This document shows, in pieces, positions 1 to 64,000 of a stretch of DNA of 64,000 bases. The notes beneath the pieces were generated by a model that was not told the DNA's origin, made no database searches, and was given only the letters and a program-made list of their open reading frames with translations. The translations under genes and the position numbers were made by a program. The DNA is from Antiquaquibacter metalliresistens (GTDB lineage Bacteria > Actinomycetota > Actinomycetes > Actinomycetales > Microbacteriaceae). The stretch lies in contig NZ_JARGEM010000006.1 in the NCBI RefSeq assembly GCF_029211225.1, positions 1 to 64,000 on the forward strand, in the 5' to 3' direction. How positions within the stretch are numbered: position 1 is the stretch's first letter; every line of letters begins with the position of its first letter.

Positions 1-2
1 GC

Positions 3-341
3 TGGCGCCGCCGACCCGAGCCTGGAACCGTGGTCCACGCGGATCGTGGAGCGCAATACACCAGCTGGCTCTTCGGCCACCGGCTCCGGCAGGCCGGCCT
101 CCTGGGATCGATGGGCAGAGTCGCGTCGAGCGTCGACAACGCGCTCATCGAGAGCTTCTGGTCGACGATGCAACGCGAGCTTCTCGACCGCACCACCTGG
201 GACTCCAGGGCGCAACTCGCGTCGGCCATATTCGAGTGGATCGAGGGCTTCTACAACCCCCGCCGCCGACACACCAGCCTCGACAACCTCAGCCCCGCCG
301 ACTACGAAGCCCTTCACAACACTGCCGAAATCGCGGCATGA
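3..341 (+). pseudogene. IS3-family transposase (OrfB) C-terminal part, cut by window edge
   Basis: The frame is open from the left edge of the window and ends in TGA at 339-341, giving about 112 residues of the C-terminal half of an IS3-type DDE integrase. Visible hallmarks are HADRGAQYTS, carrying the second catalytic Asp, then VDNALIESFW, carrying the catalytic Glu, and the terminal YNPRRRHTSL and LSPADYE blocks typical of IS3 OrfB. Orf A and the first part of OrfB would lie left of the window, so whether the element is intact cannot be judged. It would cut and join IS ends. The feature is marked partial rather than proven dead. Confidence 0.85.
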
Positions 342-382
342 TCAACACACAACAACCGTCCGGGAAACCGGGTCAGGCTCCC
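342..382 (+). mobile_element. Probable right end of the IS3-family element
   Basis: About 40 bases separate the transposase stop from the truncated peptidase frame. They include CCGGGAAACCGGGTCAGGCT at about 360-379, which resembles the terminal inverted repeats of actinobacterial IS3 elements. The matching left repeat lies outside the window, so the exact last base and any target duplication cannot be fixed; the end is placed at about 379-382 by where the peptidase coding sense resumes. Confidence 0.5.
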
Positions 383-939
383 TTGCGCTCCAGCAACAGT
401 TGGACAATCAAGCAAGGATGACCCAACAGTTGCTCGTGCTCCGCGAGCGTCGCGCCGCTACGGAGGCGGACTATCTCGCTGGGGTGAGAGAGCGGATCGC
501 GGCAGCCCCCAGTCTCGACGCGGGTGAGATCAGTGATAGCGGTTGGGTCCGCCCGTCGGGAGGGTACATCACGTCGCCGTTTGGGTGGCGAACGGACCCT
601 TGGTACAGCTTCCATACCGGGACCGATCTCGGGGCGAGCTGTGGTGCGAACATCTATGCCGCGACCGGCGGGACTGTGATCTACGCGGGGTGGAGCGGAG
701 GTTACGGCAACTACGTTCTGATCGACCACGGCAACGGGCTTCGTACCGCGTACGCCCACATCGCACCCGGTGGGATTCTTGTCTCCAATGGTCAACGCGT
801 GGAGATCGCACAAAACATCGCGAAGGTGGGCACGACCGGCAATTCGACCGGTTGCCACCTCCACTACGAGGTCCTGGTCAACGGGATCGCCACCGATCCG
901 GCAACCTTCATGGCGGACCGAGGGATCCGGATCGGCTAG
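382..939 (+). pseudogene. M23 (LytM-type) metallopeptidase, 5'-truncated by the IS
   Basis: The frame continues from the IS end and has an in-frame ATG at 418; from there it is 173 residues. It begins with a short helical, coiled-coil-like stretch, then a complete LytM fold. The Zn ligands are His66 and Asp70 (SFHTGTDLG) and His149 in CHLHYE, with His114 (AYAH) and His147 as the other catalytic histidines. Such enzymes cut peptidoglycan cross-bridges outside the membrane, but no signal peptide or membrane anchor remains here because the N-terminus was removed by the IS. The open frame reading leftward through the IS in this phase is fortuitous. The product is probably not exported or functional. 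Confidence 0.8.
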
Positions 940-1057
940 GGCACTCTCTGGGCAAAGGTCTCCAAGCGATAACCGTTCAGCGGGTCACCGGCGTGCGCTG
1001 CCGAGGAACCACAGCCCGCCCAGCGTGAGCGCCGTGCTTCGACTGAGCGGCTCCACC

Positions 1058-1306
1058 TCAACTGTCGCCGAGCACTTGGAGCTGTTCGCGGTACTGGTCC
1101 GCCGTCACTTCCCCTTTGGCGAATCGTTCGTCGAGGATCAGCCGTGCCGGGGTCTTTGTTTGCACTGATCCCCGGCGCGCTGAGATTCCGCCACGACCGC
1201 CGCCGAACAGGCGCACGGCGAGCAGCACGAGAAGCACGATCACGACCAGCGTCAGAGGTCCGATCAGCCACATCCAGCCCATGTCCCAGCCGTATCCCCA
1301 CATCAT
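1058..1306 (-). CDS. Small SHOCT-domain membrane protein
   Basis: An 82-residue protein with a Trp/Gly/Met-rich start, one strong hydrophobic helix (about residues 13-33), a Gly/Arg-rich linker and a C-terminal SHOCT segment (ARLILDERFAKGEVTADQYR). SHOCT domains are short C-terminal modules of unknown role, often on small membrane proteins near metal or stress genes. It is the last of three minus-strand genes that face away from csoR, but a 250-base gap separates it from its neighbour, so it may have its own promoter. Function is not known beyond a likely membrane location. Confidence 0.75.
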   Translation of the reverse strand: MMWGYGWDMGWMWLIGPLTLVVIVLLVLLAVRLFGGGRGGISARRGSVQTKTPARLILDERFAKGEVTADQYREQLQVLGDS

Positions 1307-1554
1307 GTGGAACTCCTCACCTCGAGTGGTCGTCTCTGAATGGCATCACGGTAACCCGGGATGGAACTCGGTCGCAGGGCCATTGGTCCCGCCGATCCAC
1401 GCACCCCGAGAACGCTCCAGGTCGCGGCCCATGAAGAACGGGGCCACGTCAGACCCGCGAGACGAGGATGAGCACGACGTTGAGCGGCTTCCTGGGCCGA
1501 TGCGCTTCTCTTCTGCAACGAGCCGTTAGGCCATGCGACTCCGCTGGTTGTGCG
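1307..1554. other. Gap of about 250 bases without a convincing gene
   Basis: No frame here shows a recognisable domain. A 71-codon minus-strand frame (1303-1518) is Arg/Ser/Ala-rich and looks like a GC-driven shadow. The stretch presumably holds the promoter of the SHOCT gene, but no clear -10/-35 pair or hairpin stood out. Confidence 0.4.
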
Positions 1555-2061
1555 TCAAGTGAAGTGAGAACGTGCGGAACCCAGCATCTGTTGCACACAC
1601 CAATCGGCGTACATGGAACCGCCGAGCCGACCGAGCCAGCGGCGACGGCTCGGGAGGTCGTAGTCGATCCACACGGTCAATGTGCTGCCCGCCGGTACCT
1701 GGGGCGCGATGCGGAAACCCAGGCGATACGCGCCGATCACCACGAGTCGGTCCTCGACGGTCTCCCAGGTCTTCTTCTCGAAGGGAACCCGCTCGGTGAC
1801 GATCTCATCGACGAAGAGGTCGAATCCCAGCACCTTGCCCCGCATCACGATGTGCGAACCGATCGTGCGGCCGTGCTGGTCATCGAGGATGAGCTGCATC
1901 GTGCCGCCGGCCATCATCGGTGAGCGGCTCGACTCCATGTGGGATGACAGGTTGCGGTGGTCGTCGAGAAAGTCGAAGACCTCCTGCGGACTTGCAGGCA
2001 GGTCCGCCGAGGCTTCCGCGTGCCGCGGATACGTCCGGTCACCGCTCTGTTGTGTACTCAT
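1555..2061 (-). CDS. SRPBCC-superfamily protein (polyketide cyclase/START-like)
   Basis: A 168-residue cytoplasmic protein. The start shows the usual SRPBCC opening (a strand followed by SPQEVFDFLDDHRNLSSHME), then alternating beta strands (MQLILDDQHGRTIGSHIVM, KVLGFDLFVDEIV) and a C-terminal helix. This fold makes a deep hydrophobic ligand pocket, but the ligand cannot be read from the sequence. It lies 33 bases downstream of the NTPase gene on the same strand and is probably cotranscribed with it. Substrate and role are unknown. Confidence 0.75.
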   Translation of the reverse strand: MSTQQSGDRTYPRHAEASADLPASPQEVFDFLDDHRNLSSHMESSRSPMMAGGTMQLILDDQHGRTIGSHIVMRGKVLGFDLFVDEIVTERVPFEKKTWETVEDRLVVIGAYRLGFRIAPQVPAGSTLTVWIDYDLPSRRRWLGRLGGSMYADWCVQQMLGSARSHFT

Positions 2062-2094
2062 CGGACAAGGATGACGTAGTTTCGACGGGCTCGA

Positions 2095-2616
2095 CTAGAG
2101 CCGATCCAGAATGTAGGCAACTCGGTCAGCGGGGTTGAGGGGTGGCACTTTCACCACCGGGATCGGGAGGTTCTGGTACACCTCGGTGAGCAGGGCATGA
2201 ATGCGCAGCTGGGCTGCAGCGTCCTCGGTGCGAGCGTAATCCGGGGCGAGGGGAAGCAGGTCGAGGATGAAGGTCGTCCGGTAGGCGACGTGCTGGAGCG
2301 CGTCGAGCAGCTGCGGGTCGGGCTCGAGGTCGAGGAACCGGTAGTAGGCCAGCGAGTCGGGAATGGCGCGGTCGAGGAAGACGGTCTCCTCAGGGTCCAG
2401 GCTCGCCTCCTGCTCAAGTTGCATCGTGAGCACACCGCGTTGGAACTCCCGCTGTCGGGCGCGCACTTCCTCGACGGCCTTGCCCTCGATGCGCTTGAGG
2501 TCCAGGTAGTGGCGGGCGTGCTCGATCGTCGTAGCGAAGCCGCGCTCGCGGAGCAGGTTCACAGTGGTGGTCTTGCCCGAGCTGGGGCCTCCGGTGAGGA
2601 CATACCAGTTGGTCAC
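2095..2616 (-). CDS. AAA family ATPase (NadR/Ttd14-like P-loop protein)
   Basis: A 173-residue P-loop protein with Walker A GGPSSGKTT right at the N-terminus (residues 8-16), EHARHYLD as the usual second motif of this group, FLDRAIPDSLAYY as the Walker B-like segment, and a C-terminal DRVAYILDRL helix. The family (AAA_28) resembles small-molecule or nucleotide kinases; the substrate here is unknown. It is the first gene of a minus-strand set and is transcribed divergently from csoR, so the CsoR operator at about 2668-2695 lies in its promoter region. Co-regulation by copper is therefore plausible but unproven. Confidence 0.8.
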   Translation of the reverse strand: MTNWYVLTGGPSSGKTTTVNLLRERGFATTIEHARHYLDLKRIEGKAVEEVRARQREFQRGVLTMQLEQEASLDPEETVFLDRAIPDSLAYYRFLDLEPDPQLLDALQHVAYRTTFILDLLPLAPDYARTEDAAAQLRIHALLTEVYQNLPIPVVKVPPLNPADRVAYILDRL

Positions 2617-2667
2617 AGTCTGTCTCCTTCCTGTTTGCGGCTGGCGGCTGCGAGATCGCTGAGCGAT

Positions 2668-2695
2668 ACCCTATACCCCTAGAGGGTAGTATAGG
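2668..2695. promoter_or_regulatory. CsoR-type copper operator
   Basis: The stretch CTATACCCCTAGAGGGTAGT, followed by ATAG, is an interrupted inverted repeat (CTATA..CCCCT / AGGG..TATAG) with the C-run/G-run core of CsoR sites. It sits between the divergent NTPase gene and csoR, 22 bases before the csoR ATG at 2717. TAGTAT/TATAGG could serve as an overlapping -10. CsoR would repress both directions until Cu(I) binds. Confidence 0.65.
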
Positions 2696-2716
2696 ATGGT
2701 GAGCGGAGGTGCAGAT

Positions 2717-3004
2717 ATGCATGGTCATGGCTACGTGGACGACAAGGGCGCCCTGCTGAAGCGGCTTCGGCGAGCTGAGGGTCAGGTTCGCGGCATTGCC
2801 CGGATGATCGAGGAGGATGCGTACTGCATCGACGTGATCACCCAGGTTTCCGCCGTCAAGAGCGCTCTCGAGTCGGTCGCTCTTGCCCTATTGGAGGACC
2901 ACCTCACGCACTGCGTCGCTGAAGCCACCGCAACGGGTGGACCCGTCGCTGAAGCCAAGCTGCGCGAGGCGAGCGACGCGATCGCCCGGCTCGTGCGCTC
3001 TTGA
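2717..3004 (+). CDS. csoR: CsoR-family copper-sensing repressor
   Basis: A 95-residue all-helical repressor. From the ATG at 2717 the Cu(I) ligand set is complete: Cys37 (AYCIDV), His62 and Cys66 (DHLTHC), one residue offset from the well-studied mycobacterial CsoR positions, with the second-shell Tyr36 also present. The opening LLKRLRRAEGQVRGI is the family signature. The start at 2717 is preferred over the in-frame ATG at 2696 because GGAGG (2705-2709) lies 7 bases before it and 2696 falls at the operator edge. It represses its own operon (csoR-copZ-copA) through the operator just upstream and releases DNA when Cu(I) binds. Confidence 0.93.
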   Translation: MHGHGYVDDKGALLKRLRRAEGQVRGIARMIEEDAYCIDVITQVSAVKSALESVALALLEDHLTHCVAEATATGGPVAEAKLREASDAIARLVRS

Positions 3005-3039
3005 ACCGCACCTAACTTCCCATCACGAAAGGATCATCC

Positions 3040-3393
3040 ATGTCTGTTTCCGAAATCCGCGACCTGGGTCTTACCGACAAGAACTCCGGTTGCGCCTGTT
3101 GCACCCCGAGCGGTCATAGCGCCGCGGCCCCCAAGGATGTCGCGAGTGCACTCGAGCCTGCTGCAGCGGGCGTTGTGGTGACCGACTATCTCGTTGATGG
3201 GATGACTTGCTCGCACTGCGTGCGCAGCGTCACGGAAGAACTGTCCGCGATCACCGGCGTCACCAACGTGGATGTGGCCCTGAACGCGGGCGGAATCTCC
3301 CGCGTCCGGGTCGCCAGCGCTGCACCGCTCGACGACGGTCAGGTGCGAGGGGCGGTCGAGGAGGCCGGGTACACGCTCGCACCGGTGTCATGA
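3040..3393 (+). CDS. copZ: CopZ-like copper chaperone with Cys-rich N-terminal extension
   Basis: A 117-residue protein. Residues about 46-117 are a heavy-metal-associated domain with the Cu(I) site GMTCSHC and the usual ferredoxin-like fold ending in AGYTLAPV. About 45 extra residues precede it and contain a CACC cluster (about residues 18-21), which is longer than a plain 70-residue CopZ and could bind another metal ion. An AAGGA motif precedes the ATG. It would carry Cu(I) to the CopA pump encoded next; its TGA overlaps the copA ATG (ATGA at 3390-3393), showing translational coupling. Confidence 0.88.
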
Positions 3394-5669
3394 GCGCGAT
3401 CGATGTCGATCTCGACATCACCGGGATGACCTGCGCGTCCTGCGCAACCAGGATCGAGCGGAAGTTGAACAAGCTACCCGGCGTCGAGGCCACCGTGAAC
3501 TTCGCCACCGAGAAGGCCCATGTGCGCTCCGCTGACGTGCCCATCGATGAGCTCATTGGTGCGGTGGAAGCGGCCGGCTACGCCGCCGTTGTTCCCGCGC
3601 CGCCGAACGCGGGTGGCGTGGATGGGCCAACGGCGAAGGACGAGGAACTCCTCGGGCTGCGTCGCCGCTTGATCATCTCCGCGGGCCTCGCCGCACCGGT
3701 CGCGGTGCTGTCGATGATCCCCGCCCTGCAGTTCACCAACTGGCAGTGGCTAGCCCTGACCCTGGCCGCACCGGTTGTGGTGTGGGGGGCGTGGCCGTTC
3801 CACCGTGCCGCGGCGGTGAATGCTCGGCATGGGGCCGCCACGATGGATACCCTCATCAGCGTCGGTGTGCTCGCCGCGTTCGGCTGGTCGCTGTACGCAC
3901 TGTTCTTCGGCTCGGCCGGGATGCCCGGGATGCAGATGAGCGTCCAGCTGATCGGTACGCCACAGGCCGGCGGGCACGAGCTGTACCTCGAGACTGCCGC
4001 GATCGTCACGGTGTTCATCCTTGCCGGTCGCTACATGGAGACCCGCGCGAAACGACAGTCCGGCGAGGCGCTCCGCGCGCTGTTGGAGCTCGGCGCGAAA
4101 GACGCCACGGTGCTCCGGAACGGGGTCGAGGCCCGCGTCGCTGTCGACCAGTTGGTTCCCGGCGACACCGTCTTGGTGCGCCCCGGTGAGAAGATCCCTT
4201 CTGACGGGCTGGTTCTGGAGGGTGCCTCCGCGGTCGATGAGAGCATGCTCACCGGCGAGTCAGTTCCGGTCGAGGTCGCCCCGGGCGCACACGTGACCGG
4301 GGCAACCGTCAACGTCGGCGGCGTGCTCGTCGTGCAGATCACCCGCACGGGCGCGGACACCGAGCTGGCACGCATGGGACGCCTCGTGGAGGAGGCCCAG
4401 ACCGGCAAGGCCCAGGTGCAGCGCCTCGCCGACCGGGTCTCGGCCGTCTTCGTGCCCGTCGTCATCGGCCTGGCCCTGGTCGCGTTCACCGCCTGGATGA
4501 TCGCCGGCGCCGGCCCGGAGCTTGCGTTCACCGCGGCGGTGACGACCCTGATCATCGCGTGCCCGTGTGCGCTGGGACTCGCAACCCCGACGGCGCTGCT
4601 GGTCGGCACCGGTCGCGGGGCGCAGCTGGGCATCTTGATCCGCGGCCCGCAGGTGCTGGAGCAGACCCGCCGCATCGACACTGTCGTTCTCGACAAGACC
4701 GGGACCATCACCGCCGGGATGATGACCGTCACTGGCATCCACCCCGTTCCCGGCGTCCACACCGACGAACTGCTGCGGTACGCCGCCATCGTGGAGCACG
4801 GCTCCGAGCACCCCATCGGACGCGCCATCGCCCAAGCCGCACCCGTCGCCGAGCCGGCGGAGGAGTTCACCGCGCATCCCGGCGATGGGGTGCAGGCCGT
4901 CGCCGAGGGGCACCTCATCGTGGCAGGCCGCGCCGACTGGCTCCGCGGGCAGTGGGCCCTCGTCGTGCCAGACGCGCTCGCCGCGACGATCGCCGCCGAG
5001 GAGGCTCGTGGAGCGAGCGTCGTCGCGGTCGCCTGGGACGGCCAGCTCCGCGGGGCCATCAGCGTCGCCGACACGGTCAAACCCACCAGCGGCGAAGCCG
5101 TGGCACGCCTCAAGCGCCTCGGACTCACCCCGGTGCTGCTGACCGGCGACAACCCCGGCGCCGCGCAAGCGATCGCTGCGATGGTCGGCATCAGCGATGT
5201 GCGCGCGGGCGTCAATCCCGCGGGCAAGCTCGAGGTCATCCGAGCGTTCCAGGCGGATGGACACGTGGTAGCGATGGTCGGCGACGGGGTCAACGACGCA
5301 GCCGCGCTGGCCGCCGCGGACCTGGGGATCGCGATGGGCACCGGCACCGACGCGGCCATCACCGCCGCCGACCTCACGATTGTCAGCGGGGACTTGCTGC
5401 TGGTTCCGGACGCGATCCGACTCGCCCGCCGCACCCTCGGCACAATCAAGGGCAACCTGTTCTGGGCCTTCGGCTACAACGTCGCCGCGATCCCCGTCGC
5501 GATGCTCGCCCTGCTCAACCCGATCTTCGCCGGAGCGGCGATGGCGCTGTCCTCCGTGTTCGTCGTCACCAACAGCCTCCGGCTGCGCCGCTTCCACCTG
5601 CTCCCGGCACCCGTCAGCAGTCATCCCACCACCATGCACTCGAACGCCTCTGCGGCAGCGCGAGCCTGA
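3390..5669 (+). CDS. copA: Cu(I)-exporting P1B-type ATPase CopA
   Basis: A 759-residue membrane pump. In order: an N-terminal HMA domain with MTCASC at residues 13-18; membrane helices; the actuator loop with TGES; the CPC ion-binding motif at 391-393; the phosphorylated Asp435 in DKTGT; an HP locus (SEHPIGR); the ATP hinge [10 protein letters not shown]; and C-terminal helices with YNVAAIP and MALSS, the residues typical of the Cu(I) group P1B-1. It expels Cu(I) from the cytoplasm using ATP. The start is the ATG overlapping the copZ stop; the frame is open further left but that part lies inside copZ. It forms an operon with csoR and copZ under CsoR control. Confidence 0.95.
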
Positions 5670-5859
5670 GATACCAACCCGTTCGCAGGTCGAGAGGAGC
5701 AGCGGTGGGACCTTCGGCCCCATACGGCAGACCGGGCAGGCGGAAGTATCGAGGCACGGTGGTCCCGCCCAGGTTTGACGTGCGATCCTGGGGCTGGATG
5801 CCTTACCCCTGTTTCTCGGGGGGCAGGGAGTTAGCCTTGGGTGTGAGGGAGGTGGGCGC
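5670..5859 (+). promoter_or_regulatory. Intergenic region before the second copper operon
   Basis: No gene is seen. A TTGACG at 5775-5780 could be a -35 element, although no good -10 follows at the right distance. TTACCCCTGTTTCTCGGGG at about 5803-5821 has a C-run/G-run arrangement reminiscent of, but spaced differently from, the CsoR operator at 2668-2695. The region probably carries the promoter for the DUF6153-to-ATPase run; the regulator assignment is a guess. Confidence 0.35.
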
Positions 5860-6297
5860 ATGAAGACGATCCGCTCACTGGCGAGCACACACTCGAGCAT
5901 GCATCGCATCGTGTTCACTCTCGGATTCGCCCTCGCGCTCATCGCAGGTCTGCTCGCGATGCACACGCTCGGCGTCGGCGACACCCACGTCGACTCCGGC
6001 CTTACCGCGTCTGCCTCCGACCATGGTCAGGTTGGGGCCGCCACGGATCGCACAGCGGTCGATCCTGGTCACTGCGCGGGTGAGTGCGGGGCTTCGAGAG
6101 ACATGCCCGAACACTCGATGTTGCTGATGGTCTGTGCGCTGGCGTTGCTCGCCGCCGTCATCGTCATCTTGGCTCCAGCCTTGCTTGCCCGCTTCAGCAC
6201 GTCTCTGGGCATGACGATGCTCGTTCGTCACGCCGTCCGCGCGGTGCCGCGACTACGACCACCCTCACTGCTCGTCCTGTCCATCAGCCGGACCTGA
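5860..6297 (+). CDS. DUF6153 family membrane protein
   Basis: A 145-residue protein with an N-terminal membrane helix (about 18-38) that ends in a short outer segment rich in His, Asp and Gly, then CAGECG and DMPEHSM, then a second helix (about 88-110) and a basic tail. This layout, two helices flanking a His/Cys/Met-containing loop, matches DUF6153 proteins found beside copper genes in Actinobacteria. The loop could bind metal at the outer membrane face, but no function is established. It opens the second plus-strand copper run; a GGGAGGTGGG-type ribosome site precedes the ATG. Confidence 0.7.
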   Translation: MKTIRSLASTHSSMHRIVFTLGFALALIAGLLAMHTLGVGDTHVDSGLTASASDHGQVGAATDRTAVDPGHCAGECGASRDMPEHSMLLMVCALALLAAVIVILAPALLARFSTSLGMTMLVRHAVRAVPRLRPPSLLVLSISRT

Positions 6298-6394
6298 TTC
6301 GCCCCCCTTCCCGGGCTCGCCGGGAGGATGCTTCGCCCTACCCGGGCGGCCGAATCACGACCCGTTTTCCGACTGATATCAAAGGACTTACACA

Positions 6395-7003
6395 ATGAGA
6401 TTTCGCACAATCGCGCTGGCCTCCGGCGCACTCATCACCACCGTTTTGGTGCTGACCGGCTGCGCCCAGAGCAGCACTACGGGCGCAATGCCCGGCATGG
6501 ATCACGGATCCACGCCCATGACGCCTTCCGAGAGCACGAGCGATGTCAACTTCGCCGATCAGACGTTCGTGACCATGATGATCCCCCACCACGAGCAGGC
6601 CGTCGAGATGGCCGACCTCGTTCTTGGCAAGGATGGCATTGACGAGCGGGTGAGTGATCTCGCCCAACAGATCAAGGACGCTCAGGGCCCGGAGATCGAG
6701 ACCATGAAATCCTGGCTCTCGGCCTTGGACACCCCCTACGACAGTTCCGAGACCGGCGGCATGAATCACGGCGGCGGGATGATGTCCGACGACGACATGG
6801 CGGCGCTGGAGTCCGCCACCGGCGTCGAGGCGAGCCGGCTGTTCCTGGAGCAGATGATCCTGCACCACCAGGGGGCCATCGACATGGCGCAGACCGAGCT
6901 GATCACCGGCCAGAATGCGGATGCCCTTGCTCTGGCCCAGACGATCATCGACGCGCAGGCCGCCGAGATCGCCACCATGCAGAACATCCTCGGCACCCTC
7001 TAA
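6395..7003 (+). CDS. DUF305 domain lipoprotein
   Basis: A 202-residue lipoprotein with a signal peptide ending in the lipobox LTGC (Cys at about 23), then a Met/His-rich segment (MPGMDHGS) and two repeats of the DUF305 motif: MMIPHHEQAVEMADL and MILHHQGAIDMAQTEL, each a paired His followed by Met. DUF305 is a four-helix, ferritin-like fold common next to copper oxidases and pumps; the paired His and Met suit Cu binding outside the membrane. A second Met/His cluster (GGMNHGGGMM) links the repeats. It is likely a periplasm-side copper-binding protein cotranscribed with its neighbours. Confidence 0.88.
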   Translation: MRFRTIALASGALITTVLVLTGCAQSSTTGAMPGMDHGSTPMTPSESTSDVNFADQTFVTMMIPHHEQAVEMADLVLGKDGIDERVSDLAQQIKDAQGPEIETMKSWLSALDTPYDSSETGGMNHGGGMMSDDDMAALESATGVEASRLFLEQMILHHQGAIDMAQTELITGQNADALALAQTIIDAQAAEIATMQNILGTL

Positions 7004-7107
7004 GGTCGGCCTCCGTGCGTGCTGCGGCTGACCCTGCGGGGCGGCCGCAGCACGCACCTCGAACCTCGACGGGCACCGCCTTGTCGAACTCAGATTGGAC
7101 CGTATTC

Positions 7108-7209
7108 ATGAGCACACGCTCTATTGCACTCTTCTTGTTCGGCGCTGTGATCCTTGCCGTCGCCCTCGGCGTCGCCGTGATCGCGATCTTCACCATCGGA
7201 GCAGTATGA
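7108..7209 (+). CDS. 33-residue single-helix membrane peptide
   Basis: ATG at 7108 opens a 33-codon frame: MSTRS, then an almost unbroken hydrophobic helix (about residues 6-31), ending in GAV. The TGA at 7207-7209 overlaps the ATG of the next gene (ATGA at 7206-7209). That overlap and the clean membrane-helix composition argue that it is a real coding unit, although the ribosome site is weak. It may be an accessory subunit or a coupling leader for the downstream lipoprotein. No family was recognised. Confidence 0.55.
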   Translation: MSTRSIALFLFGAVILAVALGVAVIAIFTIGAV

Positions 7210-8090
7210 ACCGCACACACGCGCTCGCGCTGGCCTCCGGCCTGGCCGCCGTCGTAAGCGCCACCGTCCTGTTGTCCGGCTGCTCAACCGGGCCCACCTC
7301 GCCACCGGCGAGTCCTGTGGTGAGCTTCGCACACGTCCACGAACTCGTCCTCGGTCAGCAGGAGGGCGATCTTCTGGTCGGCACCCATGAGGGCCTCTAC
7401 CGGCTGCTGATCGACTCCGACGGCGCCAGCACCGCAACTGGTCCACTTGGTGGCCTCGACTTCGACCCAATGGGGTTCACCATGGCCGAGAACACCGCCT
7501 ACGCCTCTGGACATCCGGGCCCTACCACCCCGGCAAGCTTCGGCAGCCCGAATCTCGGGCTCATCACCAGCACTGACCTCGGCGAGACTTGGAGCAACGT
7601 CTCGCTGACCGGTGTGACCGACTTCCACGCCCTGGCCGTGATGACCAGCGACGCCGAGTTCCCACAGGTTTTCGGCATCGACCCGGGTAATCCGCGACTG
7701 CAACGCAGCACGGACGGCGGGCGAACCTGGGGCGACGGAGCCGAGCTGGTCGCGCGTGACATCCTCGTGGTCGGCACCACGCTCTACGCGACGACTCCGG
7801 AGGGGCTGGCCGTCAGCGAGGACGATGGGATGACCTTCATTCTCGATCCCGCCGCACCGGCCCTTTACCTTGTCGCCGTAGATCGCCGGGGTGGCCTCGC
7901 TGGCGTCGATACGACCGGCACGCTGTGGACCCGCGGCCCCGGCGAGGACTGGGATCACGGCCACACCGTGACCGGGACACCGCAGGCCGTGGCCGTCGAC
8001 GGGGCACGTATCTATGTCGCCGACGACCGGGGCATCGCCTTCACCGAGGATTCGGGCGCAACGTGGATCGTGCTCGAGGTGCGCGGATGA
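7206..8090 (+). CDS. BNR-repeat lipoprotein (F510_1955-type glycosylhydrolase-like)
   Basis: A 294-residue protein with a lipoprotein signal (LLSGC, Cys at about 26) followed by a beta-propeller. Four Asp-box motifs are visible: STDLGETW, STDGGRTW, SEDDGMTF and TEDSGATW. These mark sialidase/BNR-like propellers, but none of the catalytic Arg-triad context of true sialidases is evident, so an enzymatic role is doubtful. The same architecture is repeatedly found beside copper genes in Actinobacteria. The ATG overlaps the stop of the 33-residue peptide. It probably sits on the outer face of the membrane; its role in metal handling is unknown. Confidence 0.8.
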   Translation: MNRTHALALASGLAAVVSATVLLSGCSTGPTSPPASPVVSFAHVHELVLGQQEGDLLVGTHEGLYRLLIDSDGASTATGPLGGLDFDPMGFTMAENTAYASGHPGPTTPASFGSPNLGLITSTDLGETWSNVSLTGVTDFHALAVMTSDAEFPQVFGIDPGNPRLQRSTDGGRTWGDGAELVARDILVVGTTLYATTPEGLAVSEDDGMTFILDPAAPALYLVAVDRRGGLAGVDTTGTLWTRGPGEDWDHGHTVTGTPQAVAVDGARIYVADDRGIAFTEDSGATWIVLEVRG

Positions 8091-8166
8091 GTCGCGAGGC
8101 GGGGACCTTCGCCTCTCGAACACCAAGGACCACCAGGACAGCATCGACTGACGAGAGAGGACTGGC

Positions 8167-9663
8167 ATGAACTCCGAGATCCGCAACGCGAACCTGACCA
8201 GGCGCGGCTTCCTTGCCGTCGGCACCGGAACGCTCGCCGCGATCGCGCTTGCTTCGTGCGCTGCGCCACCGCGATTCGTCACCCCGACCGGGGCGCCGGT
8301 GCGGCAGGCTGAGCTGGCCCGCGGTGGCACGGGGCGGGTCACGAGCGTCGAGCTGGTCGCCTCCCCGACGCAGGTGGACCTCGCCGGTACCGTGGCGAAC
8401 ACCTGGAGCTTCGGGTCGGTACCGGCGCCGACGATCCGGCTGACGGCAGGGGACACCCTGCGCGCGAACGTGCGTAATCGGCTCCCGGCTGACACGTCCG
8501 TGCACTGGCACGGCCTCGCGCTGCGTAATGACATGGACGGGGTTCCCGGGGCGACCCAGGGCCCGATCGGGGCCGGGGAGGACTTCAGCTACGAGTTCGT
8601 CGCCGCCCAACCGGGCACGTATTGGTTCCACCCGCATGTCGGCGCGCAACTGGACCGCGGCCTGTATGGCGCCCTCATTGTCGACGACCCGAACGAACCC
8701 CTGGGCTACGACGACGAGTGGGTGGTCATCCTCGATGACTGGCTCGACGGGGTGACCGGCACCCCAGACGAGGTGCTCGAGGAGCTGCGCGGCGGGATGG
8801 GCGGAATGATGGGCAACGGCGGTGGCCACATGATGATGGGTGCCCGCTCGGCGTTGCTCGGCGGGGACGCGGGTGACGTGTTCTACCCGCACTACCTCAT
8901 CAATGGCCGCCCGCCGGCGGACCCGGAGACGTTCACCAGTGCCCCCGGACGGCGGGTTCGGATCAGGATCATCAACGCGGGCAGCGATACGGCGTTCCGG
9001 GTGGCGCTGGGCGGTCACCGGCTCACCGTCACCCACAGCGACGGATTCCCGGTGAACCCGGTGGATACCGACGCGATCCTGATCGGCATGGGCGAACGCT
9101 ACGACGCTCTGGTCACGCTCGGTGACGGTGCGTTCCCGCTCATCGCCGCGGCGGAGGGCAAAGGCGAGACGGCGCTGGCTATCGTGCGCACCGGATCCGG
9201 TGATACCCCGCGGGCGTCGGAGACCATCCCCGAACTGACCGGGTCGGTCCTCACGGCGGGCGCGCTCGCCGCCGACCCGAGCGTCGCGTTCCCGGATCGC
9301 GCGGTCGACCGTGAGCTGACGGCGAGGCTGTCCGGCTCGATGATGGCCTACGACTGGGCGATCAACGGTCGCCGGTTCGACCCGGCCGACCCCTTGGCGG
9401 GCGCACTCGCGGTGGCGCAGGGCGAACGGGTGCGGCTGCGCATCGAGAACACCACCCAGATGTGGCATCCGTTCCACCTGCACGGGCACACCTACCAGCA
9501 CTCCGGCGCGGGACCGCGCAAGGACACCTCGATCATCCTGCCTGGTCAGTCCTTGACGGTCGACTTCGACGCCGACAACCCGGGACTCTGGGCTGCACAC
9601 TGCCACAACATCTACCACGCCGAGGCCGGGATGATGACCATCCTCGGCTACCAGGCCACCTGA
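8167..9663 (+). CDS. Multicopper oxidase (CueO-like), Tat-type export signal
   Basis: A 498-residue oxidase. TRRGFL near the N-terminus followed by a hydrophobic run is a twin-arginine signal, and ASC could serve as a lipobox. All four copper-ligand blocks are present: HWHGL (His113), HPHVG, HPFHLHGH, and HCHNIYHAEAGMM (His478-Cys479-His480, with a downstream Met as type 1 ligand). A Met-rich loop (GGMGGMMGNGGGHMMMG) in the middle resembles the Cu(I)-binding insert of CueO-type cuprous oxidases. It would oxidise toxic Cu(I) to Cu(II) outside the membrane, using oxygen. It lies between copper-linked lipoproteins and a second P-type ATPase. Confidence 0.93.
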   Translation: MNSEIRNANLTRRGFLAVGTGTLAAIALASCAAPPRFVTPTGAPVRQAELARGGTGRVTSVELVASPTQVDLAGTVANTWSFGSVPAPTIRLTAGDTLRANVRNRLPADTSVHWHGLALRNDMDGVPGATQGPIGAGEDFSYEFVAAQPGTYWFHPHVGAQLDRGLYGALIVDDPNEPLGYDDEWVVILDDWLDGVTGTPDEVLEELRGGMGGMMGNGGGHMMMGARSALLGGDAGDVFYPHYLINGRPPADPETFTSAPGRRVRIRIINAGSDTAFRVALGGHRLTVTHSDGFPVNPVDTDAILIGMGERYDALVTLGDGAFPLIAAAEGKGETALAIVRTGSGDTPRASETIPELTGSVLTAGALAADPSVAFPDRAVDRELTARLSGSMMAYDWAINGRRFDPADPLAGALAVAQGERVRLRIENTTQMWHPFHLHGHTYQHSGAGPRKDTSIILPGQSLTVDFDADNPGLWAAHCHNIYHAEAGMMTILGYQAT

Positions 9664-9689
9664 CAACCCAGTAGGAAGAAGCAGAGAAC

Positions 9690-12302
9690 ATGCAAGAACG
9701 AACCGTCGTCCTGGAAGTATCCGGTGTCCAGTGGGCGTCCTCGAAGTCCGTCGTGGAATCGACCCTCCTCCGCCAACCGGGCGTCATCTCCGTGGAGGCC
9801 AACCCGGTCTCCCAGACGGCGAACGTCTCCTACGACCCCGAAACCACCTCGCAGGCCCACTTGCGCCAGTGGATCATCGAATGCGGATACCACTGTGCCG
9901 GCCAGTCCGTCCCGAACCATATCTGCGATCCCGCCCACGACTCCCACCAAGCATCCCTGGGCCACCACCACATGCCCGCGACCCAGGAACACACGGTGCC
10001 TGACGACAGTCCGCTTCCTCCGGAGCCGACGCAGGAGCACGCAGAACACGAACACGCAGGGCATGAGCATTCGGGGCACGAGTCGATGACCGGACACGAA
10101 GCGCACAGCGCCGCGCCGGTCGCGGCCGACCCGACGGCGCCCGACCACACTGCGGCTGACCCCGCCGCGGCAGGCACTGTGGACCACTCGGGTCATGCCG
10201 GCCACGGCACACCGGCGCGGAGCAGTCAGGATGTGATGGGGCACGGCGGCGGCCACGCCGGCATGTCGATGGCGTCGATGATCCGCGACATGCGCAACCG
10301 GTTCCTGGTCGCGGCGATCCTGTCCGTGCCGATCATCCTGTGGTCCCCGATCGGCCGGGAAGTGTTCGGGTTCACCGTCCCGGCCCCGTTCGGGCTGCGG
10401 GATGACGTGTTTTCGCTGGTCCTGTCGCTGCCGGTGATCTTCTACTCGGCCTGGATCTTCTTCGACGGCGCCTTCCGGGCGCTGCGGGCACGGACCCTGG
10501 ACATGATGGTGCTGGTCGCCGTCGGCGTGGGTTCCGGCTGGCTCTACAGCGTCATCGTGACCCTCACCGGCGGCGGTGAGGTGTTCTACGAGGCCGCCAC
10601 GGTGCTGGCCGCGTTCGTGCTGCTCGGCCACTGGGTCGAGATGCGTGCCCGCGGCGGCGCGAACGACGCCATCCGCACCCTGCTGGAGCTCGCCCCGGCG
10701 CGGGCGGTCGTGCTCCGCGACGGGGAAGAGGTCGAGGTGCCCACCGCCGAGGTGGTGCCCGGAGACCTGATGCTGGTACGCCCCGGCGCGAAGGTCCCCA
10801 CCGACGGGGAGGTCGAGGAGGGTGACTCCGAGATCGACGAGTCGATGGTCACCGGTGAGTCCCTGCCGGTGGAGAAGACGCCGGGCTCCGCGGTGATCGG
10901 GGCGACGGTGAACACCACCGGCACCCTGCGGGTGCGGGCCACGAAGGTCGGGGCTGACACGGCGCTGGCGCAGATCGTGGCCCTGGTGCAGGAGGCGCAG
11001 AACTCCAAAGCGCCCGGACAGCGCCTGGCGGACCGGGCCGCGTTCTGGCTGGTGCTGGTCGCCCTGATCGGCGGAAGCGCGACCTTCCTGGTCTGGTGGC
11101 TGACCGGCGCCCCCGTGCCGACTGCGATCCTGTTCGCCATCACCGTCGTGGTCATCACCTGCCCCGATGCCCTGGGCCTGGCCACCCCGACCGCGATCAT
11201 GGTCGGCACTGGCCTCGGCGCCAAACGGGGTGTGCTGTTCAAGAATGCCAGCGCCCTGGAATCCGCCGCGCACATCGACACTGTCGTCCTCGACAAGACC
11301 GGCACCCTGACCAAGGGCGAACCCGAGGTCACCGACTACCTGCCGATCGGGATGGACGACATCGAGCTGTTGTCCCTGGCCGCCGCCGCGGAACGCGAGT
11401 CCGAGCATCCCCTGGCCAAGGCGGTCGTCGCCTACGCCGACGCGCGCAAGATCCCCCGGCGCACGGCCACCGCGTTCCGCAACGTCACCGGGCTCGGGGC
11501 GGTGGCGACCGTGGACGGACGCCGGGTGGTGATGGGCAACGCCCGGCTGATGGCCGAGGAGGGAATCGACATCAGCACCATCTCGGCGGCGCAGAACGAT
11601 CTGGCCGCCACCGGCCGCACGGCGATCGCGTTCGCCGTCGACGGGAAGGCAGCCGGGGTGATCGCCCTTGCCGACGCGCCGCGGGAGACCGCCGCGGCCT
11701 CGATCGCCGCCTTGCACGAGTCCGGCATCGAGGTCGTGATGCTCACCGGCGACAACGAGCCCACCGCCCGACGGATCGCCTCGCTGCTGGGCATCGACAC
11801 CGTCATCGCCGAGGTCCTCCCGCAGGACAAGTCCGCCAAGATCACCGAGCTGCAGCAGGCCGGGAAGAAGGTCGCGATGGTCGGCGACGGCGTCAACGAC
11901 GCCCCCGCCCTGGCTCAGGCCGACCTCGGCATCGCGATCGGCGCCGGGACGGATGTCGCGATCGAGACCGCCGATGTGGTGCTGATGCGCTCGGACCCGC
12001 TGGATGTTCCGGTCGCGCTGCGCATCGGCAAGGGCACCGTTCGCAAGATGCGGCAGAACCTGGGCTGGGCCATCGGCTACAACGTCATCGCCCTGCCCAT
12101 CGCCGCCGGCGTGTTCTTCCCGGCGTTCGGCATCATGCTCAGCCCGGAGATCGCCGCGATCAGCATGTCCGGCTCGAGCGTGATCGTCGCCGTCAACGCC
12201 CTGCTGCTGAAGCGACTCCACCTTCCCGCCCCGGCCGCGCCCACCCCCGCCGAACCAACGACGGCGAGCAGTCCCGCGCCCGTCCCCACCGGCACCCGGT
12301 AG
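9690..12302 (+). CDS. P1B-type metal ATPase with CPD motif and His-rich N-terminus (CopB-like)
   Basis: An 870-residue pump. Residues 1-70 have the fold of an HMA domain but lack CxxC (VQWASSKS instead). A long His/Asp/Glu-rich linker (about 75-185) follows, then membrane helices, TGES, an ion-site motif Cys491-Pro492-Asp493 where most Cu pumps have CPC, the phosphorylated Asp535 in [22 protein letters not shown], and C-terminal YNVIALP and MSGSS. The rest of the signature (MSxSS, YN) fits Cu/Ag pumps, so the Asp is the oddity. It probably exports copper or silver; specificity is uncertain. It follows the oxidase by 26 bases. Confidence 0.88.
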
Positions 12303-12360
12303 ACGCCGCCCGCAACCGCTCGATCCCACACAGGTACCACGCAGAGAAAGCGATGAACTG

Positions 12361-14778
12361 ATGAACACACGCTCTACTCCCACAGACGTCGATCCGGTCC
12401 TGGACCCGGCGCAGCTGGAGCGCATCAACGCCTGGTGGCGGGCGGCGAACTATCTCTCGGTCGGGCAGATCTACCTGCTGGACAACCCGCTGCTGCGGGA
12501 GCCGCTGCTGCCGGAGCACATCAAGCCCCGGCTGCTCGGGCACTGGGGCACCACGCCGGGGCTGAACTTCATCTACGCCCACCTGAACCGGGCCATCATG
12601 GAGCGCGACCTGGACACCATCTACGTGATGGGTCCGGGTCACGGCGGCCCCGGCCCGGTCGCGGCGGCCTGGCTAGAGGGCACCTACACCGAGACGTACC
12701 CGGACATCACCCGGGATGCCGACGGGATGCGTCGCCTGTTCCGGCAGTTCTCCTTCCCCGGCGGCATCCCCAGCCATGTCGCGCCGGAGACGCCCGGGTC
12801 GATCCACGAGGGCGGCGAGCTGGGCTACGCCCTCTCTCACGCCTACGGCGCGGCGTTCGACAACCCCGACCTGATCGTCGCCGCGGTGGTCGGCGACGGG
12901 GAGGCCGAGACCGGGCCGCTGGCAGCGAGCTGGCAGTCCAACAAGTTCGTCGACCCGGCGCGGGATGGCACGGTGCTGCCGATCCTGCACTTGAACGGGT
13001 ACAAGATCGCCAATCCCACGGTGCTGGCGCGGATCACCCCGGAGGAACTCGACCACCTGCTGCGCGGCTACGGGCACACCCCGTTCTACGTCGAGGGCGA
13101 CGACCCGGCGCGGATGCACCAGGACTTCGCCCGTGCCCTGGACGCCTGCCTCGATGAGATCCACGAGATCAAGCGCCGGGCGCGCGCCGGCGACACCGGG
13201 CGGCCGCGCTGGCCGATGATCGTGCTGCGCTCCCCGAAGGGATGGACCGGGCCCAAGGAGGTGGACGGCAAGCAGGTGGAGGGCACCTGGCGTGCCCATC
13301 AGGTGCCGTTCGCCCAGGCGCGGGAGAACGACGGGCACCGCGCCATCCTCGAGCAGTGGCTGCGCAGCTACCGGCCCGAGGAGCTCTTCGACGAAGACGG
13401 CGCCCCCGTTCCCGTGCTGGCCACGCTGCACCCGTCCGGCACCCGCCGGATGAGCGCCAACCCGCACAGCAACGGCGGCGGGCTGCTGAAGGATCTGCGG
13501 ATGCCGGACTTCCGCGACTACGCCGTGCCGGTGGAGACGCCAGGCACGGCCACCGGGGAATCCACCCGCGTCCTCGGCACCCTGCTGCGGGACGTGATGG
13601 CCGGCAACATGGAGACCTTCCGGGTGTTCTCACCCGACGAGAACAACTCCAACCGGCTGGACGCCGTGCTCGAGGCCACCAACCGCGCCTGGAATGCCGC
13701 CACTATTCCAGGTGACGACCACCTCGCCCCAGACGGGCGGGTGATGGAGATTCTCTCCGAGCACACCATCCAGGGCTGGCTCGAGGGGTACCTGCTCACC
13801 GGACGGCACGGGTTCTTCTCCTGCTACGAGGCATTCATCCACATCGTCGACTCCATGTTCAACCAGCACGCCAAGTGGCTGGACACCACCAACAGCATCC
13901 CCTGGCGCCGCCCGATCGCCTCCCTGAACTACCTGCTCACCTCGCACGTCTGGCGGCAGGACCACAACGGCTTCTCCCACCAAGACCCGGGGTTCATCGA
14001 CCACGTCGTGAACAAGAAAGCGGACGTGATCCGGGTGTACCTGCCGCCGGACGCCAACACCCTGCTCTCGGTGGCCGACCACTGCTTGCGCAGCCGTCAG
14101 TACGTCAACGTCATCGTCGCCGGCAAGCAGCCCCAACTGCAGTTCCTGGACATCGAGCAGGCCATCGAGCACTGCGCCAAGGGCATCGGCATCTGGGACT
14201 GGGCCAGCAGCGACGACGGGCAGGAACCCGATGTCGTCATGGCCTGCGCCGGCGACGTGCCGACCCTGGAGACCCTCGCTGCGGTGACGATTCTCAAGAC
14301 GCACTTCCCCGACCTGCGCATCCGGGTGGTCAACGTCGTGGACCTGATGCGACTGCAGGACGAGCGGGCACACCCGCACGGGCTCTCCGACCGAGACTTC
14401 GACGCCCTGTTCACCACGGACACGCCGGTGGTCTTCGCCTACCACGGCTACCCGACGCTGATCCACCGGCTGACCTACCGGAGGGCAAACCACGGCAACC
14501 TGCACGTCCACGGCTATCAGGAGGAGGGCACCACCACCACGCCGTTCGATATGTGCGTGCTCAACGAGCTCGACCGGTTCCACCTGGCCATCGACGTCAT
14601 CGACCGGGTGCCACGGCTGCGCGACGTCTCCGCGCACGTCCGGGAGGAACTGCGCAACGCCCTCATCCGGCACAGCGCCTACATCCGCGAGCACGGCCAG
14701 GACCTCCCCGAAATCCGCGACTGGACGTGGGGCGGGGAGGACAAAGTTCCTCCGGCTCAGGGCGGTGCGCCCAGATGA
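12361..14778 (+). CDS. xfp: Phosphoketolase (xylulose-5-P/fructose-6-P)
   Basis: An 805-residue thiamine-diphosphate enzyme of normal family length. Recognisable blocks are [18 protein letters not shown] near residue 60, [28 protein letters not shown] for Mg/ThDP binding, and C-terminal [14 protein letters not shown]. It converts X5P plus phosphate to acetyl-phosphate and glyceraldehyde-3-phosphate, or F6P to acetyl-phosphate and erythrose-4-phosphate. It lies 58 bases after the metal ATPase and overlaps the next gene (ATGA at 14775-14778). No acetate kinase or phosphotransacetylase is seen nearby, so acetyl-phosphate must be used by enzymes encoded elsewhere. Confidence 0.94.
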
Positions 14779-17700
14779 ACGGGGCGCCCGGCATCCAGGG
14801 TGCTCACGACCTGGATGCGGTCTATGACGCGGTCCTCTTCGACATGGACGGTGTAGTCACCAACACCGCCGCGATTCACGCCGCCGCGTGGAAGCAATTG
14901 TTCGACCAGGTGCTCCAGGACCCGCGTGTTCACGTGGACGATCCCGAGAGGACCTTTGACGCGGTCACGGACTACCGCCGATATGTCGACGGCCGCAGCC
15001 GTGAAGATGGCGTGTCCGCCTATCTGGACGCCCGGGGGATCACACTTGAGCCTGGCAAGCCTGACGACCCCCCGGAGGCGTGGACGGTCGCCGGGCTCGC
15101 CGCCCGCAAGAACGACCTATTCCTGGCAGAGCTCGGCGCGCGCGGACTGCGCTCCTACCCCGGGACGACGGCGCTGCTCACCCGGCTACGCAACGCCGGC
15201 GTTCCGGTCGGCCTGGTCACGGCAAGCCGCAACGCGCGGCAGATGCTCGCGGCGGCCCAGCTCACGGAGCTGTTCGACACCGTCGTGGACGGTCAGATCG
15301 CCTTGGAGCAGAGACTACCCGGCAAACCGGACCCGGCGATGTTCTTGGAGGCAGTCAAACGCCTGGGTGTCACACCGGCGCGCGCCGCCGTCGTCGAGGA
15401 CGCCGTCTCGGGGATCGAGGCCGCCCGTCAGGGTGGATTCGGGCTCGTCGTCGGGATCGCCCGTCAGGGCCACCGCGAGGAGTTCGAGGCGGCCGGGGCG
15501 GACATCGTCCTGAACGATGTGGGCGAACTCGATCTGGGCGCGAAGGTCGCCGATCCGTGGGTACTCGTCTATCACGGGTTCGACCCGGCCCACGAGGGGC
15601 ACCGCGAAGCGTTGACGGCCCTGGGCAACGGGTACCTGGTCACCCGGGGTGCCCGCCCGGAACACACCGATGACGGAACCCACTACCCCGGGACATACCT
15701 CGCAGGGGTCTATAACCGCCTCGTCAGCAGCATCCACGGCCGGAGCCTGGAGGAGGAGCACCTGGTCAACGTGCCCAACTGGCTCCCGCTGGACATTCGG
15801 GTCGGCAACGGTCCGTGGTGGTCGAGCGGGCGAGTCACGACGCACGAGGAACGGCGCGAGGTGAACCTGCGGTCGGGAATATCGACCCGTTGGGTGACGC
15901 TCGTGGGTCCGCGCGGGAAGCGTCTGAGCGTCGTGCAGCGATCTTTCGTCTCGATGGAAGATCCGCACCTGGCGGTGCTGGAGACCACGGTCGTCGCGCT
16001 CGGGTGGGGCGGCTCGGTCACCCTCCGGGCGGGCGTCGACGCCGGTGTCCGCAACACCAATGTCGCCGCCTACCTTGGGTCCGACACCAGTCATCTGTCT
16101 CCGCCGACGTTCACGCAGGTCGGCGACATCCTCCTCTGCGAGGTGCAGACCAAGCAGAGCCAGATACGGATCGCCACGGCCATCCACCTGCACCTCACCG
16201 GGGCGGACGCAGCATGGCAGGAGGCGGGCACGAGACACGGACGTCGATACAGCAGGGAGGTCGAGCTCACACTGGTGGGTGGGGAGCCGGCGACGCTCAC
16301 CAAGACGGCCTCGATCTTCACCTCCCGCGACTCGGCGATCGCCTCACCGGGGACGGCCGCTGTCAAGCGACTCCACGACCACGCCGGGGACACCGTCGGC
16401 GCACTCGATCGTCACCAGGCCGCCTGGGAACGACTCTGGCAGCGCTTCGCCATCACCATCGACGCTGACCCGCGCAGCCAACTCGTGCTGAACCTTCACA
16501 TCTTCCATGTGCTGCAGAGCCTCTCACCCCACACTGCCGACCTGGACGCGGGCGTGCCGGCCCGCGGCCTGCACGGAGAAGGCTACCGAGGACACGTCTT
16601 CTGGGACGAGCTGTTCGTGCTTCCCGTGCTCGGTCTGAGGCTGCCCCCGGTCGCCCGCGCCCTGCTGGACTACCGATGGCATCGTCTGGCAGCCGCCCGC
16701 ACAGCCGCACGAGAGATCGGCCTGCCGGGTGCGCTCTTCCCCTGGCAAAGCGGCAACGATGGCCGAGAGGAGACACCGGACCAGATCTACAACCCTCGCT
16801 CCGCACGATGGATGCCCGACAACTCGCGCCGCCAGCGGCATGTGGGGCTGGCGGTCGCCTACAACGCCTGGCAGCACTACCAGGTCAGCGCCGACCGCGA
16901 CTGGCTCGCCGAGCGAGGTGCGGAACTCATCATCGAGGTCGCCCGGTACTTCGCCGCCTCCGCCGTGCACGACCCCGCGACCGACCGCTTCCACATCGCC
17001 GGCGTGATGGGCCCCGACGAGTACCACGACGGCTACCCCGACGCCCCGGGAGAAGGGGTCCGCGACAACTCCTACACCAACGTGATGGTCGCCTGGGTGT
17101 GCCACCGCGCCGGTGACGCACTTCAGGAACTGGTCGGCCACGCCCGCGACGATGTCATCGACCGTCTGCGAATCGACGACGACGAGATCGCGCGCTGGGA
17201 ACACGTGAGCCGGCGCCTCGCCGTCCCGGTCCATGCCGACGGGGTCCTCAGCCAGTTCGACGGGTACGAGAGCCTCCTCGAACTGGATTGGGCGGGCTAC
17301 TGGGACCGGTACGGGAATATCGGTCGCCTCGACCTCATCCTCGAGTCCGAGAACGACACCACCAACCGGTACAAGCTGGCCAAGCAACCCGACGTCGTCA
17401 TGCTCGTCTATCTGCTCGGCCAGGACGGACTGAGACAACAGCTGGGCCGCCTCGGCTACCCGTTCTCGCAGGACGACCTCGTCCGCACCGTCGCCTACTA
17501 CCTCGAGCGCACCGCGAACGGGTCCACGCTCAGCCGAGTCGTGAACGCCTCAGTTCTCGCCGGCCTCGACGAGTCCCGGTCGTGGTCCCTGTTCCGTGAG
17601 GCGCTCATCGCCGACCTGGACGATACCCAAGGGGGAACGACCCGCGAAGGCATCCACCTCGGAGCGATGGCCGGCACCGTCGACCTCATCGCTCGATCCT

Positions 17701-17978
17701 TCGCCGGCCTGCAATTCGACTCGAAGCAGATCAGCTTCGCACCACGACTCCCAACACGACTGGCGGACCTCCGCTTCCAGTTCGCCTACCGCGGGCACCG
17801 GATCGACGTCGACCTGAACCACGAAACCCTCCACGTCCACCTTCTTCCCAGCCTTGCGCCACCGATCCGGTTCAGAACAGGGGAGACCCGGGTGTCGCTG
17901 GCCGGGGACGAATCCCATGACTTCCCGCTGACCCGCATTCCCAATTCGCACGACACGATGAGAAAGGCACCTTCATGA
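14775..17978 (+). CDS. Beta-phosphoglucomutase (HAD) fused to GH65 disaccharide phosphorylase
   Basis: A 1067-residue fusion. Residues about 15-240 are a HAD hydrolase with the nucleophile pair Asp23/Asp25 in LFDMDGV, a TASRNARQ motif and [12 protein letters not shown], typical of beta-phosphoglucomutase. From about 258 to the end is a GH65 enzyme with the catalytic acid Glu749 in [10 protein letters not shown] and [10 protein letters not shown]65 enzymes split trehalose, maltose or kojibiose with phosphate to give beta-glucose-1-phosphate, which the HAD half would turn into glucose-6-phosphate, so the fusion could channel it. The exact disaccharide cannot be read. The start overlaps the phosphoketolase stop, and the end overlaps the GAPDH start. 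Confidence 0.9.
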
Positions 17979-19024
17979 ACAAGATCCAAGTCGGCGTCAA
18001 CGGCTACGGGGTAATTGGCAAGCGCGTCGCCGACGCAATACTGCTGCAGCCGGACATGGAGCTCGTCGGCGTCGCGGATATCGCGACTGACTGGCGCATC
18101 AAGTCCGTAACCAACCGGCTGCCCCTGTTCGCCTCGACGGAGGACGCGAAGGTGGCGATGATCGCCGCCGGGCTGCGACCGCTGGGGACACTCGACGAGT
18201 TGCTGGAGCTCTCCGACATCATCATCGACACCACGCCCAAGCATGTGGCGGCAGGCAATCTGGATCGGTACCGCACGGCGGGGGTCAAGGCGGTGTTCCA
18301 GGGCGGCGAGTCCCACAAGACGACCGGACACTCCTTCGTCGCTCAGGCAAATTACGAGAGCGCCCTCGGCCGGGACACCACCCGGGTGGTGTCCTGCAAC
18401 ACGACCAGCATCGTCCGGGTGCTGGGAGCACTCGACAACGCGGGACTCCTCCTGCGCGCCCGCGGCGTGCTCATCCGCCGCGCCACAGACCCGTGGGAGT
18501 CGCACTTGGGCGGCATCATGAACACGATGGTCCCCGAGCCCACAATCCCCTCGCATCAAGGCCCCGACGCGCAGACCGTGCTACCCGGCCTCGACCTGGT
18601 CACCATCGCAGCCAAGGGTGCCCACACCCAGACGCACAGCCACTTCTGGACGCTCCAGCTGACCCGAAAGGCAACGAGGGAGGAAGTGTTGAGCGCCCTT
18701 CGCGCCGCGCCACGCATAGCCTTCATCCGGACGTCTGATGGTCTGGTTGCGCTCAACTCGACGATTGAGCTGATGCGTGACCTCGGTCGCCCCCGAGGCG
18801 ATATGTGGGAAGTGGCCGTGTGGGAGGACCTCGTGACTGTGCAGGGCGATGAGGCATTTCTCACCTATCAGGTCTACAACGAAGCGATCGTCGTCCCCGA
18901 AACCATCGACGCGATCCGAGCACTGACCCGGACCGCCCCCGACGCCGCCTCCTCGATGCACATCACCGATACCACGCTGGGGATGCTCCAGGACTTCCTG
19001 CCACCCACCGCGCCAAACAGCTGA
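17975..19024 (+). CDS. gap: Type II (archaeal-type) glyceraldehyde-3-phosphate dehydrogenase
   Basis: A 349-residue enzyme. The N-terminal Rossmann motif is GVNGYGVIGKRVADA, the catalytic cysteine is Cys141 in VVSCNTTS, and the following segments (ALDNAGLL, RRATDPWES, AAKGAHTQTHSHFW) match the archaeal-type family rather than the usual bacterial GapA, whose active site reads SCTTN. The family oxidises glyceraldehyde-3-phosphate to 1,3-bisphosphoglycerate and often accepts NADP as well as NAD. Its ATG overlaps the GH65 stop (17975-17978), so it belongs to the phosphoketolase operon and would use the triose phosphate that phosphoketolase releases. This type is uncommon in bacteria and suggests transfer. 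Confidence 0.9.
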   Translation: MNKIQVGVNGYGVIGKRVADAILLQPDMELVGVADIATDWRIKSVTNRLPLFASTEDAKVAMIAAGLRPLGTLDELLELSDIIIDTTPKHVAAGNLDRYRTAGVKAVFQGGESHKTTGHSFVAQANYESALGRDTTRVVSCNTTSIVRVLGALDNAGLLLRARGVLIRRATDPWESHLGGIMNTMVPEPTIPSHQGPDAQTVLPGLDLVTIAAKGAHTQTHSHFWTLQLTRKATREEVLSALRAAPRIAFIRTSDGLVALNSTIELMRDLGRPRGDMWEVAVWEDLVTVQGDEAFLTYQVYNEAIVVPETIDAIRALTRTAPDAASSMHITDTTLGMLQDFLPPTAPNS

Positions 19025-19055
19025 ACTCAAGTAGCACTACACGAAGGAGAAAACG

Positions 19056-19817
19056 ATGGCTATGGAGTCAATATCAGGGCGCTTCGCCGGGAAGACCGCC
19101 GTGGTCACTGGTGCCGGATCCGGCATCGGCAAGGCCACAGCGGTGCGCCTCGCGCAAGAGGGCGCCCGGGTGGTGGCCACTGACATCAGTGAGCCGCGGC
19201 TGCAGCAACTGAGCGCCGAGCTGGCGGCTTTCGGCCTTGTGACGGTGGTTGGCGACGTCAGCTCGCAGGCCACCGTTGACGCCGTTCTTGAGGCGGCGCA
19301 GGGACGCGTGGATGCCCTCGCCAATGTCGCCGGGATCATGGATGGTTTCCTCCCGCCTGCCGAGATCGAGGACGACATCTGGCAACGGGTCATGGACGTG
19401 AACGTCACCGCGATCATGCGACTGACCCGCGCCGTACTTCCTTCGATGATTCAGGCCGGCAGCGGCTCGATCGTCAGCGTCACCTCGGAAGCGGGCCTGC
19501 GCGGATCCGCCGCCGGCACCGCCTACACGACCTCCAAGCACGCCGTCATCGGCTTCACCAAGAGCACCGCGTTTTTCTACACACCCAACGGTGTCCGGTG
19601 CAACGCGGTCGCGCCCGGGGGCGTCGTGACCAACATCGAGGCACCCTTCAAGTCTCAGTTCGCCGGCGAACGACTCGGACCCTTTATGCAGGTCAACGTC
19701 CCTCCGCTTGCCACCTCCGAGGAGCTCGCTGCGGCAATCACCTGGCTGCTCAGCGACGACTCGACCAACATCTCCGGCGCCGTGCTTCCGAGCGACGGCG
19801 GCTGGACCGCCATCTGA
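19056..19817 (+). CDS. SDR-family oxidoreductase
   Basis: A 253-residue classical short-chain dehydrogenase: TGAGSGIG cofactor motif (about 19-26), DVSSQ after the third strand, NVAG (about 90), the catalytic Ser in VSVTSEAG, YTTSK as the Tyr-Lys pair, and the C-terminal SGAVLPSDGGW. An Asp after the second strand (VVATDIS) points to NAD(H). AAGGAG at 19044-19049 lies 6 bases before the ATG. It is 31 bases after the GAPDH stop and probably the last gene of the operon. The substrate is unknown; sugar or sugar-alcohol oxidation would suit the context but is a guess. Confidence 0.88.
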   Translation: MAMESISGRFAGKTAVVTGAGSGIGKATAVRLAQEGARVVATDISEPRLQQLSAELAAFGLVTVVGDVSSQATVDAVLEAAQGRVDALANVAGIMDGFLPPAEIEDDIWQRVMDVNVTAIMRLTRAVLPSMIQAGSGSIVSVTSEAGLRGSAAGTAYTTSKHAVIGFTKSTAFFYTPNGVRCNAVAPGGVVTNIEAPFKSQFAGERLGPFMQVNVPPLATSEELAAAITWLLSDDSTNISGAVLPSDGGWTAI

Positions 19818-20017
19818 CGGCCATGCACACGCCAGCCCATCGCGGTGGGGCGGGCGCTAAGGCTGCTCTCCTTCGTGTTCCAGCTTCACCGCGGCGGTCA
19901 CCTCATCAATGTGACGGTCGGTCACCGCAGCGTGAGCGCCCTGGGTGGCTACCTTCTTTGGACCATGCGACGGCGGCGATGACACTACTTCCGTCTCAAG
20001 GTGAGAGAGGCATATCA

Positions 20018-20107
20018 GTGAACAAGATCCAGGTCGGTGTCAACGGCGGGCGTAGGAGACAGCGCGTCGGCTCTCGCGGCCGTGAAGATTCCGGCGACCG
20101 ACCGTGA
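20018..20107 (+). pseudogene. Decayed start of a second type II GAPDH gene
   Basis: GTG at 20018, preceded by GAGAGAGG, encodes [10 protein letters not shown]; 27 of the first 30 bases match the start of the intact GAPDH gene at 17975. After that the match fades, though a shared GCGCGTCG recurs after a 3-base shorter interval, and the frame stops after 29 codons. It therefore looks like the remains of a duplicated or rearranged copy. The 200 bases between the SDR stop (19817) and this point show no gene. Confidence 0.55.
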
Positions 20108-21033
20108 ATAGCCCCCGACCAGGAGTTGATAACAAGACCACTGCCGTAGCAGGCAACCCGAATCCCTGGCGAATGCTGTGGGTGACACTCTCCTGGGGTT
20201 CGTGCTTCGTGGCGATCAGCATCGGGCTGCAGGATGCGCCCCTACTCTGGCTGGCAGCGATGCGCGCCCTCACCGCGGGCGTCGCCCTGCTGCTCGTGAC
20301 GGGCATCCGACGCACCCCCCTGCCCCGCGACCGACACACCTGGGTACTGATCGTGTGCCTCGGGGTCGTGAACGTGGCACTCGCCTACGCAGCCATGTTC
20401 GGCGGGATCATCGGACTGTCCACCGGAGTCGCGGCGATATTGGCCAACGTGCAGCCGATCCTGATCCTCCTGCCCGCCTGGTGGCTGTACCACGAACGCC
20501 CCTCTAGGACGGCTCTCGTCGCGATGCTCCTTGGCCTCGCCGGCCTCCTGCTGATCGTGCTTCCAGCCGGGCTCGGTACCGGGGCGTGGTTGTCGCTGAG
20601 CTCCGCCGTGGCAGTCACGATCGGCACCCTGATCTCTCGGGTGGTCCGGGCTGATCCGTTCGTCGTAGCGGCCGCGCAACTCCTGATCGGTGGGGCCGTC
20701 CTTGCGATCGCGGCAGCCGTTGTCGAAGGCCCGCCGACGATCAACTGGAACGTGCGGTTCGTCCTCGTCCTGCTCTTCATGTCGCTGGTCGGGACCGCAG
20801 CCACCACGGTCGCATGGTTCGCTGAAGCCCGACGCGCTCGATTGGACATCCTGACAACGTGGACGCTGCTCGTGCCTGTTGTCGGCATAGCACTGTCGCT
20901 CGTGTTCCTCGATGAGCGCCAAAGCGTATGGGGCTGGGTCGGGACCGCCGTCGTCTTGGTATCGATGCTTGTCCTGGTGGTCACACCCCGTCGATCGCCC
21001 AGCAACCTACCGGACCAGTTGCCGCCCTCGTGA
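20104..21033 (+). CDS. EamA/DMT-family transporter
   Basis: A 309-residue integral membrane protein with about ten hydrophobic helices in the two-repeat EamA arrangement. MRALTAGVALLLV, ANVQPILILLPAWWLYHERPS at the end of the first repeat, and LVPVVGIALSLVFLDERQS in the second are the family marks. The GTG at 20104 is used here; an ATG at 20173 would remove only a polar N-terminal tail. DMT transporters usually export small metabolites or amino acids; the substrate cannot be read. It lies downstream of the sugar operon and may be separately transcribed. Confidence 0.85.
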   Translation: MNSPRPGVDNKTTAVAGNPNPWRMLWVTLSWGSCFVAISIGLQDAPLLWLAAMRALTAGVALLLVTGIRRTPLPRDRHTWVLIVCLGVVNVALAYAAMFGGIIGLSTGVAAILANVQPILILLPAWWLYHERPSRTALVAMLLGLAGLLLIVLPAGLGTGAWLSLSSAVAVTIGTLISRVVRADPFVVAAAQLLIGGAVLAIAAAVVEGPPTINWNVRFVLVLLFMSLVGTAATTVAWFAEARRARLDILTTWTLLVPVVGIALSLVFLDERQSVWGWVGTAVVLVSMLVLVVTPRRSPSNLPDQLPPS

Positions 21034-21441
21034 CGTGGGTGACGATCGATACCGACCAGTGACAGGGGCTTGTACGGCTGGCGTCGAGGCGCGCATTCCG
21101 CATCGAGCGTTCCAGCCGATCGTTGCGGGATTGCGTGCAGGGAGTCGCCGCTGGCGTTCTCGACCAGCTTCGGAGTGCAGTCACGGATCTTGGTGTCAAT
21201 CGGTCGCGTCGACGGGCGCGGCCGCTGAGATCGAGCGAGTTGTCCAGCTCGAGCATCTCGCCGCGCGACTTGCGAAGGGTTCGGAAATCCCCGGCCTCAC
21301 CGTCAATCATACGAAGGACCGCGAGTTGCACGAGGATAGCGATCGGCCCCCAGAGACCAGTACACGTCTGGCACATCGAGGCTGACCCCGCCTGACGGCG
21401 GGCTCGGCGGCTCACCTCTTTGACGAGAGAGGCGGTGCCGG
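21034..21441. other. 408-base region with no assignable gene
   Basis: No recognisable domain was found on either strand. A minus-strand frame from ATG at 21415 gives a plausible-looking segment (CQTCTGLWGPIAILVQLAVL, then DFRTLRKSRGEMLELDNSLD) but degenerates further on and runs into the transporter gene, so it may be the remnant of a gene cut at this junction. A short GC hairpin (CCCGCC-TGA-CGGCGGG) lies at about 21387-21403. The stretch may be the seam between the metabolic operon and the conjugative fragment. Confidence 0.35.
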
Positions 21442-24400
21442 GTGTCGGTTTCGATGCGAGTCATGGGTGCGGGGGACGGCTACAAGTACCTACTGCGCAC
21501 GGTGGCGTCGGCCGACGGGGAGCGGGCGCTGTCAACGCCTCTGACCCGCTACTACGCCGAACAGGGCACCCCGCCCGGCCGGTGGATGGGCAGCGGCCTC
21601 GCCGCGCTCGGGCACGGCGAGATCCACGAGGGTGCGCAGGTGTCGGAGGCGCAGCTCCAGCTCCTGCTCGGCATGGGCCTTGACCCGGTGACGGGCGATC
21701 CACTGGGGAAGGCGTACCCGGTGTTTCCGAGCGTCGAGGATCGGATCGCCGCTCGGCTCGCCAGGCTCGATCCGGCGCTGGGCGCGACGGAGCGTGCCGA
21801 GGCAGTCGCCGTGATCGAGGCGGAGGAATTTGCGCGCACGTCGCGGCGGGCGGTCGCGGGGTTTGACTTCACGTTCTCGTTGCCGAAGTCGGCGTCGGTG
21901 CTGTGGGGTGTCGCGGACGCGGCGACCCAGGCGCGGATTGCCGAGGCGCACCATGCGGCCGTTGCGGAGGTCGTTGCATTCATGGAGCGGGAGGTTGCGG
22001 CCACGCGCTCGGGCGCAACCTCCCGCGATGGCGCGGTTGCACAGGTCGAGGTGACGGGGCTGCTCGCCACCGCGTTCGACCATTTCGACTCGCGGGCGGG
22101 CGATCCGCAGTTGCACACGCATGTCGTGGTGAGCAACAAGGTGCGCACGCTGTTCGACGGCAAGTGGCGGTCGCTGGATAGCCGACCGCTGCACGCGGTG
22201 ACCGTGGCGCTGAGCGAGCTGCACACCGCGATCTTCGCCGACCACCTGACTCGCGCGCTCGGCGTGCGCTGGGAGCGGCGCGAGCGCGGAGCCGACCGCA
22301 ATCCGGTGTGGGCGGTCGCCACGGTGCCGGAAGGACTGGCTGCGGAGTTCTCATCCCGGTCGCGGCACATCGAGATCGAGAAGGATCGCCTGATCGCTAA
22401 GTACGAGGCGGCGCACGGGCACGCACCATCGCGGGAGACGATCATCCGGCTTCGGCAGCAGGCGACGCTGGCGACCCGGCCTGACAAGGAGGTCCGTCCG
22501 CTCGCCGACCTCGCCCAGGAGTGGCGCACCCGAGCGAGCCGACTGCTGGGCCGGGACGCAACCGAATGGGCGCGAGAAGCCGTCGCGGTCGAGCCCGCGA
22601 AGCTCCTGTGCGCGGAGGATGTGCCGCCGGAGCGGATCGCCAGGCTCGGCGTGTCGGTGGTCGCCGCGGTTGCCGAGAAGCGCACGACGTGGAGCTTCTG
22701 GAACCTGTACGCCGAGGCCGCACGGCAGACGATGGGCTGGCGCTTCACCGGCACGGAGGACCGCGAGGCGATCACTGGCATGATCGTCGATGCCGCAGAG
22801 CAGGCGTCCATCCGGCTCACCCCGCCCGAGCTTGCCTCCAGTCCCGCGGCGTTCCAGCGCGCGGACGGGACGAGCGTGTTCCGGCCTCGCAACGCCGCCC
22901 GCTACAGCGGTGCCGCGGTGCTCGCTGCTGAGGATCGGCTGCTTGCACGCTCCCGCGAGCAGGTTGCACCGCGCCTGGCCGACGCAACCATTGCGCACTC
23001 GCTGCAACCCCGCCGTGGGCGCGCGCTCGGCGACGACCAGCGCGCCGCACTCGCAGCGATTGCGTCGTCAGGGCGGATGCTCGACCTGCTCGTCGGCCCC
23101 GCAGGGGCGGGCAAGACCACCGCGCTGCGCGCGTTGCGGCGCGCATGGGAGGCCGAGCACGGGCACGGCTCAGTCATCGGCCTGGCACCGTCCGCGGTCT
23201 CGGCCGAAGTGCTGGCCGGTGACCTCGGCATCCCGACAGAGAACACCGCGAAGTGGTGGCAGACCTACCGCGACCACGGCACCGGGTTCGCTGCTGGGCA
23301 GCTTGTGATCGTGGACGAGGCATCCCTTGCCGGGACGCTCGCGCTCGACCGCCTCGTGCGCGTCGCGGTCGAGGCCGGAGCCAAGGTGCTGCTCGTAGGC
23401 GACCCCGCGCAGCTCCAGTCCGTCGACGCCGGGGGAGCGTTCGGGATGCTCGTCGCCGACCGCGCCGATGTGCCCGAGCTGACGGACGTGCGCCGCATTG
23501 CCGCAGCCTGGGAGAAGGAGGCATCCCTCGACCTGCGCCACGGGCGCATCGAAGCCATCGACTCCTACCAGGCCCACGGGCGCATCCGTGCGGGCGAAGC
23601 CGAGCGCATGGCTGATGCCGCCCACGCTGCGTGGCAGCGCGACCGCGCCGCAGGACTGGCGAGCATCCTCATCGCCGAGTCGAGCGCGATGGTCACTACC
23701 CTGAACCAGCGCGCCCGTGCCGACCTCATCCTCGCCGGGCAGGTCGACGCGCGCGCCGAGGTGCGGCTGCATGACGATACCGAGGCGGCACTGGGGGACG
23801 CGATCATCACCCGCCGCAACGACCGCGAGCTGCGCATCGGCCGCGGCTGGGTGCGCAACGGCAGTCGATGGACGATCACCGCCGTCGGCAGCGACGGGTC
23901 GCTGCGGGTGCGTCCCGCCGGACGGCGCTGGGGCGCGACCGTGCGGCTCCCCGCTGAGTACGTCGCCGAGCACGTCGAACTCGGCTACGCCGTGACCGCG
24001 TACCGGGCGCAGGGGGTCACTGTCGACACCGGGCACACGCTCGTCGAGCCCGGCGCGACGCGCGAGACCTTCTACGTCGCCATGACCCGCGGCAAGGAAG
24101 GTAACACCGCCTACGTCTCGATCAACCATCCCGACGAGGACCACATCCACCCGCCCACCCAGGACACCGCCGCAATCGCGGCGCGCAAGATGCTCGCCGG
24201 GGTGCTCCAGCACGTCGGCGCGGAACTCTCCGCCCGCCAGATGATCGCCGCCGAGCAGGACGCCTGGGGCTCAGTCGGCCAGCTCGCCGCCGAGTACGAG
24301 ACCATCGCCGCGGCCGCACAGCAACCGAGGTGGGAAGCCCTCGTGCGCGCGACTCGGCTCACCGAGGCCGAAGCCGACGCCGCCATCGGATCGACGGCGT

Positions 24401-24987
24401 TCGGCGTGCTCGGTGCCGAACTGCGCCGCGCCGAGGCGGACGGGTACGACGCGGATCGCCTGCTGCGCGCGCTCGTTGCCTCACGCCCGCTCGACAACGC
24501 GGGCGACGTGGCTGCGGTGCTCCACGAACGGGTGATCCGAGCCCTGACCCGAACGAACGGTGCCGGGCGCGTGCGCCAGCCCGCCACGCCCATCGCCGGA
24601 CTCATCACCCCAGCTCTCGGCACAATGGACGAGGACATGCGCACCGCGCTCCGCGAACGCGCCGCACTCATCGAGCAGCGCGCGGACGCACTCGTCGCCG
24701 AAGCGGTCGGCGCGTCCGCGGCATGGGTGGTGGAACTCGGCACAGAGCCCGTAGATCCGCAGCTCGCGGCTCTGTGGCGACGCGAGGCACGCACCGTCGC
24801 TGCCTACCGCGATACCTACGGCATCACCGAGGCCAGCACGCTCGGACTCGTCGGCGACGACGCCCGGCAGCGCGCAGACGCTGCGCGAGCACACGACGCG
24901 ATTCTTCGCGCACAACAGCTCGTGGCACGCGCGGCCGAACCGGATTCGACAGCCCGCGCCGTCGGAATGTCCGCACTGCGCCTGTAG
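21442..24987 (+). CDS. MobF-family relaxase with helicase domain (TraA/TrwC-like)
   Basis: A 1181-residue protein. The N-terminal TrwC relaxase has the tyrosine pair Tyr37-Tyr38 (TRYY), the GFDFTFSLPKSASVLW block and the metal-binding histidines in PQLHTHVVVSNK. The middle is an SF1 helicase with Walker A VGPAGAGKTTALRAL, VIVDEASLAGT as Walker B, and GDPAQLQSVDAGG. The later block AVTAYRAQGVTVDTG and FYVAMTRGK completes the helicase. It would nick an origin of transfer, stay bound to the 5' end and unwind DNA during conjugation. The start is GTG at 21442; an ATG four codons in is an alternative. No coupling protein, secretion gene or clear oriT is visible nearby. Confidence 0.93.
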   Translation: MSVSMRVMGAGDGYKYLLRTVASADGERALSTPLTRYYAEQGTPPGRWMGSGLAALGHGEIHEGAQVSEAQLQLLLGMGLDPVTGDPLGKAYPVFPSVEDRIAARLARLDPALGATERAEAVAVIEAEEFARTSRRAVAGFDFTFSLPKSASVLWGVADAATQARIAEAHHAAVAEVVAFMEREVAATRSGATSRDGAVAQVEVTGLLATAFDHFDSRAGDPQLHTHVVVSNKVRTLFDGKWRSLDSRPLHAVTVALSELHTAIFADHLTRALGVRWERRERGADRNPVWAVATVPEGLAAEFSSRSRHIEIEKDRLIAKYEAAHGHAPSRETIIRLRQQATLATRPDKEVRPLADLAQEWRTRASRLLGRDATEWAREAVAVEPAKLLCAEDVPPERIARLGVSVVAAVAEKRTTWSFWNLYAEAARQTMGWRFTGTEDREAITGMIVDAAEQASIRLTPPELASSPAAFQRADGTSVFRPRNAARYSGAAVLAAEDRLLARSREQVAPRLADATIAHSLQPRRGRALGDDQRAALAAIASSGRMLDLLVGPAGAGKTTALRALRRAWEAEHGHGSVIGLAPSAVSAEVLAGDLGIPTENTAKWWQTYRDHGTGFAAGQLVIVDEASLAGTLALDRLVRVAVEAGAKVLLVGDPAQLQSVDAGGAFGMLVADRADVPELTDVRRIAAAWEKEASLDLRHGRIEAIDSYQAHGRIRAGEAERMADAAHAAWQRDRAAGLASILIAESSAMVTTLNQRARADLILAGQVDARAEVRLHDDTEAALGDAIITRRNDRELRIGRGWVRNGSRWTITAVGSDGSLRVRPAGRRWGATVRLPAEYVAEHVELGYAVTAYRAQGVTVDTGHTLVEPGATRETFYVAMTRGKEGNTAYVSINHPDEDHIHPPTQDTAAIAARKMLAGVLQHVGAELSARQMIAAEQDAWGSVGQLAAEYETIAAAAQQPRWEALVRATRLTEAEADAAIGSTAFGVLGAELRRAEADGYDADRLLRALVASRPLDNAGDVAAVLHERVIRALTRTNGAGRVRQPATPIAGLITPALGTMDEDMRTALRERAALIEQRADALVAEAVGASAAWVVELGTEPVDPQLAALWRREARTVAAYRDTYGITEASTLGLVGDDARQRADAARAHDAILRAQQLVARAAEPDSTARAVGMSALRL

Positions 24988-25042
24988 CCGCCCCCCAGTG
25001 CCATGCACACTGCAACTGCTGACGCACTCTGACCTTGCCTGA

Positions 25043-25591
25043 TCAGGCTTGCCCTTGAGGGTGGACGTTCGTTAGCCGCCGGCCTGCGGTGTTGGGGCCG
25101 CGGCCGCGCAGCGGGAAGGTGAGCGCCCAGAGGGCGATTCCGCAGGTTGTGAAGATGTCGGCGACGTTGAAGATCGCAAACCAGTCGACGGCGATGAAGT
25201 CGACGACGTGGCCGGTGAGCGGTCCGTTCTCGGCGCGGCTGATCCGGTCCCAGAGGTTGCCCAGCGCCCCGCCGGCCGCGATCGCCAGGAAGATCGTCCC
25301 GGTCAGGTCGGCGGTCCGGGCCAGCCGCACGGCGATCCAGCCCACGAGCGCGGCGATGAGGACTATCAGGCCGACCACCAGCGGTGCGCCGACGTCGGCA
25401 CCGATCCCGAACGCGACTCCGGGGTTGAAGAACAACTCCAGCCGCACGGTGGGGACCAACGGGATGACCGCCCCGTCGGACAGCGACGCCAGCGCCCACG
25501 CTTTGCTCAACCGGTCCAGAACGAACGCAGCGACCAGCGCGGTCGCCGCCGCGCCTGCCGCCAGCACCGAGCGGCCTTTGCGACTGGTCAC
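25043..25591 (-). CDS. lspA: Signal peptidase II (lipoprotein signal peptidase)
   Basis: A 182-residue membrane aspartic protease with four hydrophobic helices. The family blocks DRLSKAWA, FFNPGVAFGI, ALGNLWDR (first catalytic Asp) and VVDFI...FNVADIF (second catalytic Asp) are all present. It removes signal peptides from prolipoproteins after lipidation. The GTG start at 25591 is chosen because it overlaps the cadD stop (GTGA), as in a coupled operon. An extra lspA carried with metal-resistance genes is known from mobile cadmium and lead determinants, so this is probably not the housekeeping copy. Confidence 0.9.
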   Translation of the reverse strand: MTSRKGRSVLAAGAAATALVAAFVLDRLSKAWALASLSDGAVIPLVPTVRLELFFNPGVAFGIGADVGAPLVVGLIVLIAALVGWIAVRLARTADLTGTIFLAIAAGGALGNLWDRISRAENGPLTGHVVDFIAVDWFAIFNVADIFTTCGIALWALTFPLRGRGPNTAGRRLTNVHPQGQA

Positions 25592-26202
25592 GTCAGGACG
25601 TCGATCAGGCGCGGCACGACGCCCGACTCGATGAGGATGTAGAGGCCGAGGCCGATGAACACGACCGGGACGAGCCAGTGCTCGATGCGCTCCAGAGCCT
25701 CGGTCATCCGCCGGTTCGTGCCGATGGCCCGGGCGACCAGGCACCACACCGCGACGAGCAGCAGGAACACGACAATGGTGACGACCGTGTCCAGCGGCGG
25801 CTGGGTGCGGAACACCGGCGTGTAGAGGGAGATGTTGTCGGCCCCGTTAGCGATCGTGATCCCGGCGACCCCGAGCAGCCCGCCCGCCATGATGGAGCTC
25901 TCGTCGTCATCGTCGTCTTCCTCGCTGCGGCGGCGCAGGTAGCGCACCAGCCCGTACACGCCGATCCCGAGCGGGATCAGGCCGAGGAACCCGACCCATT
26001 CATCGGGGACGATGGTCAGGCCGAGGGCCGCGACCACGCTGATCGCCACGAGGGCGATGAAGCCCAGGTACTGCCCCAGGACCACCTGCCAGCCCTTGAG
26101 GGAGCCCCTGGTCGTTGCCAGGAACAGCACGGTGAGCACCACGATGTCGTCGATGTTGGTCGCGGCGAACAGCCCGATCGCCGCCGCGATCGTCCCGATC
26201 AT
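25588..26202 (-). CDS. cadD: CadD-family cadmium resistance transporter
   Basis: A 204-residue membrane protein with about five or six helices and the family opening AATNIDDIVVLTVLFLA. An acidic Asp/Glu-rich loop (RRRSEEDDDDDES) lies in the middle, then GVAGITIANGADNISLYTPVF, the second conserved Asn-Asp block. CadD proteins export or sequester Cd(II). The start ATG overlaps the stop of the regulator gene upstream (ATGA), and the end overlaps lspA, giving a three-gene minus-strand operon. Confidence 0.88.
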   Translation of the reverse strand: MIGTIAAAIGLFAATNIDDIVVLTVLFLATTRGSLKGWQVVLGQYLGFIALVAISVVAALGLTIVPDEWVGFLGLIPLGIGVYGLVRYLRRRSEEDDDDDESSIMAGGLLGVAGITIANGADNISLYTPVFRTQPPLDTVVTIVVFLLLVAVWCLVARAIGTNRRMTEALERIEHWLVPVVFIGLGLYILIESGVVPRLIDVLT

Positions 26203-26552
26203 CGTCCAGCCCCGGTTGCCTCGGGTCGTCCGTAGGTCGCGCAGAGGTCGACCTTGTGCCCGGTGGCAGCCAGCAACACCTCGGCGGCCTCCAGGATGTC
26301 GTTCAGCTCCGGCCGCGTGAGCGAATAGAATACCTGCCGGCCCTCCACCCGTCCCTCGACTAATCCGCAGTCACGCAAGCAGGCGACGTGCTCGGAGATC
26401 GTTGACTGCGCGAGCCCCAGCTCATCCACCAGGTCTCGCACCCGCCCCTCACCACCCATCAGCCGCTGAACGATGCGCAGCCGCGTCGGGTCCGCGAGGG
26501 AGTGGAACAGCGAAACGGCAGCGAGCTGCTCAGGCGCATCAGTCATCGGCAT
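26199..26552 (-). CDS. cmtR: ArsR/SmtB repressor, CmtR-like (Cd/Pb sensor)
   Basis: A 117-residue winged-helix repressor with LFHSLADPTRLRIVQRL and the recognition helix LAQSTISEHVACLRDCGLV. The metal ligands match mycobacterial CmtR: Cys58 and Cys62 in the recognition helix (CLRDC) and Cys104 in the C-terminal tail (KVDLCATYG). This set binds Cd(II) or Pb(II). The ATG at 26552 is used; an ATG two codons later is possible. It would repress the cmtR-cadD-lspA operon and let go of DNA when cadmium binds. Confidence 0.9.
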   Translation of the reverse strand: MPMTDAPEQLAAVSLFHSLADPTRLRIVQRLMGGEGRVRDLVDELGLAQSTISEHVACLRDCGLVEGRVEGRQVFYSLTRPELNDILEAAEVLLAATGHKVDLCATYGRPEATGAGR

Positions 26553-26590
26553 ACGCCGATTATATCGTTAGTTTACGTTGATCGATTCCG
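26553..26590 (-). promoter_or_regulatory. Promoter/operator of the cmtR-cadD-lspA operon
   Basis: On the minus strand a perfect TATAAT (complement of 26559-26564) lies 6 bases before the ATG at 26552, so transcription would begin at or next to the start codon, giving a leaderless mRNA. The imperfect inverted repeat CGTTAGTTTACG (26566-26577) overlaps the spacer and may be the repressor site. No strong -35 was seen. Confidence 0.5.
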
Positions 26591-26868
26591 TTGCCACGAC
26601 TCAACGGGATGGGGAGCCGGTAAGCCAAGCTCCGGCGTCGAGCGAGGTCTCTTCTGTTTTGAAGTCGTTCGGGCCAGGCAAGTCCCAGGGCGCTGACAAG
26701 TTGCATGACAGCGGACAGCCGCTCTTTCCTGTGTCCAAAGTCGGGCGTACCCTGGGTTTCGAGGTAGTAGCCACGATTTCTAGGTCGCTTGCGACGGTCC
26801 CATCGGGACGCTCCCCACATGATCTACCTCCTCGGCGGAGCTACGCACCCTCTCAGGAGGCGGACATC

Positions 26869-27252
26869 ATGCTCCGACTGCTCTGGAATCTCAGCAACCG
26901 CGTCCGGCTGTTCCTGCGGACCTACATGCCGACGAACATCCTGCTCGATGCACTGCGCACGCGACGCGGTCTGAAGTGGGGCGTGCCCGCCATGCTGATC
27001 GCCGCGCCGTACCTGCTCGGCGCGTGGCTCCTGACCGTCTGGATCTCCGACGGCGGGCCGAGCTGGCTGAACCTGCTCGTGCCGCTGTTCATCTGGAACG
27101 CACTGAAGTTCCTCGTCAACGGCCCGATCACGCTCATCATCCTGATCCGGGCACGCCTTGCCGAGCGACGTGCTCGCCGAGTCGCCGAGCGGGAGTCGGC
27201 GGCTTACGCTGCGGGCGGCGACCTCCCCGTGCTCACCGCGACGCGCATCTGA
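26869..27252 (+). CDS. Conserved small membrane protein of unknown function
   Basis: A 127-residue protein with a basic N-terminus (MLRLLWNLSNRVRLFLRTY), two hydrophobic segments (about 44-62 and 70-95) and a strongly basic C-terminal helix (RARLAERRARRVAERES). The ATG at 26869 is fixed by AGGAGG at 26855-26860, 8 bases upstream; the longer frame open to the left has no codon character. No domain was recognised; similar short proteins in this family of bacteria are sometimes labelled sulfate permease without clear support. It lies between the cadmium operon and the island boundary. Confidence 0.7.
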   Translation: MLRLLWNLSNRVRLFLRTYMPTNILLDALRTRRGLKWGVPAMLIAAPYLLGAWLLTVWISDGGPSWLNLLVPLFIWNALKFLVNGPITLIILIRARLAERRARRVAERESAAYAAGGDLPVLTATRI

Positions 27253-27300
27253 CCCGGCCGTACGGGACCGCCGACGGCACCGCAGAAGCGGTTATCCGCT

Positions 27301-27346
27301 CCGTCCGAAATCCCGTCCGTTTACTGCCCGTAGCCGTCCGTAAACG
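27301..27346. repeat. CCGTCCG repeats and a 7-bp inverted repeat at the island/core junction
   Basis: CCGTCCG occurs three times (27301, 27313, 27334), and CGTTTAC (27318-27324) pairs with GTAAACG (27340-27346) across 15 bases. The cluster lies between the last accessory gene and the glnA terminator, where an integration site would be expected. No second copy was seen inside the window. Confidence 0.4.
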
Positions 27347-27358
27347 TCCAGAGATAGA

Positions 27359-27394
27359 CTGAGCCCCAGACGGCAACTGCCGCCTGGGGCTCAG
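27359..27394. terminator. Hairpin between the accessory membrane gene and glnA
   Basis: CTGAGCCCCAG (27359-27369) pairs perfectly with CTGGGGCTCAG (27384-27394); the inner bases extend the stem with one mismatch. There is no T-run on either side, as is common for actinobacterial hairpins. It lies between two convergent genes and probably ends transcription of glnA and perhaps also of the plus-strand gene. Confidence 0.75.
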
Positions 27395-27446
27395 AAAATC
27401 ACTGGCCTCGGAAACCGGAAGTACGGTCCCGAAGACCTCCCCGGAA

Positions 27447-28883
27447 TCAGACGCCGAAGTACAGCTCGTACTCGAACGGGTGCGGGCGCTGCGCGAAGGG
27501 CAGGAGTTCCTTCTCGCGCTTGTACTCGATCCAGGTCTCGATGAGGTCCTTGGTGAAGACGCCACCCTCGAGCAGGAACTCGTGGTCGTTCTCGAGCGCG
27601 ATGAGCGCCGCGTCGAGCGAGCCGGGAACCTGCGGGATGTTCTTGGCCTCCTCGGGCGGGAGCTCGTAGAGGTCCTTGTCGACGGGCTCGTGCGGCTCGA
27701 TCTTGTTCTTGATGCCGTCGATGCCGGCCATGAGCTGCGCCGCGAACGCGAGGTACGGGTTGCCCGAGGCATCCGGCGCACGGAACTCGATGCGCTTGGC
27801 CTTGGGGTTCGTACCCGTGATCGGGATGCGGATCGACGCCGAGCGGTTACCGGCCGAGTACACCAGGTTGACCGGCGCCTCGAAGCCCGGGATCAGGCGG
27901 TGGTACGAGTTGACGGTCGGGTTGGTGAAGGCGAGCACGGCGGGCGCGTGCTTGAGGATGCCGCCGATGTACCAGCGGGCGATGTCGGAGAGTCCGCCGT
28001 AGCCCTTCTCGTCGTAGAACAGCGGCTTGCCGTCGTTCCACAGTGACTGGTGCGTGTGCATGCCCGAACCGTTGTCGCCCATGAGCGGCTTCGGCATGAA
28101 GGTCGCGACCTTGCCCCACTCGAGCGCCGTGTTCTTGACGATGTACTTGAACTTCAGGATGTCGTCGGCGGCGTGCACCATCGTGTCGAACTTGTAGTTG
28201 ATCTCGCCCTGGCCGGCGGTGCCGACCTCGTGGTGGCCGCGCTCGACCTCGAGGCCCGCATCGATGAGCTTGAGCATGATGTCGTCGCGCATGTCGGCGT
28301 GCTTGTCGAGCGGCGTGACGGGGAAGTAGCCGCCCTTGTACGGGGTCTTGTTGGCGAGGTTGCCGCCCTCTTCTTCGCGACCGGTGTTCCACGCGGCCTC
28401 GTCGGAGTCGACCTCGTAGAAGCTCTTGTTCTGCTTCACCTCGTAGCGCACGTCGTCGAAGATGTAGAACTCGGCCTCGGGGGCGAAGAACGCGGTGTCG
28501 GCGATGCCGGTCGAACCGAGGTACTTCTCGGCCTTCTTGGCCACCTGACGCGGGTCGCGCGAGTAGATCTCGCCGTTGCGCGGGTTGTAGATGTCGAAGA
28601 CGAGGATGAGCGTGCGCTCGGTGCGGAACGGGTCGAGGTAGGCCGTCGAGATGTCCGGGATGAGCTGCAGGTCGGACTCGTGGATGGACTGGAACCCGCG
28701 GATGGAGGAACCGTCGAACATCTGACCGACCGCGAAGAAGTCCTCGTCGACCGTGGACGCCGGGATCGTGAGGTGCTGCTGGATGCCCGGCAGGTCGGTG
28801 AAGCGGATGTCGATGAACTTGACGTCCGTATCCTTGATGAACTTCAGGACCTCGGAAGCGTCCTTGAACTTGGGGTTGGACAT
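27447..28883 (-). CDS. glnA: Glutamine synthetase, type I
   Basis: A 478-residue enzyme of normal length that makes glutamine from glutamate, ammonia and ATP in the cytoplasm. Visible family blocks are [43 protein letters not shown] and [12 protein letters not shown]-type metal and nucleotide motifs. Tyr406 in DLYELPPEE is the classical adenylylation site of the I-beta group, so activity is probably also tuned by GlnE. The ATG at 28883 begins the conserved [14 protein letters not shown] complete GlnR box lies 69 bases upstream. This is the first gene of the core half. Confidence 0.97.
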
Positions 28884-28951
28884 AGGCGGTACTCCAATGG
28901 GTGCAGAGCGGGATGGTGCAGTCGCAGCCACGTTGAGGGTATGTGCAGGGG

Positions 28952-28989
28952 GTTTCACCGGCGTCACGCAATTGTTTCCGGCATGTTAC
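28952..28989 (-). promoter_or_regulatory. GlnR-type nitrogen box upstream of glnA
   Basis: Reading the minus strand toward glnA: GTAAC-n6-GAAAC-n6-GTGAC-n6-GAAAC, each spacer exactly 6 bases. This is a full two-site match to the GlnR recognition pattern known from Streptomyces and Mycobacterium. It lies 69-106 bases before the glnA start and 24 bases before the divergent RDD gene. GlnR would activate glnA when nitrogen is scarce. Confidence 0.8.
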
Positions 28990-29012
28990 GGGCGGCTCGA
29001 TAGGATCGTGGC

Positions 29013-29414
29013 GTGCCGAGTCCAGCCCCCGCGACCGACTGGCCGGGCAAGCGGCTCGGGCTGCCGCAGACGGGGCCGCGGTCCGTCGGCCGGCTGGGCC
29101 GCAGACTCGCCGCCCTCGCGATCGACTGGGCCGCCGCGGTCGTCATCTCCGTGGCGTTCTTCGACTACGACCCCCTCGCGACGCTCGGCGTCTTCGCCGT
29201 CGCGCAGATCGTCTTCCTGCTCACGGTCAACGGCAGCGTCGGGCACCTGGCCCTGGGGCTTCGGGTCGTGCCGGTCGCCGGCGGCTACCTGGGGTGGTGG
29301 CGTCCGTTCGCGCGCACGGCGCTGCTGTGCCTGGTGATTCCGGCGGTCATCTGGGATCGCGACCAGCGCGGGATGCACGACCGGCTGATCGGCACGGTGC
29401 TCGTCAGGCGCTAG
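29013..29414 (+). CDS. RDD-family membrane protein
   Basis: A 133-residue protein from a GTG start. The family marks are GRRLAALAIDWAAAV (the Arg and Asp of RDD) and, near the end, DRDQRGMHDRLIGTVLV, with about three hydrophobic segments between. RDD proteins are small membrane proteins; some have been linked to ion exchange, but most are uncharacterised. It is divergent from glnA and close to the GlnR box, a position commonly seen in this bacterial family. Confidence 0.85.
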   Translation: MPSPAPATDWPGKRLGLPQTGPRSVGRLGRRLAALAIDWAAAVVISVAFFDYDPLATLGVFAVAQIVFLLTVNGSVGHLALGLRVVPVAGGYLGWWRPFARTALLCLVIPAVIWDRDQRGMHDRLIGTVLVRR

Positions 29415-29450
29415 CGGGCGTCCCGATCGACAGGTTCCACCAGCGGCGGA

Positions 29451-30164
29451 TCACCGCGGACGCGGCGCGCGCACCTTGGTCGGGTCCATGCCCTTCGGGA
29501 TCGGCAGCCCGTTGCGGCCGAGCGAGTTGAGCCGGTTCGACACCGCGATCACCTCGGCCTTGCGCAGTGCGTTCTTCAGGGAGCGCAGCTTGCCGGGGAG
29601 CTTGTGCAAGGGGGTCGACTCGGGGTCGGGCCCCACGTACACGAACGTGATCGGCACGTTGGGCAGGATGCGCGCGACGTTGCGGCGCTCGTCGTCCAGC
29701 ATCCGCTGCGTGCGGCTGCGCGGGCCCTCGCCGATGAGGGCGATGCCGCCGCGTCCCACGGCGCGGTAAACGGCGTCCTGGGTTTTCGGGCTCACGGAGA
29801 TCGGCATCTCGCTCGCCGTCCAGCCGCGTCGCAGCGAGCTCTTGAGCACGGCACCGACCGCGCCGGGCTGGCCGGCGATCTGCGAGTACGCGGCGCGCTC
29901 GGCGAGCCGGCCGAGCACGATGAGGAACACGAGCAGACCACCGAGCAGGCCGGTGATCACATAGAGCACGAAGCCGATGACGTTGTCGCGCGAGAGCAGG
30001 AACGCGAGCACGAGACCGACCGCGAGCGGGCCCACGAAGGAGAGGATCATCCACCACAGGGCGGTCTTGTCGTAGCGGATGGTCATCCTGAAGACCTGGA
30101 CCATCTGCTTGAGACGTCCCGGCTCCTTGGCGGCCTTCGGGGCTGTGGTGGAGGTGCGTGCCAT
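29451..30164 (-). CDS. DUF4191 membrane protein
   Basis: A 237-residue protein with a Lys/Ala-rich N-terminus, two adjacent hydrophobic helices (about 37-57 and 65-88) and a soluble C-terminal domain beginning ERAAYSQIAGQPGAVGAVL, the conserved DUF4191 block, and including AVGRGGIALIGEG. Its place directly downstream of lipA is characteristic of Actinobacteria. Function is unknown. The ATG at 30164 gives MARTSTTAPK; the longer open frame to the right lies in intergenic sequence. Confidence 0.85.
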   Translation of the reverse strand: MARTSTTAPKAAKEPGRLKQMVQVFRMTIRYDKTALWWMILSFVGPLAVGLVLAFLLSRDNVIGFVLYVITGLLGGLLVFLIVLGRLAERAAYSQIAGQPGAVGAVLKSSLRRGWTASEMPISVSPKTQDAVYRAVGRGGIALIGEGPRSRTQRMLDDERRNVARILPNVPITFVYVGPDPESTPLHKLPGKLRSLKNALRKAEVIAVSNRLNSLGRNGLPIPKGMDPTKVRAPRPR

Positions 30165-30204
30165 GGTTCCTAGGATACGGGTGTTCTCGGCGACGTCGGC
30201 CCGC

Positions 30205-31197
30205 TCAGGAGACCGCCTGCGCGAAGCCCAGCTCGGCATCCGCGAGGTGCTTGAGATGGTCGGGGATGGCACGCCCCTTCGAGAGCATCGAGCGCGCCCA
30301 GAGTCGGCCGGCCCGGTAGCTCGAGCGCACCAGGGGACCGGCGAGCACGCCGAGGAAGCCGATCTGCTCGGCGGCGGTGGCGAACTCGACGAACTCCTGC
30401 GGCTTCACCCAGCGGGCGACGGGCAGATGCCGCGCGGAGGGGCGCAGGTACTGGGTGATGGTGATGATGTCGGTACCCGCGTCGTGCAGGTCCTGCAGGG
30501 CCTGCAGCACCTCGTGCGGCTCCTCGCCCATGCCGAGGATGAGGTTCGACTTCGTGATGAGCCCGGCCGCGCGCGCCTGGGTGAGCACGTCGAGTGAGCG
30601 CTCGTAGCGGAACGCGGGCCGGATGCGCTTGAAGATGCGCGGCACCGTCTCCACGTTGTGCGCGAACACCTCGGGGCGGGAGTCGAAGACGATACCGAGC
30701 AGATCGGGGTTGCCGGAGAAGTCCGTCGCGAGAATCTCCACACCCGTGCCCGGGTTCTGCTCGTGGATCTGCCGCACGGTCTCGGCGTGCAGCCACGCGC
30801 CCTCGTCGGGCAGATCGTCGCGCGCCACACCCGTAACGGTCGCATAGCGCAGATTCATGCTGCGCACCGACTCGGCGACGCGACGCGGCTCGTCGGTGTC
30901 ATAGTCCGCGGGCTTGCCGGTATCGATCTGACAGAAGTCGCAGCGACGGGTGCACTGGCTGCCGCCGATGAGGAAGGTCGCCTCGCGGTCTTCCCAGCAC
31001 TCGTAGATGTTCGGGCATCCGGCCTCCTGGCAGACCGTGTGCAGGCCCTCGCCCTTGACCAGATCCTGCAGCTGCCGGTACTCCGGTCCCATCTTCGCGA
31101 CGGTCCTGATCCACTCCGGCTTGCGCTCGATGGGCGTCTCGGCGTTGCGCACCTCCAGGCGCAGCAGCTTGCGGCCGCCGAGGTCGTGCCCGCTCAT
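30205..31197 (-). CDS. lipA: Lipoyl synthase
   Basis: A 330-residue radical-SAM enzyme that inserts two sulfur atoms into octanoyl groups on carrier proteins. Both iron-sulfur signatures are present: [12 protein letters not shown] for the auxiliary cluster and CTRRCDFC for the SAM cluster; RSSY near the C-terminus supplies the conserved Ser ligand. The ATG overlaps the lipB stop (ATGA at 31194-31197), so the two are translationally coupled. Its products are needed by the E2 protein encoded a little further on. Confidence 0.97.
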
Positions 31198-31841
31198 GCA
31201 GGCACCGCCATCGCGTGCTCGAAGTGTCTGCCGATCAGGGGCACGACATCGCCCGGGGTGACCTCGCGACCGAGCACACGACTGATCGAGGTGACCCCGG
31301 CATCCAGGATGCCGCACGCCACGATCTTCGAGTACGCGTCGAAGGCGTTGCTGCAGTTGAGTGAGAAGCCGTGCATCGTCACCCCTTGCGCGACGCGGAT
31401 GCCGATCGCGGCGATCTTCTGCGCGCCCACGGGCTGCTCGTGGCCGATCCACACGCCCGAGCGGCCCTCGACGCGACCGCCGTCGATGCCGAGTTCTGCG
31501 AGCACGCCGATGAGCATGCCCTCGAGGCGGCGCACGTAGCCGACAACGTCGACGGGCTCCGCCAGCCGCAGGATGGGGTAGCCGACCAGCTGTCCCGGAC
31601 CGTGCCAGGTGATCTTCCCACCGCGGTCCACGTCGATGACGGGCGTGCCGTCGGTGGGCCGCTCGAAGGGCTCCGTGCGTCTGCCCGCGGTGTAGACGGA
31701 GGGATGCTCCAGCAGTAGCAGGGTGTCGGGCTTCGAGCCCTCGACGACGGAACGATGGGTTGCGCGCTGAAGCTCGAGAGCTTCGACGTACGGCACGGAG
31801 TTGGCGCTTAGCCCCGTGACGACAATGTCGACCACGCGCAT
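31194..31841 (-). CDS. lipB: Octanoyl-ACP:protein N-octanoyltransferase
   Basis: A 215-residue transferase that moves octanoate from acyl carrier protein to the lipoyl domains of target enzymes. The family blocks are [36 protein letters not shown] with the catalytic Lys, and VACGI with the catalytic Cys. The start at 31841 gives [11 protein letters not shown]. It is the first gene of lipB-lipA. Confidence 0.96.
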
Positions 31842-31938
31842 AGCCTAGCTCCTCGCTCCCAGCACGCGCGGGGTCGTCGCCGTCCACGGGTGTGCGGCGG
31901 GCCCACGGGTGCGCGCGGCCGGGCGACAGGGTGAGGGG

Positions 31939-33243
31939 ATGGTGGTGGATTCGCTCGGGGGATACCGCGTCATCCGCAAGCTCGGCGACGGTGGCCGAGC
32001 CGAGGTGCTGCTCGGACACGCGGACGAGGCGTCGGAGCCGATGGTCGCGCTCAAGGCCTATCGACCGGGGGTTCCGGATGCCGCGGCGATGACCGAGGCG
32101 CAGGCGCTGCACCGCGGGGCGGGTGCGCACGTGATGCGACTGATCGACGTGGTGCCCGGTGCGGACGGGGCGCCGGTGCTGGTGCTCGAGCGCCTCCCCG
32201 GGGGCTCGCTGGAGCGCCTGTTGCAGCAGCGTGATCGGTTGCGGGCGGGGGAGGCGATCACGATCCTTGCGCCGATCGCGCAGGCGGTCGCCCGATTGCA
32301 CGATGCGGGCGTGCTGCACGGCGGCATCGCCGAGCGCGCGGTGCTCTTCGATGGTGGCGGCGCGCCCGTGCTCGCGTGCTTCGGCCGGGCTCTGCTCGTG
32401 GAGCCCGGTCTCTCACAGGCCGCTCGCGAGGCCGACGCGGGTTTCGCCGCCGACCTGGCGCAGTTCGCCGCCGTCGCCCGCGCGGTGCTCGAGCGCACCG
32501 ACGAGCCCGGCGCGCCCGCCCTGCTCGACTCGCCGGGCACACTGGCGTCCTTCGCGGGCCGCCTGTTCGAACTCGGCGAGCCGCTCCCGGTGCGATTCGA
32601 CGCAGGCGGTGCGGAACCGAGGGCCGTGCCGGCGCGGCTCGTGCGGGCCGAGGGCGCGCCGGAGCCGCAGGCGACCGCTCCCGCGGCGCTGGCCGTACCG
32701 GACTGGATCGAGCGGATGCTCCCGGCGTCGGTCCCGGAGACCCTCGGTCGGCTGCGCTCCGCGCTCGCGACGGTGCGCCGCCCGGTCTGGATCGCCACCG
32801 CCGCCGTGGGTGTGGCGCTCATCGCGGCGCTCGTGCTCGTGCCCATGGGCGGAACGCCCGATGCCGCGCCGCGGGTGCCGGCCTCGTCGCCGACCGCGGA
32901 GTCCGCGGACACCGGACCGGTGACCGCCGACGACCCGGTCGCGGCGGCGATCGCGCTGCTCGCCACGCGCGAACGCTGCCTGCGCGACCTCTCGGTGCTG
33001 TGCCTGGATGCCGTCGGTCAGGCCGGATCCGCCGCCCTCGCCCAGGATCAGGAACTGGTCCGTCGGCTGCAGGACGGCGGCGAGCTTCCGGCGCTCCCGC
33101 AGCCGGACCCGGAGATCGTGACCATCGTGGAACGCCTCGGGGACTCGGCGATCGTCTCGCTCGGCCCGAACAGCGAACCGGCCTCGGTCCTTCTGATGAA
33201 GGGCGAGGCCGGTTGGCGGATCAGGGAGTACCTGTCCGGCTGA
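31939..33243 (+). CDS. Protein kinase-like membrane protein, probably a pseudokinase
   Basis: A 434-residue protein. Residues about 5-175 have the kinase N-lobe opening [21 protein letters not shown] and the ATP Lys (VALKAY), but the HRD catalytic loop reads [12 protein letters not shown] and the DFG position reads ACFGR, so both catalytic Asp residues are missing. One membrane helix (about 287-303) follows, then an outer Ala/Thr/Pro-rich linker and a small C-terminal domain. Activity is unlikely; a scaffold or sensor role is possible. The ATG at 31939 follows GTGAGGGG; a GTG ten codons earlier is an alternative. It is divergent from lipB and converges on sucB. Confidence 0.75.
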
Positions 33244-34707
33244 TCAGATGCCGAGGTTGCCCTCGAAGTCCCCGCTCTCGAGGCGGTCCTTGACGGCCGT
33301 GAGGAAGCGGGCCGCGTCGGCACCGTCGACGATCCGGTGGTCGTAGCTGAGTGCCAGGTAGACCATGGAGCGGATCGCGATGGCGTCGCCGCCGGCGTCG
33401 CTGACCACGACCGGCTTCTTCGACACGATTCCGGTGCCGAGGATCGCGGACTGGGGCAGGAACACCACGGGCGTGTCGAACAGCGCGCCGCGCGATCCCG
33501 TGTTGGTGAGCGTGAACGTTCCGCCGGCGAGCTCGTCGGGCTTGAGCTTGTTCTCGCGGGTGCGCTCGGCGAGGTCGGCGATCTGCTTCGCGAGGCCGGC
33601 GAGGTCGAGGGTGCTCGCATCGCGGATCACCGGCGTGAGCAGGCCGCGCTCGGTGTCGACGGCGATGCTCAGGTTCTCGTGGGCGGGGTAGACGATGCTC
33701 TCGCCTTCGACCGTCGCGTTGATGATCGGGTAGGCCTTGAGCGCCTCGACCGCAGCGAGGGCGAAGAACGGCAGGAACGACAGCTTCACGCCCGTCTTGG
33801 CCTGGAAGTCCGCCTTCACCTGATCGCGCAGGTGCGCGACGAGCGTCACGTCCACCTCGACGACCGTGGTCAACTGCGCCGTGGACTGCATCGAGATGAC
33901 CGCGCGCTCGGCGACCACCTTGCGCAGGCGTGACATCGGCACGGTGGTGCCGCGCAGCGGCGAGACCTCGAGCGGCTTCGCGGCTGCGGCGGCGGGAGCC
34001 GGTGCGGAACCAGAGGCCGTGGTCGCGGCACCCGCGGAGAGCACGTCCTGCTTGCGGATGCGTCCGCCGACGCCGGTGCCGGCGAGGGATGCCAGGTCCA
34101 CACCGCGTTCGTGAGCGAGCTTGCGCACCAGAGGCGTGACGTAGCCGGCGTGCGACTCGGGGGAGACCCCGGCGGGCGCAGGTGCAGCAGGGGGTGCGGG
34201 TGTAGCAGCGGGTGCGGGTGTAGCAGCTGGTGCCGGCGCAGCAGCGGGGGCCGGCGCAGCGACGGGTGCTGGCGCGGCGACGGGCGCGGCTGCCGGCGCA
34301 GCCGGCGCGGCAGCTGCGGGGGGCGTGTCGACCGCCGGGGCCTGCGCGGGAGGCGCGGCGGCAGCGGGCTCGGCGGCGGGGGCGGCGGGGGCCGCGGGCT
34401 CGGGAGCCGGAGTCGGCTCGGGAGCCGCGACCGGCTCGGGCGCTGCGGGCGCTGCCGCGGCGGCTCCGGAGCCGTCACCGATGGTCACGAGCGCGGTGCC
34501 GACCTCGACGGTCTCGTCCTCCTGCACGAGAATCGCCTCGATGACGCCCGCGACGGGGGATGGGATCTCGGTGTCGACCTTGTCCGTCGATACCTCGAGC
34601 AGCGGCTCATCCACCTCCACCCGGTCGCCGACCTTCTTCAGCCAGCGGGTGACCGTTCCCTCGGTGACGCTCTCGCCGAGCGCCGGGAGGTTGACGGATT
34701 CGCTCAT
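33244..34707 (-). CDS. sucB: 2-oxoglutarate dehydrogenase E2 (dihydrolipoamide succinyltransferase)
   Basis: A 487-residue E2 subunit. Residues 1-76 form a lipoyl domain with Lys43 in STDKVDTE. A roughly 120-residue Ala/Pro linker follows, then an E3-binding domain ([16 protein letters not shown]) and the catalytic acyltransferase domain ending in [14 protein letters not shown] with its catalytic His. It passes succinyl or related acyl groups to CoA. The mix of features does not exclude a pyruvate or branched-chain role. The lpdA gene lies just upstream on the same strand (46-base gap), so E3 and E2 are probably coexpressed; lipA and lipB nearby supply the cofactor. Confidence 0.9.
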
Positions 34708-34752
34708 CAGTGATGCTCCTTTGTACCGTGCAGTTTCAAGTCTAGGTGAGGG

Positions 34753-36126
34753 TCAGATGCCGTGCAGGGGCTTGCCGGCGAGGGCGAGGAACGCCTCTCC
34801 GAGCGCCTCGTTCTGCGTCGGGTGAGCGTGGATGAGGGGGGCGATGTCCTCGGGGTACGCCTCCCAGTTGACCGCGAGCTGTGCCTCGCCGATCAGCTCG
34901 CCGACGCGAGCGCCGATCATGTGCACGCCGACCGTCGGGCCGTCCTTCACGCGAACGACCTTCACCGATCCGGAGGTGCCGATGATGTGGCTCTTGCCGT
35001 TGCCGGCGAGGTTGTAGTCGTAGGTTGCGATGGCATCCGCGCCGTACTTCTCGGCCGCCTTCGCCTCGGTGAGGCCGATGGAGGCGACCTCGGGGTCGCT
35101 GTAGGTGACCTTCGGGATGTTGACGTCCTCGATGACGATCGGGTTCAGGCCCGCGATCTCCTCGGCGACGAAGATGCCCTGCTGGAACCCGCGGTGGGCC
35201 AGCTGGAGTCCGGGAACGATGTCGCCGACGGCGTAGACACCTGGGATGTTGGTGGCGAGACGCTCGTTGGTGATGACGAAGCCGCGATCCATCGTGACCC
35301 CGACCTCCTCGAAGCCGAGTCCGGCGGTGGCCGGGCCGCGGCCCACGGCGACGAGCAGCAGCTCGCCCTCGAAGGTCTTGCCGTCTTCGAGCGTCACGAC
35401 GACACCCTGGTCGTTCTGGGTCACGCCCTGGAAGCGCACGCCCAGGTTGAACTCGATGCCGCGCTTGCGGAAGGCGCGCTCGAACTGCTTGCTGATCGCC
35501 TCGTCCTCGTTGGGGACCAGGTGGGGGAGCGCCTCGATGATCGTGACCTCAGCACCCCAGCTCTTCCAGACGCTGGAGAACTCGACGCCGATCACGCCGC
35601 CGCCGAGCACGAGCACCTTCTTCGGCACGAAGTCGAGCGCGAGCGCCTGCTCCGAGGTGATGACGCGGCCGCCGATTTCAAGGCCCGGCAGCGAACGCGA
35701 GTACGAGCCGGTCGCGAGCACGACATTCTTGCCGACCACGGTGTCCGCACCGACTTGCACGGTGGTGGGCGAGATGAGCTTGCCCTCGCCCTCGATGGTC
35801 GTGATGCCGCGGGCCTTGATCAGGCCCTGCAGGCCCTTGTACTTGCTCGCCACGACCTCTTCGCGGTACGCGGTCACCGCGCCGATCTCGACGCCGCCGA
35901 ACGTGGAGGTCACGCCGTACTTCGCGGACTCGCGGGTGACGTCGGCCACCTCGGCCGAGTGCAGCAGCGCCTTCGTGGGGATGCAGCCGACGTGCAGGCA
36001 GGTGCCGCCGACCTTGTTCTTCTCGATCAGCCCGACGGTCATGCCGAGCTGGCTCGCGCGGAGCGCCGCGGCGTAGCCACCACTTCCGCCGCCAAGAACT
36101 ACAAGGTCAAAAGTGTGCTCAGCCAA
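34753..36126 (-). CDS. lpdA: Dihydrolipoyl dehydrogenase (E3)
   Basis: A 457-residue flavoenzyme: FAD motif VVLGGGSGGYAAA, redox-active disulfide Cys43-Cys48 (GGTCLHVGC), NAD motif VLVLGGGVIGVEF, and the C-terminal HAHPTQNEALGEA holding the His-Glu pair. It reoxidises dihydrolipoyl groups of 2-oxo acid dehydrogenases. The TTG at 36126 is chosen because it starts at the family's usual N-terminus and GAGGAG lies about 11 bases before it; a GTG 11 codons upstream is possible. It is cotranscribed with sucB. Confidence 0.96.
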   Translation of the reverse strand: MAEHTFDLVVLGGGSGGYAAALRASQLGMTVGLIEKNKVGGTCLHVGCIPTKALLHSAEVADVTRESAKYGVTSTFGGVEIGAVTAYREEVVASKYKGLQGLIKARGITTIEGEGKLISPTTVQVGADTVVGKNVVLATGSYSRSLPGLEIGGRVITSEQALALDFVPKKVLVLGGGVIGVEFSSVWKSWGAEVTIIEALPHLVPNEDEAISKQFERAFRKRGIEFNLGVRFQGVTQNDQGVVVTLEDGKTFEGELLLVAVGRGPATAGLGFEEVGVTMDRGFVITNERLATNIPGVYAVGDIVPGLQLAHRGFQQGIFVAEEIAGLNPIVIEDVNIPKVTYSDPEVASIGLTEAKAAEKYGADAIATYDYNLAGNGKSHIIGTSGSVKVVRVKDGPTVGVHMIGARVGELIGEAQLAVNWEAYPEDIAPLIHAHPTQNEALGEAFLALAGKPLHGI

Positions 36127-36263
36127 TTTCCCGGAAACTCCTCGTGTGAAGGACTCGTGCACCGGCACGCCAGGAGGGTGTGGTGGAGGCTGCCGGAGTG
36201 GGGCGGAAAAGACCCGCCTGAAGAACCCTACTACTCGGTGCGGTGCGCCGCTGAGCGCGCCCC

Positions 36264-37748
36264 TCAGCCTTCCGCGAACTCGCGGGCGAACTCGATCAGT
36301 GCGCGCACGGCCACTCCGGTCGGTCCCTTGCCGGTGAAGCCCCAGCCCGCTGCGCCGTTGTTCGCGGGGCCGGCGATGTCCAGGTGCGCCCAGGGGATCG
36401 GCGTGCCTTCTGGCGAATCGCCGACGAAGTCGCGCAGGAAGGCTGCGGCGATCAGCATGCCGCCGGCGGTGTTGCCCGGCTTCACGTTGGCGATGTCGGC
36501 GATGTCGGAGGCGAGCAGCGGACGCAGCTCGGGCCCTATCGGCATCGGCCACAGGGTCTCTCCGACCCGATCGCCCGCGGCGACGACCCGGCCGACGAGT
36601 TCCCGGTCGCCCATCGTGCCGACATAGCGCGTGCCGAGCGCGATGGATGCCGCCCCCGTCAGGGTTGCGACGTCGATGATCGCGTCCGGCTGCTCCTCGC
36701 TCGCGGCCACGAGCCCGTCCGCGAGCACGAGTCGTCCCTCCGCATCGGTGTTGAGCACCTCGACGGTCTTGCCGCCGCGGATGCGCAGCACGTCGTTCGG
36801 GCGGATGGCGGTGCCGGACGGGAGGTTCTCCGCGAGGCACAGCCACGCCGTGACCCGCAGCGGCAGCTTCAGCCGTGCCGCGGCGAGCACCACCGCGAGC
36901 ACCGTCGCGGCACCGGTCATGTCGTACTTCATGCCGATCATGGATGCCGGCGGCTTGAGCGACAGTCCGCCCGAGTCGAACGTGATCCCCTTTCCGACGA
37001 GCGCGAGGTGACGCTCGGCGTGCTCGGGGGCGTAGGCGACCTTCACCAGTCGCGGCCCGCGCGTCGAGCCCTGGCCCACCCCGAGGATGCCGCCGAAGCC
37101 GCCGGCCTCGAGCTCGGGTTCGGCGAGCACCTCGACGCTGAGTCCGTCATGCTCGGCGAGGGCCGCCGCCTCGGCGGCGAAGGTCTCCGGGTAGAGATCG
37201 CTGGGCGGCGCGTTGACGAGGTCGCGCACGGTGTGCACGGCGGTCGCGATGGTCGTCGCCCGCTGCACCAGGGCATCCGAGCCGACTGGGGTCACCACGA
37301 CGATGGTCGCCGCCGGGGGCTTCGCGGCCTCGAGCGAGGCGTTGCGGTAGGCCGTGTACCCATAGGCGCCGAGTGCGGCGCCCTCGAGCACCGCGAGCGC
37401 CTCCTCCTCGGTCGAGGCCGGGAGCGCGATGACGAGCGAGTCGATGCCACGCAGCTGGCGTGCAGCCGAGCCGGCGGCGTAACGCAGGTCGTCGACGGTG
37501 ATCTCTCCGCCGCCGAGACCGACGAGCGCGATGCTCTCGGTCGCGCCGTATCCGCCCGGCAGACGCCGCACCTCGTCGTGCCCACCCGTCACGCCGATCG
37601 CCTCGAGGGCGAGCTGGAGCGGCTGCAGCGCGAGGTCGTCGCCCAGCAATTGCGGGCCATCATCCGTCTTGCGCACCCCGAGCACGAGCACGTCGCCCTC
37701 GATCTCGAGGGCGGGGCGGTCGGAGGTGGAAAGCGCGGGCACGGTCAT
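36264..37748 (-). CDS. pepA: Leucyl aminopeptidase (M17)
   Basis: A 494-residue cytosolic metallopeptidase that removes N-terminal residues from peptides. The M17 metal and active-site blocks are present: VGKGITFDSGGLSLKP, then MKYDMTGAA, and NTDAEGRLVLAD, with the Arg/Lys catalytic residues inside them. The start ATG at 37748 gives MTVPALSTS; the frame continues left only into noncoding sequence. Its tail is followed by about 137 bases before lpdA. Confidence 0.95.
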   Translation of the reverse strand: MTVPALSTSDRPALEIEGDVLVLGVRKTDDGPQLLGDDLALQPLQLALEAIGVTGGHDEVRRLPGGYGATESIALVGLGGGEITVDDLRYAAGSAARQLRGIDSLVIALPASTEEEALAVLEGAALGAYGYTAYRNASLEAAKPPAATIVVVTPVGSDALVQRATTIATAVHTVRDLVNAPPSDLYPETFAAEAAALAEHDGLSVEVLAEPELEAGGFGGILGVGQGSTRGPRLVKVAYAPEHAERHLALVGKGITFDSGGLSLKPPASMIGMKYDMTGAATVLAVVLAAARLKLPLRVTAWLCLAENLPSGTAIRPNDVLRIRGGKTVEVLNTDAEGRLVLADGLVAASEEQPDAIIDVATLTGAASIALGTRYVGTMGDRELVGRVVAAGDRVGETLWPMPIGPELRPLLASDIADIANVKPGNTAGGMLIAAAFLRDFVGDSPEGTPIPWAHLDIAGPANNGAAGWGFTGKGPTGVAVRALIEFAREFAEG

Positions 37749-37840
37749 CCGGCCATCGTATCCACCGTCCGTCGTGCTGTTCGCTGTGAGCGTGCGCCCG
37801 TGCCCGGCGCACATGCCGGGGCCCCGATTACCATGGAGCC

Positions 37841-38761
37841 ATGCTCGATCCGACCGGTCTGTACGACATCTCGACCGAGGTCGTCGACGTGCCGTCCGGC
37901 CTGCATCTGGTCGCGGCTCTGACCGGATTCACGGATGCCGGCTCCGCCGTCACGCAGTTCAGCGAGTACCTGCTGTCCACCCTCGACCACCGCGTCGTGG
38001 CGGAGTTCGACAGCGACGCGCTGCTCGACTACCGCGCCCGCCGCCCCACCATCTACTTCGACCAGGATCACCTGAGCGAGTACCACCCGGCCAAGCTCAA
38101 CCTGTACCTGATGCGCGATGAGCTCGACCAGCCGTTCCTGTTGCTGACCGGCTACGAGCCTGACTTCCAGTGGGAGCGCTTCACCGCGGCGGTGCTGCAG
38201 CTCGTGGATCGCTACCGGGTCAAGGACACCACCTGGGTGCACGCGATCCCCATGCCGGTGCCGCACACCCGCCCGATCGGCGTGACCGTCAGCGGCAACC
38301 GCACCGAGCTGATCGATGCGATGTCGGTATGGCGACCGCGCACGCAGGTGCCGGCCAACGCGCTGCACCTGCTCGAGTACCGGCTGCAGGAGCTGGGGCA
38401 TCCGACGACCGGCTTCGTGCTGCTCATCCCGCACTATCTCGCCGAGACCGAGTACCCGGCCGCGGCCGTCACGGCGCTCGAGAGCGTGAGCGCGGCGACC
38501 GGGCTCATCTTCCCGACCGACCGGTTGCGCGAAGAGGGGCGCGAGTTCCTCGCGAAGATCGACGGGCAGGTCGAGGGCAACCAGGAGCTCGCTCGGCTCG
38601 TGGGCACCCTGGAGGAGCGGCACGACTCCTACATGCTGGAGAATCCCCTGCGCTCGCCGTTGACCGACGTCGACGGCGAACTGCCGAGCGCCGACGAGAT
38701 CGCGGCCGAACTGCAGGACTTCCTGGCCAGTCGCAGCACCGAGGACGAGGACTCCGCATAG
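37841..38761 (+). CDS. PAC2-family protein
   Basis: A 306-residue protein with the PAC2 pattern: ALTGFTDAGSAVTQFSEYLL near the start, LLTGYEPDFQWERF in the middle, and TVSGNRTELIDAM, then a C-terminal helical extension (LAKIDGQVEGNQELARLV). PAC2 proteins resemble proteasome-assembly chaperones, and in actinobacteria they are common but mostly uncharacterised. It is divergent from pepA with a 92-base gap. Confidence 0.85.
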   Translation: MLDPTGLYDISTEVVDVPSGLHLVAALTGFTDAGSAVTQFSEYLLSTLDHRVVAEFDSDALLDYRARRPTIYFDQDHLSEYHPAKLNLYLMRDELDQPFLLLTGYEPDFQWERFTAAVLQLVDRYRVKDTTWVHAIPMPVPHTRPIGVTVSGNRTELIDAMSVWRPRTQVPANALHLLEYRLQELGHPTTGFVLLIPHYLAETEYPAAAVTALESVSAATGLIFPTDRLREEGREFLAKIDGQVEGNQELARLVGTLEERHDSYMLENPLRSPLTDVDGELPSADEIAAELQDFLASRSTEDEDSA

Positions 38762-38782
38762 CGGCTCGCTAGCATTGGCGCA

Positions 38783-40099
38783 ATGTCCTCGCGCCAATGG
38801 ATCGTGCTCGTCGGGGGCATGCTCGCCTACGTCGTCGCGGTCTTCCAGCGCAGTTCGCTCGGGGTCGCCGCCGTCGAAGCGACGGATCGTTTCGGGGTCA
38901 ACGCCGCCGCACTCTCGACGCTCGCCGTCGTGCAACTCATCGTCTACGCGGTCATGCAGGTGCCGTCGGGGGTGCTGCTCGACCGGTTCGGTCCGCGCGC
39001 GCTGCTGATCGGCGGCGCGCTCGTGATGGTGGCCGGGCAGGCCACCCTCGCGCTCGCTCCGTCGCTCGGCGTCGCCCTCGCGGGGCGCGTCCTGCTCGGG
39101 GCCGGGGATGCCGGCACGTTCATCGCCGTGCTCCGGCTGGTGAGTCTGTGGTTCGCCGCGCGACACGTTCCCGTGCTGTCGCAGGTGGTGGGATCGGTCG
39201 GCCAACTCGGTCAGGTGATCTCCGCCTTTCCGTTCTTCTTCCTGCTGCACCTGTGGGGGTGGACGCCCGCGTACCTCTCCGCCGCGGCGCTGTCCGTGCT
39301 CGCGGCCGCGGTGGTCGTCGCCACCGTGCGCGAACCTCCCCGGGCCGCGATCGCCCGGGCGACGTGGGCGGCATCGATCGCGGACGTGCGGCGCAGCTTC
39401 GCGCATCCGGGCACGCAGCTCGGATTCTGGGCGCACTTCGTCACCGCCGGGCCCGCGAACATGTTCGTGCTGCTCTGGGGATTCCCGTTCCTCTCCGTCG
39501 GGCTCGGCTACGGCCCGAGCCTCGCTGCCGGTCTGCTGACCCTGGTGGTGGTGACCGGTGCCGTCGCTGGGCCGGTCGTCGGCATCCTCACCGCCCGGTT
39601 TCCGCTGCGACGCAGCACGCTCGTGCTGTTCGCGGTGTCGGTGCTCGGTGCGGTCTGGGCCGCGGTGCTGGCCTGGCCGGGCGGCCCGCCGTTCTGGCTC
39701 GTGGTCGTCTTGATCGTCGTGCTCTCGACCGCGGGGAGCACCGCATTCGTCGGCATGGACTTCGCGCGCACCTTCAACCCGCCGACCTCCCACGGTTCGG
39801 TGACCGGCTTCGTGAACATGGGCGGGTTCAGCGCGACGCTCGTCATCATGCTGTTGGTCGGCATCGTGCTCGACGCGGTGGATCGCGCCCGCGGCGGATC
39901 CGGCGTGCCCGCCGAGTTGTACTCGCTCGCGTCGTTCCGCGTCGCGTTCCTCGCGCAGTTCCTGATCGCGGGCACCGGCGTGGCGATGCTCGTGCACGCA
40001 CGCCGCAGGACGCGCCGCAGATTGCTCGCCGACGAGGGAATAGCGGTGTCCCCTCTGTGGGTTGCAATCATGGAGGCCTGGCGTCGACGGCGGCGATGA
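38783..40099 (+). CDS. MFS transporter
   Basis: A 438-residue protein with about twelve hydrophobic helices and the loop motif DRFGPRALL between helices 2 and 3 (GVLLDRFGPR). The first helix begins WIVLVGGMLAYVVAVFQRSSL, typical of MFS permeases of the nitrate/nitrite or oxalate-formate-like groups, but the substrate cannot be assigned. It starts 21 bases after the PAC2 gene and may share its transcript. Confidence 0.85.
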   Translation: MSSRQWIVLVGGMLAYVVAVFQRSSLGVAAVEATDRFGVNAAALSTLAVVQLIVYAVMQVPSGVLLDRFGPRALLIGGALVMVAGQATLALAPSLGVALAGRVLLGAGDAGTFIAVLRLVSLWFAARHVPVLSQVVGSVGQLGQVISAFPFFFLLHLWGWTPAYLSAAALSVLAAAVVVATVREPPRAAIARATWAASIADVRRSFAHPGTQLGFWAHFVTAGPANMFVLLWGFPFLSVGLGYGPSLAAGLLTLVVVTGAVAGPVVGILTARFPLRRSTLVLFAVSVLGAVWAAVLAWPGGPPFWLVVVLIVVLSTAGSTAFVGMDFARTFNPPTSHGSVTGFVNMGGFSATLVIMLLVGIVLDAVDRARGGSGVPAELYSLASFRVAFLAQFLIAGTGVAMLVHARRRTRRRLLADEGIAVSPLWVAIMEAWRRRRR

Positions 40100-40285
40100 C
40101 CGCGTGGCGGGGTCCCCGCGCAAAGCGTGCAATAATTGAGGCTTGAGACCCGGTCTGGTCCAGGGATCCGCGACACTCGATGCGAGCGTCACGGTGAGGA
40201 CTTGACATGGGTCTTAGTACTGCCCGAAAGCGGCACGGCTGCGCACAACCAGCGCGCAGACCGACCAACAGGATGAGGTGCTCAC

Positions 40286-41659
<1,374 letters not shown>

Positions 41660-41663
41660 ACCG

Positions 41664-42365
41664 GTGGCAGCCAAGGCCAACGAGGGCAAGTCCCTCGAGG
41701 TCACGGTCGACGGGGTCGCCTACCAGCGCATCCCGATCAAGACGCATGTCGTGCTCGCGGGAGAGAACCTCGCCGAGGTCGTCACCGGATACGCGGCCAA
41801 GCTGCTGGAGGACGGCGACACCCTGTTCGTGACCGAGAAGATCGTCGCGATCACGCAGGGCCGCGCCTTCCCCGTGGAGTCGATCGAGCCGCGCCGACTC
41901 GCCACCTTCCTCTCCCGTTACGTGACGAAGACCTCGCACGGCATCGGGCTCGGCATCCCGGAGACGATGGAGATGGCGCTGCGCGAATGCGGCACGCCAC
42001 GCATCCTGTTCGCGGCGGCGGTCGCGGCGGTGACCAAGCTCTTCGGTCGTCGCGGCGATTTCTACCGGATTGCCGGCTCGAAGGCTCGCGCGATCGACGG
42101 CCCGACGAAGAACACCATCCCGCCCTACGACTCGCAGGTCGTGCTCGGCCCGGAGCGTCCGAACGAGGTCGCAGCCGAGTTGCGCACGGCGCTCGGCAAG
42201 GCCGTGGATGTCGCGATCGTGGACATCAACGACTTCGGCGGCAACATCCTCGGCTCCACGCTGGGTCGTGCGGCGGATGCCCGCCTCGCCGCGATCCTCA
42301 AGGACAACCCGCTGGGTCAGGATCGGCAGTCGACGCCGCTGGGGATCATCCGCGTCGCACGCTGA
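41664..42365 (+). CDS. Coenzyme F420-0:L-glutamate ligase-like protein
   Basis: A 233-residue protein from a GTG start, 4 bases after the sigA stop. Family blocks are VTEKIVAITQGRAFP, DFYRIAGSKARAIDGPT, DSQVVLGP and VDINDFGGNILG. In known F420 producers this domain adds glutamate to coenzyme F420-0. No other F420 gene is seen in the window, so whether the bacterium makes F420 or this paralogue has another ligase or binding role is open. Its position after sigA suggests cotranscription. Confidence 0.75.
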   Translation: MAAKANEGKSLEVTVDGVAYQRIPIKTHVVLAGENLAEVVTGYAAKLLEDGDTLFVTEKIVAITQGRAFPVESIEPRRLATFLSRYVTKTSHGIGLGIPETMEMALRECGTPRILFAAAVAAVTKLFGRRGDFYRIAGSKARAIDGPTKNTIPPYDSQVVLGPERPNEVAAELRTALGKAVDVAIVDINDFGGNILGSTLGRAADARLAAILKDNPLGQDRQSTPLGIIRVAR

Positions 42366-42399
42366 CCGCGCGCCGATCTCGACTCGAGCGCAGCCGAGA

Positions 42400-43419
42400 T
42401 CAGAATCCCGTGACCTCTTTGAACAGCGGTCGCAGTCCCGTGCGCACGCCCGAGACGCTCGGCTTGAGCTGGAAGACGCCCGAGTTGTAGTTGCCCTCGA
42501 TCACGACGGGTCCGTCGGGCGTGACGGCGATGTCCCAGCCGACGTAGGGGATCTGGGGAACCTCGTGCCCGAGCTTGTCCACGAGGTCGAGCACCTGGTC
42601 GAACAGCGGCACCCGGAAGCCGACGATGGACACTCCGGTGATCGGGTGCACCGTGTGGATCGCCCCCGACTCCGCGGTGAAGGCGCCGTAGTGGGCCACG
42701 CCCTCCTCGTCGAGCATCGTGTACATGCCGCCCTGGCTGACGTTGTCGACACTCCCGCCGGCGCCGGCCTTGAGGGTCGCTCCGAGGATGCGCACGTCAC
42801 CAGCGTCGGTGAGGTAGCTGATCATGCGCAACGAGTTCACGCTCGAGGGGTTCAGGCTCGCCATCACGGGATGCTGCACGATCACCTGCTCCACCAGGAA
42901 CTGGCGTCGCTCGGTGAGCTCGGCGTGCAGCGCTGCGAAGTCGGTGATTGCGGCGCCGGAACGCTTCTCGATGCCGTAGCCGCCGAGGCTGTCGGGCACC
43001 TTCGCCATGAAGTCGCCGTGCTTGCGCACGAACGCCCCGAGTTCATCGGGGGTCGCGTCACGGATGTCGAGCCAATCGCGACCGAGGTACTTGCCGAAGC
43101 GCACGTTGAACTTCGACTTGTCCCGGAACAGGGGCCGGTACTCGGCCTGGTTGACCTTCAGCACGAGCCGGTCGGACTTGGGATGCGTCATGTACGTGCG
43201 CCGCTCGGCGCGCGTGAGCAGGTGGAAATCCCAGTCCGCGTAGTCCTGGAACGCCACCTCATGGAAGGCGGCACCCCACAGCATGTCGAGCACGATGAGC
43301 GGCCGCGGCATCCACGTCTGCTTGCTGGCGCGCGTGGCGATCTCCCAGACGGCCTTGCGATCGAAAGCCCTCGCGCGGTCGACGAGATACCGCAGGCGTC
43401 GGCCGACGCCGAGTCCCAC
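42400..43419 (-). CDS. Sugar-transfer-associated ATP-grasp protein
   Basis: A 339-residue protein. After a basic N-terminal helix the blocks DRLVLKVNQAEYRPLFRDK, FMAKVPDSLGGYGIEKR, VNSLRMISYL, GGSVDNVSQGGMY and the metal-binding end VVIEGNYNSG form an ATP-grasp fold of the type found beside polysaccharide-assembly genes. It probably ligates an acid to an amine or thiol with ATP; the substrate is unknown. No sugar-transfer gene lies next to it here. Confidence 0.75.
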   Translation of the reverse strand: MGLGVGRRLRYLVDRARAFDRKAVWEIATRASKQTWMPRPLIVLDMLWGAAFHEVAFQDYADWDFHLLTRAERRTYMTHPKSDRLVLKVNQAEYRPLFRDKSKFNVRFGKYLGRDWLDIRDATPDELGAFVRKHGDFMAKVPDSLGGYGIEKRSGAAITDFAALHAELTERRQFLVEQVIVQHPVMASLNPSSVNSLRMISYLTDAGDVRILGATLKAGAGGSVDNVSQGGMYTMLDEEGVAHYGAFTAESGAIHTVHPITGVSIVGFRVPLFDQVLDLVDKLGHEVPQIPYVGWDIAVTPDGPVVIEGNYNSGVFQLKPSVSGVRTGLRPLFKEVTGF

Positions 43420-43427
43420 CGAGGTCG

Positions 43428-43655
43428 TTACTTCGTGGGCTCGAGGAGTCGCGAGGACTCGTCGTGCCAGGCGAGCGCGGTCGGGAAGAGCTTGTCCTTG
43501 AACTTGGCACCGTGGTGCGCGCAGAACAGCAGGTCGCCGCTGGCCAGGGTCACCTTGATGTAGGCCTGGGCGCCGCAGGAGTCGCAGCGGTCGAGGGCGG
43601 TGAGGACGTAGTCCAGCTCGTCGACGGCGCTGTTCTCGGTGGCGATCTGAGACAT
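43428..43655 (-). CDS. DUF7455 small zinc-ribbon-like protein
   Basis: A 75-residue protein with LDRCDSCGAQAYIKV, LLFCAHHG and a C-terminal HDESSRLLEP. The Cys-x2-Cys, Cys and His-His set suggests one bound zinc. It matches a short actinobacterial family (DUF7455) usually close to sigA and topoisomerase genes; function is unknown. It lies 8 bases upstream of the ATP-grasp gene on the same strand, so the two are probably cotranscribed. Confidence 0.85.
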   Translation of the reverse strand: MSQIATENSAVDELDYVLTALDRCDSCGAQAYIKVTLASGDLLFCAHHGAKFKDKLFPTALAWHDESSRLLEPTK

Positions 43656-43878
43656 GTGCTGCTCCTTCGGGCTGGATGATGAACCTGCGTGATCACAATC
43701 CTTCCACGCCTCTGTTACAGACGCGGGTCAATTACCGGGTATTTCGCTGTGCGCGTAGCCGCTGCGGCCCCGTGATCGGCCGGAGCGGCCCGGCGCGGGT
43801 GTCGGTGCGAGGCAACAGGCTCGGGTGAGCCTACTGTTGAACCGGCTTGTGCCATGCACGACAAGGAGTGGACCCGAA

Positions 43879-45957
<2,079 letters not shown>

Positions 45958-46021
45958 GCGCCGCACGCACCGCCCGTTCGTCGCGCACCGCCCGTTCACC
46001 TCGGGGCGATAGCGTGCCGCC

Positions 46022-47551
46022 ATGACCGGGTCGCTCGAGTTCGAGGTGACCGGCGGTGCGGTGCGCGGCACCGTGCGGCGCGGGCTTCGCATGTGGCGCG
46101 GCATCCCGTACGCCGCACCGCCCACCGGCGAGCGACGGTTCAGGGCACCGGCCGCGGTAGTGCCCTGGCGGGGGACCCGGGACGCCGCGGAGTTCGGTCC
46201 CATCGCCCCCCAGGACCGCGACGGGCAGTTCCGGGTGCGCACCAGCGCCCCGATGTCCGAGGACTGCCTGACCCTCAATGTGATCGCGCCCGAGGGACCC
46301 GTCACGGCGGCGCCGGTCATGGTGTTCCTGCACGGCGGCGCGTACTCGGTGGGCTCGGCTCGCGAGATCCGCAGGCAGGGCGAGGGACTGGTGCGGGAGG
46401 GCGGGGTGGTCTTCGTCAACCTCAACTACCGCCTCGGCGCGCTGGGCTGGCTCGACCTGTCGAGCTTCTCGACCCCGGAGCATCCGATCGAGTCCAATCT
46501 CGGGCTGCGCGATCAGATCGCGGCCCTGGCGTGGGTGCGGGACAACATCGCGGCGTTCGGCGGGGATCCGGCCCGCGTCACGCTGTTCGGCGAGTCGGCG
46601 GGCGGTAACGCCGTCACGACGCTGATGACGGTGCCGTCCGCGCGCGGTCTCTTCGCGCGGGCCATCGCGCAGAGCGCACCACCGAACGCGATCTATCCGC
46701 CGGAGGTGACGGCGGTCTGGGCCGGCGAGTTCATGGAGTTGCTGAGCGGCCGAGTGGACGACCTGGCCGTCGAGAGCACGAGCCACGAGGATGCCGCGAC
46801 GCTGCTCATGACGGCGAGCACGGGCGCGCTGGTGCGCACCACCACGGAACTGCAGCTGCTGATGCCTGACCGCTTTCCGGGCACGGTCGCGCTGTGCCCG
46901 GTGATCGACGGAGCGCTCGTGCCGGAACGACCGCTCGACGCGTTCAAGGCGGGTCGGGCGCATCCGGTTCCCCTGATCATCGGCACCAACGATCGCGAGG
47001 GTTCGCTCTTCCGCGGGCGACTGGACATCCTCGCGACCACGCCGCCGCGCATCCGCGCGATCTTCGCCCGCACGCCCAAGCGCTCGCGACGCGCGCTCAA
47101 GGCCCAATACCCGGGCCTGCCGGCCAGACGGCCGGCCGCGGACTTCGGCGGCGACTTCGCGTTCTGGTACCCGAGCGTGAAGGTCGCCGAGCGGCACGCT
47201 CGATTCGCTCCCGTGCACATGTATCGCTTCGACATCGCGCCGCGGCTGCTACGCCTGGCCGGCCTGGATGCGACGCACGGTCTCGAACTGTTCGCGCTGT
47301 TCGACCGGATGAACGGACTGTTCGGCCGTGGCATCGGCGCGCTCGGCGGGCGGCGGGCCTTCAAGCGCGCAGGGTCACGGATGCAGCGGCACTGGCTGCG
47401 ATTCGCGTGGGGGGATCCGCTCGCGCCCGAGTGGCCCCGGTACACGCGCCGTCGTCGTCGCACCCTGGTCTTCGACCGGGCGGATCGCATCGAGAAGGAC
47501 CCGCGCTCCGAGCGGCGTCTGGCCTGGCAGGACTTCGTGCCGCACGTGTGA
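46022..47551 (+). CDS. Type-B carboxylesterase/lipase
   Basis: A 509-residue alpha/beta hydrolase. Family marks are MWRGIPYAAPPTGERRF near the start, SEDCLTLNV, HGGAY for the oxyanion hole, and the nucleophile Ser in GESAGG; a later His in LDATHGLELF completes the catalytic site. It hydrolyses carboxylic esters; no signal peptide is evident, so it is probably cytoplasmic. It lies between parE and parC and appears to be an insertion into that pair. Confidence 0.88.
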   Translation: MTGSLEFEVTGGAVRGTVRRGLRMWRGIPYAAPPTGERRFRAPAAVVPWRGTRDAAEFGPIAPQDRDGQFRVRTSAPMSEDCLTLNVIAPEGPVTAAPVMVFLHGGAYSVGSAREIRRQGEGLVREGGVVFVNLNYRLGALGWLDLSSFSTPEHPIESNLGLRDQIAALAWVRDNIAAFGGDPARVTLFGESAGGNAVTTLMTVPSARGLFARAIAQSAPPNAIYPPEVTAVWAGEFMELLSGRVDDLAVESTSHEDAATLLMTASTGALVRTTTELQLLMPDRFPGTVALCPVIDGALVPERPLDAFKAGRAHPVPLIIGTNDREGSLFRGRLDILATTPPRIRAIFARTPKRSRRALKAQYPGLPARRPAADFGGDFAFWYPSVKVAERHARFAPVHMYRFDIAPRLLRLAGLDATHGLELFALFDRMNGLFGRGIGALGGRRAFKRAGSRMQRHWLRFAWGDPLAPEWPRYTRRRRRTLVFDRADRIEKDPRSERRLAWQDFVPHV

Positions 47552-47563
47552 CGCCGGCCGCGA

Positions 47564-50013
<2,450 letters not shown>

Positions 50014-50014
<1 letters not shown>

Positions 50015-50032
50015 AAGATCGAGGCCATGTTA
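50014..50032. promoter_or_regulatory. Face-to-face promoter between parC and the phosphodiesterase gene
   Basis: TAAGAT (50014-50019) could be the plus-strand -10: it lies 7 bases before the ATG at 50027, so the mRNA would be leaderless. On the other strand TAACAT (complement of 50027-50032) lies 12 bases before the parC ATG. Each -10 overlaps the other gene's start codon, so the two transcripts cannot be started independently without competition. Confidence 0.5.
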
Positions 50033-51148
50033 CCGGCGCTCGATCCCCAGGCGCCGAGCCTTGCCGATGTGCTGCGAAGTTGTCTGGAATCGGTGCAGTC
50101 CGCCCCGAACCGTCTCGGGTTGCCGCCCGCCGACAGCGCCATCGTGCTGCTCGTTGACGGCCTCGGTGCCGATGCGCTGCGCGCGAGCGCCGGACACGCC
50201 CGCACGCTCATGTCGGCGATGGGCAAGAAGGACACGATCGCCTCCGGATTCCCCACGACCACGGCCTCGGCGCTCGCCTCGTTGACCACGGGGCTCACCC
50301 CCGGTCAGCACGGACTGGTCGGCTACTCCGTGCTCGATCCGCAGAACGATCGCGTGATCAACCAGCTCACCGGGTGGGACGACCGGCTCGACCCGCATCG
50401 ATGGCAGGCGCATCCGACCCTCTTCGAGACGGCCGGACGCCTGGGCTTGGCTCCCGCCGCCGTCGGGCCGGCGAAGTTCGCCGAGTCGGGGTTCACGCAG
50501 GCGGTGCTGCGGGGCGCGAACTACGTCGGGGCGCGCTCGATCGCCGAACGACTGGAGGTCGCCGCCGAACTCGCCCGCACCCCGGGGGCGCTCGTCTACG
50601 TCTACGTGGCCGAACTCGATCAGGCCGGCCACGCGCACGGCTCGCAGTCGTCGCAGTGGACGCGAGCGCTCGAAGAGACGGATGCCGCGCTCCGCTCGGT
50701 CGCACCGACGCTGTCCCCGCGCACCGGCCTCCTGGTCACGGCCGATCACGGCATGATCGACATCCCGCAGCATGCCCACGTCATCGTCGACGACACCTCG
50801 GAACTACTCGAGGGGGTGCGGCACGTCGCGGGCGAGCCGCGCTGCCTGCAGCTGCACCTGCACGACCGGCGGCAGACCGTGGCGCTCGCCCAGCGCTGGC
50901 GGGCCGTCGAAGGCGAGCGTGCATGGATCGCGACGCGCGACGAGGCGATCGCGGCGGGCTGGTTCGGCGCGGTGCGGGATGATGTCGTCCCGCGCATCGG
51001 CGACGTGCTGATCGCCGCGCGCAAGAACGTGGCGTACTACCTCGCCGGGTCGTCCGGCATGACGATGGTCGGACAGCACGGCTCCTGGTCGCCGGCCGAG
51101 CTGCGCGTGCCCCTGTTGCGGATGGGAGCGTACGCGCGCGGAGCCTAG
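50027..51148 (+). CDS. Alkaline-phosphatase-superfamily nucleotide pyrophosphatase/phosphodiesterase
   Basis: A 373-residue protein. VLLVDGLGADAL holds the first metal Asp, TTTASALASL the nucleophile Thr/Ser, GQHGLVGY the following loop, ELDQAGHAHG the second metal site and TADHGMIDIP the third, the standard set of the type I phosphodiesterase/nucleotide pyrophosphatase family. It would hydrolyse phosphodiester bonds of a small molecule; the substrate is unknown. The ATG at 50027 is chosen over the longer open frame, which runs antisense through parC. Its stop overlaps the sepH stop by 4 bases (CTAG, convergent). Confidence 0.87.
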   Translation: MLPALDPQAPSLADVLRSCLESVQSAPNRLGLPPADSAIVLLVDGLGADALRASAGHARTLMSAMGKKDTIASGFPTTTASALASLTTGLTPGQHGLVGYSVLDPQNDRVINQLTGWDDRLDPHRWQAHPTLFETAGRLGLAPAAVGPAKFAESGFTQAVLRGANYVGARSIAERLEVAAELARTPGALVYVYVAELDQAGHAHGSQSSQWTRALEETDAALRSVAPTLSPRTGLLVTADHGMIDIPQHAHVIVDDTSELLEGVRHVAGEPRCLQLHLHDRRQTVALAQRWRAVEGERAWIATRDEAIAAGWFGAVRDDVVPRIGDVLIAARKNVAYYLAGSSGMTMVGQHGSWSPAELRVPLLRMGAYARGA

Positions 51149-52131
51149 GCCGGGTCCTCGTCCGGTCGAGCGCCGAAGACGATCTCGTCCCAACTCGGCA
51201 TCGCCGCGCGACCCTTCTTCGTGCGCGGTTGCGGCTGCGTGGAGCGCGGACTCGCCGGCGGTTCCTCCGCCTCGGGCATCGGTACGTCGATCACGCGGAT
51301 CGTGCCGGTGGAGGGGTGCGCGGCGCGGGCCTCGTCCTCACCGAAGCTCGCGGACTCCCGTTCCCCGCGGCGCCGACGCAGCGCCTCGAGCAGGTCGGCG
51401 GTCTGGTTGCCCGGTACCGGCTCCTCCTCGTGCCGTGCGATCGAGATCGGCTTGGCCGCGGTTGCGGATGGTGCGGGTGCCTCGGCGGGATCGATCGCGA
51501 ACGCCCCGCTGTCGAATCGCGTGGCATCGGTCGGCGCGGTGGGGGACACCGCGCGAAGCCGGGGCATGAGCGGCCCGGCGGCCTCGCCCTGCGAGAGGGA
51601 GATCGCCTCGTTGTTCAGGGGTACCAGGGAGTGCTTCTTCGGGTCGAACTGCCAGCGGGCGTCATGGTCGATGTGGTTCGCGGTGAACGCGAGCTTGACG
51701 ATCCATCCGGTCGCCTCCTTCCAGCTCGCCCACCGTTCGCCGACCGCACCGAGCTCGTGCAGCCGTTCGCGGATCGCGGTGCCGAAGGACTTGCCCTGGC
51801 TGAGCGGGTCGGTGTCGCCCGCCATGCGCACCGGCACGTCCAGTGCGGATTGCACCACGAACTCCCGCTCCGCCAGCACGGGACCCTCGAAGCGCTGGAT
51901 GTACTCGAGCGGCGCTCCCGTGATGGATGCGACATCCTGTGCGGACATGCCGGAGCGGATGTGCGCCTGGATCTCGCGCGGCGAGAGCTTCGGTCCGACG
52001 CCCGGATCCGTCACGGTCTGCCGGAGCTTGGATTGCATGAGCTCGTCGATGGGGATGCGGTAGCGCGTCCCGTCGTCGGCGGCGACGAGCAGCGCGCCGT
52101 TCTCGACGCCGATCACTCGCAGGTCCTGCAT
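51145..52131 (-). CDS. sepH: Septation protein SepH
   Basis: A 328-residue protein with the SepH signature: MQDLRVIGVENGALLV at the start, KLSPREIQAHIRSGMSAQDVA as the conserved helix-turn-helix, FVVQSALDVPVR, and an acidic, Pro/Ala-rich C-terminal tail ending AAMPSWDEIVFGAR. In Streptomyces and Mycobacterium SepH binds FtsZ and promotes its assembly at division sites. The ATG at 52131 is used; an ATG eight codons earlier precedes it. It is divergent from the DUF4193 gene and convergent with the phosphodiesterase-like gene. Confidence 0.93.
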   Translation of the reverse strand: MQDLRVIGVENGALLVAADDGTRYRIPIDELMQSKLRQTVTDPGVGPKLSPREIQAHIRSGMSAQDVASITGAPLEYIQRFEGPVLAEREFVVQSALDVPVRMAGDTDPLSQGKSFGTAIRERLHELGAVGERWASWKEATGWIVKLAFTANHIDHDARWQFDPKKHSLVPLNNEAISLSQGEAAGPLMPRLRAVSPTAPTDATRFDSGAFAIDPAEAPAPSATAAKPISIARHEEEPVPGNQTADLLEALRRRRGERESASFGEDEARAAHPSTGTIRVIDVPMPEAEEPPASPRSTQPQPRTKKGRAAMPSWDEIVFGARPDEDPA

Positions 52132-52327
52132 GACGATGCCCTCCCGGCCGTGCATTTGGGCACCAGGATGACACGCCGTCGGCCTGTTTCCGGGGAATAG
52201 CGCGGGCGTGCCGGATGTTGCATCGGCGACGGAAAGCGACGGCTCTTCAGGGGTTTGCTATTTGCAACCTCGTGATGCACACTGTCCCCGCCGATTGAGC
52301 ACGCATGTTTACTAGAACTGGATGGGC

Positions 52328-52621
52328 ATGGCCACCGACTACGACGCACCTCGCAAGACCGACGACGACAGCGAGTCGATCGAGGCTTTGAAGGAGCGCG
52401 TTCCGGACAAGTCGTCCGGTTCGATCGACGTCGACGACGCCGACAACCCCGGCAGCTTCGAGCTGGCCGGCGCGGATCTCTCCGACCTCGACCTCGACGT
52501 CGTGGTGCTCCCGCCTCAGGCGGACGAGTTCACCTGCGTGAACTGCTTCCTCGTCAAGCACCGCTCGCAGATCGACCACGAGACCAAGCTCGGACCGATC
52601 TGCATGGAGTGCGCGGCCTAG
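52328..52621 (+). CDS. DUF4193 family protein
   Basis: A 97-residue acidic protein beginning MATDYDAPRK, with a long Asp/Glu-rich middle (LSDLDLDVVVLPPQADEF) and the C-terminal zinc-ribbon-like FTCVNCFLVKHRSQI and GPICMEC, giving two Cys-x2-Cys pairs. This is an actinobacterial family of unknown function. The second ATG (52328) is preferred over 52322 because family members start with MATDY. Its stop overlaps the DUF3093 stop by 4 bases (CTAG at 52618-52621). Confidence 0.85.
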   Translation: MATDYDAPRKTDDDSESIEALKERVPDKSSGSIDVDDADNPGSFELAGADLSDLDLDVVVLPPQADEFTCVNCFLVKHRSQIDHETKLGPICMECAA

Positions 52622-53064
52622 CCTCGGTTCTGCAGCGCCCTGACGAGTTCGTCGGGACGTCGCGTCGACACCAGCCAGTACGGCGTGGGGTCGTCATGAT
52701 CCCGCAGCTCGACCTTCACCACGGGGTCGACCCAGCCGCGGATCAGCAGCCAGGCCCGCGCGTCGAGCCGCGGCCCGCGTTCGGCGCGCGCCTCGTCGCC
52801 CGCGAATCCGGCGGCCGTGCCGAGCAACGATCGCGGAATGCGGGCGCGGCCGGCGATGAACTCGTCGTCGGTCACCTCGATGCGCGGGGATGCGGCCAGC
52901 AGCAGCACGATGCAGCCCGCGTACAGCACGATCGCGACCACGATCCCGGCGGTCAGGTCGATCGGCAGGAACACGAGCAGGCTCGCAGGGATGACCAGCG
53001 CGGTGGCTACGTACAGCCAGGGGGCGGGCCAGAGACGCTCGCGATAGTGGGGCACGTCATCCAT
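52618..53064 (-). CDS. DUF3093 membrane protein
   Basis: A 148-residue protein with two hydrophobic helices (about 18-38 and 40-60) opened by YRERLWPAPWLYV, the DUF3093 signature, and a soluble end with WLVSTRRPDELVRAL. It is one of the genes that usually surround dut in Actinobacteria; function is unknown. The ATG at 53064 is used. It is divergent from dut (53-base gap). Confidence 0.87.
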   Translation of the reverse strand: MDDVPHYRERLWPAPWLYVATALVIPASLLVFLPIDLTAGIVVAIVLYAGCIVLLLAASPRIEVTDDEFIAGRARIPRSLLGTAAGFAGDEARAERGPRLDARAWLLIRGWVDPVVKVELRDHDDPTPYWLVSTRRPDELVRALQNRG

Positions 53065-53117
53065 TGAACACCCCGCGGGCATGCGAGCAGTTCAGCGTTC
53101 TGCACTACCCTCGTCAC

Positions 53118-53573
53118 GTGGTTGACAACGTCGAGGTGCTCATCGCCTCCGGTCGGATTCCCGAGTACGCGCACGCGGGAGACGCGGGTGCGGACCTTCA
53201 TGCCGCCGACGCGCACGTCATCGGTCCGGGGGAGCGTGCGACCGTCGGCACCGGCGTGTCCATCGCACTGCCCGACGGCTACGTGGGCTTCGTGGTGCCG
53301 CGATCCGGACTCGCGATGCGGCACGGCATCACGATCGTCAACAGCCCCGGGACGGTGGATGCCGGCTACCGCGGCGAGATCCGCATCACCCTGCTCAACA
53401 CCGATACCGCGCACGCCTTCGTGATCGAGCCGGGCGATCGGATAGCGCAGCTCATCGTCATGCCCGTGTCACGGGCCCGTTTCATCCCGGTGGAGTCTCT
53501 GCCGGGCAGCCAGCGCGGCACGTCCGGTTTCGGTTCAACCGGCATCGGCGCCGCAGAGGGAGTGCAGTCGTGA
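53118..53573 (+). CDS. dut: dUTP diphosphatase
   Basis: A 151-residue trimeric dUTPase that hydrolyses dUTP to dUMP, keeping uracil out of DNA and feeding thymidylate synthesis. The five motifs are visible: HAGDAGADLHA (1), PRSGLAMRHG (2), NSPGTVDAGYRGEI (3), GDRIAQLIVMPV (4) and RGTSGFGSTG (5). The GTG at 53118 is used. Its stop overlaps the next start (GTGA at 53570-53573). Confidence 0.96.
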   Translation: MVDNVEVLIASGRIPEYAHAGDAGADLHAADAHVIGPGERATVGTGVSIALPDGYVGFVVPRSGLAMRHGITIVNSPGTVDAGYRGEIRITLLNTDTAHAFVIEPGDRIAQLIVMPVSRARFIPVESLPGSQRGTSGFGSTGIGAAEGVQS

Positions 53574-54178
53574 GTGACATCATCGGGATCGAAGCATCGG
53601 GAGAGGGTGCGGGGCAGCCCAAGTCCGCGCCCGAGGATCGTGCATCGGCCGGTCCGCTCGACGAGGCTGAGGCGAACGCCGTCCGCCCCTACGTCGACCT
53701 CGGCGGCGTGAAGATCCTCCCTCGGCCGGAGCTGCACCTGCGGCTCGAGGTGGAGGAGGCGACCAAGCGCGTCGTGGCCGTCAGCCTCGACTACGCGGGC
53801 TCCACGTTGCAGGTGCAGCCGTTCGCCGCACCTCGATCCAGCGGTCTGTGGCACGAGATCCGTCAGCAGATCGTGGACCAGATCCAGAAGCAGGGCGGCA
53901 CCACCCGCATCGTCGACGGAGTGTTCGGTCCCGAGGTGCTCGCCGAGATCCCGGCCCAGCAAGGCGGCAGCCGCCTGGCCAGGTTCGTCGGCGTCGACGG
54001 CCCGCGGTGGTTCCTGCGCGGCGTGATCGCCGGCGAAGGCGCGACCAACGCCGAGGCCGCCGCGAAGGTCGACGACCTGTTCCGTTCGATCGTGGTCGTG
54101 CGCGGCACCACGCCGATGCCGCCGCGTGACCTCATCCCGCTGCACATGCCGGCGGCGGGTCAGGGCGCGAGCGAGTGA
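53570..54178 (+). CDS. DUF3710 family protein
   Basis: A 202-residue soluble protein from a GTG that overlaps the dut stop. The conserved part begins GPLDEAEANAVRPYVDLGGV and continues with VSLDYAGSTLQVQPFAAPRSSGLWHEIRQ and FVGVDGPRWFLRGVIAGE, the actinobacterial DUF3710 pattern. It always follows dut in this class; function is unknown. The end overlaps the DUF3159 start (GTGA at 54175-54178). Confidence 0.9.
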   Translation: MSDIIGIEASGEGAGQPKSAPEDRASAGPLDEAEANAVRPYVDLGGVKILPRPELHLRLEVEEATKRVVAVSLDYAGSTLQVQPFAAPRSSGLWHEIRQQIVDQIQKQGGTTRIVDGVFGPEVLAEIPAQQGGSRLARFVGVDGPRWFLRGVIAGEGATNAEAAAKVDDLFRSIVVVRGTTPMPPRDLIPLHMPAAGQGASE

Positions 54179-54870
54179 GCGACGAGCAGCAGCCGCCCTC
54201 GTTCAGGGAGTCGCTGCAGGCGGCGGCGAAGCGCTCCGGCTTCGGCAAGGTCGAGCCGGGTCAGGCCCCGACGGGTGCCGCGCTCCTGGCCGCGATGGGC
54301 GGGGTGCGCGGACTGGTCGAGTCGATCCTGCCCGGGTTCGCGTTCCTCGTGGTCTACACGATCACGCAGGAACTGCTGCCCTCCGTGCTCATCCCGCTCG
54401 CGATCGCCGTGCTCTTCCTGCTGGTGCGGCTGGTCATGCGTTCGCCCTGGACGCCGGCAGTGGCCGGCATCGTCGGCATCGGGCTCTCGGCGGGCCTGGC
54501 CCTGCTGACCGGTCGCGCCGAGGACAACTTCGTGCCCGGCTTCATCATCAACGCCGTGTTCCTCGTCGGGCTGATCGTCAGTCTCGCCGTGCGCTGGCCG
54601 ATCATCGGCGTGATCGCGTCGCTGATCACGGGCGAGGGCAGCGGTTGGCGTACCGACCGCGCGAAGTTCCGGGTCGCCGTGATCGCGACGCTGCTGTGGT
54701 GCGGTCTGTTCGCGGTGCGGCTGGGCATCGAACTGCCCTTGTATTTCACCGGAGAGACCCAGGCGCTCGCGGGCTTCAAGCTCATCCTCGGTGTGCCGTT
54801 CTACGCGGCGATGCTCTGGGTGACCTGGCTGCTCGCCCGCACCGTGTACTCCCGCGTCGAGGAGGACTGA
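54175..54870 (+). CDS. DUF3159 membrane protein
   Basis: A 231-residue protein with about five or six hydrophobic helices (from about residue 50 onward). The DUF3159 opening AAMGGVRGLVESILPGFAFLV and the later TDRAKFRVAVIATLLWCGLFAVRL and YFTG are present. It is translationally coupled to DUF3710. A role in membrane transport has not been shown for the family. Confidence 0.88.
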   Translation: MSDEQQPPSFRESLQAAAKRSGFGKVEPGQAPTGAALLAAMGGVRGLVESILPGFAFLVVYTITQELLPSVLIPLAIAVLFLLVRLVMRSPWTPAVAGIVGIGLSAGLALLTGRAEDNFVPGFIINAVFLVGLIVSLAVRWPIIGVIASLITGEGSGWRTDRAKFRVAVIATLLWCGLFAVRLGIELPLYFTGETQALAGFKLILGVPFYAAMLWVTWLLARTVYSRVEED

Positions 54871-54917
54871 GCGCGCCCGGCGCGGCTCCCGACGTGAGCG
54901 CCGCGACGTGATACATT

Positions 54918-54935
54918 TATCTTGATATCAAGATA
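54918..54935. promoter_or_regulatory. 18-bp perfect palindrome upstream of acnA
   Basis: TATCTTGATATCAAGATA is a perfect inverted repeat in an AT-rich island, 146 bases before the acnA ATG. The form (ATCTTGA-TCAAGAT) is typical of dimeric winged-helix repressors such as the MarR family, but the regulator is not identified. Confidence 0.65.
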
Positions 54936-55081
54936 GTTTTGCGCCCGATCGAGGGTGAAACCGCACCGCGGCGGGCTTAGGCTTGCCTTGCTGGCAGCGT
55001 GTCCGAAGGGCCGCGAGGATAGCCAGGGCACCGCGGCGGGACGGCGCAGCGCAGCGAGTCAGTCACAGCAAGGGAGACGAC

Positions 55082-57898
<2,817 letters not shown>

Positions 57899-57907
57899 GC
57901 TGGTGCC

Positions 57908-59842
57908 ATGAGCCTGCTCGAGAACATCCGCGGTCCACGCGATCTGGATGGATTGTCCGACGAGCAACTCGTCGAGCTGGCCGCCGAGATCCGCGATTTC
58001 CTCGTGCGCGAGGTGTCGAAGACCGGCGGCCATCTCGGCCCGAACCTCGGCGTCGTCGAGCTGACGATCGCCATGCACCTGGTGTTCGATTCGCCGCGGG
58101 ATGCCGTGATCTTCGACACCGGACACCAGAGCTACGTGCACAAGCTCCTCACCGGACGGCAGGACTTCAGCCGGCTGCGCGAGCAGGGCGGGCTCGCGGG
58201 CTACCCGCAGCGCAGCGAGTCGGTGCACGACATCGTGGAGAGTTCGCACGCGTCGAGTTCGCTGTCGTGGGCCGACGGCATCTCGCGCGCCTTCGACATG
58301 ACCGGTCAGCACGACCGCCACGTCGTGGCGGTGGTCGGGGACGGCGCGCTGACCGGCGGCATGACGTGGGAGGCGCTCAACAACATCTCCGACGACAACA
58401 GCCGCAACCTCGTCATCGTCGTCAACGACAACGGTCGCTCGTATGCGCCCACGATCGGCGGGATGGCGCACTTCCTCAACGACGTGCGCACCCGTCGCTC
58501 CTATCGCAGCCTGCACTCCACGTCGCGCAAGGTGTTCGAGCGCTTCGGTGCGCCGGGTCGTGCGCTCTACCGCGGAATCCGCGGCGGCACCCACGGGTTC
58601 CTCTCCCGGCTGACGAACAACGAGGCGCTGTACTCGAACCTCGACATCAAGTACCTCGGTCCCGTGCACGGCCACGACATCCGTGCCCTCGTCGAGGCGT
58701 TCCAGCAGGCCAAGAACTATGGCGCCCCGGTGATCGTGCACGCCATCACCGAGAAGGGGCGCGGCTACCGGCCCGCGCTGCTCGACACCGCGGATCAGTT
58801 CCACGCCGTCGGTCAGATCGACCCCGAGACGGGAGAGCCGATCGAGGCCGCCAGCAAGCCGAGCTGGACCAGCGTGTTCGCCGACGAGATCGTCGAGCTC
58901 GCGGATGCCGACCCCCGGCTGGTCGGGATCACCGCGGCGATGCTGCGGCCGACCGGGCTCCACAAGTTCGCGGAGCGGCACCCCGACCGCGTGCTCGACG
59001 TCGGCATCGCCGAGCAGCACGCGGTGACCTCGGCGGCGGGGCTCGCGTTCGGCGGGTTGCATCCCGTGGTCGCGATGTACGCGACGTTCGTCAACCGCGC
59101 CTTCGACCAGGTGCTCATGGATGTCGGCCTGCACCGGGCCGGCGTGACCTTCGTGCTCGACCGGGCCGGCGTCACCGGTCCCGACGGGCCGTCGCACCAC
59201 GGCATGTGGGACTTGGCGATCCTGCAGGTCGTGCCGAACATCCGCATCGCCGCACCGCGGGATGCCACGTGCCTGCGCGAGGAGCTGCGCGAGGCGGTGG
59301 CCGTGGATGACGGCCCCACCGTGCTGCGCTTCTCGAAGGGCAGCGTCGGCACGGAGTACGACGCGGTACGCCGCACCGATGACGGCGTGGACGTGCTGCG
59401 CGAGGCGCCGCACAAGGACGTGCTCATCGTCACCGTGGGACCGATGGCCAAACTCGGTCTGCAGGTCGCGGAGCGGCTCGCGGCACAGGGGATCGGTGCA
59501 ACGGTGATCGACCCCCGCTGGGTGGTGCCGGTGCCGCAGAGCGTGATCGGCTTCGCGGCGGAACACCGCATCCTGATCTCCATCGAAGACGGCATCCGGG
59601 TCGGCGGCATCGGCACGCGCATCCGTCAGGACCTGCGCGCCGCTGGCGTCGATACCGCGGTGACCGAGCTCGGCCTGCCCGACGAGTTCCTGCCGCACGG
59701 CAGCCGGGACTGGATCCTGGAGCAGGTGGGGCTGACGCCGCAGGCCATCGCGCGCGACGTCGTCGCCCAGGTGCTCGGCAGCAAGATCCCCGTGGCGCGG
59801 CCGCTGCCGACGGAAGCGGATGTCGACTCCCGTTTGACTTAG
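57908..59842 (+). CDS. dxs: 1-deoxy-D-xylulose-5-phosphate synthase
   Basis: A 644-residue thiamine-diphosphate enzyme that starts the MEP isoprenoid pathway by joining pyruvate and glyceraldehyde-3-phosphate. Visible are FDTGHQSYVHKLLTG, VVGDGALTGGMTWEALN for Mg/ThDP binding, and, in the second half, DVGIAEQHAVTSAAGLA and DRAGVTGPDGPSHHG. It lies 9 bases after acnA. Confidence 0.97.
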   Translation: MSLLENIRGPRDLDGLSDEQLVELAAEIRDFLVREVSKTGGHLGPNLGVVELTIAMHLVFDSPRDAVIFDTGHQSYVHKLLTGRQDFSRLREQGGLAGYPQRSESVHDIVESSHASSSLSWADGISRAFDMTGQHDRHVVAVVGDGALTGGMTWEALNNISDDNSRNLVIVVNDNGRSYAPTIGGMAHFLNDVRTRRSYRSLHSTSRKVFERFGAPGRALYRGIRGGTHGFLSRLTNNEALYSNLDIKYLGPVHGHDIRALVEAFQQAKNYGAPVIVHAITEKGRGYRPALLDTADQFHAVGQIDPETGEPIEAASKPSWTSVFADEIVELADADPRLVGITAAMLRPTGLHKFAERHPDRVLDVGIAEQHAVTSAAGLAFGGLHPVVAMYATFVNRAFDQVLMDVGLHRAGVTFVLDRAGVTGPDGPSHHGMWDLAILQVVPNIRIAAPRDATCLREELREAVAVDDGPTVLRFSKGSVGTEYDAVRRTDDGVDVLREAPHKDVLIVTVGPMAKLGLQVAERLAAQGIGATVIDPRWVVPVPQSVIGFAAEHRILISIEDGIRVGGIGTRIRQDLRAAGVDTAVTELGLPDEFLPHGSRDWILEQVGLTPQAIARDVVAQVLGSKIPVARPLPTEADVDSRLT

Positions 59843-59870
59843 AGCGCGCCCGAAGTTCTAGCCTGAGGGC

Positions 59871-60241
59871 ATGACCACCACGGATGCCGGGCTCTCGATC
59901 GCGCAGGTCGCCGAGTCCACCGGGCTCACGACCCACACCCTCCGGTACTACGAACGCGCGGGACTCATCGGGCTCATCGACCGGGCATCCTCCAGTCACC
60001 GCCGCTACACCGAGGCGGACGTCAACTGGGTCGTCTTCCTGACCAAGTTGCGCGCCACCGGGATGCCGATCGCCCAGGTGCGCGAGTACGCGGACCTGGT
60101 GCGCCGCGGCGAGTCGACCACCCAGGCCCGAATGGACCTGCTCCTTCGGCATCGTGTCGCCGTGCTCGCCCAGCTCGACGAGGTCACCCAGAGCCTCGCC
60201 GCCATCGACAAGAAGATCGAGATCTACAAGGAGAAGTGCAG

Positions 60242-60245
<4 letters not shown>
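59871..60245 (+). CDS. MerR-family transcriptional regulator
   Basis: A 124-residue regulator. The MerR DNA-binding part is LSIAQVAESTGLTTHTLRYYE, then RRYTEADVNWVVFLTKLRATGMPI, and a C-terminal dimer helix (LLRHRVAVLAQLDEVTQSLAAID). There is no Cys-rich metal loop; a single Cys occurs near the end. This group usually activates a divergent or downstream oxidoreductase gene. Its stop overlaps the aldo/keto reductase start (TTGA at 60242-60245), so it probably controls that operon. Confidence 0.9.
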
Positions 60246-61219
<974 letters not shown>

Positions 61220-61229
61220 CCCGCAAAAT

Positions 61230-61266
61230 GACGAGCGCACCGGGATCGGATCCCGGTGCGCTCGTC
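61230..61266 (-). terminator. Perfect 18-bp hairpin terminator after fadB
   Basis: GACGAGCGCACCGGGATC (61230-61247) pairs without mismatch with GATCCCGGTGCGCTCGTC (61249-61266). On the minus strand the stem is followed by TTTT (complement of 61225-61228), which makes it a Rho-independent terminator for fadB. It also ends the plus-strand aldo/keto reductase transcript 10 bases after that gene's stop, though without a T-run in that direction. Confidence 0.85.
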
Positions 61267-61271
61267 GTCGG

Positions 61272-63407
61272 CTACTTGACGCCGCGGATCGGCGGGTGGT
61301 GGAAGGTGTCTCCGAACGCGCGCTCGGAGGCACCGACCCGGTCGAGGTAGGGGGTGATGCCGCCCATCTGGAACGGGTAGCCAGCGCCCATGATCATGCA
61401 GAGGTCGATGTCCTCGGCCGCCGCGACGACCTGATCCTCGAGCATGCGGTGGATCTCGTCCGCGAGGCCGTCCTCGAACCGGATGCGCAGCTGCTCGGCC
61501 GTCAGCGGCTTCGCATCCGCGGGGCGGTGCTTGTCGACGATCGCCTGTGCCTTGGGATCGACGCCCTTGACCTTGCCCTTGCCGTCCTTCTCGAGGATCG
61601 TGCCGTAGTCGGCGAGCTCGTGCAGCGCCTCCGACTCGAAGAAGCGGTCGGGGAACGCGGCGTGGTGCGTGTCGAGCACGTGCGCGCCGACCTTGAGGCC
61701 GACGAGCTCGAGCAGTACGAACGGGTCCATCGGCAGACCGAAGGGCTTGACCGCGTCGACGACCGCCTGGAAGGGCGATCCCTGCTCGACGGCGTGCATC
61801 GCCTCACCGAGCACCTTCGCGAGCACGCGGTTGACCACGAAGCCCGGGGTGTCCTTCGTGATGACCGCCGTCTTGCCGAGCTTGGCGGCGGTGGCCATCG
61901 CGGTGGCGAGCGCGGCATCCGTCGTCTTCGGCGTCTTGACGACCTCGATGAGCGGCATGACGGCCACCGGGTTGAAGAAGTGGAAGCCGACGACGCGCTC
62001 GGGGTTCTTGAGCTTCGCGCCGATCTGCTCGACCGACAGCGAGGAGGTGTTGGTCGCGAGGATCGTCTCGGGGGAGATGTACTGCTCGACGTCGGCGAAG
62101 ACGTTCTGCTTGGCCTCGAGCTCCTCGAAGATCGCCTCGATCACCCAGTCGCAGTCCGCGAAGTCGGCCTTGTCGGTCGTGCCCGAGACGAGCGCCGTGA
62201 GGCGGTTCTGGTCGTCCTTCGAGATGCGGCCCTTGGCGGCGAGGTCGTCGATGTCCTTGCGGATGTGGGCGACACCCTCGTCGACGCGCTGCTGGTCGAG
62301 GTCGGTGATCACCACCGGCACCTGCAGCTTGCGCACGAAGAGGAACGCGAACTGACGCGCCATGAGACCGGCACCGATGATGCCGACCTTGGTGACCTTC
62401 TGCGCGAGCTCGCGATCCGGGGCGCCGGCGGGGCGCTTGGCGCGCTTCTGCACGAGGTTGAAGGCGTAGATGGATGCGCGGAACTGGTCGCCGGCGATGA
62501 GCTCCTCGAGCGCGGCGTCCTCGGCCTTGAAGCCCTTCACGCGGTCGGTGTTCTTCGCCGCCTTCAGGAGTTCGAGGGCCTTGTAGGGGGAGACCGCGAC
62601 GCGGCCGATGCGGCTCTCGAGCGTCTTCTCGGCGATGCCGATCGCGATGTCCCACTTGGCCAGGCGCTCCACCTTGCCGGGCTCGTGCTTGCGCTTGACC
62701 TTGGTCTTGCCGGAGATGACCCCGTCGGCCCAGCGGATCGAGTCCTCGAGGAAGGTCGCCGGCCCGAACATCGCGTCCGCGATGCCGAGCTCGAGCACCT
62801 GCGGGCCCTTGAGCATGCGGTTGTTCTTGAGCGGGTTCGAGATGATCACCTCGAGCGCGTTCTCGATGCCGATGAGGTTCGGCAGCAGCCACGCGCCGCC
62901 CCAACCCGGGATGAGGCCGAGGAACACCTCGGGCAGCGCGAAGGCGGGCACCGAGGCATCCACCGTGCGGTAATCGGCGTTGAGGGCGATCTCGACGCCA
63001 CCGCCGAGGGCGAGGCCGTTGACGAACACGAAGGTCGGCACGCCGAAGTCGTGCAGCTTGCCGAGCGTCGCGTGCCCGAGCTCGCCCATGAGCCGCCCGA
63101 TCTCGCGCTCGGAGATCTCGCCGACCTTGGAGAGGTCGGCGCCGGCGGCGAGGATGAACTGCTTGCCGGTGACCGCGAGGCCGTGGATCTCGCCCTTGGC
63201 CGCGCGGGCCTTCTGCGCGTCGAGCACGGTGCCGAACTCGATGAGCGTCGTCGGCCCGAGAGTGTTCGGGCGGTTGTAGTCGAGCCCGTTGTCGAGCGTG
63301 ACGAGGGCGAGCGTGCGCCCGCCGCTCAGCGGCACGTCGCGCACGTAGGAGTGGGTGACGACCTCGTCGGTGGAGAGCTCCGCGAGCTTTGCGAAACGGT
63401 CGGCCAT
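61272..63407 (-). CDS. fadB: Fatty-acid oxidation complex alpha subunit (enoyl-CoA hydratase/3-hydroxyacyl-CoA dehydrogenase)
   Basis: A 711-residue two-domain enzyme. Residues about 25-200 are an enoyl-CoA hydratase/isomerase fold (FVFVNGLALGGGVEIALNAD), from about 330 the NAD-binding 3-hydroxyacyl-CoA dehydrogenase (VGIIGAGLMARQFAFL), then VVGFHFFNPVAVMPLIEVV, KDTPGFVVNRVL and a C-terminal dehydrogenase domain. It carries out the second and third steps of beta-oxidation. It follows the thiolase gene with a 1-base gap, so both belong to one operon. Confidence 0.95.
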   Translation of the reverse strand: MADRFAKLAELSTDEVVTHSYVRDVPLSGGRTLALVTLDNGLDYNRPNTLGPTTLIEFGTVLDAQKARAAKGEIHGLAVTGKQFILAAGADLSKVGEISEREIGRLMGELGHATLGKLHDFGVPTFVFVNGLALGGGVEIALNADYRTVDASVPAFALPEVFLGLIPGWGGAWLLPNLIGIENALEVIISNPLKNNRMLKGPQVLELGIADAMFGPATFLEDSIRWADGVISGKTKVKRKHEPGKVERLAKWDIAIGIAEKTLESRIGRVAVSPYKALELLKAAKNTDRVKGFKAEDAALEELIAGDQFRASIYAFNLVQKRAKRPAGAPDRELAQKVTKVGIIGAGLMARQFAFLFVRKLQVPVVITDLDQQRVDEGVAHIRKDIDDLAAKGRISKDDQNRLTALVSGTTDKADFADCDWVIEAIFEELEAKQNVFADVEQYISPETILATNTSSLSVEQIGAKLKNPERVVGFHFFNPVAVMPLIEVVKTPKTTDAALATAMATAAKLGKTAVITKDTPGFVVNRVLAKVLGEAMHAVEQGSPFQAVVDAVKPFGLPMDPFVLLELVGLKVGAHVLDTHHAAFPDRFFESEALHELADYGTILEKDGKGKVKGVDPKAQAIVDKHRPADAKPLTAEQLRIRFEDGLADEIHRMLEDQVVAAAEDIDLCMIMGAGYPFQMGGITPYLDRVGASERAFGDTFHHPPIRGVK

Positions 63408-63408
63408 G

Positions 63409-64000
63409 TTACTTCTTTCCCTTGTAGTGCGGGTTCTCCCAGATGACCGAGCCGCCCTGGCCCAGCCCGATGCACATCGCGGTGAGGCCGTAGCGCACGT
63501 CCGGCCGCTCGGCGAACTGAGCGGCGAGCTGGATCATCAGCCGCACGCCGGAGGAGGCGAGCGGGTGCCCCATGGCGATGGCGCCGCCCCACGGGTTGAC
63601 GCGCGGGTCGTCGTCGGCGATGCCGAAGTGGTCGAGCAGGCTGAGCACCTGCACCGCGAACGCCTCATTGATCTCGAACAGCCCGATGTCATCGATGGTC
63701 AGACCGGCCTTGCGCAGCGCCTTCTCGGTGGAGGGCACCGGGCCGATGCCCATGATCTCCGGCTCGACGCCGGCGAAGGCGAAGCTCACCATGCGCATCT
63801 TCGGCGTGAGGCCGAGCTCCTTGGCGGTCGCGCCGCTGGCGATGATGGAGACCGCCGCGCCGTCGTTGAGGCCGGACGAGTTGCCCGCGGTCACCCGACC
63901 GTGCGGGCGGAACGGGGTCTTGAGACCGGCGAGCCCCTCGAGCGTGGTGTCGGGACGCAGCGCCTCGTCGCGGGTGGCGAGGCCCCAGCCCTCGGCGCTC
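63409..64000 (-). CDS. fadA: Acetyl-CoA C-acyltransferase (thiolase), C-terminal part; runs off the window
   Basis: 197 codons from the window edge to TAA at 63409-63411. The order EGWGLATRDEALRPDTTLEG, GLKTPFRPHGRVTAGNSSGL, NEAFAVQVLSL, GGAIAMGHPLASSG (catalytic His) and CIGLGQGG (catalytic Cys) shows a thiolase; the first catalytic Cys domain lies outside the window. It cleaves 3-ketoacyl-CoA to acetyl-CoA plus a shortened acyl-CoA. It is upstream of fadB on the same strand. Confidence 0.94.
   Translation of the reverse strand, partial: SAEGWGLATRDEALRPDTTLEGLAGLKTPFRPHGRVTAGNSSGLNDGAAVSIIASGATAKELGLTPKMRMVSFAFAGVEPEIMGIGPVPSTEKALRKAGLTIDDIGLFEINEAFAVQVLSLLDHFGIADDDPRVNPWGGAIAMGHPLASSGVRLMIQLAAQFAERPDVRYGLTAMCIGLGQGGSVIWENPHYKGKK

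Follow-up and report, generated by a model that had tools for sequence, protein, structure and literature searches.

Closest described systems

Accounts of copper resistance usually centre on exporting, oxidising and binding the metal. In actinobacteria, copper operons controlled by CsoR or RicR bring together csoR, an operator, copZ, copA and a multicopper oxidase gene. Spare enzymes are known from other settings. For instance, the pentalenolactone-resistant GAPDH is a drug-insensitive isozyme of the target, kept with the genes for the poison. In the GAPDH-ArsJ arsenate system, a phosphoglycerate derivative is made and then exported; ArsJ is an MFS permease, and ars genes lie beside the GAPDH gene.

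The original prediction held that copper inhibits the classical GAPDH of bacteria such as Staphylococcus aureus by way of the active-site cysteine. The inhibition agrees with excerpts of a study in which Cu(I) inhibits type I GapA of this species, with the cysteine not named in those excerpts, and in which GapA, aldolase, transketolase and CysK are raised under copper stress (PMC6350627). The abstract of another study reports that copper inhibits the S. aureus pentose phosphate pathway through Prs (PMC10249872), which could limit the substrate of phosphoketolase. A copper operon with a type II GAPDH or a phosphoketolase was not described in the titles and abstract openings of the open-licence literature, among the matches listed.

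A copper and sugar gene run in Antiquaquibacter metalliresistens

The window analysed here is a stretch of 64,000 nucleotides, and the features described here lie at 2674-21033. The gene run shares csoR, operator, copZ, copA and multicopper oxidase with the CsoR/RicR operons. Unlike them, it includes phosphoketolase, beta-PGM/GH65 and type II GAPDH genes in the same run, together with a CPD-type pump. We lean towards reading it as an operon for copper resistance to which a backup module for central carbon metabolism has been added, switched by copper via CsoR. As with the pentalenolactone-resistant GAPDH, the logic would be a spare, tougher copy of a poisoned enzyme, although here a metal ion is proposed as the poison, with a putative insensitivity.

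All of the genes that had been predicted were found in place, from csoR, copZ and copA through DUF305, multicopper oxidase and second pump to phosphoketolase, HAD-GH65 fusion, type II GAPDH and SDR. In ORF and profile annotation of the window, every gene from csoR to the SDR is on the + strand. The regulatory end begins with csoR (2696..3004 in its longest frame; PF02583, 106.6 bits), for which a start at 2717, preceded by GGAGGT, looks likelier by eye than 2696. The gene for a copZ-like HMA copper chaperone (3040..3393; PF00403) overlaps copA (3390..5669), which encodes a P1B-1 copper ATPase according to TIGR01511 (524.7 bits, cut-off 397) and its motifs (CPC in TM6, MALSS). Further along are genes for a DUF6153 protein (5860..6297; PF19650), a DUF305 lipoprotein-like protein (6395..7003; PF03713, 156.5 bits), a 33-aa membrane peptide recognised by eye (7108-7209) and an F510_1955-type 'glycosylhydrolase' (7206..8090; NF045728, 170.9 bits, just below the cut-off of 175) that is probably a beta-propeller. 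These are followed by a multicopper oxidase with three Cu-oxidase domains (8167..9663) and the second pump (9690..12302). DUF6153, the F510_1955-type protein, the operator described below and the CPD motif of the second pump add to what had been predicted.

The sugar genes follow closely. Phosphoketolase (12361..14778) starts 58 bases past the second pump, and two ATGA overlaps of 4 bases join it to the GH65 fusion (14775..17978) and the fusion to the type II GAPDH (17975..19024); the coordinates thus bear out the predicted spacing and overlaps. An SDR oxidoreductase (19056..19817; PF00106) and an EamA/DMT transporter (20104..21033, +; PF00892) come next. Matches to the SDR in other loci are few and weak (34-37%), one of them near a type II GAPDH on a Sulfitobacter plasmid (L096).

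Frames lie at most 190 bases apart (5670-5859) if the membrane peptide is counted, and at most 202 bases apart (7004-7205) otherwise. A scan of 2500-20200 gave no + strand terminator, in a method that yields no more sites than shuffled sequence; a sigma-70 promoter scan likewise did no better than shuffles, and neither Rfam models nor a tRNA search gave any match in the window. The whole run may form one copper-induced transcript. When 8167-20100 was searched against plasmids for near-identical DNA, no record held 80% of it in one place.

Copper sensing and the predicted operator

A predicted CsoR-type operator, TACCCCTAGAGGGTA, lies at 2674..2688 (no strand assigned). It matches exactly TACCC-N5-GGGTA, which we take to be the consensus for such operators, and it is the sole exact match in the window and one of four in the genome. 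CsoR itself has the spacing C44-x24-H69-x3-C73 (numbering of the longest frame) for its presumed Cys, His and Cys ligands, a pattern found in 23 of 26 CsoR-family sequences, this one included. Against the RicR model it scores 142.8 bits, short of the cut-off of 175 for RicR equivalence.

Exact boxes are enriched near type II GAPDH genes. There are 23, against 0 for the reversed pattern, in the 45 actinobacterial loci within the best 80 of 278, and 45 against 9 in the ten type II GAPDH genomes of an order-wide sample. The one-mismatch box is barely enriched in the same 45 loci (37 against 18, best 80 of 278), and box counts were therefore restricted to exact boxes. In the order-wide sample, loci of about 20 kb contain an exact box around 7/8 type II GAPDH genes and 0/16 housekeeping type I genes. 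Solo CPD pumps have one within about 150 bases in 8/10 cases, of which L106 depends on the start chosen. Among the matches listed, an exact box is absent from the same contig or from within 70 kb in six loci (L012, L014, L018, L020, L030, L031), and two others (L026, L081) have boxes downstream only. The box listing of relatives leaves G400, G406, G412, G413 and part of G404 out of judgement. The box of G249 heads a copZ-copA run on the strand opposite its type II GAPDH.

Recurrence of the linkage

The loci named here are the best 80 of 278 (45 actinobacterial, 35 other) and lean to close relatives. Within these best 80, a copper-type P1B-ATPase with the CPD motif in TM6 occurs in 38/45 actinobacterial type II GAPDH loci, a GH65 domain in 31/45 and phosphoketolase in 27/45. 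Outside the actinobacteria, a P1B-ATPase is found in 17/35 of these loci, and neither phosphoketolase nor GH65 appears above the score used (0/35).

The order-wide sample of 396 genomes has a type II GAPDH in 10, a CPD pump in 16 and both in 6. With the window's genome set aside, five of the nine type II GAPDH genomes carry the pump, against 0.34 expected (p 4e-6). Within 20 kb, a P1B-ATPase accompanies 8/8 type II GAPDH genes and 0/16 housekeeping ones. The eight leave out G016 and G030 (contigs of 11.3 and 5.7 kb, no box), and three of the eight copies belong to one genus; G163 is not among the loci compared. The adjacency of copper and sugar genes is more than chance.

Rare adjacency of the two blocks in other genomes had been named as a sign against the original prediction, and the data speak against such rarity. 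The order of the window recurs with small changes in six genomes (L148, L149, L152, L153, L154, L155). Four of these have an exact box and two a one-mismatch box before csoR, while DUF6153 fills the same slot in 5/6. Several other layouts occur: box-csoR-GAPDH-CPD pump-EamA (L033, L102), box-GAPDH-CPD pump (L038, L040, L042, L045), box-(copZ-)copper ATPase-DUF305-GAPDH (L089, L103, L104, L105) and box-CPD pump-phosphoketolase-GH65-GAPDH (L022, L087), with the GAPDH of type II in each. In the tree, two separate GAPDH lineages are found in such copper operons, and the second (L084) occupies the window's own slot, in the order CPD pump-phosphoketolase-PGM-GH65-type II GAPDH. The copper and sugar blocks thus belong together, as had been proposed, being co-located in many genomes, and many of the operons have CsoR-type operators at their head or on their flank. 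The sugar genes are probably under copper control, given the linkage, the operator enrichment, the two GAPDH lineages and the recurring order.

The second pump

The second pump scores 603.6 bits against TIGR01511 and carries CPD, not CPC, along with YN(X)4P, MSGSS and a His-rich N terminus. These three motifs are shared with P1B-3a ATPases, which the subtype table of Cubillas et al. (2017; PMC5552934) defines by CPD in TM6, YN(X)4P in TM7 and MSGSS in TM8 and describes as His-poor. Since its N terminus is not His-poor (23 His in the first 200 residues), the pump is termed P1B-3a-like rather than P1B-3a; it also differs in being actinobacterial and linked to a type II GAPDH. A pump on a Xanthobacter plasmid has the same three motifs and 13 His, against the 23 here. 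Copper is the presumed substrate of the window's pump, from the operator context of solo CPD pumps. Among 53 CPD frames longer than 600 aa, YN(X)4P is universal (53/53), and the third motif reads MSGSS in 42, MSGST in 9 and MAGSS in 2.

The sugar enzymes

In phosphoketolase, all three domains (XFP_N, XFP, XFP_C) score above cut-off, and NF003619 gives 1482 bits (cut-off 962). A further phosphoketolase and two acetate kinases are encoded at other places in the host genome, so phosphoketolase is not reserved for the copper state; its cysteine content is uninformative (six in the island copy, five in the other). In the fusion protein, a beta-PGM-like HAD domain (PF00702, 90 bits) is joined to GH65 (PF03632, 396 bits). 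The HAD domain belongs to the subfamily TIGR02009 (161.5, cut-off 153.35) and stays below the beta-PGM equivalog level (TIGR01990, 101.8, cut-off 189.4). The nearest solved chain, 9lb6 (429 bits), is labelled trehalose-6-phosphate hydrolase, with kojibiose phosphorylase next. The GH65 domain may act by phosphorolysis.

The GAPDH was assigned to type II by NF003251 (426.9 bits, cut-off 185), TIGR01546 (307.6, cut-off 232.9) and its homologues 1cf2, 2czc and 1b7g. The original prediction called it unrelated to the classical enzyme. Instead, because Gp_dh_C is matched above cut-off, it is by profile a distant homologue of type I. It shares family, catalytic Cys and the PSH-GPD and HxH motifs with the archaeal/type II enzymes, and differs from them in sitting in a bacterial copper operon. 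Cys141, His221 and His223 (HxH), which we take to be the catalytic residues, are kept in 92/92 aligned type II relatives. This alignment merged identical rows and omitted hits shorter than 300 residues, four repeats (L001, L006, L116, L142) and four rows with a stop in the aligned stretch (L062, L065, L104, L095). Where 1cf2 has Lys33, all 92 have Asp35, which points to the use of NAD.

The proposal that this enzyme escapes copper poisoning stands in part. Its catalytic Cys is retained in 92/92 relatives, so it may be as copper-sensitive as type I. The second Cys of the type I SCTTNC motif is missing from type II and present in 16/17 type I copies; these 16 came from screening 22 loci with a pattern in which the second Cys is required, and the seventeenth, L134, was added. 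With SCTTNA, L134 indicates that this residue is not universal in type I. The count leaves out L135 (a type II fragment) and L137-L140 (weaker, longer GAPDH-like proteins). The type II enzyme may tolerate more Cu(I) than type I, which 9/10 type II GAPDH genomes of the order-wide sample also carry.

Proposed mechanism and rival explanations

If the run is a copper-switched operon with backup enzymes, copper would free CsoR from the predicted operator at 2674, and the genes from csoR to type II GAPDH would then be expressed. Copper would be removed by CopZ/CopA and the CPD pump together with DUF305 and the multicopper oxidase, while the added enzymes would carry sugar metabolism past the poisoned steps. 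The type II GAPDH would replace the type I enzyme. Phosphoketolase would yield acetyl-phosphate by a route that needs neither GAPDH nor the lipoyl-bearing pyruvate dehydrogenase, and GH65 with the beta-PGM domain would supply hexose phosphate from a glucosyl disaccharide with no ATP spent. Flux through phosphoketolase and GH65 would thereby pass the block.

The main rival, given the weaker copper link outside the actinobacteria (a P1B-ATPase in 17/35 loci, best 80 of 278), is an energy-stress island, a reading that we consider rather unlikely. Here, phosphoketolase, GH65 or glucan phosphorylase, type II GAPDH, acetate kinase and arginine deiminase would supply ATP through substrate-level phosphorylation whenever low oxygen, NO or metals cause respiration to fail, with copper as one of several switches and type I GAPDH poisoning beside the point. 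Phosphoketolase, GAPDH and phosphorylases are indeed all users of Pi. On non-actinobacterial plasmids, type II GAPDH lies near acetate kinase (Acidovorax), arginine deiminase genes (Sulfitobacter), PFOR (Phenylobacterium), or glucan phosphorylase, pfkA and aldolase (Meiothermus), and some of these neighbours suggest fermentation or low oxygen. However, the actinobacterial operators and neighbours are copper-type, L103 and L104 have the type II GAPDH alone after copper ATPase and DUF305 with no phosphoketolase or GH65 hit within 20 kb, and a spare GAPDH would bring no ATP gain while type I works.

That the sugar genes are mere passengers beside the copper genes in mobile islands is very unlikely. 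A MobF relaxase gene (21442-24987) and a transposase tail seen by eye (1-341) do flank the block, and near-identical type II GAPDH genes in Agrococcus, Agromyces and Microbacterium attest to transfer. Yet the same set occurs in varied orders and strands, with tight overlaps and operators. Pure hitchhiking was set aside on the recurrent layouts and the two GAPDH lineages in one slot. Similarly improbable is that type II GAPDH and EamA make and export a phosphoglycerate derivative, as in the GAPDH-ArsJ system: EamA does occur in 30/45 actinobacterial and 9/35 other type II GAPDH loci (best 80 of 278), but it is not ArsJ, the operators are CsoR-type, and an arsenic function was set aside because no ArsJ permease and no ars family was matched by the ORFs scanned from 2095 to 24987.

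Implications for copper resistance

The reading of the run as a copper operon with backup enzymes suggests a wider idea, which we put forward tentatively as somewhat short of even. Actinobacterial copper operons would hold copper-tolerant stand-ins for poisoned central-carbon enzymes, switched by CsoR together with the pumps: type II GAPDH for type I, phosphoketolase around GAPDH and the lipoyl pyruvate dehydrogenase and, in the case of some plasmids, aldolase, 6-phosphogluconate dehydrogenase or cysteine synthase as well. The CsoR regulon would then take in uncharacterised CPD pumps, and bacterial type II GAPDH would gain a function in context. If this is true, cells also guard the poisoned pathway itself, and the genes they keep for this tell which steps copper hits in nature. 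In soil and water actinobacteria, the spare sugar-burning enzymes of copper clusters may sustain energy metabolism under copper.

Gene content and setting of the copper locus

Within the window, all genes of the run at 2674-21033 lie on one strand, in the order operator, csoR, copZ, copA, DUF6153, DUF305, a 33-aa peptide, an F510_1955-type protein (F510), multicopper oxidase (MCO), a second P1B-ATPase (9690-12302), phosphoketolase (PK), a beta-PGM/GH65 fusion, type II GAPDH (GAPDH2), SDR and EamA. The pump is separated from PK by 58 bases, and the PK/GH65 and GH65/GAPDH junctions overlap by 4 bases, confirming the gene set and layout of the original prediction.

The block, on a 270 kb contig of a 3.07 Mb genome, probably sits on a mobile island, as it is preceded by a transposase tail (1-341, recognised by eye) and followed by a MobF relaxase/helicase (21442-24987). 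This island may end near 26-27 kb, since a glutamine synthetase starts at 27447, after a minus-strand Cad-family cadmium transporter (25588-26202).

Other features were seen at this locus. Immediately upstream of the EamA/DMT transporter (20104-21033), a stretch at 20002-20047 shares 85% identity with the GAPDH2 gene leader and first codons (47 aligned columns, E 1.8e-9) and appears to be the remnant of a second GAPDH2 copy. The EamA/DMT transporter of GAPDH2 loci is also found in some Chloroflexi. One frame (46-939) joins the transposase tail to an M23 peptidase domain; further M23-type genes occur near GAPDH2 on Rhodococcus plasmids and in L144 (G000:C5:1-12000), a second copper-island piece in the host genome. 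L144 has an exact CsoR box at 2660 and encodes DUF6153, M23 peptidase, acetate kinase, Lgt, ResB and cytochrome c assembly proteins. At both host places an AAA_28 (P-loop) gene adjoins the box (window 2095-2616; L144:2733-3071).

Conservation and linkage across genomes

The gene order of the window is conserved. In Microbacterium, Agrococcus, Agromyces and another Micrococcales genome (L152-L155), the order is csoR-copZ-copA-DUF6153-DUF305-F510-PK-CPD pump-PGM-GH65-(GAPDH2), where two stretches stop short of GAPDH2, which is displayed by L013 and L012. Pseudolysinimonas and Schumannella (L148, L149) carry box-P1B-ATPase-csoR-DUF305-F510-MCO-CPD pump-PK-PGM-GH65-GAPDH2, and the L154 genome has another copy (L150), which comprises the pump-PK-PGM-GH65-GAPDH2 part, with csoR absent within 20 kb.

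A genome-collection scan gave 278 GAPDH relatives, the best 80 of which were fetched with flanks of up to 10 kb per side, many truncated by contig ends. Among these 80, the 45 actinobacterial loci contained a CPD pump in 38, any P1B-ATPase in 40, GH65 in 31, EamA in 30, PK in 27, MCO in 19 and a CsoR relative in 16. The copper linkage is strongly supported in actinobacteria, and the predicted association of copper and sugar blocks is supported. The 35 loci of other phyla had a CPD pump in 9, any P1B-ATPase in 17 and EamA in 9, and PK and GH65 were found in 0/35.

Plasmids carry similar arrays. Rhodococcus records hold PK, beta-PGM/GH65, pump and GAPDH2, then a BlaI/MecI/CopY regulator, and a Pseudarthrobacter record holds pump, PK, HAD/GH65 and GAPDH2. 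A Corynebacterium marinum plasmid encodes a two-component pair, HMA protein, copper ATPase, DUF305 and GAPDH2, adjoined by aldolase, GH65, PK and a copper-binding four-helix protein. Mycolicibacterium has a pump-PK pair. GAPDH2 partners are more mixed on plasmids of other phyla: CueR and a P-type ATPase adjoin it in Agrobacterium, and fermentation or arginine deiminase genes lie nearby on others. Because of the GAPDH2 neighbours in other phyla, energy stress stays the main rival explanation for the island.

Across 396 genomes of the order, 10 had GAPDH2, 16 had the CPD pump (E up to 1e-220) and 6 had both; the beta-PGM/GH65 query matched 25. With the host genome left out, the overlap was 5/9 against 0.34 expected (p 4e-6). 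Pump and GAPDH2 share a contig, within ~6 kb, in five of the six genomes; in the sixth they lie on separate short contigs. P1B-ATPases accompanied GAPDH2 in 8/8 loci and exact CsoR boxes in 7/8 (including the window, where 15.3 kb separates box and GAPDH2), versus 0/16 for both at type I GAPDH loci from 16 genomes (20 kb each, except two of 14.0 and 12.7 kb); the Fisher values (1.4e-6 and 2.3e-5) are optimistic because 3/8 GAPDH2 loci come from one genus.

CsoR-type operators

In the 10 GAPDH2-bearing genomes, the motif TACCC-N5-GGGTA, which we take to be the CsoR operator core, was counted 45 times, versus 9 for the reversed control. It was found 23 times in 18 of the 45 actinobacterial loci and three times, all in one locus, in the 35 from other phyla (reversed control 0 in each). 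Boxes precede csoR (window, 2674-2688; L152, L153), csoR-GAPDH2 (L033, L035, L102) or pump-PK-GH65-GAPDH2 (L022, L087), head copper ATPase-DUF305-GAPDH2 (L103-L105, L089), or lie ~200-500 bases upstream of GAPDH2 itself (L038, L040, L042, L045). The C-x24-H-x3-C spacing is kept in 23/26 CsoR relatives, including 9/9 directly upstream of GAPDH2. Downstream boxes in L026 and L081 count against the operator reading, and for L012, L014, L018, L020, L030 and L031 the exact box is absent from the contig or from 70 kb around. At the run head, a one-mismatch box precedes csoR in the genomes of L012 and L020 (L155 and L154, respectively), but such boxes often arise by chance.

The second pump

In the window pump TM6 carries CPD, TM7 YN(X)4P and TM8 MSGSS, the three membrane motifs of P1B-3a, a subtype established on three rhizobial proteins, one from Xanthobacter autotrophicus (PMC5552934). 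A X. autotrophicus plasmid pump matches it at 49.8% and has the same motifs. The subtype's N terminus is described in that source as His-poor, whereas that of the window pump is His-rich; we therefore label it, from its motifs, P1B-3a-like. YN(X)4P is present in all 53 CPD frames >600 aa among the fetched loci, and MSGSS in 42 of them.

Ten CPD pumps came from order-sample genomes without GAPDH2. Eight have an exact box within ~150 bases (L106 only if its second Met is the gene start), one lies behind a box 2.7 kb upstream that heads DUF6153-DUF305-F510-pump-MCO, and one is at a contig end without a box. In the eight (L106-L110, L112-L114) the box immediately precedes the P1B-ATPase, and these pumps probably belong to a copper regulon.

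Copper chemistry and the proposed role of GAPDH2

The earlier idea that GAPDH2 evades copper by lacking the active-site cysteine fails, because catalytic Cys141 is kept in 92/92 sequences, as are His221 and His223. At +4 from Cys141 GAPDH2 has Ser, Ala or Gly (Cys in 0/92), whereas the type I copies examined read SCTTNC in 16/17 and SCTTNA in 1/17. The SCTTNA protein is a second type I copy (L134, G355) and shares its genome with a copper-operon GAPDH2. Cys141 is the only cysteine in 37/52 actinobacterial and 46/92 of all GAPDH2. With the second thiol missing, a lower Cu(I) affinity is plausible. Invariant Asp35 replaces Lys33 of archaeal GAPDH 1cf2, which suggests use of NAD rather than NADP.

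In the tree of 92 GAPDH2, a main actinobacterial clade (47 rows, 100/99) is separate from a second of five (100/99), made up of the copper ATPase-DUF305-GAPDH2 layout together with Arthrobacter H14-L1 and a Rhodococcus plasmid. Agrococcus, Agromyces and Microbacterium have near-identical GAPDH2, a sign of recent transfer. The Arthrobacter locus (L084) has the pump-PK-PGM-GH65-GAPDH2 layout with a second-clade GAPDH; two lineages have thus come to occupy the same slot, an argument that the function is under selection.

In Staphylococcus aureus, GapA is reported to associate with copper in cells and to be inhibited by Cu(I), reversibly by a chelator, and GapA, aldolase, transketolase and CysK are reported to rise under copper stress (PMC6350627); copper is described as inhibiting Prs too (PMC10249872). 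Some islands supply further central-metabolism enzymes of their own: aldolase in Corynebacterium (L089), 6-phosphogluconate dehydrogenase with cysteine synthase in Rhodococcus (L002), and glucan phosphorylase, pfkA and aldolase in Meiothermus (L091). Besides one type I GAPDH, the host genome encodes a second PK as well as two acetate kinases, and can thus make use of acetyl-phosphate. As a mechanism, the island's proposed role as a carbon backup under copper is plausible.
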